Below the pieces are notes generated by a model. That model ran no database searches, was not told the DNA's origin, and saw nothing but the letters and a program-made list of their open reading frames with translations. A stretch of 64,000 nucleotides of DNA from Tetradesmus obliquus. Lineage: Eukaryota > Chlorophyta > Chlorophyceae > Sphaeropleales > Scenedesmaceae. The DNA lies in contig CP126203.1 of assembly GCA_030272155.1 (NCBI GenBank), positions 4,532,501-4,596,500 on the forward strand, read 5' to 3'. Shown here one piece after another: positions 1 through 64,000 of this stretch (position 1 is the stretch's first letter; each line of letters starts with the position of its first letter). Both the position numbers and the translations under genes were made by a program.

Positions 1-1
1 A

Positions 2-34
<33 letters not shown>

Positions 35-50
35 ATGATGCTGCATGCAG

Positions 51-584
51 ACATCAAGCTTGCGGTGCTGTCCACGCCCTCAGCCATGGACAAGGGATAT
101 GACATCACGCTGCACTCAGGGCAGCCCATCAAGAAGACCAGCGAGGTGGGTGCACTGGAAACTGGATACAGCAAGTAGGGGTGCACACGGCACACTTTGT
201 GGCAATCACATGTGAATTTGTCAGTTCCCTTTGTCGCCGATCCACGCAATGGCTGGATCCACAGCTGGGCACTGCTTCCGGCTGTGTTTTAGATCACGCT
301 GCACTCAGGGCAGCCCATCAATAGAAGACCAGCGAGGTGGGCGAGATGCATTATGTCTGGACCACAGCCGAGCACTGGTGCAAGCTGTCGTGTGGATCGC
401 GCTGCACTCAAGGGCTTATCACAACCAGCCAGCAAAAGTGGGCTTATGCACTCGCCGGGGCGGTTTATTGGTTTGTTCTGTCTTGTGGTTCGCAGTCACG
501 GAGCCAAATTGACTTGCATGTACCTTGCACCTCTCTGTTGGACCGTGCCGCATGCTGCAACAGAAAGGATCATTGCCAATTGCA

Positions 585-616
<32 letters not shown>

Positions 617-1246
617 GGCTTGTCTGTGTCTGCCACTGCTGCTGCCAGATCTTCCTGCCGCCCAAGTCAAAGATCGAGGGCAGGTACCAGGTGGCGCGCA
701 TCTACGAGCTGGACGATGTGGCTTATGTGAGTACTCTGTGACCGTTATGGCATTATAGCTGTGGCTTAATTGGCAAGTGAATGATGATCGCACCACTCAT
801 CGTGCACTGTGCAATAGGCAACGCTTGCCGGCAAGTGCCGGACAGCTGCTGTGGTTGTTGCCTATATGTGTGGCGAAGCATGTAGCATACGTGAGTGCGC
901 TGCGCAATAGGCGTCTGTTGCAAGCAACTGCCGCGCAGCTGAGACACTTGTCGCCACATGCTGTTGTTACCTGCCTGCCAGCGCTTGCTGCAGTGTTACA
1001 TGACGCAAACCCACAGATCACAAAGTTTGGACTGCATTGCTTATCTGTGTGTATGTGCGTCCCCGCTACATGCCTCTCCTTGGCTCCTGATCGGGCCTCC
1101 CACTCGTTGTGGGATGGAGTTTGTAGATAATGTATGTGTTTCTTTGTCACCAGCAGGGCACCAGCTTCTGCGACATCCTGCTGCACAAGTTCCAGCTCAG
1201 CAGCCAGCGCCAGTGGGAGGTGGCGGCGCTGCTGCCGCTAAGGTAG
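51..1246 (+). CDS. C-terminal part of an unrecognised protein (last three exons)
   Basis: Three exons splice in one frame: 51-145, 649-726 and 1157-1246, with donors GTGGGT and GTGAGT and acceptors TGCATGCAG, GCTGCCAG and CAGCAG. They encode about 87 residues including IFLPPKSKIEGRYQVARIYE and, at the end, CDILLHKFQ then WEVAALLPLR followed by TAG at 1244-1246. The 5' part lies before the window. The composition is ordinary globular protein without low complexity, so I believe it is a real gene, but I do not recognise the family. Exon 51-145 is preceded by a (CTG)n tract that serves as its acceptor pyrimidine tract. Its 3' edge is partly repeated at about 290-336, and the terminal exon edge is repeated many times after the stop. 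An alternative reading is that GTAG at 1243 is a donor and the gene continues, but no further exon was found before 3974. Confidence 0.55.
290..416 (+). repeat. Exon-edge copies in intron of the left-edge gene
   Basis: Positions 290-336 repeat the last ~47 bases of the upstream exon (real copy about 100-145), including the GTGGGC donor at 337, with an inserted base pair or two that breaks the frame. A shorter third copy of the motif GCGCTGCACTCA lies near 400-415. The copies include the splice site, so they are potential decoy donors. Confidence 0.7.
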
Positions 1247-1720
1247 TCACTGCCTTCACTATGCTCTGCCAGCACCAGCGCCAGTGGAAGGCTCAAGTAA
1301 CCACAATGCCGCTGTGGGAGGCGGCACTGCTGCCGCTCAAGGAGCAGCCACGGCGCCAGTGGGAGGCGGCGGCACTGCTGCCACTCAAGTAGCATTGCAG
1401 CACCAATGGGAGGCGGCAGCTGTGCTGCCGCTCAAGTAGCAGCCTCCGCGCTATTGAACAGTGGCGGCATCGCTGCCGGCCAAGTAGTCACTACTTGCAT
1501 TGCGCTCTTTCAGCGTCAGTGGGAGGTGGCAGCAGTGCTGCCGCTGAAGTAACCGCACTGCCGCTGTGGGAGGAAGCAGCAGTGCTGCCGCTCAAGTAAC
1601 CGCACTGCTGCTGTGGGGGGCGGCGGCACAGCTGCCGGTCTAGCAGCAGCCACCGCGCTAGTGAGAGGCGGTGGCAGCGCTGCCGCAGGTGACTGCTCGG
1701 GTTGGCCACTGTGAGTTGAA
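1243..1720 (+). repeat. Degenerate array of the terminal coding segment of the left-edge gene
   Basis: About eight or nine diverged copies of the last ~35 bases of the terminal exon follow the stop codon. Each has the pattern CAGTGGGAGG-(C/T)GG-CGG then CTGCTGCCGCTCAAGTAG or ...AAGTAACC. Copies begin near 1279, 1312, 1355, 1405, 1455, 1519, 1566, 1610 and 1660. Several keep the in-frame LPLK-stop ending. This is the 3' UTR version of the exon-edge duplication seen in other genes of the window. Confidence 0.7.
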
Positions 1721-1749
1721 CAGCATGTTGCTTACGCATCATGTTTGAT

Positions 1750-3830
1750 ATTGCTCATGGCAAGCACTGGCCTGGCTGGATGTGTAAGTTGAAGATGATG
1801 AAGCATTGGCTTGATATATCAACAGTAGCAAGCCACGCCTGGCAGGCAAAGGGGCCATTGGAAGTTGTCGTTGCAATTTTGATGTTTTCATCATGTTACC
1901 ATTTGAGCAGAATATGCCGTAATGGTCGCCCAGTTAGGCCAGGCTGTGTGTCATACTGTATGTATGCTAAGCAGCTCATCAATATGAAATGCACACTCCT
2001 GACTGTGCCTGCTCTGTAGAATCATGAGGGCCCACAGGGGAATCAATCAGAGTCCAAAGGAATGCGGTGTGTGTGTACACTAGTATCTGGCAAGGTCAAA
2101 CGTGCCAGTCACCCATACTCATCGCTACAACAAACTAAAAACATAGTCTGCCATCCTCAACACAACTCCTCAATACAACTGTATTGGCAGTTTGAAACTG
2201 CCGTACAACAATGCTGCTGGCTTGGGAAGACCATATTGGACACACAGCTGCGCAGGAAAAAGGCAGCACAGCTGCACAAAAGCACACTGCTGTTGGCCCC
2301 AGCCCTCCCATAACCGTTATGGGTGACCCTGGTTTTCAGTGCAGCCTGCTAGCCATCCTGCCAACAGTACAAAGCGGCTGCTACCTCACAGGTAGAGGGC
2401 CGGCCAGAGTCATTGCTGGTACAAGCAGCAGCCACTGCCACACAAAAAGCGACACTGCCGTAAGTACTGCATTGTCCAGATCTTCATTCAGAGTGGCCTT
2501 ACCCCGCTGTGCCGCTGCCTAAGCTAGAATGAAATAAGCCTCAAAAGGGAAGCATGCTCAGTCTGCTAATGCCTAGTAGTAATACTCGAGCCACATGCAT
2601 TGGAGATTGGGTCAAGCCAAGTTGACTTTGCAACCTGTTTTGGTACACACACACACACGCACAGCGGTTGCGTTGAGGTCATAGTGACAACACAGCACCG
2701 CGGCGGCCGCATATCTAGACATACAAACCACACAAGTGCAAGGGCACACTGTGCGAAACAAGATGCTGCATCCACAGGCAGCTGTACTGCCTCGTATGAT
2801 TCCTTCTTCTCATGCTGCTAATATGGACAGCTTGTCATATGCCAAGCCAAACACCGCCAGAAACACTCTCATAGCAAGCCACCATTGTGCCGCACTAGCC
2901 ACATTCAGCAATGCAGCAACCATCACGATGCTGATGCAGTGCAGCACGTCGCACACCACACGAATCACCAGCCAGGCCCTCATTTTCAGCTGGGCTGCTG
3001 TGGCAATCATAATGCTACAGCAGCCCGCCTGAGAGCCTAGTCAAGCTGGCTGACTCAACCCAAGCTGCTTAACAGCAGTACAGGCTGTCTAAGCTGTTTG
3101 GTTTGCAGACTAACCAAGCTGAAGCCACACCATGCTATTCCGTGTCTGGGGTAGTTGGGCATTTCAAAGCCGAGCCTATAAGCAGCCACCATTGAAAGCT
3201 AACGTATCAGCAGCCACCAGCTGGCTAATATGTCCACTTGTTGCAGTGGAGCAGCCAGCTGTGCGGCAGTCTGCTTGAAAGCCAAAGTTGCATACAAGCT
3301 GCCTGCCAGGTGTTAGCACGGCAAGCTCATATCTGTCATATCTGTCATGAAGAATTTGGCAAGCGCAGCCACACGCCACCTCAAGACATCTGGCAGTGTT
3401 GTTAGTCAAGACATGTCACCGCCGAATTGCAGTGGGTGTTGGTACAAATCTGCCTAGCTGGGAGCACGGCTGTGTGGCGCCAGGGAGCTAGCAGCCATGC
3501 ATTGACTATAGTCAAAGCAGCAACAACTCAGAAGAAATTCACCAACCAGCCTGCCAGCCAGCATATGCTGAGCTGACCAGGCGAGCAAAATCGGTATGCA
3601 GGCAGCCAGGGTGTTCATACAGCCCTGGCCACTGTCAAAATGCTCCAAAACTTCCCACCTTGCATGAGTACTGCGTGAATGCAGACCCAAAGGCACAACA
3701 TCCAGCTAACTGCAGTAGCCGCTGCAGCTGCAGGCCAGCAGCCGTCACGCGTATTGCTCTTGAGAGCTGGCTGCACACACGTGCCACCAGACGCCATGTG
3801 CGATGCAACGCTACGCAGCCATAACCTGCT
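1750..3830. other. Intergenic stretch without a recognisable gene
   Basis: No open frame here shows domain content or splice-bounded exons. A TGTAA at 1783-1787 could be the poly(A) signal of the left-edge gene. A short (AC)n tract lies near 2645-2656. Otherwise it is unremarkable, moderately GC-rich sequence. Confidence 0.5.
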
Positions 3831-3831
3831 C

Positions 3832-3836
3832 TTACA
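3832..3836 (-). terminator. Candidate poly(A) signal of the first GATA gene
   Basis: On the minus strand this reads TGTAA, the usual green-algal polyadenylation signal, 138 bases after the stop codon of the gene at 3975-6613. The motif is short, so chance occurrence is possible. Confidence 0.35.
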
Positions 3837-3974
3837 TCAAACACAACTGGAGCCCCAGCAATCAATCAAATGCACAGGCTGCAATTCACTCGCAATGCAT
3901 GGAGCAGCAGCAGCAGCAGTAACACCAGCAACATCTCTCACCCAGCCACACTGCAAAAAACAACAGCAGCCGCA

Positions 3975-6613
3975 TCATTGCTGCAGCTCAGAGCCGTGTG
4001 GGTGGCTGCCAGCCATTGCTGCTGCTGCAGCTGCTGCCCTGCTGTTGTTGATTGCAGACAGTAGGTTGTAAGCCGGCCCAACACCACCCAATGCACTGGC
4101 CATACTGCGCACCAGCTGCAGCACATCACCTTGAGCTGCACCTGGCAGGGACTGCATGCCCATCAGGCCTGCAAACTGCTGCTGCTGCATTGCTGCTGCT
4201 GCTGCAGGGGCAGCCTGCTGCTGCTCTGCTGTACCCATTAGGGATAGTGGTGAGGGGCCATGTAGGCTGTGCTGGTGCTGCAGCTGCACAAACTGTTGCT
4301 GCTGGTGTGCGTACTGCTGCTGCAGCTGCTGCGACTGCTGCTGCAGAGACAGCAAGCTTGGGAAGCCGCTGCTGCTGCGCGCTGCTGGTGCTGCTGCATT
4401 TGCAGCCAGCTGGCAGCTGCTGCTGGCGCCGAGCAGCATAGGGCTGCCAGGCGCCGATTCTGAGGCAGCATATGAAGCAGCATCGCTGCCTTGATCCATT
4501 CTGAAGTAATGTGATGAGCTGTGACTCACAGGGCTCGCTGTTGCTGTGCTGAGAGCTGAGATGTTACCAGCTTTGAGCGGGCTACCTGGCTGCTGCAGCT
4601 GCATGCTGCTGCAGGCGCTATACTGCTGCTGCATCGCCACCTGCTGCTGCTGCTGCTGGTGCAGGGCCAGGGCCAGCGCGAGAGAAGGGCTGTGTCCCAA
4701 CCGGCTGCTGGCCCCCAGCAGAACATGCCTGCTGCCTGCAGCTAGCGGCTGCTGCATGCCGGCTGCTGCTGCATTGAGCAGCGAGTGCTGCTGGCCGTAG
4801 CCGCCGCTGCTGGTTGCGTTGCAGAGGCCTCCATTGCCCCTAGCAGCCGCCAGCATCATTGCTGCATCAGCCATATGCATGTGGCGGCTGCTAGGCAGCG
4901 AGCAGGCCTGCTGCTCTTGCACCTCATCGATTGCCTCATCTGCTGCCTGCTGATCTGCAGAGCCGTCATCAAACTGCTGCTGCTGGCTCTCCAGCAGCAG
5001 GCTCTCCATTGCGCTGCTTGCAATTGCAAGGCGGCTCGTGGGCATCTGTGCTGCATGCGGGTGCTGCTGCTCCAGCTGTGCGCTGAGTGCAGCCGGGCAG
5101 CTGTTGGCCTCTTCAAGGCCATCATCTGTTGCCACAATGTCTTCTGTTGTGGCTAGCACCTCATCTGTAGCCAGCTCCAAGTCCTCATCCTGCAGCAGCA
5201 GCAGCAGAAGGCAGGGTGAGTGGAAGCGCCTGAGGACCAGCCGCCGACTGTGGAAATGTGCAAGCACGGTGCAGTGTGCATTGCATGGTTGATTACGCAA
5301 GGTCGCTGCTTGCTGGATGGAGAGGCAGTGCACTGGAGCACAGCCTTATGCTGCAATATGTGTACTGGGGCTTGCTGTGTCATTTCGGAGTGCATTGCAT
5401 AGCAGCGCTTGCTGCGACGGCAGCGAGCAGAGCTTGCACAGGCTGCTACGCTGCTTGCAGAACACATCCTCAGGCTGCTGAGTCCAGGGGAAAACTGCTT
5501 ATGCTTTTCAACGTGAGTGTGTCCCTCTTGCTGTTTGCTCACCTCTGTGGTTGGCTCCAGGTCTTCCCTGAGCCGCTTGGGCGTGTTGTTCACTGCATCA
5601 GCCACGCTGCCGCTGACAGGCACGCGGCGCTTCTTGGGCTGCATTGACAGTAACATGGGCAGGAAAAGAGTAAAGCACGCGGCGAATGAGGCAAATGTGA
5701 AAAGGAGTCAAGAGGGCAGGTTGTGCAGTGCGACTTGCAGGACAGGCAGCAGCTGCAGTTGTTTGAGCTTGCGCTGTTCCCAGATCAACAGGGGCATCTG
5801 TCCAAGTCCAGATCCACTGAAGCCTAAACTTTGCTGGAGCAGGCGGCTCACCATGGCCTTGCCCAGCGTGCGTGTGCGCAGGAAGCGGATGCCGCATGCG
5901 TTGCACAGGATAGGCTTGCCCTTGGGCCCCTTGCGCCACTGGGGGGAGCTGACAGCGCCGCAGTGGCAGCAGGGCCCTGCAAGGTCCTGCTTGGCCTTGC
6001 GGCGGCTAGCTGCACTAGGGCTTCCTGCATTGCTGGGTGTGGGGGTGGGGCTGCTGTGCGCAAGCAGTGTGGGGCTACCCATCAGGCTGCCGATGTTTGC
6101 GTTGGTGTTGTTGTTGTTATTTTGGAAGCCCAGGCGGGAGGGCAGCGGCTCTTTTGGGACGTAGTCGCATTTGTAGTCGGTTGTGACACCTGTTGGGAAG
6201 GAAGGAGGCGTGGTGTGGAAGAGAGGATCGCAGAGCAGACAAGCACATCAGTTGATGATGGAGTGAACCACCAGCGATCGCCTCGTTAAGCAGGGGTAAG
6301 ACTTATGAAGCAGCTCCACAAAATATGCTACATCAAGCTACGCAGGCAAGGCGGCGTAAAAGGGCTGGCTGCGTCCGCGCCCAAGCATGTACTTCACCGT
6401 ACTGCCTGACACAGGTTTACAAAAAACTAGGCAATTATAATTAAGATCAGTTTATGTAATAGGTTAAAACTCCAGGACGGACTTACTTGCATCCCATGGG
6501 CTCCTCCAAGGGACCTGCTTCTTACGCCTTCCTGATCCAGGGCGCCGAGTGAATAAGGAGCCACTGAACGACTCGCTGATGTCGCTGCGAACGCTTTCAG
6601 AGTCTGAGTCCAT
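3975..6613 (-). CDS. GATA-type zinc-finger transcription factor, Gln/Ala-rich (copy 1)
   Basis: Four exons on the minus strand close in frame to 591 aa: 6613-6487, 6189-5852, 5638-5543 and 5189-3975. The N-terminus is acidic and serine-rich ([15 protein letters not shown]). A plant-class GATA finger, CX2CX18CX2C, has C116/C119 and C138/C141 with [11 protein letters not shown] between, predicting binding to GATA sites in the nucleus. Exon 3 begins PKKRRV, an SV40-like nuclear localisation signal right behind the finger. The ~400-residue C-terminal part is rich in Gln, Ala and Ser, which suggests an activation region, and ends with a helix-like motif (DVLQLV...LGGVGPA) followed by poly-Ala. The start ATG is the first in frame and matches the paralogue at 12765-14992 in both sequence and intron phase. 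The acceptor of exon 4 is a CTG microsatellite. Target genes cannot be inferred. Confidence 0.88.
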
Positions 6614-8485
6614 CGCGCCATGCGCGAGCAGCAGGAACTGCAGCAAAAACGGAAGTTGGGTCAGGGGCTCTGCACGGCAGGCAAGGATCGCACCAGCCAC
6701 ACAAACATGTTTCTTACCTCCATTAAGTGAACTGTTTTGCAGGATCGGCCTAGGCAAGGCGGCGATCGCGGTGTGGCCCGCGCAAAGAAACGCTGATTAT
6801 CGATGAATCGATCAGCCACTGTCAATGACCTCAAGAGATGTCGAGATCACTGTGTAGCCGATCTAGGACGAATGGCATGGCATGCAGTGGTCTTGTTGAC
6901 AAGAGGCGTCAGCAGCTCCCGGTCAACATGACAGTGGTGTTTCTGGCACGGTCATTCGGTCACCAACGGCTTCTTAAAATGCAATAATTTTGTATTTCAT
7001 CAAGGCAATAACAGCAGTTTGTCGATCAAGTCCGTCCTGCCGTCTTGCCTGAAAACGCCCTCAACTGGTACCAGTGATCGACGCGCGGCTGTAGGAGGCT
7101 AATCGCAACAACCTTGCATGCTTTATAACGTAGCCAGGTGCAGCAGACTTGCTGGGATCGCTCTGTAAATGCTGCTTTGTTTGGTTCTTGCAGTGTAGCT
7201 TCCTCCTTCAGGTCAACGACCTTGGATACTTTGTATTCGGTTCCATTAGTGCAAGTTTACGAAACCTTGCTCTCGGAACAAGCCCTTTGAAAGAACTAAA
7301 CATCCCGCCAAAGTGGCGATCTTCTCACTACATGTGCCCAACGTGCTGAACGTGCTTCAGATAAGCTTTCTTATCTGAAAGCAAACCATGCCTGTTGGTC
7401 CTTGAATGGCTGCGGGTGCGATTGGCTGACATGCTGACGGACCATGTTCAACAGCACTGCATGCCATCACCATCATCGGTGCATGATGGGCATCACTGAC
7501 CATCAGCAGTCGTTGGGTCCTCATCATGACTGAACCCACCAGCCTATCGCTGCGGTAACAACATAATCGTATTGATCACGCATTCGTTGCCCTGAGCAAG
7601 AACAAGGCACCAGCCTTGCAGCATTGCACTGCAAGGTGCAAAGTTTGCACTTTTGCACAGGTTGGAGCCCTATCCTGGGGCCTGATGGCTCGCAATCTGA
7701 TACCAACCTTGATCCGTGTGACCTGGCACGTAAGCAGCCGCTTCACGCCGTGCAATGCTGACGTTTGTTACCACGGTGTAGCGAGCCAGCACTCACTCTG
7801 GATCTGCGCTGGCACCAAAACCAGCTTGCGGCAAGCAGCAGGCAACTGCATAGAGCGCACCATGTTAGTAGACGCCAACGGAAGGGCCCTTGCAGGTGCA
7901 AGCTGACACCGTCCTCCAGAGGATCCAGACTTCCTGCCCCACAGCTCACCATGCTCAGCCACTCAGAATCACAATCAGCAAAGCTGCAGCGCCGTCCCAG
8001 AAGCTGCAGCTGGCTCGTCACCCAGCAGCTGTGCCTTATGAAGCCTGATGCCAGCTGCTGGGTCCAAACAGTAAACCCCCTCAATCCACACAAAGTCGCT
8101 TGCGTAAAAACAGCAAGCTGAGCCAAGCTGCTTTCCACATCCCATCACCACAAATGCAGGGTGTTGATACCAACTGTTAGGAACAAAATAATACTGCGCA
8201 ACCCAAACCACGGGCGTTGATGTGTGTTGCGCTGCACGCAGCACATTAAACGTCTGCTGGCCAGAAGCCGTTGTCATAACGTCAGTCAACCCACGCAGCC
8301 ATTACCCTCAACCCGGGCTGCTCCAAATTAGCATGTGGGCCGTAATAAAGCAGGCGTCACAATAACATTGTAACCAACACTGCTGCGCAAAGAGGCTGCT
8401 GTGTGCCTGGCACTGTAGTGTACATGTCGCCACAGGTGGTGGCCCATTGCGCATCTGACTCAATCAAGAAGTGCTACTGCTGCTG

Positions 8486-8768
8486 CCGCCGCCAGGAAAG
8501 TAACCCTTGTGCTGCTGCTGCTGCTGCTAGGAAGGCAACCCTTGTACCTTGTACCCAACAGCAGCAGCTGCTGCTCTGCTAGCACCCTCAAACAGTGCTG
8601 CAAGCCACGCCATCCAAAAGGGAAGAGTCAAGCAGAACCCAGTCTGGCAGAAGCACCATTTTTACCTCCAACTTAGGTGCAGCAGCCAGCCAGGCACCCT
8701 GCTGCTGCCAGGAAGGGCAACACTTGTACCCAACAGGAACTGCTGCTCTGCTAGAACAACCCCCGCCG
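8486..8768. repeat. Two or three diverged direct repeats with CTG tracts
   Basis: A module reading CCAGGAAGGGCAAC(A/C)CTTGTACCCAACAG, followed by a CTG-rich stretch and CTGCTCTGCTAG, occurs near 8490-8510, 8530-8590 and 8703-8755. Spacing is irregular and the copies are diverged. I cannot assign it to a known element. Confidence 0.5.
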
Positions 8769-11700
8769 CAGTGCTGCATGTAGCCCTTCTGCTGCCAGAG
8801 AACAGTACTTGGCAGCATGCTCGCACCTTTGCAGATCTGAAGGTCCAGCATAATCGCCATGCGTATCTCAAAACATTCGTAGCACAACGCACCAAGAAAC
8901 CTTTGAAGGTTATGTGGCACAGCAACACCGCATGGCTGCTTCAGCCAGCCGCTGCAGCAACCGTCAACGTCACTCTCGTGCGTGTGACAGCTGCCACCAC
9001 ACAATATGTACGCAGTACTGCTAAGGATAAGAATCAACCCGCACACCAGCACAACAGCAAATCACGGGTCACACCGTAGCCCTGCACTGTGCTTCAACCT
9101 GCACGTGTGTTGCAATGGCCTGACATGCTTTGTCCGTAAGGTGCATGGCAGGCAACCACTTTAGCAACCGAAGCAGCACGACGGCCAGACCATGTCTGCC
9201 AAGTTCATCGCCCTCTTGCGTCAGTAGTGTTGTAGTAAGTGTTTAGTATGATGCAAGCACCAGCAGCGCAAGCTAGCTGCAGGCAATATGTCCAGCAGTA
9301 GACCCTGCAGGATACAGCACAGTAGATGCACACACACTCACAACGGCGGATATGCACAGCACAGCGCCTGTCACTACGCCAAAATGGCAGCAACAGCATG
9401 TTTGACCTTCCAGCACCATCTGCCGCAAAGTGTCAGCCATCCAGCAGTCAATCAACCGCGTGAAAATCCAAAGCAAAACCCTGCACAACCCACAAAACCA
9501 GTGTTGTTGATACACAAACCACTACCACCGAGCAGAAGGCACAGTTTGGTGCTACAGAGGGTACTACAGACGCAGGTAACACGTAACAAGACGATCCACG
9601 AGCCAGAATGCGTGCCGCCAACTATACAACGCTGCGTCCGCGGCTGATGCTGCTGCCGCTGCACAAGTGCTACCGGGTGAAAGCTGCACTGCATGTGTGC
9701 TGCTGATTGGCCTACGCCAATGGGCATGCCGCAGCAGAGGGGCTGCGTGCTCCCCGAGGCAGCAAGGCGGATGCACAGCAGCACACAGCAGGCACAGACT
9801 CACCGCCTATACATGCATATTGCCAACAAACGATTAGTAGCTGTACAAAGCATCCAGCTGCCGTCCCATATCTGGTAAACTGTGACATCAGGCAAGCCCA
9901 CTTTCCGCCTGTCCTGCTGTTGCAATATTACGTCGCTGCTGCCACAACCGTTGTACAACCTTCCACTGCTCATCCATGTCACGGCAACATGTCTATCAGC
10001 TGCTGCTGCCGCAACAGCCAGTGCACATCGCTCACTGCCAAAGCATCCCCCAAGAGCTGCCGCCGTCGCACCAAAAAGACGCGCATCAGGCACACCACCC
10101 CCAAACCCCAGACACAACAGCCCACAACCGCAACTGCTGGCAGCACGAAAACCGCTCCTCCTACTGTCACACCCCTCCGCCTGCTTTGCAGCATACATAC
10201 CGGCTGCGTGCTCTCATCTGCCTGCGCACCCCATACTGCTGCATGCAATGGGGCAGCTGCAAGCCAACGTGCACCAAACATCGATGCGCCCGCAAACCCT
10301 TTCCCTGCATGCAGACAGATGATGCAGCCTGGCGGTATGCCGCTGAGACCAGCACAGCATTCTTTCACAGTAGCTCCTGTCACAGGACAAACCGAATAGT
10401 AATGTAGGTACGCGTGCTGTTGCACCACGCATCCTATGTCAAATCATGCAGAAGGCACGCATGCAGGCAACCTGCAGCACCCCACGTGTGCCCAGCGCAC
10501 CCGCTGATATCAGCAGCAGGCAACGCATATATTTATATGGGCACATGGTAGGTGCAGCAGCAAGCTTGCATGGCCATCTGCATGGCGCACTCGCAAGCAA
10601 AGCACTCAGATAACCCCCTCCCAGGTGACATTTTTGATCGACTGTTGCTGTGGCGCTGTGCCAATGCGCACAGCGTGCCGCGCTGCCAACAGCAGCTGAA
10701 GCGCTGGTGCTGCTGCTGCGGCAGGCGGGCCACAAGCTAGCAATCAAAATGGCCCGGCAAATCCCGCAGCACTGAATAAGGCCCAAAACGAGACCCTCTT
10801 GCTGCAGTTCTGCATACAGGTAGGCAGAGAACTATAGCTCGAGATGCTCTCAATGCCAAGCGTAGCCAGCAGCACTCTTGCCTGTGGTTGGCACACTAAG
10901 CATGCTTTCATGCGCGCTGAGGGAAGCTGTAGACGACACATCAAATAACGCAATGCAGCTATTGCCCGGAGCCAAGAATCAGCCTACAGAGCACCACCAC
11001 CAGCACAAACTCGTTAAGACCAACCCAGAAGAGGGAAACACGCACACGCAAACGTCAACGCACGCTGCAGGTAGCAGATTGATAACCAGTCGGTGCCGTG
11101 TGTGGTGCAGCTGCAAAGTAGCAGCAGCAGCAGCAGCAGCAGCTTGCAGCACCACACACTGACACTTGTCAGGCACGGAGGCATCGGACCAATGGAGACA
11201 CAAACTCACAGCTTCTCTCATGCAGGCATGCTGATTGTATGGTGGCAGGGCGCCTCCGTTATTTGTGGAAGCGGAACAACACAATCACATACACGCAAAG
11301 CAGGCACAAAGACACCAAATCCCTCCAAACTAGCGGCACGCCCGCAGCAATCTGCTGCACCACATGCAATGCCGCGCCCTAGCACACAGCAGGAGCAACT
11401 GAGGCAATCAAGCTCGCTGCGGCGGGCATGTATGTATGCGCGCGCCCAGCAGTTTCTGTGCATGGCTATATATGAAGATCTTCATGCTGGTGGTTGTGCA
11501 ATTAGTTGTGGCAGGAGTGCGTGTGTGTTTGACACTGTTTCCAAACCAGCGCCACCTGCTGATTGTGCTGTGCTGCTGACAATCATCAGAGCCGCAGCAC
11601 GCAATATGCAAAACAGCAGGTGGCGGGCTTTCTGTCCTGTCCCCAACAGCCGACGCTGCACACTCTCACTCTCAAACCTGCAACCAACCGCGCGCGAAAA

Positions 11701-12287
11701 CCCCACTCAACAACCCATAACTCTTGCAGTGCGACTGCCAGAGCGCCGCAGGCAGGCTGAGACCAGCAGGCGGCAGGCTGACAGATATGATAGCTGTAAT
11801 AACTGTTATGTGACAACGTGCAACAGCGACAGCGGTTGCGGGCCGTGCTAGGTGGGATCATAGCACCCTGCACGACCCATCAACAGCTTAAAGCGCCAGG
11901 CAGGTCACACAACATTTCAAAAGCAGCCACACAAGCAGTCAAGAGCACACACAGTCATCCACCATGATCCGTCAACAGCCTCGCAGCCACCATCAGCTAT
12001 ACACACCCCGCAGCCACAATGCTGGCATGCGGCGGCTGTCATTCCCTCGTTTGAAACATGTAACATGTTATTTTCCATTCGAAAGACATGCCCTCACAGA
12101 GACTCACAGCCGTCACCCTTTTGTTCTTCTTTGCGAGCCCAGCGCACCAGAGCGTCATCTCCGAGCAAGATGACAACAGGGATGACAACCGTTGCAACCG
12201 CCAAACCAACCTTTGCAACCACCAACTCCATGCACTCAATGAGCAGCAGACAGTCTTGCAGCCTCTCCTCCCTGGATCCATCCTTGA

Positions 12288-12325
12288 TACATGTCATGTC
12301 ATGTCATGTAACATAACATAACAAT
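12288..12325. repeat. Pentanucleotide tract (CATGT then AACAT)
   Basis: Three CATGT units are followed by three AACAT-type units, giving a short, partly self-complementary simple repeat. No function is suggested. Confidence 0.6.
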
Positions 12326-12764
12326 CCCCTGCCACTGGGCACGCGAGGCAGACAGCTCTGAGCCGCAACTTAAACAAATGATGCAACCTCCAATCCCTGC
12401 AAGCGCCCTCAAGGAAACTAGTAGTACACCGCTGCAATTTGAGTGCAGTGGCACAACAGGCTTGCAGCACACCTAAGCACGAACAAGCTGCTGCTGCCAC
12501 GCACAGGCCACTTTGTACAACTATATCCTTTCCTTGAAAACTGCTGATGCCACGCAACGTCAGCTAGCCGCAGCAAGAAACGCGCGTCGACAATCCAATC
12601 TGCAACAGCCAGCAGTTAACACTGCGCATCACCCTACTGCCAGAGCTGCACAGCTGAAAAGAAACCTGATGCCGTGGAACAGCAGCTGGACACAGCAAAA
12701 AAGCGCAGTTTGACAATTCAACCTGCAACAGCCAGCAGTGGACACTGCTGTGTATCGCGCCACT

Positions 12765-14992
12765 CTACTGCCAGAGCTGCACAGCTGCTGCTGCCGCCGC
12801 AGCAGCCGCAGCTGCTGCAGCTTGGCTGTTCTGCATCGCCTTGACAAACTCCACAGCGGGGCCTACCCCACCCAGCACACCAGCTATCTGCTGCACAAGC
12901 TGCAGGATATCCGGCTGCTGCGGCTGCTGCTGCTGTGGCTTGGGCTGCTGTTGCGCTGCTGCAGCTGTGGCATTGCTCAGCAGCGACAGCAATGAGCTGC
13001 TGCTGCCGCCCAGCAGCGCCGAATCCTGCTGCTGCTGCTGCTGCTGGGTGTCCAGGCCACTGTTAAGGCCCAAAATTGGCAGCTGGCAGCTGCTGGTAGC
13101 TCCAAGCATCAGAGGACTATCAGGAGCAGAGCCTGAGCCAGCGGTATAGTCACTGGTGCTCAGCAAGTCCATCCCAAGCACCCTGCGGCTTGCATTGCAT
13201 GCAAAGTTGCAGTTATAGCCAGATGTAAGGCTCAAGGGGCTGGCAGAAGCAGCAGCACACGATGTGTTTGCTGTCGCGGGGCTGCCCGGTGCAATCTTGC
13301 GCGCCTCCTGCTGCTGCTGCTGCTGCTGCTGGTGCAGGGCCAGGGCCAGTGCAAGTGAGGGGCTGCTCGCCCCCAGCAGCACGTGCCTGCTGCCTGCAGC
13401 TAGTGGCTGCTGCATGCTGGGCGTTGCTGGGATCAGCAAGCTGCGGTTGAAGCTGCCTCCGCTGCTGCTGCTGCAGCGGCCAGCTGCTGCTGCTGCTGCT
13501 GCTGGTGCTGGATCTGTGGCGCAGGCAGCCGGGCCGTGCTGTGTGTCATCATCCACCTGCAGCTTAGCCTGCCGCGCTGTGTTGAGCGCTGCAGCTGCTG
13601 CAGCTGCAATGTGCGCACGCGTCGCCGCCTCTGCTGCATCTGCATCTGCTGCTGCTGCCAGCTTGGCATCAGCAGCCACATCAGTTGCTGCAGCTGCATT
13701 GTCTGTAAGCAGCACCTCAGCTGTAGCCAGCTCTGTATCTTGCTCCATTGCTGCTGGTGCATCGCTTGCTGCTGCTGCTGCTGTCTTGGCACGCTTGGCC
13801 TCCGGCTCCTCAGCAGCTGCTGCTGCTGCTGCAAATGTGTTGTTGTCGGCGGTGTCTGAGGCTGGTGCTGCTGCGCAGCTGCCGCCTGCACGGCGCTTCT
13901 TGGGCTGCAAGCAAGCAAGCAAGCAAACAGAGCAACGTCAGGCAAGAGCGCCGAGTACACAACAATGCCAGCGGTGTTGGTGGAGGTAGTGACACGCGGA
14001 CCCTACAAATGCTCGTGCTACGCGATGACCCATCTTCCTGTGCCATTGCAGTTGGCTAATATATGTCTTGCACAGTATCCTTGCACTCCTCTGGCAGCCT
14101 ACACTCATCAGGCTATTCAGCCAGCCAGCTACTCACCACCACCTTCGTCAGCGTGCGGTTGCGCAGGAAGCGAATGCCGCATGCATTGCAGAGCACTGGC
14201 TTGCCCTTGGGCCCCTTGCGCCACTGGGGGGAGCTGACAGCGCCGCAGTGGCAGCAGGGCCCTGCAAGGTCCTGCTTGGCCTTCTTGCTGCTCTTGCATG
14301 AAGCGGAGGGTGCTGCAGCTGCCTCTGTTGCTGCTGCTGCTGCGGCGGCGGCAGCCTCGGTTGCTGCTGCTGGGGCACTGTTTGGGTCTGCTTGTGCCTG
14401 CGGTGCAGCCAGCTCTGCTGTGGGGCTCTTGAGGGGGGCATCTGCCTGTGGTGCTGCATCAGCTGCTGCGCAGCTGAGCGCTGCTGCTGGCGCGTTGCGG
14501 CAGCTGACAGCACCAAGCAGCAGCGCTGCAGCGGCGTGCTCTGGGTCGCAGGCCATCGCAGAGTCACCTGCAGATAGGGTTGGGGAGTTGCCGGGCCGGA
14601 GAGCATTGGTGGGGACGCCGGGTGAGTAGGTTTGGCGTGGTGGGCGTTTTTCGGTTTTCCGGGCAAGCTTTGATCGCGCAGCGACGCCACTTTTGGGCAA
14701 TTGAACGCCTAACAGGTGTCATGGTGAAGCAAACGTGGCCAACACCAAGCAATTCCGGCAGCCAACACCGGGACCACCAACTCGCGCCTGCCAGTAGCCC
14801 AGCCAGCCCCCGATCGGACACAGCAGAGTTCCACTCACCCTGTTGATCTTCAAGACGTGCGGTGTAGCCATCCATCGCTGCGCGTTGTGGCCGGCTGCTC
14901 TTGCGGGCCTTTCGGCCATTACGCAGCACTGGTGCCACAGGATTGGCCGTCAGCTCACTACGTACACTTTCTGTATCGCTGTAGGCCTCCAT
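12765..14992 (-). CDS. GATA-type zinc-finger transcription factor, Ala/Gln-rich (copy 2)
   Basis: Three exons on the minus strand close in frame to 574 aa: 14992-14839, 14567-14137 and 13904-12765. The organisation matches copy 1: acidic N-terminus ([14 protein letters not shown]), the same phase-1 intron, then a CX2CX18CX2C GATA finger (C156/C159, C178/C181), then an exon opening PKKRR as nuclear localisation signal. Copy 1 has an extra intron after that signal; here the signal and the whole C-terminal region share one exon. The C-terminal region carries long Ala and Gln runs, a block shared with copy 1 ([27 protein letters not shown]), a second block (SSCQLP preceded by LMLGAT), and the terminal DILQLV...LGGVGPA motif before poly-Ala. 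An 86-bp stretch of the finger exon is identical at DNA level to copy 1. It is most likely a nuclear transcription factor; its targets are unknown. Confidence 0.88.
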
Positions 14993-16060
14993 TGGCGTCC
15001 AGCAGCTGCTATAGACGATTGGCTGTTTGGTGTGCTTGAGGTTAGCTGGCCGATCGGACCACTGGAGGTTCTAATCGCCTCGTTGATTCATGTAACAGCC
15101 AACAAAACAAGTATATGGCGTGCCAGCGGAAGCAGAGCACCACCAATAGTGCTGAAGTTGGCTTTGCAGAACCAAGATCTAGGCTTGCCGTTGCCTTTAC
15201 TGTCACTTATAATAAGAACATGTAAGGTTTCGTATAGTGACGTGGTTGCTGAAGCCAGAAAGTACCTGAGAAAGAGTCTTTGGCACGTCCAAGTTGCCCA
15301 AGGACTAACAACTCGGTCAGCCCTGCTGCCGCCTCGTTCCGCCAGGGTCTATGCGCACCAAAGCTTTTATTGTCACCAACAAAGCAACTAAAGTGGTTGC
15401 TACACAGGGTGATGGTAGCGCAATGCGATTCTTCCGAATGCGCTTTTCAATGTGTCGATAGCCACCGCACCTTGAATGTATTTCGATATGAAAAATTTAT
15501 GTTGGTGATTTCGATTGAAATGTGGCGATCTAAAGACACACCAACTCCGGGTGGATGCAAGTGGCACTGCTGGTGACTGTACTTGCATCGCTGGCAGCTG
15601 CTGCCCAGCGAAGTCCGTGACAGTGCCCAGCAAGCAACTTTGAGGATGCGTGTTTGAGGCTGAGGGCAGGTCACTGGCTCTGAATGTTTACTGTGCAAGA
15701 TGGGTGTGTTGCTGCAAAGATTACAGACAGGTTTAACATCCAACCATGGCCCAGCTGGGCCCCTCAGGGGCCTGGGCGCACACTGGCTACTGGCCAGCTG
15801 TTGTGGCAGAGCTGATGCTGGCTGTAGTCTATTTCAGTTGAAAACTTGCCAAGCATGAAATGGTTTACAGATGCGCCAATCAACGGCATACTTCACAGCA
15901 TGCTTCCACTGCCAGTGCATGAGTCATGCGTCCTCAGGAGGCGCATGTCAGCAGCAACTATCAGCAATCACAGTTTTTGACAACAACCCTGCCAGCGTTA
16001 GGTGCACCGGACCCCTCCATCTGTTTAGCTGCAAAACTGTTTAGAGCCGCTCTGCAGGGA
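14993..16060. other. Intergenic region upstream of GATA copy 2
   Basis: About 1.1 kb with no supported gene. It should contain the promoter of the GATA gene that starts at 14992. No clear TATA box or repeat is visible, and the short open frames lack any domain signal. Confidence 0.5.
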
Positions 16061-16067
16061 TCTGCAG

Positions 16068-16124
16068 CCCTGGCAAGCACAGCTGGTGCAGCCCTGGCAG
16101 CTGCAGTGCAGCCCTGGCAGCTGC
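16068..16124. repeat. Minisatellite at the transposon insertion site (left flank)
   Basis: The motif GCAGCCCTGGCA occurs three times in tandem-like spacing directly outside the left terminal repeat. One 20-bp unit starting GCAGCTGCAGTG (16097-16116) is also found immediately outside the right terminal repeat at 27865-27884. Removing the transposon and one 8-bp copy restores a continuous repeat, so the element apparently inserted into this minisatellite. Confidence 0.65.
16117..16124. repeat. Target-site duplication, left copy (GCAGCTGC)
   Basis: The 8-bp GCAGCTGC abuts the left terminal inverted repeat (one C intervenes at 16125) and recurs directly after the right one at 27865-27872. Zisupton/KDZ elements make 8-bp duplications. 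The sequence is palindromic and low in complexity, so chance identity is possible, but the reconstructed empty site supports it. Confidence 0.6.
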
Positions 16125-16125
16125 C

Positions 16126-16188
16126 AGCTAAGTCACCTGATAAGGGCTACCAACATGGGGTAGGAACTCCTAACCAAAGCTGGTATGA
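16126..16188 (+). repeat. Left terminal inverted repeat of the KDZ element
   Basis: 63 bp starting AGCTAAGTCACCTGATAAGG and ending GCTGGTATGA, an exact reverse complement of 27802-27864. The base before it (C) also matches, so the repeat may be 64 bp. Sequence identity ends sharply after it. Confidence 0.9.
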
Positions 16189-16843
16189 AAATATCACGCA
16201 CTGCAGCGCAGCCTTACTGCTGTTATTTATGTCTTTAGACATGGTAAGCTCTTGATCTAGCACAGCCGCCAAGCAGGTGACTACGTGGCGCCCCCTCACC
16301 CCCGCCCCCCCCCCCCGGCCCCCTTGGGGCCCCAGCACCCAGCAGTGTTGACGCCGAGATAGCACTGCATGCATAATGTAACATAGAGATTCAGACGCAG
16401 CTAGAGATGACAGAGAGCATCCTTACTGTTGCTAAGTCACTGCTGTTGCAAGTCATGCCACAGTGACTTTCTGTGTGAAGTAATGCAGCATAGCATACCA
16501 TCATGGTATGCTGACAGAACACCCTGCTTTAACACATAAAAGGATGCTTTTGACATTTGTCCGAAGTAGTAATAGGTAGCAGCCGTAAGACGTGATCATG
16601 TTTCTACGTTTGAACAGCCCATTCAAACCTGCATGACAGGTTCGCCAGCGCTGCTGCAATGGCGTCAGGAATAAATGTGCTTCAGTTTGATCGCCACCTT
16701 GCTGTACCTTCTGGATGCTGCTGTTGAGTACGGTGCCACAGCGGAGCAGACAGTGAGGCCGGTGCATTTGGCTGGTGGCGACAACATTGCGCACAAACGT
16801 ACAAATAAGTGTCTGACTTTGATACTTTTACTCTCATATCACG
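16189..16843. other. Left subterminal region of the KDZ element
   Basis: Between the left terminal repeat and the accessory gene. It contains an interrupted poly-C tract at about 16299-16323 and probably the promoter of the accessory gene. No exon is evident. Confidence 0.5.
16299..16323. repeat. Interrupted poly-C tract
   Basis: A run of cytosines broken by one G, inside the left subterminal part of the transposon, followed by GGCCCCCTTGGGGCCCC. It is a likely sequencing or assembly weak point and a potential non-B DNA structure. Confidence 0.7.
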
Positions 16844-19400
16844 ATGGCAAAGCGCAGCAGCGCGCGCCAGCAAGCCAGAAAGGTGGGCTGCAGGCAGTTG
16901 GTTGACAAATGCTAGCTGCTCAGCTTGCTGCGCGAACTCTGTTGATGTCAACACTCAATGCTTGGGACTGAATACCATGGGTTTGAATATCTGCAGCTGG
17001 CGAAACTTACCAAGGCTGCAGCACAGGCGCTTGGCAAGCAGCAGCAGCAGAAGAAGAAGCAACAGCAGCAGCAGCAGCAGCAGCGCCCAGCTAAGCAGCC
17101 GCACCAGCGCAGTAACCAGTCTGAGACGGGCAGTGTTGCTGAGCAGGAACCAGCACCAGGTGGCAGTGCCGCTGCTGCTAGCCAGGGGCGGTGTCAGGCC
17201 AGAAGCCAGAAGAAGACCAAGAAACAGCTGAACGTCAGCAACCTGAGAGCACGTCTGTATATGGGTGTGCAGAGGCGCAGCATGAAGCTGCGAGCTGCTC
17301 CTGGTGGGGCTACTGACGTGGTGGTGTTCGTGCACTTTCCGCTTGGCCTGAATGGCAAGCTGCGCACCGTGTTCCAGGGGGTGACAAAGCAGCAGGCAGG
17401 TGCCATCCTTGGCGCGCTGATAGAGATGACGGGCTGGGACGACGAGCGCCTGGAGGCCAAGTACCAGGAACTTGTCTCAGGTGCGGTGGTACACTGGAGC
17501 GTCTTCACAAGGGCTGTGCCTATTGCAGAAATTCCCTTGTGTTCCTTTGCAGCGCATGGATGTGCATCAACCCCATTAAACACTATCATGCTGTACCATA
17601 TGAAGCTACTGTTCCCCCGCTGTTGTACCTGAAAGCACCTGCGTGGGTCTCACCTTCCCGTGTGCTTCTGCTTCTGCATTGCTGCACTACTCTGCTGCTC
17701 ACAGGTGGCGAAGACAGTGCTAAGCACGATGATCAGGGGCAGCAGCTGGAGCAGGACGCCAGCAGTGACGCTGACAGTGAATTATGCAGTGAGACAGCAG
17801 AGGAAGAAGATGCAGACGCAGAGGACGAGCAGCAGCAGCAGCAGCAGCAAGGACGGCGGCTGCGGCGCCTGCAGCAGACTGGCAGCCGTCGCGCAGCAGA
17901 GCATGCAGAGCAGCAGCAGCAGCGCGCCGATGATGCAGCAGTTCTGCAGGAGCTCAACGAGGTTGTTGCAGACGCGTGTGGCGGCATGCGCGAAGCAGTC
18001 ACGGCAGTGCTCACTGGTGGGTTTGCCAGCAGATTGTGTATGTGTGATGCATGGGTGCAGGTATCAAGGCGTTGAAAAGCTGGTGGTGCGTGTCGGTCAA
18101 TATGGTAGCTGCTGTGTTGTGAAGCACCAACAAGGAACGTGCCTGCTTCGAGGTGAGCAGAGCTCTGCTCAAACGCCACTGCTAGCACTTGGCATACCCC
18201 TGATCTGGTGTTGTCTGCTGCTTCCACCTGTGCTCGCCACTGCTCAACCCTTGTACCCCAGGTGCGCAGGCTGACGGCTGTCTGGCCGAGATCACCAAGG
18301 GCCAGGTGCGCACAGCCGTGGAGGAGCGGACTGGCTGGAACCTGGACCGCGAGACTGGCTCAGCACCACTGCGCAAGCTGTTCAGCGAGGTTCTGGAAGA
18401 GCTGCACACGCAGTTCTGGTCACAGGTAGGTGAAACCATGTGCAGCCGCGCGCTGCTAGCTTGTTGGGCTTACCGTTTTGAGGCTGCCCCAAGTTGCTTC
18501 AATTTGTCGCATGCAGGCCACTTAGCTTGCTCCTCTGCTGCTTCAGTATACTTGCATGCCATGCTGCCGCTGCTCTTGCCACTGAGTTGGTGCTCCTGAT
18601 GCTGCATGAACAACCAGAATGTCAGGATCCCGTATTCATCAAGTTAAAATCCTTTTGCATGTCGTTCTGGTGCTGATGCTGCTTGTTGCCGCCCCTGCTG
18701 TCGTGCTGCTGTGCTGCCGGGATGTTGGCTGGTGCTTATCCGGCCCTGTGCCACAGGACCAGCAGCAACAGGTGCAGCACCAGGAGCAGCAGCAGGAGGA
18801 GCAGCAGCAGCAGGAACAGGAGGCAGCTGCAAACCGTGCCGCAGCTGGCCCACGCCGCCAGCAGAGGAAGGCAGCAGCCTGCGCCAAGCAGGCCGTGCTG
18901 GCTGTGCTGGGCAACAGCCAGAGCCTGTCAGCTGCGGCAGCAACAGACAAGGCTGTCAAGGCATCCCAGCGTGCAGCGCTGCCGGTTGAGGTGCCTGCTC
19001 CTGCCACTGGCGCTCAAAAGAAGATGGTGCAGCAGCTGCCATGCGATGGACTGGTGCGTACAGCCTGAACATGTGCTGGTATTTTGCGATGCATGTTTTG
19101 TATTCTTCAGCGATCAGCTTGCTTGCGTGTTGTCTGTTGTCTGCTGAGATGTTCCTAAGTGGTTCTGCGGCTGGCCAATTGCAGGGCATCAACGTGGAGG
19201 GAATGCTGCACCAGCTGGAGGCTGCGCTGGGCCGCAGCAAGGCAGCAAGCGGTAGCGCGAATGGCATCCAAGCTGTGGAGGACGACCTGGACTATGCTGA
19301 GCGCCTTCTGGGCGTGTGCAAGCCGCCGCCAGGCCGTCTTGTGGCTGCGTTGGCCAAGGCGCGGACCGCACTCAACACACAGAAGATTGGGCTGCAGTAG
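16844..19400 (+). CDS. Accessory protein of the KDZ transposon, DEK_C-like
   Basis: Six exons close in frame to 503 aa: 16844-16882, 16997-17480, 17705-18016, 18262-18425, 18757-19053 and 19185-19400. The N-terminus is basic (MAKRSSARQQARK), followed by a Gln/Lys-rich run (residues ~25-45) and a globular block (~90-174) with VTKQQAGAIL...TGWDD. An acidic and Gln-rich linker follows (~177-230), then a segment ITKGQVRTAVEERTGWNL (~285-310). The last segment and its LRKLFSEVLEEL continuation resemble the DEK C-terminal DNA/chromatin-binding fold; this is resemblance by eye, not an established match. A second Gln-rich stretch (334-360) precedes a helical C-terminus. It lies between the transposon ends, converges on the transposase gene, and is probably a DNA-binding or chromatin cofactor for transposition. 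I know of no named family for the full protein. Confidence 0.78.
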
Positions 19401-19428
19401 CTCATGTGCGCTCCTAGCGCACAGTTGG

Positions 19429-19433
19429 TGTAA
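19429..19433 (+). terminator. Candidate poly(A) signal of the accessory gene
   Basis: TGTAA lies 28 bases after the TAG stop at 19398-19400. Position and motif fit green-algal polyadenylation. Confidence 0.45.
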
Positions 19434-22400
19434 AGCGCGGGGTTGTGGCCGGGTCAGGCAGGCGTTGCTGTTGGGAATGTTGCGCCGTGGACGCATGTTG
19501 CTGATGTGTTGGTGTAGGTTTTTGAGAGTGGCTTCCCTAATCCCGCCATGTATTGCTGTCATTGCAGTATCAGTGCGTCACTGGCAACAGCGCAGTGTTC
19601 ACAATGGGTTGTGCGCACAAGCACAGTACTCAGTGGTCAGCTGAGTCACCTGACAAGGGCTACCAACATGGCAGTGGTGGTGACACCTGGCATGCATGGT
19701 CACACTATCTATGATGATGGGCCAAGTACATATGCTGCGACAACGTACAGTAACTGATGATGTGCAGCAGGCCGTCTTGTGCAGCTGCTGCGGTGTGGGT
19801 GGCGTGCTGTTGCCACAGGTTCTGATATGTGCACAAGCAGTAGGTGCTCAGGTTGCACTGGCATTGTTGAAAAATGGAACATGCAGAGCTAGTGCCTTCG
19901 GCTTTCTTGCTTCGTAGATGTGTTGTGCATGCATGTTGTAGCAGCAACTATATTCTTGAGAATGCTGCAAGCTCACTGTGTGGTGCTGCTGCCTCTGGTC
20001 CAAGGGATTGGTGTTACATGCAGTACATGATTTACTTTGATACGCATGCACGCAGACGGTGCATGCGCATGGGCGCTCTGGTGTGGTCGGCTCGTTTGGG
20101 GTTTGTGTTGGCTGTACAAATGTGCACAACACCGGCTGCATGGCAGCACGTGCAGCAAAGCAATTCGTGCCTTCGCTGCATATGTAGCATGAATGGTTTC
20201 TTTGTGTGCATATGTGCTTGTGCAAACAGGCGTGCGGTAGCACGCAGCTGTTCAAGGCGAACTGTTGGTGTTGTGGCGGTGATTGACTGCAGTACAAGCA
20301 TGCTCGACTTGAGTGGCTGACTGGCTTCAGGTTGCTCTGCGCGTGTGGCCGCTGTAGAAGGCGCATTGTTGCAGTGTGACTACAAGGCTGCTGCTGATTG
20401 CAGCCCATGTAGAACATGTAGTGTATGCACACCCAGGCAGTCCCTTTAAACAGTGCTGTTATGGCTTTGCCAGCGGTGTGGTTGTGTTGCACACGGCAAA
20501 CAAGTTGCTGTGGCGTGCAACAGACCGGTAGCTGCTGATGACAACATTTGTGTGGCTTCAAGGGTAACGTATCATGTTGATTGTGAGCTGGAAAGGTGCA
20601 TGACACTGCAGACTGTTGTCACTGTTCTTGGTGCCGCCTGCCCTGCCGCACCTGTGCGGGTTGTGTGCGCTGTATATATACAGGGCAGCAAGGCTGTCAA
20701 TGCTGCATCTGCAGCAGATGTCTTTACACAGCCCAACAACACTTGCTGCCCTTACACAATGCGTGGAGGTGCCAGCACACCTCAACATGCAGCCGCTGCT
20801 GCAGGCCGGTGCCACTCAGCCTCTGGCGCCCTCAACCTCGCCTTCTCGTCGCTCGTGTGCTGCACACGGACACCAAAGGTTGCGCCATCATTGCTGGTGT
20901 GTGCGGGCTGCCGCACACGTGTACGTGCAACGGCATCCTGTACACACCAGCAATCTGTGTATTACACAGAGCGCGTTAGCGGGGCCGGGATGTGATGGCT
21001 GCCCTCGTCACACAGCATTGCGGTGTACAGCCTACATGGCAAATCAAAGAACAGCGCTGGTAACATGAAAGCGCAGTCAAGCATGCACTGTTGCCCTCGG
21101 GGCTCGGTGGGTGTTTATATTCATTCTTATACATGATGTTGTTGTGCGCAACCAATGAAGAGCTTTTAAAGCAGGTGTGTGCAGGTGGCTCATTTGGATC
21201 TCAGTGAGGTCAGCAATAGACGTTGCTGGCGCACTCAAAGCACTTCGTCTAACATTTAACAGCATACACATGTGCGCTGTCTTGATGCTGATGTCGATTG
21301 TTGGTGGCAGCATGGCTGCGCTGTCTGTAACCCACTCCATGCGCCTGTGGCCTTGATGCTTTTAAAAGCGCAATGCATGTACAACAGAAGCCCCCAGTGG
21401 GGTGCAGGTGCTGTACCAAACACCAAGTGACCAGCTGTTGATGCTGACCAGCACCAGCCATGACTGCAGAACCAGGTTGATTCCACACATGTCTGCGTTC
21501 TACTGAGATATGGAGTATGGCAATGGCGCAACTCATACCGACAGCAATAACGCCAAGCGAGTGGGCCTGCAATCGTCATGCATGTGGCCCTATAAGCCTT
21601 GCTAAGCCTTGCTACTGCGGCATCATCGCTGTTGGCCCGAGCCTGAGTAGGCCTGCTACGTTTGCGCTGGATGGTATATGTGTGCTGGATGGTATGTGTG
21701 TGCTGTGCAGTGCCGCACCACGTTGCTAGCTGCTGGCCTCCATCCCGGTACTACATAGTCCCGCGCAAAAGTGATTGAATGCAGTCACACGGCTGCTAGT
21801 GTGCGATGTTATGCACTGCATCATGCAGTGGTGTTGTGCGCACAGCAGCGGCGTATAACTAGGCCAGCTTCATGTCTTTGTCAGATAGTTTCTTGCACGT
21901 TATAGTTGAACTGTCAGGCTTGAGCTATGCTGCTGCCATCTACATACACAATCCTAGGTGCAGGTATGTCTTTCAAGGACAGTTGCATGCTTGTATCAGA
22001 ATGCAGTACCTCTCAAGACACAGCAGCAACGGAAAGTGGCCGCCTTTCTTGCAGTGTCTTAGCCAGTGCCTTAGCTGTACATGCCCGACTATAGTCAGCT
22101 GGCTGGCCATCACTGCGCTAGTGCAGCAATGCTGTCAGTGCCGAAGAAATATGCCTCAGGGTGTCAGTGTGCCTCAGCCAGTGACCCATCATGCCAACAC
22201 TGCTCAATGCAGTGTGGCCTGGCCGGCTGTGGGTTCTGCTCCTATGACAGTGCATATTAGCCAGTAGGCCAAGCGCTTGGCTGCAGTCAGCTGAGGCGCT
22301 GCGCAGGCCAGGCATGCTGCACTGCAGCTCATTGCATACTATGTTGAACTGAATCTTTCATCAACCTCATCCTTCACCAGTTACCCATTGCAAAGTTGAC

Positions 22401-22697
22401 TCAATTGAGCCCTTTCAAGGGCCTTTCCATTGTTCATCAAGCTCTGAGGGCGCACCCATCCTGGCCAGCATGCCAACTATAAAGGTGACTGCTGCCCAAC
22501 TTCAGCAACCTAGACAGCTAGCCTAGGTTACGGTGAGGAGTGCACACACAACTGTACTTTTACACCTCAATTGACGTACGATCATGTCAACGCATGCAGT
22601 AGCAGATGGCCACTTGGAGATGCAGTGCGCCACGTCAACTGTACGCTGCACTATCACAAGTGCTACAAGGGAGCGCTTCCAGTATGGCCATGGCACT
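19434..22697. other. Non-coding centre of the KDZ element
   Basis: About 3.3 kb between the two convergent genes. Apart from the terminal-repeat-like segment at 19638-19671, I see no exon, domain or long repeat; the open frames present are short and biased. This is unusually long for a spacer inside a transposon. Confidence 0.5.
19638..19671 (+). repeat. Internal partial copy of the KDZ terminal repeat
   Basis: 34 bp reading CAGCTGAGTCACCTGACAAG onward matches the outer 34 bases of the left terminal repeat with two differences, in the same orientation as the left end. It lies 238 bp after the accessory gene. It could be a relic of a nested element, an internal transposase-binding site, or a trace of how the element was assembled. 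Confidence 0.75.
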
Positions 22698-22702
22698 TTA
22701 CA
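22698..22702 (-). terminator. Candidate poly(A) signal of the KDZ transposase gene
   Basis: On the minus strand this is TGTAA, 99 bases downstream of the transposase stop codon. Confidence 0.4.
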
Positions 22703-22801
22703 ACAGTAGAGTGACATACACACAAAATATATCTAGCCGCGTGATACCTGTTGTACTGCACTAGGGCCATGTCACCCCGCCATGGGCCGCAGGGCAGAGC
22801 T

Positions 22802-25800
22802 TCACACGCTCAGCCCCTCAAACCTAGTCACTGCTGCTTCATACCAATCCTGGTGCTTTGCAGCGCTGCGCTGCAGCAACACTGCCACAGCACCGTGCAC
22901 AGCTGCCTCCTCCAGCACGTGTTTCACTGCTGCAGTGCAGCCAGCGATGGCGTTACACCATGGGCCATCTGGCATGCACCCTGCCACGCTCGCATGCAGC
23001 TCATCCGCTGCCTCTTGCCGCGAGCGGCTTGCTTCCAGGCAGACGTTCTTCACGTACAGGAAGTACTGCTGCGTGCGCTCTCGCTCAAAGCGCTGCAGCA
23101 CCAGCTCCTCGATGGTGCGGGCCATCTGCAATGGCAGAATCAAACCAAACAAGCAGAAATGTGGCAGCACATGAGCGCTTTTGAACCAGCACAAGAGTGC
23201 ACAAAAGCTGTCGCAAAATAATCTGATGCATGCTTGCGCTTCTGGCACGCAGCGACGTTGGCGCTTGACACTAGGCACCTGGCAAAGCAGCTAATCGGCT
23301 ACCCTCCTGCCATTTGCATGCCTCCTGCTCTTACCTCTGCGCAAACGTCCCTGAAGCGCTCTGCCAGAACTGCTGCGACTGCGCCAGACCTGTTGGCTGC
23401 TGCTCCCCGCCACGGGTACTCGCCCTTGAACAGCTTGGTCACCTCAGCCTCTGTCCAAACTGCAGGCAGCAGCTGTACTGCATCACTGCCGGGCGCGTCC
23501 ACCACCTGCCAAGTGTGCAGCATAGCCACCAGCTGCCGCACACGCTTGCGCCTGCCCTGCGCCTGCTTGCGCTGCGAGCGGGTTATGCTGCTTGCTGCGC
23601 CCTGCTGCTGTCGCTCGTATGTCAACACAGCAAGCGCAGACACATTCTTCTCCACGTCTGCCTGCAAGCTCTTCAGCTGCTCATCCCGCAGAGCAGCCAG
23701 GCCCTGCTTGTACTCAGCGCTGCCAGGCTGCAGTGGCGCCCTGATGTCCAGCTTGGTCATCAGTGCACCCAGCTTCTCTGCAAGCTTCTGCAGGCGCGGG
23801 GCGTCCTGCCCGCGCGCGTGCAGCGAGCGCCCCTCTCTGCCAGGCAGGGCCACAGCCAGAGCTGTGGCGTGCTGCTGCATCTGCAGCAGCCCCCTGCGCT
23901 GCTGGTCCACACGCACGTAGTCCACCTGCAGAACACAGCACATGGCCAGGCGCAAAGCACGGAAACAAGCAGATGGTGTAAGCTTCAAGTAATTGCAACA
24001 TCAAAAAGCCTTGTACATATTGCGCAACCACAAACACATACCAGTAACAGCCAATGCTGCTGCAACCCCTAACAGGCAGTGCGGCAGCCGCTGTCATGCT
24101 GCTCTGCGCAGCGTTCTCAGATGCATGAACGCAGCATGCAGTAGCAGGACTGTGCTGGACACTACGCTGCACCACTAAGCTCACCAGCAGCTTCAGCCGA
24201 GCGGCTGCAGCATCAAGGGTGACAGGAGCTGCAACATCAGTAGGTCCGCATGCATCCACTGCAGCAGACATCAGCTGCATCTCAGTCAGGCCCTGCCGCC
24301 CCGCTGCGGCCACCAGGTCTGTGTAGCGGCTGCGGCACTCCTCTGCACGGCGGCAAACAACATGAAGTTGCGCTGCAGCGTACACAGACATATACACAGA
24401 TAGCAAGTACTTGCGCAGCTACTGTCTGCATTCAGAAATGAAGGTGGTGCTGGACGCACACATGTCGGACAAACAGCTCAGCCCCAACTGCTGCAACACA
24501 CAACACCCGCATCTTGGCAATGTTAATTGGAGGCCTTGCTGCCACTTACCCAGCTTGCGCACAAGGCTCCTGTGCTGCTCCACCATGAACGGCACAAACT
24601 CTGCAAGCCGTGCAGCTGCGACGAAGCCCAAGAAGTCGTCGATGCAGTCCAGGTAGTTGGGCTTAGCCATGTACCTCGTGATGGAAGTGAGAGGCTTCAG
24701 CTGAGCCCACAGCTGCTCGCAGGTCTCACCAACCCTGCGGCCAGCACCTGCGCAAGCAGCAAGTTGGCGCGCAGAGCCACCGTCAGTCATGATGCCTCAA
24801 GCCACTCTTACACTCGAGCTTTGAATACATGGCCAACAAGCGCTGTGTTCTGCAAATTGCACAGCAGTGCTGCTGCGCATCGTGCAGCCATGCAGCCTGT
24901 GCGTGTGTTGTTTTTGTCATTGCCAAACTGTATGCAAACCACCCGCTGTCTCTGCATCAATATGTGCACGCATACAGAACCCTGCCGCAAACACAACATA
25001 CCTGGTAGGTACAAGCCGGAGTTGCGCAGGCAGCACGTCGCTCCGTGCCCCTTGGCATGCCACCACGGCAAGCGGACGTGAGCGGGCTCAGCAGCTGGTC
25101 GTGGCTTCAGCAGCTGACGGTGGCGGGAGTAGCTGCAGCCGGTGTCCAGGTACATGATGTGCACGTGCGCGTCATACAGCAGCTCCTGCAGCGCCAAATC
25201 ATAGTACAGGAAGCGCTCCGGTGCCGGCATTGCCAGGAACATGCCCAGCAGCGGGAAACCATGGCTGCACACGCCGCCAGCCAGGCCGCACTCGTCGCTG
25301 ATGCCACTGTGCAGCGACGTCTCCCTTGCACAGCTCAGCTGCGGATGGCACTCGCCCGCCACCTCGATGCTGACCTCATCAGCGCCAAGCTCGGCAAGCT
25401 GCGTCTGCTTCACGTGCAGCTGGCCGTTGCCCTTCATATCCCACAGCCTGGTGTGTGCCCTGCCTAAGAAGCGGCCCAGCACTGCAAAAGCCTCGCTGTA
25501 GCCGCCACTTTTGCCGGCTGAGGCGTACCGATTGGACTTGACATTAGCATCAAAACACACAGCTATGATGGCCGGCTTGTCACTGATGCTGAAGATGGAC
25601 AGGATGTCGCGCGCATCAGCTAGCAGTGTGAACAGCAGAAGGCGAGCAACACGGCTGGGTGTTAGTCACTGAGCCCTGCTCACAGGATGTTGCCAGGGGG
25701 TTTGCATGGTGCATGTAAGCAATCTGGTCACATTCAAACAAAGTGGGACGTGTTGCATGCGCTGAGCCAAGTACACAACATGCAGCGCGCAGAACGCCCA

Positions 25801-27278
25801 TGCCAGCATGTACACAATGCATCATGCGGCAAGGTCGCAAGTGCTACACCAACAGCTGCAACATAAACACAGGGACAGGCAGCCACAGCATGCATGAGCC
25901 CAGCTGCCAGCTCACCTGCTAGCAGGCCCCTCTCCAGTGCGCTGCGCTGTAGCGTACCCGCAGCAGCAGCACCTGCACCACACAACAGCATACATACATG
26001 GACTGCAGCACAAAAGACATGGCAGCAGAAGCGCAGCTGGCCTGCAATGGCTGCAGCTGTGTGGCATGCGCTGCTGGCTAAGAGGTGATACATGCCAACC
26101 CAATAGGCAGATTCGCTTAGCCGCTCTCACCTGGGTCAAACAGATGCTCTGCAGAGTGGCGAGGTGGCGCCACCGCTGCTGCTGCCTCTGCGGCACCTGC
26201 ACATGAGCAAGATCGCGTCAAACGCTGCCTGCCGGTCACAGTGCTGCAATGAGGCTGAAGCGCTTGTGGAACACATCATACCTGCCGAGTCAGGCGTGCC
26301 AGCGCATGCTGGGCATAGCCCCGCAGGGCCAAAAAAGCTCAGCTCGGCGCCGACCAGCGCGTGGGGGTCATGAGCATACTCTGCTGCACGGCTGTACTCC
26401 AGCCACGCCGCCTGTATATCTCTGCAAGCAAGCACCATCCTGTCAAGGCGGCAGCCCACACAGCGCACAGCATCGCTAGCGTGCGAGCGCTGCATTAGCG
26501 ATGCTCACCGTTGGTCAATGGTTGGAACTGCGCCTCGGCCAGCTGGGCATGCTGCTGACGCTGCTGCTGCTGCGGCGGCACCATCTATGACCACAGCAAC
26601 AGCAATGCAGGCACCTGTAAATGTGCCGCTGCTGAGGCCACCCGGAAGCACCAGGTGCCTGTAGAACTCCAGGAGCTGCTTGTCAAACCAGGTGTTGGGC
26701 ACAACAGGACTGCTCCCCCAGCAGCCAGCTGCGGCAGGGCTGAGCTCCCAAGTGGTGCCACATGCCTCGCACGTGACAGTTGGCACTGACAGCCAGAAGC
26801 TGGCGCCCAGCATGTGGCAGGCAACTGACCTGCTGCTGCCAACTGTTATGCAGGTGTCACCGTCGTGCACTCTGCTCACACCGCTGCCGCAGCACCAGTG
26901 ACGTGAGAGCGCTTCCACCATGCGCTCGTTCATCAGCTGCACGAGACTCTGCCGCTGCTTCAGCTGGTCCTCAGACTGCTGGCATGCCTCGTACTGCTGC
27001 AGGCTGTTGATGTTGGCAGGCCTGCGTGCATCCCAATTAAGCCGCTGCTGCTGCACACGCCGCTGGTGCTCACTGTCGCCATGACATACGTCCAGTTCTG
27101 CCCAGGTGTCTTCGTTTAACTCCACACCATCGTCACTAGTATGTACCCGCTGCCTAGGCCTGCCTCTGAAAGCGTTTGGTGGCAGTTGGTTGGTCCTCTT
27201 ACTGCTGTCCCTGTGCTGCTTTAGGTTTGCTGCGACAAAGTTGTGCCTCTGCTGCGACTCAGTCACAAACGAAGACAT
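22802..27278 (-). CDS. KDZ-superfamily transposase (RNase H-fold, Cys-cluster type)
   Basis: Nine exons on the minus strand close in frame to 973 aa: 27278-26509, 26421-26282, 26196-26131, 25972-25916, 25619-25002, 24747-24550, 24342-24185, 23925-23335 and 23125-22802. Residues ~127-215 hold the Cys-cluster region (HWCC, CEACGTTWELSP, then CWGSSP and WFDKQLLEFYRHL) that precedes KDZ catalytic cores. The core has FDANVKSNR (D368), CSHGFPLLGMF and PERF...YDLAL, MYLDTGCSY (D503) and GETCEQLW (E561), matching the D...D...E order of KDZ transposases. The Ala-rich end of exon 1 (~222-250) could be an extra in-frame intron. The C-terminal ~370 residues are helical and charged. The start ATG is the first in the exon. 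It should cut and insert the element at its 63-bp ends. All catalytic motifs are present, so it may be active. Confidence 0.88.
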
Positions 27279-27801
27279 GCTGTTGCATCATATGTACATC
27301 ATAAGTACATCGATCGACAGGAGAACGTGCTGCGAGAGGATGGATGAGGATGCAAGCTCAGGCGCCAAGCACTGCTGCGAACAAGCCACTCGTTCAAGAC
27401 TTATCGGCAAACCTCTTGTCCATGTCAAGTTACTGCCAGCACCAGTCATTAACTGCAGATGCAGTAGCACCAGAGAGCATTGGTTGTTACAACCGCTACG
27501 AGGGTGTCATGGCACGTGATCACTAACGTGAGCTAACAGAATGAATTTCAGATAACCCATATGACGCTTGTGTCTAAGCATAAACACACAATTTCAACCT
27601 GTTGCTTAATGCCACAGTGACGCTGTGCCACCCTGCACATACTTTTTGGCACTGCAGCTGCCACAGCTGGCTGGCACTGGTGCCATGGCTGGCCATAGGG
27701 CCCCAGGTAAGCACCACCTGCAGCGGTGCTTTTCAAACAAAGGATGCTGCGTTATATATGTAATTAAGCTTTGGCAAGCGCTTCCATGGTAGGCTGGTAG
27801 G
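27279..27801. other. Right subterminal region of the KDZ element
   Basis: 523 bp between the transposase start and the right terminal repeat, expected to hold the transposase promoter. No clear TATA box is seen in the first 150 bases; a TTATATATG lies near 27751-27760, distant from the start. Confidence 0.5.
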
Positions 27802-27864
27802 TCATACCAGCTTTGGTTAGGAGTTCCTACCCCATGTTGGTAGCCCTTATCAGGTGACTTAGCT
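27802..27864 (-). repeat. Right terminal inverted repeat of the KDZ element
   Basis: 63 bp, the perfect reverse complement of 16126-16188. It is followed immediately by GCAGCTGC. Confidence 0.9.
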
Positions 27865-27872
27865 GCAGCTGC
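27865..27872. repeat. Target-site duplication, right copy (GCAGCTGC)
   Basis: Directly abuts the right terminal repeat and matches 16117-16124. It is the start of a 20-bp unit (27865-27884) that also occurs left of the element. Confidence 0.6.
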
Positions 27873-27884
27873 AGTGCAGCCCTG

Positions 27885-29865
27885 ACAACTCAGCAACACC
27901 TCAAGTCGAGTCAGCGCATGCACGGCAGTATGAGTGACACTGAATGACCGTGACTGGCAGTTTTTTGCAAAGAAGCCTGTGCAACGCCAGCAGAGGCATC
28001 AGCTGCTGGCACAAGACCAGTGGCAGCATGCACACCAACAACAACTGCCATGTATACGTGTACAGGCACTGCACTATGGCAGCTACAGCACACGTGCGTC
28101 ATGCTGAACGTCTGAAACCACCCTTGCCAGCCTCAACCACATGCATTCAGAGGCGCCAACTCGCATGCCAGAAGCTGCTGTACACTGCACTGCCGCCGTC
28201 CTGCATGCATGATGCAACATATGCGACCACGCACTGCCCAGGCATTGCAGAAAAGCACGGTAACGAGGCAGCGTGCGACACACTACCCAAGCTTATCATC
28301 ATCCCCAGTCAAGCGACGGCGCAAACCACCATGGATGATCTGCGGGCCCGCGCTGCGGTAGCTGTCAGGCCCAGCTAGTCAAACAGCCTGGTCAAACATA
28401 ACGGTCAAACATAACAGCCTGCATGTTTCCACAATTTATTTGCCTCAACTACAAGTTTGATGTGTAGGTGGCAGCTTGCAACACCTGCAGCACCCAAGTG
28501 AATTCGTCGACCTTGATTCTCACTGAACCAGCTTGCATACAGCGTCGCAGCCTGCCACAATCGCAATGTAATGCCTGCCATGTTGTGCCTACCATTTAAG
28601 GACTGTAACGTATGCAGGCGTTTATGCGCTGATAAAGGGGTATCAAACCACTGGGTAATCAAGCATGCTGACCTGTGACTCCCTGGACAACTGCAATGCT
28701 CTGGCAGAGCTGTACAAAATACTGACAACAGTCTGAAGCAGCGCCAGCACAACCTTGTACGGTTGTTGCTGTGTATGGCTGGTGCAACCAAATAAAGACT
28801 GCCAACACCGAGCACCTGCTGTAGCAAGAAAAAAACAACAGTCAACCAGGTAACCACTAAGCAAACAACACCAGACCTGGCACAGCCATGGCAGCGGCAT
28901 GCAGGCAGAGCAACCCAGCAAGTGAAACAGATATGCTTTTTGCTACGCAAGTCAAACAAAGATCGTGCTGAATGAGCAGCACAGGTAGCTGATTGTTAAG
29001 GACTGGACACGGGCCGTGCATGGTGTGCCTGAGTTGTAAGAAACTCTCAGATGGCACATGAAGAGACTGACTGTGTATCACAGGTTATGTTGTATTAGCT
29101 ATGGCTTTCATTGGCAGGCACTGCCCTGCACCTGGTGGTGGCATACGCAGGCCCCTCTGCATGTTGCTGCGCCATGCGCAGAGTCAGCGCCATATGCATG
29201 TGCAAAAGAGAACAGCACCGCATGCACACCTGGAATCAACACTATTGAACCCCCACCACATCACCCACCACCTCCAAGAAGCAAAGGATTGCTAAAGCTC
29301 ACGCAGTTGTCACACAATGCTGGAATGCAGGCCACGCATCTTATCTTATCACCCATTGCACCACCCATCATATGTTTGTACGTTCAACTCGAAATCAAGA
29401 CTGCTCACGCGCGCAAAGCAACCAATAAAAGAGAACCTGCTCGCTCGCATCACCCGCACCCCGCTCTTGCAGCTACGCAACACCCTGAACCGCAGCAGCA
29501 GCAGCAACACGCCAGCTTGAATGTTGGCTGCCTGCTATACCCCATGCACAATGCGACCCTTATGCACATCATGTAGCCTCAGTGCAGCACCCAAACATGC
29601 ATGCGTGCGGTGCCCCGCATCCCCCTCTGAGTACACCTGCATGGTGCGGTCGTTTCTGCGAACAGCAGTGAACCTTCAGTGAAACCCGGCAGCTTGCGGT
29701 GCGCTGCCAACAGCAGCGCAGCCACACCACCCCTTCACCCATTATATGCTACGCCTGTGCCCGCGTACACCCGTCTCATCCATTGTGTTGTTGCTCTGCA
29801 ACGTGCGTACTCATGCAACCCAACGCACACAAAATCTGTCAACACACACGCATGCGTTACTTCCC
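27885..29865. other. Intergenic stretch right of the transposon
   Basis: About 2 kb with no supported gene. Open frames on both strands are short, Cys/His/Pro biased and lack splice context. No repeat stands out. Confidence 0.5.
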
Positions 29866-30900
29866 TCACCCTGCCGGCTGCCGGCAGTTAGGGCTAAAGC
29901 TCCCCGCCTTGCAAAACCGCGCCATGAGCTTCACCAGCTGCGAGCGCCCTTGCTTCACATACAGCCGAGTCCCTGGCAGCCCCGGCGCCGGCTGTGTCTG
30001 ATTCCCGTACCCCAACACCTCCACAAAGCGGCCTGTGGGCGAGCTCGGATCAGCCTGCAAGCCCACAAGCTGCATGCTCATCTCAAACACTGTCTGCTCT
30101 GACATCCACAAGTTAAACACCGCAGAGGACCGCCCGCCCCGCGTGATCAGCACAAACACACCAGCCTGGTTGGCAGGGCCACGCCCGCCGGGCGCCCACA
30201 TAACGTTAAAACGCAGGTTGATGACAGCTGTCTTGTTGAGATTGCGCACTCCAAGCAGTGTCTTGGTGCGGATGGGGACCATTATCAACTTTGAGCCAGC
30301 CGGCACGGTCAGCCCGCCGTTTTGCAGCCGCAGCGTCGCGATTTCGACGAGCACGCCGCTGTTGGGATCAACAGTCGCTGGACCATTTGCAGGCACCAGC
30401 ACCACGCTGTTGGCAGTAGTGCTGCCTCCGGGCTCTGCTGTGTTTTCAACCACAAAGCCTTTGCACAAGATGCCGCTGCAGCCACGCGGCGTCAGGGTGC
30501 AGGTTTGCGCTGGGCTGCTGCTGCCGCTGCTGCTGCTGGTGCCAGTTGTGGTGGTTGTGGTGTTGGTAGGAGTGGCGAGCTCTGTTTCCACCTCCGGCAA
30601 ATACGCTGGCGGCAGCGGCGGCCATTCGATGAAGGGCGAGTCTTCAGGGTTCAGCTGCTGCGGCTGTACAGGGTCTGAAGCTGCTGCGGCTGCTGATGCC
30701 GGCTCTGCTGCTGCTGCTGTTGCTGCTAAGCTGGGATCGCCGTCCGGTGGCAGCTGCTGGGGCTGCAGCGGCTCGCTAGGTTCTGCTGCTGCTGCTGCTG
30801 CTAGTAGTGCTACTGCGATTGCTGCTGATGGAAAATTGTTCGGAGGTTGAGGGCAGCAGCAGGGGAACAGCGGGTGCGAGGAAAGGAGCAGGGCAGGCAC
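29866..30900 (-). CDS. Secreted-looking protein of unknown function (main exon; 5' end unresolved)
   Basis: One long open exon gives up to 344 aa. The frame opens at GTG (30900) with an upstream stop, and no ATG exists in or just before it, so the initiator must lie in an unlocated upstream exon. A TTTCCATCAGCAG acceptor near 30830 is plausible. The start of the exon encodes a hydrophobic Ala-rich segment (AAIAVALLAAAAAA) that looks like a signal-peptide core. An Ala/Pro/Gln stretch and a Thr/Ser linker (TPTNTTTTTTGTSSSSGSSS) follow, then a ~200-residue domain with paired Cys (CTLTPRGCSGILC) and a C-terminal FCKAGSFSPNC. This layout suits an extracellular or wall protein. The TGA at 29866 sits inside GGTGAGGG, which could instead be a splice donor. 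No family was recognised. Confidence 0.6.
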   Translation of the reverse strand: MPALLLSSHPLFPCCCPQPPNNFPSAAIAVALLAAAAAAEPSEPLQPQQLPPDGDPSLAATAAAAEPASAAAAASDPVQPQQLNPEDSPFIEWPPLPPAYLPEVETELATPTNTTTTTTGTSSSSGSSSPAQTCTLTPRGCSGILCKGFVVENTAEPGGSTTANSVVLVPANGPATVDPNSGVLVEIATLRLQNGGLTVPAGSKLIMVPIRTKTLLGVRNLNKTAVINLRFNVMWAPGGRGPANQAGVFVLITRGGRSSAVFNLWMSEQTVFEMSMQLVGLQADPSSPTGRFVEVLGYGNQTQPAPGLPGTRLYVKQGRSQLVKLMARFCKAGSFSPNCRQPAG

Positions 30901-32576
30901 ACAAGTGTGTCAGGACAGCACTGTGCGGGGCGTGTGGATATGGACTGGCTGAAGCTGATGCTGCAGATGCTGTGCAGGTGTGTTAGGGGTGTTATATTAT
31001 GCACGGTGCAATGGTGGCACAATATATGTTGATGGGCTGCCTGCTACTGCATGCACGTGATACATGCACCCAGTTGCAGGAATAGTACTGTGACGGTACA
31101 CACTGTGCTGCATGCGCCATGTATCGATATCCCTGGCTGCCTGCGGGCACTGGCGTCTGCAGCTAATGAAGCGGAAGCTATTGCCAGCGCATTTGCTGCG
31201 GCACAATGCGGAAACCCTGCTGACTTTGCCGCAGACTGACAGTGCAAAAGGGAGGACCAACGCTGAGACCGGTTCAGCCGCTAGCAAACCTGGCAGTGCA
31301 ACACCGCCCAGGACAGTCGCTGACAAGAAGCTGTTTATTAATCGCTAAGGGCGCTGAATACACAACCCAGCAGGGGGTGCGACAGCTGCGTGCCAACCCT
31401 CCTCAGCAGCTAGCCTGAACATCACGCCACGGGACACAGCGCAATTACCTGTGATCAGCAACGCGCCATATGTTCTTCGAAGTATCATCAGCTCTGTCAC
31501 AGCAACTCACTGCGAGAGAACTGCACTGTGGCCATGTGTTTTGCGATGCGGCCCGGAGCGTCGCTTTCTTATTACTTTTGATGTTCAAAGATTTGAGCTT
31601 GTTGAAGATGCGAAAGATTGAGCACTAAAAATATGGAAGGAGCTCTGAACTGAAGGCGGAAGGACAGTCTTGGGTTGTATACGACACTTGATCTTGCTGA
31701 TGCTGCCGTTCCGCGGACATATGATGCTCTGGAAAAGAATTCCGAGATGATTCTTTCAATCTGTTATCGTTTGAGCTGGGACACATGCTCCGTGCAAGGG
31801 CATGAATAAGGAGAAGAGAAGATGACCAGGGGTAAGCGGTGGCCTTGCCAGCATGCACGCAGCAGGAGCTGGTGTGTGGCTTAAACAGTGTCCAAACAAA
31901 GAATCCCGACTGTAGAAACACCATTTTGTTTATGAAGAATGTCGCGTAAACTGACACAGGATGCAATGTGTTGACACTGCTCTGACAGCCGCTGAGCGGC
32001 AGGGCAGAAGTTGCCGTGCCTCACCAGGGGCCAATGATCATCTTCTCGCGTTGTGGGCGATTGGGAAGTGTGTCAATCGGAGAAGCTGACCCTCCTTCAA
32101 GGGCAAGGCACAAATCAGGGTGCTGTCACTGCATGTAAAGATGGGACAGTCTAGCATGAAAAATGCGAACCTGCGCAACTGCTAGCATTGCTTGGCCAGG
32201 AGACCCCCCGCCCACGGCATGTGCTGCCAGTGTACGGTGCAGGCAACTGCCGCGAAAGAGCAGCAGTGCAGATGTACATCTACATGTAACACGTGTTCCA
32301 GCAGGAGCACGCACTCACGACAACAAGCAGCACGCATCACAGCGTGACCATCTGCACCAGATGTCATGCCTGTGGGGACTGCGCCCTCCGGAGCCTCATG
32401 GATTTGACAAGCTGCTGTCATTGTGTAGAAACACAGCATGTGTGCTCGTTTTGCGACAGCAGCTGCTGCACGGATGCCAGCTGTGTCTGAGCGCAAGGTT
32501 AGTTCGCTGCCAGGACCGTCCTGAACCGTGACGGTTCACCCTGAACCGCGACGGTGCTGCCCTGTTTATGTAGGAG

Positions 32577-32617
<41 letters not shown>

Positions 32618-33545
32618 GATGTGCCTCACGGCTGCTGGCTATGCCAGTATAGCTGCAGCATGCATGCTACACAGTTGCAGCAGACCTACTGCATGCACTA
32701 CAATGTCAATGTTTGATCAGGTACATGACACAGCAGATGAGGCACTGCCTCCTGGCAGGACTCATGCTCTGGGAGCTGGCAACCAGTCCCTGGCCCTGGC
32801 TGAATGATCCTCCTGCAAGCATGCTGGCAACTCTGTCCTGCAAGTACATAATGCGCCTGGCAATGGCTCTAGTGCACCTACTAGGCTGCAGCTTCACGGC
32901 AGGTCAACTCAGATGTGCAACTTTCACTACTCACACAACACTGTAAAACTCCATGTCAACTACAGCCTGGCAGGCTGCACCATTTGCTTGTGCAGGGGCA
33001 TGTGCTGTGCCACAGTTCCTTTAAATGAAACTGCATTCACAGGATCCAGTTGAGCACCTGCCAAGAGCATTTTAAAGGACCAGATGGAGTGTGAACGGCT
33101 CACCGGCAGCTGCACACTCTAATTTGATGCTACCAGTAACGTTCTGCATTAGTGACCACCTGCAAGCTCCTGATGCTGGCGTCGCTGCTGTTGCAGCGGC
33201 AATTGCCACCGCTGCTGCCACCAGCTACCATGCGCCACCATCTCCCTCCCTCAACTCACTGTGGTTGTAGATTCAACAAGTGGTGCAAATACCCAGAATG
33301 CTTAGCTATCATTGCTGCAGGGCTGCTTGGTCTGAGCTCCCGAGCCACCAGCCTGCTGCAGCTAGGCTTGTTCCCATGCAGCAGCCACCCAGCGCCATTC
33401 CACAGATTCCGCACTAAGACAGCATAAATGAATGGCTAGCATTGCGATAGCCTGCTTTGTGCGCCCAACGCCGCAGATACTTTCAAGATCAACTGCAGCA
33501 GGTACAGGGGCCTGTGGTTATTGCCTCTGATCAGCTCAGGTACAA
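30901..33545. other. Intergenic region between the secreted-protein gene and PGK
   Basis: About 2.6 kb separating two divergently oriented genes. On the minus strand CATAATATAAC near 30990-31000 is a possible TATA element for the gene at 29866-30900. A (CTG)12 microsatellite lies at about 32578-32614. No convincing coding exon is present. Confidence 0.5.
32578..32614. repeat. (CTG)12 microsatellite
   Basis: An uninterrupted trinucleotide run in intergenic DNA; unlike several others in the window it is not next to a known splice acceptor. Confidence 0.85.
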
Positions 33546-33554
33546 TATATAAAT
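33546..33554 (+). promoter_or_regulatory. Putative TATA box of the PGK gene
   Basis: TATATAAAT lies 187 bp upstream of the PGK start codon, the best TATA-like match in the region. It would imply a 5' UTR of about 150 bases. Confidence 0.45.
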
Positions 33555-33740
33555 GTACATTAGCGTAAGCCAATGCTTTACCGCATCGACGTAGGTGTAT
33601 GGGAGCTGAGGTAGGGCACAACAGGTTACAATTGCACCAGGCAGCCCCGCCCATCGGGCGTATGTAATGCTCCAGGCACGCAGCGATCCCCACCTTTTCA
33701 AATTGGTCATTTGCACCAGTCACGCCATCCATACACCACA

Positions 33741-36700
33741 ATGGCTCTGACAATGCAGCGTGCATCCACCGCAAGGGTGGCAGGCAGGAGGGTTGCTGCC
33801 CCCCGCATGGCCCGCGTGAGCCTCAGCCGCGGCAAGTTCGTTGTGCTGGCAGCCAAGAAGTCCGTGGGCGACCTCGGCAAGGTGAATGAGCCTGGTCAGC
33901 GCCTGATCACCCGCCCTGGACGCTCCGCAGCCCGCTTACATCCTCGGCGCTGCTTCGTTTGCTGCAGGCTGAGCTCGAGGGCAAGCGTGTTTTCGTGCGT
34001 GCTGGTAAGCAGCCAGCTGCAGGCAATTGGGCTCCGCAGGACCTGCCAGTGTCGAGCAGTGCCAGGCTCCATCCATGCACTCGCCAATTCTCACCGATCG
34101 CTGCTGCTCTTTGCCTTCGCAGACCTGAACGTGCCCCTCGACAAGGTAAGGCCATCACAGGCAGCGCTCGCGTGCAGGATTCCTGCTTAGCTGCCAGGCC
34201 AGCAGGTGCTGAAATATCCCACGCCTGGTGCCCCTGCAGGAGCAGAAGATCACCGACGACACCCGCATCAGGGCTGCCGTGCCAACCCTCAAGTATCTGC
34301 TGGACAACGGCGCCAAGGTGCTGCTCACCTCCCACCTGGTGAGTGCCTGGGTGGATGAATCCCAACCGAGCTCGGCAGTTTTCCTGCTGGGGGCCCTCGT
34401 TCGAACCCGCGCCTTACCAATTACGCTTTTTATTTTGCAGGGTCGCCCGAAGTCTGGCCCTGAGGACAAGTTCAGGCTGACTCCCGTGGCACCCCGCCTG
34501 GGCGAGCTGCTGGGCAAGCCAGTGAGTGCTGCTCGATGCAGCAGCTGTCACGCAGCGCCAGCCGCGCATTGGGCAAAACGCTGAACGTATTGTGGCTTTA
34601 TATTGCAGGTGAAGAAGCTGAACGACTGCATCGGCGAGGAGGTGGAGAAGGCCGTGGCTGAGGCCAAGAACGGCGAGGTGGGCAGAAGCAGCAGCAGCAG
34701 GACTTGACCTGAGCAGTAGCAGTGGCAGCAGCTGGGGCGGCAGGGCATGAAGCGGGCAAAACGGCACTCACATCAGCAGCGTTGGAATGCACAGAAAGGA
34801 GCACCACCTGCCAACAATGCCTTGTCCCATGAGTGGCAATTGCATCCGTCAGCGGGCACCTGGTGCGCTGTGCAGGCGAAACAGCAGCAATTGCGCACTG
34901 TTGACACAGCTCTACTGACAGCACCCCTCAGCACATGAGTGCTACAGCTGTGCCTGAAGCTCTTGCTGGGCTTGTCTGTTTTGCTGCTTTGCTGCTGCTG
35001 CTGCTGCTGCCGCAGCTGCTGCTGCTGGAGAATGTGCGCTTCTACAAGGAGGAGGAGAAGAACGTGGCCGAGTTCGCACAGAAGGTGCGCAGCACTCGCC
35101 TAGCTTGTTTAGTGTGTTCGGCTTGGACTAAAATATTTGCTGATGTTGTGTACTGCACAGCTGCCCACACATGTGATGCACGCTTGCAGGGTTATGAACT
35201 CGTTGCCAGCCTCTCTCGGCATTGAGTGTGCAAGCTGCAGTGGATTGCCAGCAGCCGCTTCCTGTGCAGCATTGCATGCGCAGCTATTCCAGTAACATGC
35301 TGATGGCTATCAGTTGCTGGTGTGCCGCGTATCTACAGCGCATGCCAGCTGCTCTGCACATTGTGGGTGATGGCCCCGGCAGCTGCTTGCTCACCCAGCT
35401 AATGCTCCCTGTCACATATCTGCCGACCCTGCTGCTGTATTGTTTTTTGTTTGAATTTTTCCTGCAGCTGGCCGCCAACGCCGACATCTACGTGAACGAC
35501 GCCTTCGGCACTGCCCACCGCGCGCACGCCTCCACCGAGGGCGTGACCAAGTTCCTGAAGCCCAGCGTGGCCGGCTTCCTGCTGCAGAAGGTGCGGTTAC
35601 TATGATTTATTGATGCTGCGAAGTATTGTTTGCTGCATGTGGACTTCATTGAGGGTGTGACCAAGTTCCTGAAGCCCAGCGTGGCCGGCTTCCTGCTGCA
35701 GAAGGTGCGTCGCAGCGCTCTCATTGCATCGTCGCAAATCTTGTGTTGAATGTCTTTTCTGCCTGAGTCAAGCATGCTGCAGCCAGTGATTTGTGTGCGT
35801 AGCCATGCCAAGCGATGTGCGGTGCAGAGCTGCTTGCTGTGTTGGTGCAGCTGCTGGTCACAGCTCACTGTTTCCCACAGTACCTCATCTCCTCCTATTT
35901 CTGTGCATTCATGACAACTGCAGGAGCTGGACTACCTTGATGGCGCTGTGTCCAACCCCAAGCGCCCCTTTGCTGCCATCGTGGGCGGCTCCAAGGTGTC
36001 CTCCAAGATCACCGTGATCGAGTCCCTGCTCAACAAGGTGGACGTGCTCATCATTGGGTGAGTGTCGGGGTTTTGCACATCGTTTATCTCAGGGTTTGGA
36101 GAAAGGCTGGACCCTAGACAATGGCATGCGTGTGAATGAGGCCCTGCTCAACAAGGTGGACGTGCTCATCATCGGGTGAGTGGCAGAGGCATACCTCTGA
36201 AGATGCAGCTGAAGTATCTAGTCTGTCAGATAGATGGAGCCTGAGCATTAGCATGCGTGTGACTGAGTCCCTGCTCAACAAGGTGGACGTGCTCATCATC
36301 GGGTGAGTGGCGGGGTTTTGCAGCAGCAAAGTGCGTACACCTTGAGTTGACGATTGAAAGCTCAAACCCCTAGACATTGTCGTGCGTGTGGTAGACGCGC
36401 TGCTGAGTTCTTTGGACCGTGGTCACATCTAGACTTGCGACATTTATTGATGTTTGTTAAGCCGTTTTGGCTGAAGTGCAGTGGTGGCGGCATGGTATTC
36501 GACTTCTACAAAACACTGACGACTGTTCTGCCGCACTGCTGCCTTTTACTCTTTATCCTTTCTCCGCTGCAGTGGCGGCATGGTGTTCACCTTCTACAAG
36601 GCCCGCGGCCTGGGCGTGGGCAGCAGCCTGGTGGAGGAGGACCAGCTGGAGCTGGCCAAGAAGCTGGAGGTCATGGCCAAGGTGCGGAAGAAAAGTGATT

Positions 36701-39037
36701 TCTGTAAATTTCAATCATATGACATTGTCTTATTGCATAGATTAGTAGTTTAAGCAACAAGATTAGGCAGAGCTGGCCAAGAAGCTGGAGGTCATGGCCA
36801 AGGTGCAAAGAACACTATATCATCCATTGGTTTTGCATATATAGTTTTAAGACAGCCATGTATGTGATAGTAGTAATGGGCGCAAGGACCAGCTGGAGCT
36901 GGCCAAGAAGGTGGAGGGCATGGCCAAAGGTGCGGGGACATGCATTGATTCTACCAGCTGATTGCATGGGGCTGCCATGTATGAGCAGTTGTTGGACAGA
37001 GCTTGCCAAGAAGCTGGAGGTCATGGCCAATGGCGTGAAGGGCAGGTTGTGGCGAGGGCTGGCTTTGTGTACATGATGATGCTTTCCATATACGTGATAA
37101 AATGATGATGCTGTTTGACTGTGCATGGTATTGCTTGGTAGCACTCGCTCGATCCTGCTGCGCCACTGCTTACGCATGCTGCTGCTGCTGCTGCTGCTTT
37201 CCTCTTCACCCCTGCAGGAGAAGGGCGTGCAGCTGCTGCTGCCCGCTGACGTGGTGGTGGCGGACAAGCTCTCACAGACTGCTCCGCTGCTGCTGCTGCT
37301 GTTTCTTCTTATCTGTTCAACCCCTGCAGGAGAAGGGCGTGCAGCTGCTGCTGCCCACTGACGTGGTGGTGGCCGACAAGTTTGACCCCAACGCCAACAC
37401 ACAGACCGTGTCCGCGGAGAAGATCCCTGACGGCTGGATGGTGAGCTGCCTGATGTAGTGGTTTTCATTTAGACAGTAGTAGCAGCAGCAGCAATGCCAA
37501 GAATAAAAACAGCTTGCAGGAATGTCCGCTGACAAGATCCCTGACGGCTGGATGGTGAGCTGCTATCAATGCAATGGCGTGCATTTAAACAGCAGCCTGA
37601 GCAGCAGCAGCAGCATTGCACTAGATAAAACACAGCTTGCAGACAGACCGTGTCCGCAGAGAAGATCCCCGACGGCTGGATGGTGAGCTGCCAAAACAGC
37701 CGATTTGTAGAGTACAACTCCCTTGTGGAACCAGCAGCAGCAAAGCACAATGGTTGTAAAGCAGCCTGGCTTGTGGTGGGAGAGCTGCAGGGCAACGCCC
37801 GGGAAAAAGATGCAGTGCAACGCAGGAACAGTACATCCAGTAATGCGCGTGGGGAACAGTTGAACAACCATGCGCATCATGCTCACCGTTCTGCCTGTCT
37901 TATCCGCTGTGTCCTTCACTCTGCAGGGCCTGGACATCGGCCCCGACTCCATCAAGACCTTTGAGGATGCCCTGAAGACCTGCAAGACTGTGGTCTGGAA
38001 CGGCCCCATGGGCGTGTTCGAGTTCGACAAGTTCGCCAAGGGCACATACGTGAGTAAAACGCATGGATGCTGCTGCTGCTGCTGTGTGTTGTGCAATGAG
38101 TGATTTGTGTTTGGCAAAAATGCCAAGGGCACCTGTGTGAGTGACAACTTGAGGCTGCTGCTGCTGCATGGTGTGCAAGTGCATGCTGTAGAGTCAAACT
38201 CCCATGACAGTACAGCCTGGCCAATGCGCTTGCGCCCTACAGCACTCCCAGTGCTCACCATTGCTGCTGCCTGCATCGTTATTTCTGCTTGGTACAACAG
38301 TCCATCGCCCAGACCCTGGCTGAGCTGACCCCCCAGGGCACCTGCACCATCATTACAGCTCACTGACAACTATCTGCCACTGCCTGCGCTGTTATTTCAT
38401 GTGTTGTAACAGTCCATCGCCCAGACCCTGTCTGAGCTGACCCCCCAGGGCACCTGAACCACCATCATCTTTGCTGACCAAAACCCTGCTGCCGCTGCCT
38501 GTTACTTTTGCTTGTTATAACAGTCCATCGCCCAGACCCTGGCTGAGCTGACCCCCCAGGGCACCTGCACCATCATCGGTGGCGGTGACTCCGTGGCAGC
38601 AGTGGAGAAGGCAGGCCTGGCCGAGAAGATGAGCCACATCTCCACCGGTGAGTGTTTTCTACTCGCTCTGCTCATGTTTATTGGAGCAGCAGTTTGGAGC
38701 GGGTGTGGTTAAGTGCAGCACTGCCGGGAGAGGGTGCTTGCATGCAGAGAGAGCACCAGCAGGGGGTGGTGGCTAGATTTCGGTCACTGGTGCGTGCACT
38801 CATTGCAGCGCAAGCCGTGCATGGTTTGCTGGGAAACTGCTGCAATGCGTAGAGGCAGGTTGCTAGCACTAGCATGGCGTGCAGTGCTCCTTCTGCCGTG
38901 TTGCTTTACCCAGTCTCTGTGTGGTCCAGCTAAGCCTGACAACCTTCTCTGCTGCTGCTGCTGCAGGTGGTGGTGCCTCTCTGGAGCTGCTGGAGGGCAA
39001 GGTGCTGCCCGGCGTGGCTGCCCTGGACGAGAAGTAA
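33741..39037 (+). CDS. PGK1: Chloroplast phosphoglycerate kinase
   Basis: Catalyses ATP + 3-phosphoglycerate to 1,3-bisphosphoglycerate in the Calvin-Benson cycle. Fourteen exons close in frame to 437 aa: 33741-33881, 33968-34004, 34123-34145, 34240-34338, 34441-34521, 34609-34677, 35016-35084, 35468-35590, 35924-36057, 36573-36681, 37330-37440, 37927-38049, 38524-38647 and 38967-39037. Residues 1-~37 are Ala/Arg/Ser-rich, a plastid transit peptide. Family motifs run in order: [67 protein letters not shown] and the end [15 protein letters not shown]...ALDEK. Length fits algal plastid PGKs (roughly 460). Introns hold about 13 partial copies of neighbouring exon edges, so the true exon set was chosen by frame and family continuity; two of the alternatives have splice signals on both sides. 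Confidence 0.95.
35651..35704 (+). repeat. Copy of the 3' edge of PGK exon 8
   Basis: 54 bases nearly identical to 35537-35590, followed by a functional-looking GTGCGT donor. One difference from the exon is synonymous. It lies in the intron before exon 9 with no nearby acceptor of its own. Confidence 0.85.
36138..36302 (+). repeat. Two copies of the 3' edge of PGK exon 9
   Basis: 36138-36175 and 36265-36302 repeat the last 38 bases of exon 9, each with the GTGAGTG donor. Both are preceded by a shared GCATGCGTGTGA motif, so the duplicated unit is about 127 bp and includes intron sequence. Confidence 0.85.
36481..37030 (+). repeat. Copies of both edges of PGK exon 10
   Basis: 36481-36514 copies the start of exon 10 with its own GTGCAG acceptor, ahead of the real exon at 36573. 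After the exon, 36770-36802, 36887-36929 and about 36999-37030 copy its 3' edge ([11 protein letters not shown]), the first two still followed by GTGC donors. The copies are progressively degenerate. Confidence 0.8.
37218..37269 (+). repeat. Copy of the 5' edge of PGK exon 11
   Basis: Repeats the first 52 bases of exon 11, with the CCCCTGCAG acceptor, 112 bp ahead of the real exon. The donor is lost (GACAAG then CTCT), so it cannot be spliced as a simple exon. It encodes Ala where the real exon has Thr in LLP(A/T)DVVVADK. Confidence 0.85.
37520..37682 (+). repeat. Two mini-exon-like copies of the 3' edge of PGK exon 11
   Basis: 37520-37554 and 37643-37682 repeat the IPDGWM end of exon 11. 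Unusually, each has both an acceptor (AGCTTGCAG) and a GTGAGC donor, so each could be spliced in as a 35- or 40-base cassette. Either alone shifts the frame, and both together create a stop at the junction. Confidence 0.75.
38122..38136 (+). repeat. Short copy of the 3' edge of PGK exon 12
   Basis: The 15 bases GCCAAGGGCACCTGT followed by GTGAGTG mirror the end of exon 12 and its donor. Confidence 0.6.
38301..38470 (+). repeat. Two copies of the 5' edge of PGK exon 13
   Basis: About 38301-38354 and 38414-38470 copy the first ~50 bases of exon 13 with their ACAACAG/GTAACAG acceptors, at ~110-bp spacing ahead of the real exon at 38524. Neither has a donor; the second carries an in-frame TGA. 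Confidence 0.85.
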
Positions 39038-39038
39038 G

Positions 39039-39102
39039 AAGTTCACACCCCCTCAAGTGTGAACTTTGGCGTGAACTTCTCTCTGGCAGCGTGAACTTCT
39101 GT
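39039..39102 (+). repeat. Stem-loop and repeated GTGAACTT motif in the PGK 3' UTR
   Basis: AAGTTCACA (39039-39047) pairs perfectly with TGTGAACTT (39058-39066) over a 10-base loop, starting two bases after the stop codon. GTGAACTTCT recurs twice more up to 39102. It may stabilise the mRNA or be a further relic of local duplication. Confidence 0.55.
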
Positions 39103-41550
39103 AGCGTGCAGCTCTGGCGGCTTTCTGACGGTAGCAGGCGCTACTTGGGCAGTTGTCTTCCATGTGGCTGTGATGGCAGGCTTGGTGTATGCGGATTGCA
39201 CTGCTGTTGTGCATCCCGATGACCAGACATGGCAATGAACAGATTTTGTGCAGCATGCAGGCAGCGGTTGCGGTACATAGGCGCGCATTCAGCCCATTTG
39301 CATGAAGAGAATGCAGCTGTGCCACAGTTTTGACGGACTGGCTGCCGCGTCTTGCAGCAGGGGTTGCAGCAGCAATTTCTGCTAGGAATGCTGCTGCAAA
39401 ACCCTGCTGCAGCGCGCAGCTTGTGTGGAGAGTGCGAGAAAGAGTGAGCAGGCACGCTCACCTTCCACCGGCAATGTACGGGGAAGGAGCGTTGCCGCAT
39501 ATTGCAAGGCGTAGCGCATGTGTGCTTGACTCCGAGTGTGTTTGCAGTTGCAGGCAGTTGTGCACATCTGTGTGCAGTGTGTGTTGGTGCCCGGCAGCCG
39601 CCCGTGCGGTGTGCTGTGGCATGTGGATTGGGGAAACAAACAAACAGATATCTGCACATCACTACACCCCGGCTGTTGACAGCAATGTTGCTGCAGGCTT
39701 TTGACACTGCTGGTGTTTGGGCCGTCACCAACATGTCAGATCCTAAGCCCCAAGGCGTTACCATCTGCAGCTGCAAACCGTTTGCAATCGGATTTCCTGC
39801 AAGTCAGTACACGTGTGCATGCAGTGCGCACTGCAGCTGCTGGCAACCAAGTCAGGAGCAGTCTCGCTTGCATACGATGCACATGCAACAGACCAACTCT
39901 GCCACACCGCAGCTCTGGACTGATGCTTTGGCTGCAGCATGCATGACGCCAATGCAAGTCAAACCAGAAACGACCCTTGTCAGAACAGAAACAGTCCTGG
40001 TCAAAACAGAAACAATTGTGCGGCACAGAGTCCAACTGCTGCGCATCAGCAGGCCGTGAACCTGCCATGGATCATTGTCATCTTCATCACTAACAGCAGC
40101 AGCACAGGCAGCCGGTATCCTGTATGGCAGCACTGACGAAGATAGGCGAGCCGCACCTTGATGCAGTGCAGTCGCCCTATGCAGCAGCAGGTCGATCGTC
40201 AGACCAACAAGTATACTATAGTATGCCTGCAACAGCACACGCCTGCAGCATGCAAGCCAGACAGCGCTGAGAGTGGCGGCAGCACAAGTGCTGTTCCATT
40301 CAGCAAAAGCCCCCTAGGCAGCATAACATGCATGCATTTCAGATCACATGTATCTGATAGTTCACAGGTAGACCTTATGAAGATCACAGGTGTATCACAG
40401 GCAGCAAAGGAACGCGCGACCAAACACGCGCTACAACACATCCAAAACTGCATGCTGCAGTGAAGTGCAAGACAGCACTGCACAGCGCCGTGTACATTCC
40501 ATACCGGCAAGCCACCCCCCACACCAAGACTGTGATGCAACATGGCCCTTAGCCTTTCTCAGACAAACACGCAAGCAGCCAGTACTACTAGTAGGACTGC
40601 AATTGCTGGAGGAAAGTGTGATCATTGGTGGGTGACAAAACAACATGGTCGCATGATGGCTGCCTTGCAGGCAGTTGATGGCAGTGCGGTGTGCTCTAAA
40701 AGTAACAAGCGTAACACCAACTTCAGCGGTGCAGTAGACTGCCATACACCAAACACCAAGGCTTGACCAACTTGGTCAGGCCTTGAAAGCTGGTAGCAAA
40801 ATCAGCGGGCCTCAGCAAGCCACAGGCGAAGCTTGCTGTTGGTCACTGGATTAAAGCACCCGCAGGCACGCACTGTAAAGTGGGTGCAATGTATGAGGAC
40901 ACTTTATAAACTGTGACCTATGGCACGGGAAACACGTACGTACGTGAGCAAACCCCACTAACAAACTCGTTGCAAACCAGTGCAAACCTGAGCGAGTGAC
41001 TGGAAAAAACCCATGGGCTGCTGGGGGTAAAGCACCACCGGCAGCAGATCCAAATCTTTGCCTGTCACATGCGTGCCTCTTCAACTCAATTCGAGACTGG
41101 CCACATCTCTGGAGGTTGTGTGTCATGCATTGCCTCAGGCATGGCTTGCCAGCACACTTCCAATCCAATCCAATCCAATTCGCCGCATCACACCAATCAA
41201 CGTAGACTCAACGCACACGGTATGGCAAACAGACACACAGGTGAAGCTGAAGCATAGCGTGTGCATCTTCACAAGCTCCTGCCAGCACTGCTCTCCAACT
41301 ACACGCATGCACATGCGTGCACAGAAGGCACAAACCAATGATTGCAGCTGCCAGCGTCAGCTGCGCCTGCACCACAGTCATCATCATATTGCCCATCAAG
41401 CCACAGCAGTAATGTCAGCTGCGCCTGCATTGCAATGTCATGTCCAAATCAGGCTGCGGCAGCGCCTGTCATCACTGGCCATCAACAGACAGCTGTCAAC
41501 GCCATCTGCGCCTGAATTACATCACTTCACTCTTGCCTGATCGCATCATG
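39103..41550. other. Intergenic region between PGK and the oxidase gene
   Basis: About 2.4 kb between convergent genes. A (CCAAT)n pentanucleotide tract lies at 41160-41180. A TTACA at 41517-41521 is TGTAA on the minus strand and may be the poly(A) signal of the oxidase. No PGK poly(A) signal was found close to its stop. No other gene is evident. Confidence 0.45.
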
Positions 41551-41712
41551 CTGTGGCTGTGCCTGGCACTGGGGGCTTGTAGCCGGGGCACCCGCCATCC
41601 GCTGGCAGTGTCAGCGCCAGCTGCGCCTGCATCACTTCAGCCTTGTATCAACCAGGCGACGGCTGTTCCTGGCACTGGCGGAGTGCATCCGGGGCACTCG
41701 CCATCCGCAGGC
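41551..41712 (-). repeat. Copies of the 3' coding end of the oxidase terminal exon, in its 3' UTR
   Basis: Segments at about 41551-41606 and 41660-41712 repeat the last ~55 bases of the oxidase coding region (GECPGYTPPVPGTATA), downstream of the stop at 41757. This parallels the array after the left-edge gene. Confidence 0.7.
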
Positions 41713-41756
41713 AGCCTCACCGTTGGCTGTGCCTTCCATCAATCTGCATGATTGCA

Positions 41757-41896
41757 TTAAGCTGTGGCTGTGCCTGGCACGGGTGGTGTGTAGCCGGGGC
41801 ACTCGCCATCAGCCGGCTGTGCATCATCAGGGAAGCCGGGGCACTTGAACAGCACCACCTTCATGCAGCCCAGGTCCTCATGCATCAGGTAGCTGC

Positions 41897-41938
<42 letters not shown>

Positions 41939-44900
41939 AGAACAGCTGGTTAATGAATAGTCACAGTGGTGGTAAGCAGTGCCACCGTCATGCAGCCTCG
42001 TGCATCAGGTAGCTGCAGGACAACAGGACAACAGGGGTACGGCCAGGCAATTCAAAGAACTGAGCGGTCAATCACAATTGACACGATTTACCAGAAAATT
42101 GCAGCATGAGATGAAGGTGGGCAGGCAGGCAGTGTGTACGCATTGCTGGCAGACGCATGCATTTTGTTGTGTTCTACAGCCAGCACATTATGTCATGATT
42201 TGAGCACGTGTATGTAAGCTGCAGAGGGCCGCAAAGGGCTGCATGTGAGCCTTGCTTTAGCTCAGCCAAAAGTAGCCAGCTACTCACTGGCAGTGCATCA
42301 CGGAGTAGCCTGTGAAGGCGCCTGGCTGGAAGCGCAGCGTCAGCGCATCAGGAGGGATGGGCGTGTAGAAGGGGAACAGCAGCGTGTCGTAGTAGTCGCC
42401 AATCTGCACAGCAAGGCGGAGCAGCAGCAGCAGCGGGAGCAGCAGCAGCAGCAGCAGCAGCACATTGTCAAGTAGGAAGCATGTCGTACTAATCCCCAAG
42501 CTGCACAGCAAAGCGGCACCAGCAGCAGCAGCAGCGTCATTACTGGCGGTGCGGCAGTAGTCAACGGCTGCTGCGAAGCACACACATGACAAAGGCAAGT
42601 AGTGAAGATGCTGCGCTGCACCTACCAGTGCCCGTCAACGCACCAGCTGCATCACTCTGGTGGTGCACTTGAATGCCACAAGAGGGGTGGACACCACTAT
42701 ATTCATGATGAAGGCATCACAGCATGCAAGCACACCTTGTAGAAGTTGCTGGTGAAGGGTTTGGCCCCAGCCTCCAGCAATGCCTTGTTGAATCCCACCA
42801 GCTGGAAGGGGTTGGTGTGCACCTGCAGCAGCAGCAGCAGCAGTACGGAGTTGTGCTGACAGATACGTGAACAGCTGGCATGTGGTGAGAGCACAGCTGC
42901 GACTGGTCTTGTGCGGGCTGGACGGCCATCTGCCCTCAAAAGCATGCGGCATGGCAGCTGGTGCACACCTGGAGTGACATTTAATGCTCATTGTGCCACA
43001 CGCAGTGCTATGCACTGATTACAGAACTTCCAAAGCTGAAAAATGTGCGCTCACGTGCAGGGGATGGAAGACTGCATCGTTGAAGTCCCACTGCTGAATG
43101 GTGCCTATGTTCATGGTCAGCGGGTTGGGATCGGGGAAGGTGAAGCTCTGGTTGTTCACCTCGCACGCAAACTGCCTGCAAGTTGCATGAAACATAAAGA
43201 TTGAGCAGGTGGTTGACACAAGGAATATCAAAAACATGGGGTATAAGAAAGTTGCAGCTCTGGTTGTTCACCTCACACGCGAACTGCCTGCAGGTTGTAC
43301 GAAACAAGAAAAAAATGAGCAGATGGTTGACACAAAGAATGTTGGAGCATGGGGGTTAGGGAAGCTGAAGCTCTGGTTGTTCACCTCGCACGCAAACTGC
43401 CTGCAGGTCGAATAAAGATTGAAGACACAGAAAAGGGCGGCAGCATGCGCAGCAGTCAGTGATGTGGCAAGGCTTGTGGTCAGTGGGGCAGGGAGGCTGA
43501 GGCGCTGGTTGTTCACCTCGCACGCAAACTGCCTGCAGAGCATCAAAACAAAGGGACGGCGGCAGCATGGCAGCAGTTAATGATGTGGCCAGGCTCATGG
43601 TCAGTGGGGCAGGGAAGGTGAAGCTCTGGTTGTTCACCTCACACGCAAACTGCCTGCAGGTTGCATGAAACAAGAAAAAAATTGAGCAGATGGTTGACAC
43701 AAAGATTATCGAAATCATGGGGGTCAGGGAAGCTGAAGCTCTGGTTGTTCACCTCACATGCAAACTGCCTGCAGAGCATCAAATAAAAGGGGCGGCGGCA
43801 GCATGGGCAACAGTAAGTGGTGTGACCAGGCTCTTGGTCAGTGGGGCAGGGAAGCTGAAGCTCTGGTTGTTCACCTCGCACGCAAACTGCCTGCAGAGCA
43901 TCAAAACAAAGGGACGGCGGCAGCATGGCAGCAGTTAATGATGCGGCCAGGCTCATGGTCAGTGAGGCAGGGTCAGGGAAGGTGAAGCTCTGGTTGTTCA
44001 CCTCACACGCAAACTGCCTGCAGGTTGCATGAAACAAGAAAAAAATGAGCAGATGGCTTGACACAAGGATTATCGAAATCATGGGGGTCAGGGAAGCTGA
44101 AGCTCTGGTTGTTCGCCTCACATGCAAACTGCCTGCAGAGCATCAAATTAAAGGGGCGGCGGCAGCATGGGCAACAGTAAGTGGTGTGACCAGGCTCTTG
44201 GTCAGTGGGGCAGGGAAGCTGAAGCTCTAGTTGTTCACCTCGCACGCAAACTGCCTGCAGAGCATCAAAACAAAGGGACGACGGCAGCATGGCAGCAGTT
44301 AATGATGCGGCCAGGCTCATGGTCGGTGGGGCAGGGTCAGGGAAGGTGAAGCTCTGGTTGTTCACCTCGCATGCAAACTGCCTGCAGGTTGCATGAAACA
44401 AGAAAAAAATGAGCAGATGGTTGACACAAGGATTATCGAAATCATGGAGGTCAGGGAAGCTGAAGCTCTGGTTGTTCACCTCGCACGCACACTGCCTGCA
44501 GGATGAATGAGGTCAATGGCACAGAAAAGGGCGGGAGAATGGGCGACAGTCAGTGACGTGCAGCATAAGCGAGTGAAGCCTGCATTGTAGCATGTGTCAG
44601 GCGCAAATGTGTGTGCTGCAAGGGTGGGTGATCGGCGTGCTTGCTGCAGCTTTAGCTGTCCGCAAGCCTCACTGCATGCAGCACACGATTCATATAAACT
44701 CTGCGCTGCACGGCTGCTACAGATGACACCAAAAAGGTTGGGATGCACAGGGCATGCGGCAGCCATGAATAATTCTGAGCCATGTGGTCAGCCTCAAGTG
44801 CATGCCACATGCATGCATTCCTGATTAATCCACATGTATGTCCAAGCCCAGCCGGGATGCAGCCCATCCAGCAGCACAACCAGGCGCCACATTCACACAA

Positions 44901-47701
44901 AAACACACAAACACACGCGCACCTGTTAAATGTGAACTGCACGGGGCTGCGCACCACATCGCTCAGCTGATAGCCCGCAGCTGCCAGCGCGCTGTCACGC
45001 AGGTCTGCAGCATACGCGGGGCGCAGCGGCTTGCAGGCTTCTTCTGCAAGGCTGGGGCTGGACATGCCGATTGGGTACTGCAATTCATTTGTTTGAAGGC
45101 AAGTTTGCGGCACAGGACAGGGGGTGAATGAGGGCAGGAGTGAGTTGCAGAGATAGGGCGCAGCTTGCGGTTTGGCGGCAAAAGGTGGGTCTGCAGCCAT
45201 ATCATGTGGTGTCAAACCATGGCACATTTGTGGTGCAGCGAAATGGTTGAGCAGAGGTGGTTTGGTGAGCACACGCAATGACGCCAAAGGAGGCAGCCTT
45301 GCAGGACGGGGGTTGTAACATGCTGCAGTCTGCACAGCAGCGCTTGCAGGATCAGCTACAGCACACAAGCGTATGCAAAATGTAATCCCATTGTCAACAA
45401 TAGCGGGCTCACCTGCACACTGATGCTTGCCAGCAGCTCCTGTTGGATGAGGAAGGGGTTGCCTGTTGGGTAGAAGAGGTTGCCAAAGCTGCTGTTGGAG
45501 AACACAGATGCAGCAGCAGCACCTGCATGCAGCACATGAGCGGGTGAGCTGGTGGTTCTCGTGCAGTACTATGCATATGGCAGGCTGCACGGCAGCAGCA
45601 GCAGAGAAGAAGCCTGCTGGCAGCTGCTGCGAACGCACAACTATCTGCTGTGCTCTGCTCTCACGAACGCACAACTCTCACGAACGCACAACTCTCACGA
45701 ACGCACAACTCTCACGAACGCACAACTCTCACGAACGCACAACTCTCACGTTCTGCTCTCACGAACGCACAACTCTCACGAACGCACAACTACCTGCTGT
45801 GCTCTGCTCTGCTCTGCTCTCATCAGCAAGGCGCACACTGCTGTCAACACAGCATCCTTTGCGGCCCATGCTGCTGCTGCTGCGCACCTGCAGAAAGAGT
45901 CAGTGGCTTGCCCGGCCAGCTGCTGCAGCGCACCAGCACCTCCACCCTGCCGCCTGAGGGCAGCAGCAGCGCCTGCACCTTGCGCGGCAGCAGCGGAAGG
46001 TAGATGCCTGCAAGACAGCATGAGGCAGGCACTAACCAAATGATAGGTACCACCTTGAGTATACGTTCAGACGCATGGCAGTGTTGCTGCTCGACAAAAT
46101 GTAGAGAAGCAGGTGCTGCCGGCAAAAGTGGAAGCAGGTGGAGAAGCAGGTGCTGCATACTTTTTTTTGCATTTTGAAGATTGACACACGCAACTGCCGC
46201 CACTGATCACTGGTCGAACACATGCTGGTCTGAGCGTACCATAGCATGACTGAAAATGCTTTGCGATAACAGCATTCAATACCGACACACTCTGTGCATG
46301 CCACAGTGCTGTGGCTGGCCTGTCAATGCGCGCAGGTTTGAGCGCAATGCAGCATTGTGCATGATAGGTTGCTCACCGTCCTTTGCAATCAGCTGCATCT
46401 CGCAGTCTGGTGAAACCTGGTTGGTGGAAGGGTCCACGATGGCAATGGCTGCAAAGCCCTGCAGGATACACACAGATATACAGGAATACACAGCAGGCGG
46501 GTTAGACAACAACACACGTTCACACAGGTGCAGCGTTTTGTACAACTTGACTAGAGAAGCAACAGTGGTAGGGCAGGCCTACGCACTCCCAGCGCAGAAA
46601 CGCTGCTTCCCCGCAACCGACCTGCACACACAAGCATGTGTTCTCCTTGGCTCCCGACAACAGGAACCGCCGACCCAACACACACGAAAGCAAGGTGCTG
46701 CACCAGCAGACCTGCAGCCACATCCAGCACACACCACCAACACACGCATGCACACATGCAGGGGTTTCACGGCTGCAGAAGCATCAGTGTAACGCAGGCC
46801 TACCCACTCCCAGCGCAAACATGTAGCTCTCGCCGCGAAAGGCCTGCAGCTGCTGCACACAGAAGCATGCGTTCACGCACCTTGGCTCCGGAGAACAGGA
46901 AGCGCCAGCGCGTCCAGGTGTTGTGCTGCAGGCTGATGCGGGGCTGGTAGCCGCCGTTGATTAGGAAGCGGTTGGCGCCCAGGCCTTGTGTGAGGCCTCC
47001 CATGAAAGGGTGACCGTTCATGGCAGACCGCTTGTCGCAGCAGTAGGGGTTCTGCACGTGTGGCGTACACACAGACAAAGACGTGAAGCAAGCAGCAGGG
47101 TGAGCCGGTTAGGGGGAGCTATGCTTTGGTGATTGCAAGTGAACACCTGCAACCACAATGCACTGTGTGCAGCTGGGGGCGGAGTGGTGTGTGCAGTTGA
47201 TCAGGAAGCGGTTGGCGCCCAGGCCTTGTGTGAGGCCTCCCATGAAAGGGTGACCATTCATTGAGGAGCGCGTGTCGCAGCAGTAGGGGTTCTGTGTGTA
47301 GGGTGCAGTGCAGTGTGGAAGGGCGCACAGACAAAGACAGCAAGCAGCAGGGTGGGCAGAGTAAGGGGTAGCTTTGCTTTGATGGTTACTGGTGAAGGCC
47401 TGCTAGTGCAGTGTGTGCAACTGGGGGGCGGAATAGCGCTTCTAAGCGCATGTTGTTAACCCAAACGAATGATGTACAGCCGCAGTTGCTGCTGGCGGCT
47501 TGCAGAACAGTGCTGCTGGCTGTCAGCTCCATTATCACAACAGAAACATGCAACGACGCTGGACAGCAGAGTTCACATGGCATGTGTGCTAATGCATTAG
47601 TATTGCGCAGCAGTGCACAGCTCACAGATGCGTTCTTGCTGGCAATCTGCAGGTTGGCATTGTCTAGGTTGACCTTCTCATTGGCGGGGTTGGCGGGGTC
47701 T

Positions 47702-47740
<39 letters not shown>

Positions 47741-48315
47741 CACGTGAGCGCTCCAGCCAAGGACTTCAGCAGCAGGCGATTGCTGCAGCCTGCAGCAGTG
47801 GTGTTCCCAGCTGCAACCAGCAGTTTGGCTGTTGCATCCACAGGCGTCAGCCTGCGCTAATGCCGAAGGCTGGTGACGGCAGGCAGGCGCTGTCGCGACC
47901 AGCAGGTACAGCTCTTGTAACAATGTGGATTCAGCCAGCCAGCACCCGCCTCACCTGCCGCATATTGGAAGGAGAAGAGCTGCAGGTCAAGGATGGCGTC
48001 TGGCGCACCCTCCAGCACCTTGCGCACCTGCAGCACACACAAAACGCATGATGAGCATGAGACGTCTGGGCTTTCGGTCAGGGAACTATAATGTTTGCTT
48101 GAATTTACTTATGTTCTGTTGTTTCAACAGACAAACAGAGCAGCTGCTTGACAGCCACAGGGACCTTGCAGGACCTACAGGAGTAAGGCAGATGCTGTCG
48201 TTGCAGTAGGTGCAGCTGCCGCACTCACTGCTCAAACTGCTGCTGGTGTCCTGGTGCTATCGGCTATGCTCTCATGTATGTGCGTGCAGTTACAGCAGCA
48301 GCAGCAGTGCTCAGC

Positions 48316-48348
<33 letters not shown>

Positions 48349-51198
48349 GTGGCCTGCTCACCTGGGCGCAGCCTGGTGCTGCTGCCTGGGGCATCCAGGC
48401 CTCAAAATCGTCCTCAATCAGCACTGCACACAGAGCAAGAGAACAATCTCAACTCATCAGATTGGAAAGTGGACAGAGTCAGTCAGATTGAGGACAGGGG
48501 CTGTAAAGCATACGCAGGCGTAACGCCAAGCTCAAAAAGGGCAACAGATGCTGACCCACAGCAGTTGCAGCTGGCGCCTGCAGCACTGGCCATGTCATGC
48601 ACAGCACAACAGCATCCTTCCTGCTGCTTCCTCTTGCAATGCCGCTGCATACCGCTGTGTTACTTAGGCCGACAATCAACTGCATGCTGCAAGAAACCGC
48701 GCACGTAGCTTTGCTGGCAGCTGCTGCTGCTGCATTGCGCACCTGCAAAGTGCGCTGATGACACCTGCATGAAAGTAGAGCCTGCGGCACAGCAGACACA
48801 CAGCAGCAGAGGGCAGGCAGCAGACAGCGACGTCAGACGGTTGTGGCAGACACACAGCAAGCAGCAACAGGTCAATCAGTGCATCACATTGCGGCACATA
48901 GCGGCACATTCTGTGAACTGTTTCCCAGTGTTCACGGGAGCGGGTGCAGTTCCATACCGTGCTTGTGTGCGTGCGCCCAGGCCAGCCCCGGCAGGCGGCT
49001 GCTAGACATATCAAGTGTCCATTGCATGTACTCTCAGCACTGCAACAAGCCACCATGGTCCAACAAACATATGGGCAGCAAGCGTCAGCCGCTTACCGTG
49101 CTTGTGTGCGTGCGCCCAGGCCAGCCCAGGCAGCTACCTATAGGTGGCTGCTGGACATATCAAGTATCAAGTGCATGTACTCTCAGCACTGCAACAAGCC
49201 ACCATGGTCCTGTAGTTTAGGCAGCAGCCCCCAGCCGCGTACCGTGCTTGTGTGCGTGCGCCCAGGCCAGACCCGGCAGGTGGCTGCTGGGCAGCGTCCC
49301 CCTGAAGGTGAGCGTGTTGGGGCGCTGCGCTGCACTGCTGCGAGCCTTCAGCTTGACGAATATGTTGTCATCACCCTGCGGCAGCATCAGGGACAGTGCA
49401 TGTGCATGCAGCATACAAGCGGTGAATGTTGAGCGGCTGTGCGGGGCGTGTCAGACGATCTGCATCACCCTGTGCCAGCATGACCCCCTAAACTCGCTTT
49501 TTTGCCGGCGCTGAGCTTTATTTAGCCGCACGCGCCGGCGCGCCGGCAGTTATCACAGCACTGGATGTGGTGGTTGAAGAAAGAGATGGCTACATGTGGA
49601 TTCTGGCTGCATCATTCGGCAGAACATGCATGTAGGCACTGCTGCTGGCCTTCAGCTCGACAAAGATGTTGTCATCAGCCTGCGCCAGCATGAGTGAGAG
49701 GTGGTTGGTAGTTGAAGGAGAGGTGATTGCATTTGTGGGTCTTGGCAACGCCTTACGGCACTGCTGCGGGCCTTCAGCTTGACAAATATGTTGTCATCAC
49801 CCTGTGGCAGCATCAGGGGGCAGTGCATGTGCATGCAGCATACAAGCGGCGAATGTTCGGGGCGTGTCAGGCGATCTGCATCACCATGTGCCAGCATGAG
49901 ATGTGGTTGTTGAAGAAATAGGTGGCTACAGTAGGTTCTGGCTGCATCATTTGGCAGAACATGCATGCATGGCCGTCTGCCAAACTGTCACAGCTGCCTA
50001 CAGCTCACGTCCACAGCGTGCCTCTGCAGCCGCAACCCCGTCGATGCTGGCGCCGCCCCTACTGCTGCTGCTGCTGCTGCTGTTGCTGTGCATCACGGCT
50101 GTGTGGCCCCACCTTGTACTCAGTGGCAGTGGCATGGCTGGGCAATCCTGTTGCTGCCACTTCTGCTTCTGCTGCTGCTGCCGCTGCTGCTGCTCACCTA
50201 GTATTCAGTAGCAGCGGCCTGGCTGGGTACTCCTGTCACTATGTACATGCACAGCTTTATGACAACCCTGCTGCCCTACAGTCCCGTCGCCGCTGCTGCT
50301 GCTGCTGCTGCTGCTGCCGTGTGGCATGATTCACCTTATACTCAGTGGCGGTGGCCTGGCTAGGCACGCCTGTCGCTGCATGCAGGCCATGCAGGTGCAG
50401 GTTGGTGTCGCCAGGGCCAAACCAGTATTCGCCGTGCTCAGGAACATTGTCTTCGTTGGGGTCAACAAGCGCGTTTGTGATTGTCACATCGTAGGACTGG
50501 CCCCTGCAGGTGCAGCGCAGGAACATATGATGATTGAGCGGGTCTACAGGAGAAATTAAAAGTCACGTAATCAGGCCCATTTGCATTGTCACATCGTAAG
50601 ACTGGCCCTTGACAGCGCAGCAAAGCGCATAAGCCGGGAAGGTGGCGTCAGCGAGGCTGCTGTTGACAGGAGGGTGCAGAAGGCAGACTATATTGGTGAG
50701 CTGGACACATTCAAGCGGACCAACACCATCAGAGGGCGAGTCAGCTGCTTCAGGCAGTGTTGTATCAGTGTGCAGCTGCACTTGGCGGACGTGCCAGGTG
50801 GAGAGTTAGCGTCACTCTTCGCACCGCAGAACATCAAACTACAGTGGCTGTGGCTGCGGGCTGCCTCTCACCTGGTCAGGTGCAGCGTGGGCCCGAAGGC
50901 AGCCACCTGCTCTATCAACATTGTGTCAACTGATTGGACTAGCAGTCTGTCAGTGCAGCTGCATGAGGGCGAGCATTCAGGCTGCCCTAGCATTGTAGCA
51001 GCTGCAGCCTGTGCGTTTTCGACAAAGGTATTGCATGTGCATGCATGGAAGCAGGATAGTCAACTACGTTGCGGGCTGCCTCTCACCTGGCCAGGCGCAG
51101 CGTGGGCCCGAAGGCTGCCACCTGCTGCTTGCCGCCATCCTGGATGTAGCCTGGCTGCGTGAACTCCACCTGCAGGCCCTGGCCAGGCACAAACAGCT

Positions 51199-51260
<62 letters not shown>

Positions 51261-51949
51261 GACAGGCAGATAGACAAGCAGGCGTGTGTAAGAAGCTGCG
51301 GGCCATCCTGTGGGTGCAGGCAAACCTGCAGGATCTAAGAAAATGGTGGGCACATAATACATTGCTGCTGCTGGGAAGGCTGCCTAGCAGCCTAAACTGC
51401 TCCAAACCTCGCCCCAGCTCATCATGCCGACCGGCAGATCTTTGCGATTGTGAACAGCTTGCCAGATTGGCAAAAACATAAGGTATGCCGGCATGCCAGC
51501 AGCACATGCTGGAGCAGCACAGCGTCACACATTGTCTCACTCACTCGATAGGTGACTGGCGCAAGTGTGATGCGGCTTGAGGTCATGCTGCTTTTTGGCA
51601 TCATCACAGCAGCACCAGGTAGCCTCTGCAGGGGCCTGTTGACTGGCACTTCGTATACATAGCCAGCAGGGGGCTTGTTCTTGCCGGGTCCCTTCGAATG
51701 GTTTGTATCGACATCGTTTCCTGCAATACAGTTGGCGTATGGTGCAGGGCAGCGTACGACGGCAGCGGTGAGCTGTCAGCAGTGGAGCGTGAACTCGCAC
51801 AGATGAGGGTTGAGCATAGCAGCTTATGCGGTGCTTGAGTAGCCTGGATGTATGTATAATTTCGCACCTGCGGTTGCTGCGTTCGCACCGGTGTCCGCTG
51901 CTCCCGCGACAGCGAGCAGCAGCAATGTCACTAGCGCCAGCAAGCTCAT
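41757..51949 (-). CDS. Secreted multicopper oxidase, CotA/bilirubin-oxidase type
   Basis: Nineteen exons on the minus strand close in frame to 683 aa: 51949-51868, 51720-51545, 51196-51087, 50503-50335, 49375-49243, 48781-48743, 48423-48362, 48027-47955, 47699-47626, 47051-46881, 46843-46808, 46458-46377, 46007-45888, 45522-45413, 45077-44923, 43175-43055, 42822-42736, 42403-42288 and 41892-41757. The N-terminus MSLLALVTLLLLAVAGAA is a signal peptide. Copper ligands fall in four motifs in canonical order: LHLHG (H159, H161), HAHKHG (H219, H221), HPLHVH (H568, H571, H573) and HCHYLMHEDLGCM (H637, C638, H639, H643). It should oxidise a phenolic, pyrrole or metal substrate while reducing oxygen to water; the substrate is unknown. 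The position ten after Cys638 is Cys648, with Met649 next. Introns are swollen by copies of exon edges. Confidence 0.92.
41893..41933. repeat. CAG/CTG tract at the acceptor of oxidase exon 19
   Basis: On the minus strand a (CTG)12-13 run ends CCGCAG exactly at the start of exon 19, so the microsatellite forms the 3' splice-site pyrimidine tract. Confidence 0.85.
41990..42013 (-). repeat. Copy of the 5' edge of oxidase exon 19
   Basis: Repeats CTACCTGATGCA(C/T)GAGG with a CTGCAG acceptor, upstream of the real exon on the minus strand. Confidence 0.65.
43255..44500 (-). repeat. Higher-order array of eleven copies of the 5' edge of oxidase exon 16
   Basis: Besides the real exon at 43175, eleven copies of its first ~35-50 bases, with the TGCAG acceptor, occur with starts near 43257, 43371, 43502, 43624, 43738, 43860, 43988, 44102, 44224, 44350 and 44465. 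Spacers are of three types (about 114, 122 and 126 bp) in the order A-B-C, giving a super-repeat of ~364 bp. Copies encode ACEVNNQSF in one frame and are mostly intact. None has an obvious paired donor. The array fills intron 15. Confidence 0.92.
45661..45792. repeat. 17-bp minisatellite in an oxidase intron
   Basis: Seven near-perfect copies of TCACGAACGCACAACTC start at 45661, 45678, 45695, 45712, 45729, 45759 and 45776, interrupted once by TTCTGCTC. Related TGCTGTGCTCTGCTC sequence flanks both sides. Confidence 0.9.
46576..46672 (-). repeat. Copies of the 3' edges of oxidase exons 10 and 11
   Basis: 46647-46672 resembles the RFLFSGAK end of exon 10, and 46576-46604 resembles the end of exon 11 (FALG then GTGCGTAGG). 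They lie together in intron 11, in the same order as the real exons, suggesting one duplicated block. Confidence 0.6.
47197..47291 (-). repeat. Copy of the 5' edge of oxidase exon 10
   Basis: About 95 bases of exon 10 (NPYCCDTRSSMNGHPFMGG and onward) are repeated upstream with few changes and an intact GTTCTG-side acceptor. The reading frame is open but the donor is missing. Confidence 0.85.
47700..47742. repeat. CAG/CTG tract at the acceptor of oxidase exon 9
   Basis: A run of about 14 CTG units on the minus strand ends in CAG at 47700-47701, directly before exon 9. Confidence 0.85.
48952..49150 (-). repeat. Two copies of the 3' edge of oxidase exon 5
   Basis: About 48953-49005 and 49097-49150 repeat the LAWAHAHKHG end of exon 5 and the GTAAGC/GTATGG-like donor, plus ~80 bp of intron (shared CTCTCAGCACTGCAACAAGC). 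The unit is about 145 bp. Confidence 0.8.
49640..49815 (-). repeat. Two copies of the 5' edge of oxidase exon 5
   Basis: About 49640-49690 and 49770-49815 repeat the DDNIFVKLKA start of exon 5 and its acceptor, upstream of the real exon. Confidence 0.8.
50111..50227 (-). repeat. Two copies of the 3' edge of oxidase exon 4
   Basis: 50111-50141 and 50195-50227 repeat the PSQATATEYK end of exon 4. They have GTGGGG and GTGAGC donors; the second copy has TAG in place of AAG. Confidence 0.75.
50584..50610 (-). repeat. Copy of the 5' edge of oxidase exon 4
   Basis: Repeats GGCCAGTC(C/T)TACGATGTGACAAT, the GQSYDVT start of exon 4, about 80 bp upstream of the real exon. Confidence 0.7.
50872..50912 (-). 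repeat. Copy of the 3' edge of oxidase exon 3
   Basis: 41 bases match the VAAFGPTLRLA end of exon 3, followed by the same GTGAGAGGCAGCCCGCA donor context. Confidence 0.8.
51197..51259. repeat. CAG/CTG tract at the acceptor of oxidase exon 3
   Basis: About 20 CTG units on the minus strand end CAG exactly at the exon 3 boundary, the longest splice-site microsatellite in the window. Confidence 0.9.
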
Positions 51950-53676
51950 GATTACTGTAGTTCGCTGCGACTACCTGTGTTTTGCAGGTAGTGTGTGTGT
52001 CTCGGCGAGCAGGCACGGCCTACAGATGTCCAGGCCGGGCTGTGAATTCATTGATATGATTAGATAAGAGAGGTCATAACAGAGCCGCTTGTCTGAACTT
52101 TGTGATGCTGAATTTAAACTAAAGACGCTAGTAGTATGGTTTGACGGCGACTTGGAAGTATCGACAAGGTCGAGTCCGCAGTCTCGGATATCTCGGCCGG
52201 GTCAGCTTGCAAGCAGCTGCAGCTGCACAGTGATACCTGCACAGCAGGCTGCTTGTGCCTAACTTCTCATGTGGGGAGGAAGTTGACCTGTGTATGCCTT
52301 TCATGTATTCAAGCAAGGATGTTGCCCACCTCGTAAGGAAGTGTGCACACTGCTCACAGCCACTGGCACCTGCACGGCGCTGGACAAACTGTTCAGCAAG
52401 CAGGCAACACCTGACCTGAACTTGAAACTTTGCCAGGAGGCTGCTCTGTGCTAGCAGCAAGGCAGCCGAGGCTTTGCACCTGGTACCACTCGGTGTCTCT
52501 GGCTGAGGGCAGCAGTTGTTGCAGCTGCTGCGCAAGGGCTTCCAGGTTCACTGCAGCCCCACGCCAGCAGCGGTGGCAGCAGCAACAGCAGCAGTCCCAC
52601 AGCAAAAGCAGCAGCAGCAGCAGCAGCAGCAGCAATGGGGCCCATGCTGGTCTTTGAGCTTTATCTTGTTCAGCAGCCGCAGCCAGGCACAACAAGCTGG
52701 CAATGCACAGGCCTCCTGAGCGACCCAACTGCAGCATACCCTACATTAGCCGACTGTGCTGAGCAGCTGTGCCGCAGCACTGCTTGCCAGGCTGTGCATG
52801 GATTCAACAGCATCCTGCTGGTGTTGTTGCCTGCAGGCAGCTGCTGCTGCTTGCAGCAGCTGCTGCAAGCCAGGAGGTGCAGCTTCGCCTGCAGTGTGTC
52901 CTTATGGCGCCATGGCATCAGCTAGTTTGTCAACATGCGTTTGACAAAGAACTGCTGGGGTGACTGTGTCCGGGCTGTTGGGCTTGCGCCTCGTGGCACA
53001 CAGTGGCACTGCTCTCTCGACAGAAGAGTTTCGCAAGGTGGCTCATTGCGTGCACAGCATGCGGTGTTGACAGAGACAGCACTGCAGTGTGCTGCCGGGC
53101 GACAGGACCCATGCAATTACTGGGCATAGACTCCCTGCATGCTGCAGCCTGCAGCCGTCACGGCCATGAGTCACAGCCGCAGTAGAGTGCACAGCAGCTG
53201 CCAGTGCAAGTGCTGCTTCAGCATGCTACCTAGAGCAGCTGCACCATCTGATAACGCTACGCTACTCAATGTCATGCTGTTACTTTGAGTGCGAAGGCAT
53301 GCGCAGCAAGAGCATGTGAGCAGCTGTCGCGTCATCTGTGCCGGGTTGCAATTGCAACTGCCCGGTGACGAGTACTCTAGGTTAGTATCACACCCAGCTG
53401 TCAAGCACACCCCTCACTAGCACAGAAATAAATATGTGGGTATAACCTTTTTTAATTAATGCAACGAACGCACCTTTGCCATTTAGGCCTCGAGCACTCA
53501 TACAGTACGCACTGCGAAGCTCCATGTATTTTTATATAACTACGTCGATCAACTGGGTGAATCAATGTATTGAGTAAGTTACCAAAAACAATCGATTTGA
53601 GACTGTTGCAGCGTTGCTAGACACCAGTAATAATAGGGGTTATCAGTCGTAAAAAGTGACAGTGCTGCTGCTTCGC
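51950..53676. other. Shared upstream region of the oxidase and protease genes
   Basis: About 1.7 kb between two divergently transcribed genes for secreted proteins. It contains a CAG run at about 52605-52634 and otherwise no supported exon. Regulatory elements for both genes probably lie here but none can be named beyond the TATA-like site at 53677. Confidence 0.5.
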
Positions 53677-53684
53677 CATATAAG
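53677..53684 (+). promoter_or_regulatory. Putative TATA box of the metalloprotease gene
   Basis: CATATAAG lies 138 bp upstream of the ATG at 53822, in a GC-rich setting that makes it stand out. Confidence 0.4.
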
Positions 53685-53821
53685 CCGCCCGGATCAGAGG
53701 ATGGCGAGCCATCACAGGAGAAGTGCAAATCATTCCATAGTTTCAGCCGACGTATTAGCAAGTGCATGTCCTAATACTCCCCTTCATTGTTTGCCAGTGT
53801 GCTTAGCAAACCCTCAGCTGG

Positions 53822-56800
53822 ATGGACCGAAAACTAACTTTGATCCTGTTATGTTTGGTAGTCTGTTTTCAGTTAGTTAATAGCCGTCTGCAGCCGCGCG
53901 ACGGCAGCCCAGTCCGCAACACCGGCCCAAGCACACCACCCGGGCAGGGGCATTCAGCAAGAGGCGGCAACGCTGTCAGGTTCAATTTTAAATCAGAAGG
54001 TGGTGCCATGCGAGTGCTTGGCAGGCAGCAGCTGTCGCAAATCAGCTCCCGGGTCGGTTACCAGGGAGACCTGCGCACGCTTGCATCACACCTTGACGAT
54101 GACGATGATCTGGTGCGTGATAGATGAACGTATAGGTTATATATATGTTTTCTGGCAACAGTCGGTTGGATCAGCAGGATGAATGTGCCAGTAGTGCTGT
54201 ACATAATCAGGCAGCTGCTGTGTCTGGCATTTGCACATACTGCTCAACTGCCAGAGCAAGCCTTTGTGAACGTCAGAGCTCGCAGGCATGCCAATACGTT
54301 CAAACCAGGCATTACAATCACTGCATGTGCGTTGCACCATGACATCTGTGCAGTTCATAGCAGCTGTCACTGCACTCCGCCTACACCCACAGCCCACCAG
54401 CTGTACATTGCACACCAGCATCGAGTCTATATACGCACATGCCAACCCTAATGCTGCACCCTCCATACAACTGACTCACTCCCTGGCCATCCTGCAAAGC
54501 AGAACTTGAACATGCAGCAAAACCACACAGCAGCTCATCTCACCACCTGTCATACTTCCACCTGCTGCATACCCCTCCCCCTCCCAGGGCGTCGAAGCAG
54601 CATCCAACCGCCTCACTTTCCAATGCGCCGGCCTCATCGCCAATGCATCAGCCGCCGAAATTGCCGCAACGCAAGCCGTCATCGAACAAGCCACCGCAGC
54701 AGCGGTGGGCCGCCGCCAGCCGCCGCAAACCCCCGCTGCAGCCCCGCAAGCCTTTCCTCCCACACTTGTTGGAGGCACACCCGACCCCACTGGGCTGTCT
54801 GCTGCTGATGCTTTCAGCCTGCATTCAAGGCCAGGGGCAAGGCTCAAGCTGGTGTTAGATTTTAATGGCAACACTTTGGTTGGCGGTGTGTGGAATCAGG
54901 CCAAGGGTCTGCAGCAGATCGTGACGCCTGCATATGACAAAGGTGGGTGGGGTGCAGGGTGCTCAGCCGCAGCACTGCAGTGCAAGCGTCATGCACTTGC
55001 GCATCAACGATTGTTAATCGTCTGCATTTCAATGCAAGCAAGCCACTGCTGTTAGGCCACCAACACAGCGTGCCGGACATGTGCCTCACGTGTTGCTGCT
55101 GCTGCTGCCATGCTGTTCCGTGCTTTTTTGTGCAGACGGCAACCCAAGCTCATTCAATGCCGAAGAGATTGCAGACATAGTGGCCATATGGCACGCAGTG
55201 GCAGAAGGTGAGCAAGCAAAATCGCATTACTTTACAACATGGTTGTTGCTTTTCAGTGCGCTTGGGCTATACAGCCTGATGCATCTGCGCCTTGTGCTTC
55301 TGCCTGCTACGCACTATGGTGTGTCATCGCATTGAAAATGTAGGCATGATCCTTGCTGTTGCTTGGCAGAGAGGTACATACACCAGTCAAAGATGCTGCA
55401 TTGTCTTAGCCGCAACCCGCCATGCATTTGGAAGCGATTATCAAATCGCGTTGCTCACCACCCACCGCCTGACAGTGCATGTGCTGCGTGTGCTGCTGCT
55501 GCTGCTGCCGCTGCAGACTATGCTGCATTCGACGTTGACGTCACAACAGCAGACCCTGGAGATGCAGCACTCGCAGGCGTCGGCCAAAAGGTGCTCATCG
55601 GAGGCCACTCTGGCGACTGGTATGGCAATGCAGGCGGCGTCGCATACGTCTCGAGCTTCGGCACTCCCGGCATGCCTTGCTTCGTCTTCCCGCGCAACCT
55701 GGGGCCAAACTATGCCAAGTATGTGTGGGAGGCCGTGTCACACGAGCTGGGGCACACCCTGGGGCTGTTCCATGATGGTTTAACGCCAAACCCTGCGCCT
55801 GGAGCGCTGTACCCTGATGGGACTTATTACTACTCCGGCCATGGCAACTGGGCACCCATCATGGTGAGCGCCAGCAATGCATATCTCGGCAGTGCATAAT
55901 GCATTTGTTCAGGATTATGTCGCCTTTGTAGCATAGTCAGATGACATTTGTGCTTGCATGCACCCATCATGGTGCGCGCCAGCAATGCAGCTACGCATAC
56001 CTCTGCAGTGCATTTGGTGTGGGTGTAAATGTGAACATGCCGCCTGTGTAGCACAGTGACATGACATCTGTGCTCGCATGAGCGGCGGCCGCACGTATCT
56101 CTGCAGTGCATATGTTGGTCAGGCGCTGCCCCTGCAGCACCGTTGGAATGCATTTGTGCTTGCATGCCAGCTGCTGCTGCAGCAGCACCTCAGGCTTGTG
56201 CATGGCTGTGAAGATGAAGCTGTCCTCACCAACTATTGTGGCTGCTGGCCAACTGCTGCAGGGTGTTGGGTACTACAAGGACGTCACACAGTTTGATGCT
56301 GGCGAATACCCTTACTCCAACAACCCACAGGTGAACATCACAGAGCATCTGCTGCAGAGTACTTCCAACCTGGCAGCACTTGCAGGAACAGCAGATCCGG
56401 CAGCCTCTGCAGCGCAGGCATGTGTTAAACAGCGTGCACCTTGTTGACTATGCCAACAACCACATGCTGCCTGATGCTCTGTGACTGCGGCGTCGCCTGC
56501 ATGAGCATGCTGTACTGATTGGGCCATTCAGTGCCAGCTGTACACCTGCATGACAAACTGCCTGCTGCTGCTGCTGCTGCCGCTGCCATCTCTCTCTCCA
56601 TTCAACTATCCGCAAACAGGATGACATGGGCATCATCGGCAGGACCCTGCCGCGCCTGCCACAGCAGTATGGCCCCTCCATGGCTTCTGCCACCCCTCTG
56701 TCCAGCAGCGGCGCAGGCAGCACCACAGCTGTTATTAACGGCATCCTCTCTATGCCCAACCAGCCAGACTGGTTCTCCCTCTCCGCAGAAGCAGGCTCCG

Positions 56801-58332
56801 CAACGCTGGCGGTGGCAGTTACGGCGCCGTTCGGACAAGTGACGCGCGCAAACTTGAACGCCGTCGCTGCTGTCTATGACGCCGGCGGCGCGGTTGTAAC
56901 AACTTTGAGCCCTGGTGGTTTGGACATCCCTTACTCGCCAGTCAACCTTCCACGCGCCGGCACTTATTATGTGTCAGTTGTAGGTGCTGCAGAGGGCAGC
57001 CCAGCAACCGGCGGTTACAGCAGTTACGGGTCACTCGGGTTCTACTCCCTAACTGTTAGTTACACCGCCAGCTCAGCGCCGCAACAGCCGCAAACCCCAG
57101 TCAATTGTGTTGGCTACTGGAGTAGTTTCGGCCCCTGCGATGCCTCCTGCAACCAGGTTTCAACATACGTGATAACACAGGCAGCGGCTAACGGAGGGGC
57201 GCAGTGCCCAGCTGCGGCTGGAGCTACCAGCAGCCAGGCATGCAGTGGTGGTGCGTGTGTGAGGCCTACAGCTGTTGATTGTGTGGGTTATTGGAGCGAA
57301 TGGAGCCAGTGCGATTACCAGTGCAGCCAAACCTCAAAGTATGTGGTGACACAGCCGGCGCAAAATGGTGGTGCTGCATGCCCTGTTGCGGATGGTATGC
57401 TGAGGCAGCAGGCGTGCCAGAGCGACGCGTGCTTGAAGCCTGTTGACTGTGTTGGTTATTGGGGCGATTGGGGAGAGTGTGACGGCCAATGCAGTCAAAC
57501 CTCCAAGTTTGTCGTTGCATGGCCGGCAGCAAACGGCGGCGCTGCATGCCTTGCTGCTGAAGGCCAGCTGAGGCAGCAGGCCTGCCAGGGCGGTGCATGC
57601 AAGCCAGCAGTCAACTGTGTGGGTGCATGGAGCAACTGGAGCGAATGCGGCAGCGATTGCAGTCAAAGCTCCAAGTATGTTGTGACGCAGCCGGCGCAGA
57701 ATGGTGGCGTTGCGTGCCCTACTCAGGATGGTGTGGTGCGGCAGCAGGCGTGTCAGGGCGGTGCTTGTGTGAAGCCTGTTGACTGTGTTGGTTATTGGGG
57801 CGACTGGAGCCTGTGTGACAGCCAATGCACAACAACCTCCAGGTATGTGATCACACAGCCGGCAGCAAATGGCGGAGCAGCATGCCCTGCTGCATCTGGG
57901 GAAATCCAGAAGCAGAATTGTCAGGGAGGCAGCTGCAAGCCAGCCGATACTGGCATGGTTGTGACAGGTATCAAAGTCACCCGCGAGGTTTTTAAAACCC
58001 CAGTTCGTAGTAACACAACAGGCCGGGGTTCAGCCCAACCCCGGGAGATGTTTTGGTGCAAGGCAGTTGTCACTGTCCGTACAACTGCCGGTGCTCCGCT
58101 TAGAAAGGCGACTTTGTCGGGCACATGGTCTGCGCCGGATAATGCAGCATTTGCCTCACGCGTTGCATTGCTTGAGACACGTGCCAGTGGGCAAGCTGTG
58201 TTCCGGTCCAAGACAACCAGGGTTGAGGGTGCTGGCACAGCCTGCGTGTTCACAGTTGATATTGTGCTGTACCCTGGCAGGTCGCTGGACGTTTCAAAGT
58301 CGGTGTTTACATCGTCATACAGCTGGAGGTAG
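53822..58332 (+). CDS. Secreted metzincin metalloprotease with five TSP1 repeats (ADAMTS-like)
   Basis: Six exons close in frame to 948 aa: 53822-54112, 54588-54942, 55136-55207, 55517-55863, 56262-56330 and 56620-58332. MDRKLTLILLCLVVCFQLVNS is a signal peptide. A propeptide-like region (to ~215) precedes the catalytic domain, which has HELGHTLGLFHD (H315, E316, H319, H325), the HEXXHXXGXXHD zinc site of reprolysin-type metzincins, and a Met-turn APIMG (M355). After NNPQ-DDMGIIG comes a ~150-residue domain resembling a PPC/beta-sandwich module. Five thrombospondin type-1 repeats follow (about 540-591, 598-649, 654-705, 710-761, 766-817), each starting CVGxW with six Cys, then a ~130-residue C-terminal domain. 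It probably cleaves or binds extracellular matrix or cell wall. It differs from gametolysin, which has QEXXH at the zinc site. Confidence 0.92.
55964..55998 (+). repeat. Copy of the 3' edge of protease exon 4
   Basis: CACCCATCATG then GTGCGCGCCAGCAATGCA repeats the exon end (real copy ending 55863, GTGAGCGCCAGCAATGCA) about 115 bp later. TCTCTGCAGTGCATA-like intron sequence recurs near 56000 and 56098, so the duplicated unit includes intron. Confidence 0.75.
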
Positions 58333-59087
58333 CTTGATCATGCATTTCTTTGCCTTTGCTTTTGTTGGGCTAGCATTGCTTGCCATGTTGTTTTTGCATC
58401 CCTTGTTGACGAGCTGCATACACTGCCACATACCGGGGATTACATTTTGATTAGGCCTTGCAGGATTCTTTTGGGCATTGCTGGCACATTTCTGCTCACA
58501 AAATGGCCTTGTGTGCATGTACGTTGGGTCTAGCGGCTTGCTGGTTCACATGAGCACTTTGTGGTTTGATGCAGGCATGCAGCGGCTGCCACTTCAGGCA
58601 GTGGCGACAGCTACAATGCACATATACCAGTTTTGTTCTTCTGTGGCTTCCTGCACTTGAATCATTGCTTCGCTTTTGTTACGTTGCACAAGCGCTGAAG
58701 ACGTTTGGTTCTGTTGCTTTGAGGCATGTGCACTTGAGTGCCAGGCAGCAGGGGCAGAGGAAGCACCATGCACACAAATCTTTTATCTGTGCGTGCACGT
58801 GCACTTGGAGGCATTGCTGTGCGTCCTCCGACGGAGAGCGTGATTTGATGGTGTGCATGCTTCACTCAGCCAGCGGACAACATGTTTAGCTGCGGCCAAA
58901 AGTGGCAGCAGCAACTAGAGACACACAGCGCGCTACCTGTGTGCATATACCTTACATACAATGTTGGATTGTGTCGTTGCTGGTGTGATTCTGTGCGGGA
59001 GTTGCGTGCCTAGATCTATGGATGCCTCTCGTAAAGGTGAGAAGGCATCCAGCACAAATTTCAAATTTGATTTTATGTGTGGCACGC

Positions 59088-59304
59088 AAAGCCGCAGTAC
59101 TACGATTTGTGATCGCTTGATGGCCAGCCCACTGCAGGGCCCTTGCGGCTGGTGAGCTGCATCCGTGTGGGTCAAAGAGCTGCGTGCACACAACGCTACG
59201 CAGCAGTACTATGATTTGTGCTCGCTTCATAGGGAGCTCACTGCAGAGCCCTTGTGCCTCATGAGCTGCACCTATGCACTATGTTGTGTCAAAGATCTGC
59301 ATGC
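59088..59304. repeat. Diverged tandem duplication, ~114-bp unit
   Basis: Two copies share GC(C/A)GCAGTACTA(C/T)GATTTGTG, CACTGCAG(G/A)GCCCTTG and GTCAAAGA(G/T)CTGC(G/A)TGCAC in the same order. A shorter third relative of the CTGCAG-GTTGTGCCT part lies near 59586-59610. Confidence 0.7.
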
Positions 59305-59640
59305 ACCTGGTTTCTCTGAGCATCACTTGCATGCAATGTGCAAGCAGCATGCACCCGTTGGGCCTGCTAATGCTTGCATGTCGCTGCAACCAAGGCTGCT
59401 GCTGCCGCTGCTGCTGCTGGCGGCAGCAGCCGCCACACACTGATGAAGATGCATGTTGGGTCGTGTCACTAGTACTGCATTTCGTGCATGATGTGTTGCG
59501 TCACTAGTACTGCATTCCTTGCTTTGTGTGTTGCACTAGTCCACAGTGCATGCATATGCGCATAGCAGAGATCAGTAGAACACTCGCTGCAGCGCCGTTG
59601 TGCCTGAGGAGTAGCTTGATCTTCAGATCTCATCAGCTGA

Positions 59641-59693
59641 GATGGCCTGGTGAGTAGCTTGATCTGCAGATCTCAAGATCTCACCAGGCCATC
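59641..59693. repeat. Inverted repeat (hairpin) with a nested palindrome
   Basis: GATGGCCTGGTGAG (59641-59654) is the exact reverse complement of 59680-59693. The loop contains the palindrome GATCTGCAGATC (59661-59672). The motif GTAGCTTGATCT(T/G)CAGATCTCA recurs three times around it (59611, 59654, 59715). Confidence 0.8.
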
Positions 59694-60300
59694 TGAAGAT
59701 CTTCGAACGATGCGTAGCTTGATCTTCAGATCTCACCAGCTGAGATTGCCACAATGTGCATTACTTGGGCCGTTCTCATGCCCTGATCCCTAGGTGTGCA
59801 CATGTTGAGTCGTGTTACTAGTACTGCATTCCTTGCGTTGTGTGTTGCACTCGTCCACAATGCACATTTGATGTGCCTGTTCGTGTGTGTGTCTACGTGT
59901 GCCATGCGCTTGGAACTGCGGGCATCTGCAGCAGCCATGCGGATGCTCTCGTTGTGTTGCTAAAGACTGGAGGTGTGCACAGCTGGCACAGCTACAGCCT
60001 GCTGCCATGTTGAGCCGCAGCCATATCAGCTCCCCCCATTGTTGTGTGAGTTTTGTGTGAGTTTCGTGTCAGCAAAGAAGCCACATCACTGCTTCCTTGC
60101 TTCATTAAATGCCATTCATTGCTGTGCTTCGTCTGCTTAGGCTGCCTGCATTGCTTGATCCTCTTGTTTCTTCCCTCTTTCTCTCTTTTCAAGAGTGTGC
60201 TCTGAACAGGGGTGGCTTCCTGTCGCAGGGGTTCCTGGCTAGCATACTTGCATGGTTCTCGTCAGAAGTGTTCCTGCCAGTAGCAGCTGAGCCCTGCTAC

Positions 60301-60303
<3 letters not shown>

Positions 60304-60352
<49 letters not shown>
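60304..60352. repeat. (TGC)16 microsatellite
   Basis: Uninterrupted trinucleotide run of about 49 bp outside any supported gene. Confidence 0.9.
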
Positions 60353-60353
<1 letters not shown>

Positions 60354-61046
60354 ACCTCTTATAATGGTGCATTGCGGTCAGCACCTCACATGGGGCAGGC
60401 TAACACATAGCTACCACCTAAGGCGGGGCCGGTGCAACCAGCAGCAACATTGAAGCTGCAGGATGCATGTGGTTTTGGGTATGGAGGCTGGTGATTTCTT
60501 TGCATTGACTGCATTGACGGGACACTGTTGTGGAAGTGTGCTGGCGTGAGCTCAAAGAGCAAGGGATGATGACTCCGCACAGCAGAAGGAGGCGAAAATG
60601 CTGTGCAAAAGATGTACAGCAGCTGATGCATTGCTGGTACTTTTTGTTCATCTTCCGTCGCAGTGATGATGGAAAGGACTTTTGGGTGAGGTGGGACCAG
60701 CAGCACACCATGTTACGCTACCTGTTTGTATCTGGTTACCCTGCACTCTTGGCAGATCGCTGGAGCTGCGACACCGTGTCCGTGTGTGATGGTGACCATG
60801 CCATCACTTGTTTGATTTTGGGTGAAGGAACTACACGTGTGATGCCAGCAGTCCCAGGGGCTGCTTGTTGGTTTGTGTGTTTGTTTGTTTGTAAGTTTGT
60901 TTTCTCCTGCAAATGTGATTCCGCAACCCCAGGGTTTGGGCATGCAACAGCGCACGAGGACTCCAAACAAAGAATGGCGGTTGTGTAGCTGCTGAGGACG
61001 ATCACACACTTCCCTAGCCCTCGTGCTGTGGTGGGTAGGGTTACGC

Positions 61047-61278
61047 ATGTTGTTCTTGATCAGGCGACTGCAGGAACAGCATGTTGTTCTTGATCAGGCG
61101 ACTGCAGGAACAGCATGTTGTTCTTGATCAGGCGACTGCAGGAACAGCATGTTGTTCTTGATCAGGCAACTGCAGGAACAGCATGTTGTTCTTGATCAGG
61201 CGACTGCAGGAACAGCATGTTGTTCTTGATCAGGCGACTGCAGGAACAGCATGTTGTTCTTGATCAGGCAACTGCAGG
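61047..61278. repeat. 34-bp tandem repeat, about 6.8 copies
   Basis: Units start at 61047, 61081, 61115, 61149, 61183, 61217 and 61251 and are nearly identical; GGCGACTG alternates with GGCAACTG. Each contains the palindrome TGATCA and the motif CTGCAGGAACAG. No spacer/repeat alternation is present, so it is not a CRISPR array. Confidence 0.95.
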
Positions 61279-61606
61279 ACCTTTGCCTGGAGCAGTACCA
61301 CTGCCGCTGTTTAGATATGTCGTCGGTTTTACCTGCTACACAACAACTTGTTTGCAGTTGCTTAGGCAAACCTGTTGTGCTCTTGGGCATGGATGCACGT
61401 GTACGCGTGTGTGTACATTCATGCCGCAGGTGTGCTGTGGGCTTGGCTGGCACTGCCGGCTACACAGAGAACACCATGACGAGGAAAATGATCATATCAT
61501 CATCAGCATCAGCATCATCACCATCCATCATTACTCCCCTCTCCTTCCTAGGATGAGGCATCATCACCATCGTTTGTCTTTATCATCGTCATCATGATGA
61601 GTCTTG

Positions 61607-61855
61607 TTACTGCTTGAGCAAAGGAGGGCTGGGCAGTGCTTCATAGGGGTTCTTTTGCAAGAACATCAGTGTGTCATGCACTGCAATGCCACCAAGTGTG
61701 TTGATGAAATCGCGATGTTCTGTCCGGAGTTGCTCGCAGCAGTGCTCGAACACGTGAGTCAGCCCGGTTGAGTTATCATCACTGACACTTTTTTTGCAGC
61801 CACATGTGCTGCACATGTCCCTAACATTGCTGTTGCTGTACAGCAACATCTCCAT
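61607..61855 (-). CDS. Short open frame with a Cys pair; possible small protein or exon
   Basis: An ATG-initiated frame of 82 codons encodes MCSTCGCKKS near residue 14 and a mixed-composition remainder (LRTEHRDFINTLGG, LMFLQKNPYEALPSP) that is less biased than random frames in this window. I recognise no family. It could be a terminal exon of a larger gene or a chance frame. Confidence 0.25.
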   Translation of the reverse strand: MEMLLYSNSNVRDMCSTCGCKKSVSDDNSTGLTHVFEHCCEQLRTEHRDFINTLGGIAVHDTLMFLQKNPYEALPSPPLLKQ

Positions 61856-64000
61856 TGATCTTACCAGGCTGGCCTCGTTTCATGTTCATGGGTGCCCTTT
61901 TAAGTGCAGAGGCTGATCAAACCGTTGTGCGGCTGATCGCCTTGCTTGGCACCCTGCCAGCAGCAAGAGTACTCTTGATAGCGTTTGGGTGGTTCAGCCA
62001 CAGCGCGTCTGTACCTTGAATTGCGTGGCGCATGTAACAGTCAACTCAAGACATTATATTTGGGTCTTTACCTTTGCTGTGCCCGCCGCCAGATCACGAG
62101 CTGGGATGAAAAAACAAAAGGGGCAGCACCACAGCCTGAGGCACTAATGCAGCAGTGTTGCACAAGCAAAAGCAGGCAGACTCTGCCGTGCGGCGGCCGT
62201 GCACGTGCAGCAGGGTCGCTATGCTGTTCCATTCTGCTGCCGTCCTGCTAATCACCGTCAGCTGTCAAGTCAGCAGCGCGTCTCCTTCCGGCTGCTCCTA
62301 TGGCAGTTGGGGATGACGGCAAGGTTGCTGTAGCGCTACAGGCTAGCACAAACCTCTGAAGGAGAGCGATCACACACATGCATTTGGCTGGTCAGGCCAG
62401 CAGGGACGCTTGCCACTGTGGCAGTGACTGCGCTTGGAGCTGAAGCTCGCCTGCCCAAGGAGTAAGTTACATATATGTAAAGCCCTTGGCTACATTTTCA
62501 AGGCCTCTGGCTACTAGCCAAGCTGTAGTGCAGCCAGCCGCACACCAGTGCTACAGACTGCCAACAGCTGCAGCGTACATACATCTCTAAATGCATATGC
62601 ATATGTTGCTCCAACTGCTACATATCATACATACATGCGGCCAGGCCTAGGTCGCTGTAGGCTGTACCGCGCGCCGGCACACATAGCCTTGCGCATCAGT
62701 GCATGCAATTCCTATGGAGCGCAAGACCTAGTTTCAATGCATTGATCCATAAATGCTGGGGCGATAAGTGCAATGCCTCCACTTGCATGCAATATGTACT
62801 GTAACACGTACATTTTGCTACCAAGGCAACCAGCAGCTGCTGCATCTTAGCGGACGTAGTACCTTGTAAAGAGTTGCAGGAAGCACACCCAGCAACAGCA
62901 CACCAACACAATATCCATGTATCAATGGTCCATGCATAAACTGGAAAGTGACACTTGCCGCACTACAGCCGATGCAGAGATGTAGCTATTGCTCTGGTGA
63001 TCACAGTGCAACTCGGCAAACACCCCTACAGGTCGCTGCAGCAGCAGACATGGCTGCTTCCCTGTAGTGTATGCATATGCTGCCACACCAGGGTGAGCCT
63101 GACTTGAATCACACAGAGAGCCCCCATGTGCGCCTGCACTGGAGATGGGCGCGCATACATGTTAACATGTTACATGCAGACCATGCAGGTATTGAACTGC
63201 AGCATGTAACATGGCGCATGCTGCTCCTACGCAATGCAGCTAGTAAAAGGAGTGAGCGATGGGTGCAGGCCACCAGAATAACTAAAGGTGCAGGCCATCA
63301 GCATTACTAACACCAGTGTTGCACACCCTGTGAATAACCATGCATGCACAGCATGCTACTAGGCATCCATTTCATAATGTTTGGATTTAGAATAAGGCGT
63401 GAACAGAGACAATGCAGTACTCGTTGGCGCGCACCAGATGCAGCAGGGACGCATTGCCCGCCTGGCCCCATCACAGCCAGCAGCCAGAAATGAAACAACC
63501 CATGTCATGCCGACTGCGTGTGGCTGTGCCGCACCCGGGAGCGCATACAGCAGCAGCAGCAGCAGCTTGCGTCCAGCTGCTGCTGCCACTGCGGAGCCCG
63601 GTGCCGCATGGCACAGCAGCACACACCAAACACACCCACCACTATCCAGGGTCAACACAGTCCTCCAAGGCAAGAACAAAGACATCCAGGGTGAGTAAAG
63701 CTCGTGCACTTCTGCATATGCGTGCGTTGGAAGGCGGCACCAGCCGCAGTCATCGTGAGTGCTGTTTCGCTCGGTGCACAGCCATTCTGGAAGCACAGCA
63801 AGCGTTGCTGGTACAGTGGACCGCGTTTCAGCGGCGCCGGCGTGACACAAGCACACACACAGGCAGGCTGGTAATTGGCTGCGCTGGCACATGCCATGTG
63901 CTCTGTCACTGGATGGTCAGTGCTGCCTGCTGTGCAGCCCTCTCAGCACCCTCACTCGCAAACACTCCCACCACATGCCTTAGAGCAGCATAGGCTGCAC
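61856..64000. other. Right end of the window without a supported gene
   Basis: About 2.1 kb. Open frames at 63359-63892 (-) and 63412-63993 (+) overlap and are compositionally biased. A GGTGAGT at 63689 looks like a splice donor, so an exon of an unseen gene may end there, but I cannot define it. A 12-bp inverted repeat lies at 63166-63213. Confidence 0.4.
63166..63213. repeat. Inverted repeat, 12-bp arms
   Basis: CATGTTACATGC (63166-63177) pairs exactly with GCATGTAACATG (63202-63213) around a 24-base loop. No gene is adjacent. Confidence 0.7.

What the first reader, a model, noticed from the sequence alone, without database searches (positions are those of the whole stretch)
33741..58332. 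Recurrent exon-edge duplication across independent genes
PGK (about 13 copies), the oxidase (about 24), the protease (one or two) and the left-edge gene (ten or so) all carry partial exon copies that always span an exon boundary, either a splice site or the stop codon, with 15-95 bp of exon and some intron. Copies lie beside the parent exon in the same orientation. This looks like a genome-wide process of local tandem duplication anchored at exon borders that lengthens introns and creates decoy splice sites. I know of no name for it.
Basis: partly seen in the sequence, partly recalled or inferred. Interest (0 to 1): 0.85.

Follow-up and report, generated by a model that had tools for sequence, protein, structure and literature searches.

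The report
Exon-edge tandem repeats lengthening algal introns
In the green alga Tetradesmus obliquus many introns carry short head-to-tail copies of the edge of the neighbouring exon, most likely left by frequent local tandem duplication of about 115 bases; much the same pattern was named 'exon stuttering' in chicken in 2026.

Summary
The copies are real. In 20 stretches of 10 kb, 161 local repeat matches are same-strand and 7 opposite, with a spacing peak at 100-150 bp. A screen modelled on the chicken 'exon stuttering' screen finds copies of an adjacent exon in 27 of 142 predicted introns (19 of 111 outside the window). Where arrays have three or more units, exon and intron parts are duplicated together. 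Changes private to copies are even over codon positions while parent exons change mainly at third positions, so the copies behave as non-coding.

'Anchored at exon borders' is largely geometry: a tandem copy can lie in an intron only if the unit straddles the border, and copies across a stop codon need no splicing. Of 81 arrays in genes 47 touch an edge (26.6 expected), 31 are intron-only. Among the youngest copies the edge excess vanishes under a strict filter (5/154 against 55/1623) but not without it (16/223); an excess of about twofold in older copies is unexplained. The phenomenon is named (sequence/exon stuttering, PMC12954441). Its spread through an algal genome is the new part.

The parts
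33741..39037 (+). PGK gene, 14 exons, parent of 13 exon-edge copies
   Evidence: Open frame joined from 14 exons; T. obliquus PGK P0002 matches
35644..35709 (+). copy of exon 8 3' edge plus donor; in P0002 annotated as an extra 17-codon exon
   Evidence: 93.9% over 66 bp at +114; P0002 has [17 protein letters not shown] twice
36132..36182 (+). copy 1 of exon 9 3' edge plus donor
   Evidence: 92.2%, +118
36259..36322 (+). copy 2 of exon 9 3' edge plus donor
   Evidence: 93.8%, +245
36484..36511 (+). copy of exon 10 5' edge
   Evidence: 89.3%, -88
36770..36806 (+). copy 1 of exon 10 3' edge plus donor
   Evidence: 100% over 37 bp, +121
36885..36935 (+). copy 2 of exon 10 3' edge plus donor
   Evidence: 94.1%, +247
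36999..37030 (+). copy 3 of exon 10 3' edge; match stops one base short of the donor
   Evidence: 96.9%, +350
37177..37268 (+). copy of exon 11 5' edge with acceptor and upstream intron
   Evidence: 90.3% over 93 bp, -111
37523..37609 (+). copy 1 of exon 11 3' edge plus donor and intron part
   Evidence: 79.3% over 87 bp, +114
37640..37692 (+). copy 2 of exon 11 3' edge plus donor
   Evidence: 94.3%, +242
38104..38178 (+). weak copy of exon 12 3' edge plus donor
   Evidence: 67.5%, +87
38278..38353 (+). copy of exon 13 5' edge with acceptor, farther one
   Evidence: 94.7%, -223
38402..38466 (+). copy of exon 13 5' edge with acceptor, nearer one
   Evidence: 93.8%, -111
43143..44486 (-). oxidase acceptor-edge array, 12 units spaced 112-132 bp, with the triplet 115,122,127 twice; parent unit probably the one at 43143 (inferred)
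   Evidence: tandem arrays also
41534..41821 (-). oxidase last-exon end and stop codon (parent 41745-41821) with downstream copies, the best at 41534-41610
   Evidence: alignment across the stop; period 106 x2.7
42478..42534 (-). copy of oxidase exon 42288-42403 5' edge
   Evidence: 82.5%
48955..49133 (-). two copies of oxidase exon 49243-49375 3' edge (48955-49008, 49074-49133)
   Evidence: 92.6% and 88.3%
49636..49832 (-). two copies of oxidase exon 49243-49375 5' edge (49636-49700, 49758-49832)
   Evidence: 84.6% and 93.3%
50110..50240 (-). two copies of oxidase exon 50335-50503 3' edge (50110-50157, 50169-50240)
   Evidence: 85.4% and 74.0%
50567..50621 (-). copy of oxidase exon 50335-50503 5' edge
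   Evidence: 76.8%
50855..50911 (-). copy of oxidase exon 51087-51196 3' edge plus donor
   Evidence: 94.7%
55852..56080 (+). protease array, two units, spacing 108, near an exon end
   Evidence: 71.9%; exon end not settled by the gene models

Best explanation
Local tandem duplication of DNA pieces, mostly about 85-155 bp long (mode about 115), is frequent in the genes of Tetradesmus obliquus. When a piece straddles an exon-intron border (or the stop codon), one unit keeps the working exon edge and the other falls into non-coding DNA, so the gene survives and its intron grows by one unit. Pieces inside exons are purged, and pieces inside introns drift until they are hard to see; this makes the surviving, recognisable copies look anchored at exon borders. 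The first copy seeds further units, probably by unequal exchange or slippage, giving arrays and higher-order repeats. Copies are not coding and decay as debris, some with intact-looking decoy splice sites. This works like exon stuttering described in chicken. Shown: same-strand tandem units, non-coding evolution of copies in bulk, occurrence in most stretches sampled, longer introns with copies. Inferred: break repair or slippage as the source of the first duplication, purging inside exons, unequal exchange for growth.
For: Same-strand 161 against 7 opposite, with a spacing peak at 100-150 bp, in 20 stretches on 17 contigs. In arrays of three or more units the intron parts of consecutive units are homologous in 22 of 27 pairs. 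In 36 nearest pairs (of 41 parent edges; 5 with spacing over 200 left out) the aligned stretch covers at least 85% of the spacing in 18, against 6.4 with the intron side shuffled, and the intron side beats all 20 shuffles in 23. Polarised changes in 20 arrays: private to a copy 42/29/35 at codon positions 1/2/3 (p=0.30), parent against all copies 3/6/18 (p=0.0009). GT kept in 31 of 41 donor copies, as expected from exon-part identity 0.87 squared. Screen modelled on the chicken one: 59 proximal same-strand, 0 proximal opposite, 10 distal hits; 27 of 142 introns (19 of 111 outside the window), 13 of 25 genes; source within 1 base of the border in 41 of 59 (2.8 expected at random). Copies across a stop codon. 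Three-unit higher-order pattern in the oxidase array.
Against: A neutral simulation with uniform tandem duplication gives edges 0.8-1.1 times the rate of plain intron, whereas observed edges exceed plain intron 2.4-fold (46/223 against 139/1623), and 1.7-fold after dropping the window and ambiguous edges (23/154). In single-copy pairs within 200 bp only 5 of 17 have significant intron homology, and of five with exon part >=0.93 only two (PGK exon 8: exon part 30/30, intron z 0.0); plain neutral tandem duplication does not predict that. Exon-derived parts of consecutive intronic copies differ less (74/826) than intron parts (258/1672 plus 146 gap openings), although copies were found by their exon part, and the simulation reproduces much of that bias (exon 0.85, intron 0.68). 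Purging inside exons is weakly shown: 3 exon-interior arrays against 6.3 expected, and exon-interior windows (19/297) are not rarer than windows outside genes (103/2473).
Confidence: 0.75

Rival explanations
1. A mutational process that prefers exon borders (for example breaks or stalled forks at nucleosome or composition boundaries, or a transcription- or splicing-linked lesion) creates the duplications there.
For: Edges 46/223 against plain intron 139/1623; 47 edge arrays against 26.6 by random placement, 0 of 2000 shuffles reach it, and 35 of 64 against 18.2 without the window; the neutral simulation gives edge/intron 1.0-1.1, a three-fold border bias 1.6-2.0. Youngest class, all edges: 16/223 against 55/1623, p=0.014.
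Against: The youngest class shows no excess under the strict filter (5/154 against 55/1623). The stop codon serves as a border too. 31 of 81 arrays are intron-only with overlapping periods.
Confidence: 0.17
2. Exon copies are refreshed by gene conversion from the constrained parent exon, so edge arrays outlive intron-only arrays; birth is uniform and survival is not. (This can hold together with the best explanation.)
For: Exon parts outlast intron parts; the excess sits in the older class under the strict filter; some pairs have an intact exon part and no intron homology.
Against: Part of the contrast is ascertainment; conversion tracts were not shown; 22 of 27 intron parts are still homologous.
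Confidence: 0.3
3. Functional copies: spare exons or decoy splice sites kept by selection to regulate splicing or to add peptide repeats.
For: The T. obliquus PGK record P0002 includes the exon 8 copy as an in-frame exon; many copies keep GT or AG.
Against: Copies change evenly over codon positions; GT retention equals that expected without selection; several PGK copies read by eye would not be multiples of three as cassettes; the three other PGK proteins read (P0004, P0011, P0013) lack the insert. AG retention (31/33) is above expectation, but the search window favours it.
Confidence: 0.05
4. Assembly error.
For: None found; raw reads were not on hand.
Against: Copies commonly differ from their parents by several percent and by indels (mean exon-part identity 0.87 over 69 copies), and occur in 20 of 23 sources.
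Confidence: 0.02

Closest known systems
Sequence stuttering / exon stuttering of avian dot chromosomes (PMC12954441, Genome Biol Evol 2026)
   Same: Imperfect local tandem repeats in introns; part of the adjacent exon including the splice donor or acceptor is copied into the intron; exons stay intact; intron-only arrays occur as well; exon part median 36 bp there, 44 bp here.
   Different: There mainly on dot chromosomes (190 of 5,572 dot-chromosome introns, 3.4%); here 27 of 142 sampled introns over many contigs, GC about 56%, period centred on about 115 bp, fewer copies (median 2 against 4). Screens differ in exon annotation, masking and review, so the percentages are not strictly comparable. 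Intraspecies length variation, a main feature there, is untested here.
Intron gain by tandem duplication across an intron-exon boundary (potato RdRp, PMC4974935, passages read)
   Same: The elementary step: a tandem unit holding the end of an intron and the start of the next exon.
   Different: There one event made a new working intron; here copies mostly seem to lie unused inside existing introns and form arrays. The annotated PGK model of P0002 would be such a gain if real.
AGGT tandem genomic duplication model of intron gain (passages of the review PMC3443670; Gao and Lynch 2009 and Hellsten 2011 known only through citing papers)
   Same: Internal tandem duplication supplies splice-site copies.
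   Different: Needs a duplicated exonic AGGT; here the unit already contains a real splice site and existing introns lengthen.
Small tandem duplications from break repair (CST and Pol alpha-primase fill-in, PMC8355091, passages read)
   Same: A known route to local direct tandem duplications.
   Different: Shown in mammalian cells at induced breaks; no link to this alga was tested.
Introners (PMC9860276, one passage read)
   Same: Intron gain on a genomic scale.
   Different: Mobile-element families; here the copies found derive from their own neighbouring exon.

Membership tests
Sequence/exon stuttering (PMC12954441) | Introns rich in imperfect local tandem repeats, tens to hundreds of bp per unit | tested here: met
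   130 arrays in 23 sources, L019 left out; same-strand repeat coverage 17% of predicted intron bases
Sequence/exon stuttering (PMC12954441) | Edge fragments of the adjacent exon with its splice site copied into the neighbouring intron | tested here: met
   59 proximal same-strand hits at >=42.1 bits, 0 proximal opposite, 10 distal
Sequence/exon stuttering (PMC12954441) | Source within 1 base of the exon border in more than 90% of cases (their measured value) | tested here: inconclusive
   41 of 59 within 1 base, 48 of 59 within 5; 2.8 expected at random. Lower than in chicken; exon edges come from an ab initio finder, so some are misplaced
Sequence/exon stuttering (PMC12954441) | Coding sequence left intact | tested here: met
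   PGK frame open through 14 exons; other genes not checked one by one
Sequence/exon stuttering (PMC12954441) | Extensive intron length variation between individuals | not testable with these tools
   No second strain or reads on hand
Sequence/exon stuttering (PMC12954441) | Association, not one of the authors' three main features: concentrated on special GC-rich chromosomes | tested here: not met
   Arrays in 20 of 23 sources over many contigs; a weak GC correlation only, rho 0.44, p=0.03, n=23
Intron gain by tandem duplication | The new splice sites are used, creating a new intron | tested here: inconclusive
   P0002's PGK model uses the exon 8 copy, but it is an annotation; no RNA data on hand. 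Pooled copies show no coding constraint
Introners | Unrelated genes share one family of inserted sequence | tested here: inconclusive
   Not searched across the genome. Within genes 59 proximal against 10 distal hits; within the window only 5 of 65 same-strand matches lie more than 3 kb apart

The most novel reading that the evidence does not exclude
Tetradesmus obliquus has a continuing process, spread over its genome, that lengthens introns by duplicating exon borders preferentially, with a characteristic unit near 115 bp set by a particular lesion or chromatin feature, and exon-derived copies are refreshed by conversion from the parent exon, so that about a fifth of introns hold spare splice sites.
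Probability: 0.15. Interest if true: 0.82.

Novelty: new member of a known kind. Interest (0 to 1): 0.6.

Why it matters
Exon stuttering was described in 2026 in chicken, with gerbil genes mentioned as data not shown and mechanisms only speculated on. A culturable green alga (recalled) in which about one sampled intron in five carries such copies would make the mechanism open to experiment, would show that the process is not tied to dot chromosomes, and gives a concrete route by which introns grow; T. obliquus introns averaged 462 bp against 230-302 bp in four other green algae in one published table (PMC5966456). It also warns annotators: copies can be called as exons, as may have happened in the PGK record. 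That no alga has been reported with it rests only on the ten library searches listed in the report, of which only some named algae.

Tried and rejected
Spaced insertion of an exon edge without intron: suggested by young pairs with an intact exon part and diverged spacer (only 9 of 50 pairs at >=95% identity had a match as long as 0.9 of the spacing) and by single-copy pairs; disfavoured, not excluded, because intron parts are homologous in 22 of 27 consecutive units, in 15 of 19 nearest pairs of multi-copy arrays, and the intron side beats all 20 shuffles in 23 of 36. My extension is permissive: 6.4 of its 18 near-complete units would be expected with a shuffled intron side. RNA-templated origin: disfavoured because copies include intron bases past the junction. 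Splicing-caused origin: disfavoured by stop-codon copies. Coding use of copies: rejected in bulk by codon positions. My first gene finders overpredicted and were replaced by a conservative one that gave 12 of 14 PGK exons exactly; PGK trained its splice matrices, so this is not independent. L019 was left out of the outside-gene class and of the arrays because a long array fills it (113 of 119 windows outside its gene). The plain-intron class leaves out windows that resemble a flanking exon (66 of 77 positive) and coding-like windows (7 of 62); the simulations used the exon filter too. G-quadruplex density did not correlate clearly with coverage (rho 0.29, p=0.17). The exon-versus-intron divergence contrast first looked like strong evidence for conversion; the simulation showed that much of it is detection bias.
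Full report
WHAT THE SEQUENCE IS. The window is G000:C13:4532501-4596500 of a 104.66-Mb genome in 17 contigs. Contig C13 is 5,023,913 bases long, exactly the contig length given for P0002, 'hypothetical protein OEZ86_009421 [Tetradesmus obliquus]', the most similar PGK listed (96% identity over 95% of the query). So the genome is Tetradesmus obliquus, a green alga.

THE OBSERVATION. PGK joins from 14 exons into an open frame of 437 codons. Aligning each exon with its flanks finds 13 partial copies on 8 edges of 6 exons, all same-strand, 87-128 bp from unit to unit. The oxidase holds a 12-unit acceptor-edge array spaced 112, 113, 132, 121, 115, 122, 127, 115, 122, 127, 114; the repeated triplet 115, 122, 127 is a higher-order pattern. 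Nine more edge copies lie at four other exons, and an array crosses the stop codon. The protease has one array. The left-edge repeats are there, but the gene model is not good enough to place them on exons.

IS IT GENOME-WIDE? Twenty 10-kb stretches at fixed positions (1 Mb on each of 17 contigs, 3 Mb on three) gave 161 same-strand and 7 opposite-strand local matches (within 1.5 kb). Spacing peaks at 100-150 bp, with 48 of 161 between 100 and 159 and a second rise at 220-280. With three later stretches and the window, and L019 left out, 20 of 23 sources hold at least one array. Levels differ: same-strand coverage runs from 0 (L010, L020, L026) to 0.31 (L016), and 0.59 in L019, which is mostly one array.

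GENE MODELS. No annotation was on hand, so I trained a coding model and an exon-chaining gene finder on the window and stretches. After two over-predicting versions a conservative one gave 27 genes and 159 exons, 108 of them strong, with 12 of 14 PGK exons exact. It misses exons, and some windows classed 'intron' or 'outside' will hold unpredicted ones; several of the ten pairs shown look like that by eye.

EDGES AGAINST OTHER PLACES. A 46-base window has a same-strand partner within 700 bp (score at least 24) at 26/109 donor edges, 20/114 acceptor edges, 19/297 exon interiors, 139/1623 plain intron windows, 6/101 and 6/97 windows of intron next to donor and acceptor, and 103/2473 plain windows outside genes (windows resembling a flanking exon, 66/77, and coding-like windows, 7/62 in introns and 7/87 outside, are kept apart). 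Edge against plain intron: p=3e-7. At this score opposite-strand matches were 0 in every class of the earlier run. By arrays: 130 in all, 81 inside predicted multi-exon genes, of which 47 touch an edge against 26.6 (sd 3.7) by random placement in the same gene, 0 of 2000 shuffles reaching 47; without the window 35 of 64 against 18.2. Arrays per 10 kb: 6.3 in genes, 3.1 elsewhere.

WHY THE BORDERS STAND OUT. A tandem copy lies next to its source. If the source unit is wholly inside an exon, the copy is in the exon; only a unit across the border leaves the exon whole and its copy in the intron. Hence visible exon copies should start at the border. The stop-codon array (parent 41745-41821, copy 41534-41610) is the same geometry with no splice site involved. 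Neutral simulations (uniform tandem duplication of about 115 bp, exons protected) gave edges 0.8-1.1 times the rate of plain intron at score 24, with noisy values (0.5 and 1.7) at score 40; a three-fold border bias gave 1.6 to 2.0. Observed: 2.4 for all edges, 1.7 after leaving out the window and edges whose copy lies in a predicted exon (23/154, p=0.012; the intron figure still includes the window and three more stretches). In the highest-identity class (score at least 40) the figures are 16/223 against 55/1623 for all edges (p=0.014) but 5/154 against 55/1623 under the strict filter (p=1.0). I read this as little or no border preference at birth and longer survival of edge copies; numbers are small, and the other reading is kept as a rival.

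WHAT IS DUPLICATED. In arrays with two or more copies the intron parts of consecutive units are homologous in 22 of 27 pairs. Extending outward from the junction in 36 nearest pairs (spacing up to 200; 5 of 41 left out), medians are 51-54 exon bases and 42-79 intron bases, and 18 cover at least 85% of the spacing; with the intron side shuffled 6.4 would, and the real intron side beats all 20 shuffles in 23 of 36. So the unit is usually exon edge plus intron, duplicated in tandem. Against this: intron homology is significant in 15 of 19 nearest pairs of multi-copy arrays but only 5 of 17 single-copy pairs, and in only two of five single-copy pairs with exon part at least 0.93; of 50 pairs at 95% identity or more, only 9 matched over at least 0.9 of the spacing. 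Edge arrays had no period under 77 (0/47) while intron-only arrays had six (6/31, p=0.003); I have no firm reason for that.

ARE THE COPIES USED? Across 41 parent edges with 69 intronic copies, mismatches to the parent fall 60/49/111 on codon positions 1/2/3. In 20 arrays with two or more copies, changes private to a copy fall 42/29/35, changes where all copies agree against the parent 3/6/18 (p=0.30 and 0.0009; the latter may include changes in a common ancestor of the copies). In bulk the copies are free of coding constraint; the parents are not. GT survives in 31 of 41 donor copies, as expected from 87% identity; AG in 31 of 33 acceptor copies, more than expected but favoured by the search window. 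The PGK record P0002 nevertheless contains the exon 8 copy as 17 extra residues that the three other PGKs read lack; without RNA this may be a false exon.

COMPARISON WITH THE KNOWN. PMC12954441 (start of abstract, search passages, and sections 7 and 9 in full) describes in chicken 'sequence stuttering', including 'exon stuttering': partial copies of adjacent exons with their splice sites in introns, in imperfect tandems, source within one base of the border in over 90%. A screen modelled on theirs (simple repeats in introns masked, ab initio exons, no manual review) gave 59 proximal same-strand, 0 proximal opposite and 10 distal hits at 42.1 bits or more; 27 of 142 introns and 13 of 25 genes, 19 of 111 introns outside the window; 41 of 59 sources within one base of the border (2.8 expected); median exon part 44 bp; median 2 copies; introns with copies 613 against 360 bp (p=0.03). 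Their figure is 190 of 5,572 dot-chromosome introns. My shuffled-intron control gave no hit of 20 bases or more. Their feature of length variation between individuals could not be tested. The potato RdRp case (passages) is the single-step parallel; the AGGT model was read in passages of PMC3443670; Gao and Lynch 2009 is not held. Break-repair tandem duplication was read in passages of PMC8355091.

LITERATURE LIMITS. Ten searches, only some naming algae, listed no report that I recognised of exon copies in introns of a green alga; the only paper in the library with 'exon stuttering' or 'sequence stuttering' was the chicken one. Passages of the R. subcapitata genome paper give T. obliquus a mean intron of 462 bp, the longest of its five algae; the main text of the S. 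obliquus AS-6-11 paper has no match for 'intron'; PMC10487979 has none for Tetradesmus or Scenedesmus.

VERDICT. Real, frequent in this genome, mostly explained by frequent local tandem duplication filtered by selection and visibility, and a distant new member of a newly named kind. Open: the source of the roughly 115-bp unit, the roughly twofold residual edge excess among older copies, the single-copy pairs without intron homology, and whether arrays still change length.

Noticed in passing
5847-5998 and 14132-14283: Two similar stretches (90.8%) whose minus-strand frames read like GATA-type zinc fingers (name recalled, not searched).
   Followed up: no
61045-61279: Minisatellite of 34 bp, 6.9 copies, 98% alike, outside predicted genes.
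   Followed up: no
16104-16188, 27802-27884, 19638-19671: Short dispersed element in both orientations, 94% alike, perhaps a small mobile element.
   Followed up: no
57272-57893: Repeats of 168 bp lie in a frame with four TSP1_spondin stretches: coding domain repeats, a different kind from the exon-edge copies.
   Followed up: partly
L001 and L024 (C9:4556633-4559885 and C9:4540430-4543682): Two PGK-like genes 16.2 kb apart, 98.5% alike over 2.6 kb with 6 gap bases: a recent segmental duplication. Whether exon-edge arrays lie in that stretch was not checked.
   Followed up: partly
P0002 against window 35644-35709: The public PGK record of T. obliquus contains an exon copy as 17 extra residues; other records of this genome may hold such repeats too.
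   Followed up: partly
43143-44486: Higher-order repeat of three units (115, 122, 127 bp, seen twice) in the oxidase array, a hint of unequal exchange.
   Followed up: partly
L019 (C16:1000001-1010000): Outside its predicted gene the stretch is almost wholly one local array (113 of 119 windows).
   Followed up: no
arrays: Edge arrays have no period below 77 bp while intron-only arrays do (0/47 against 6/31, p=0.003).
   Followed up: no
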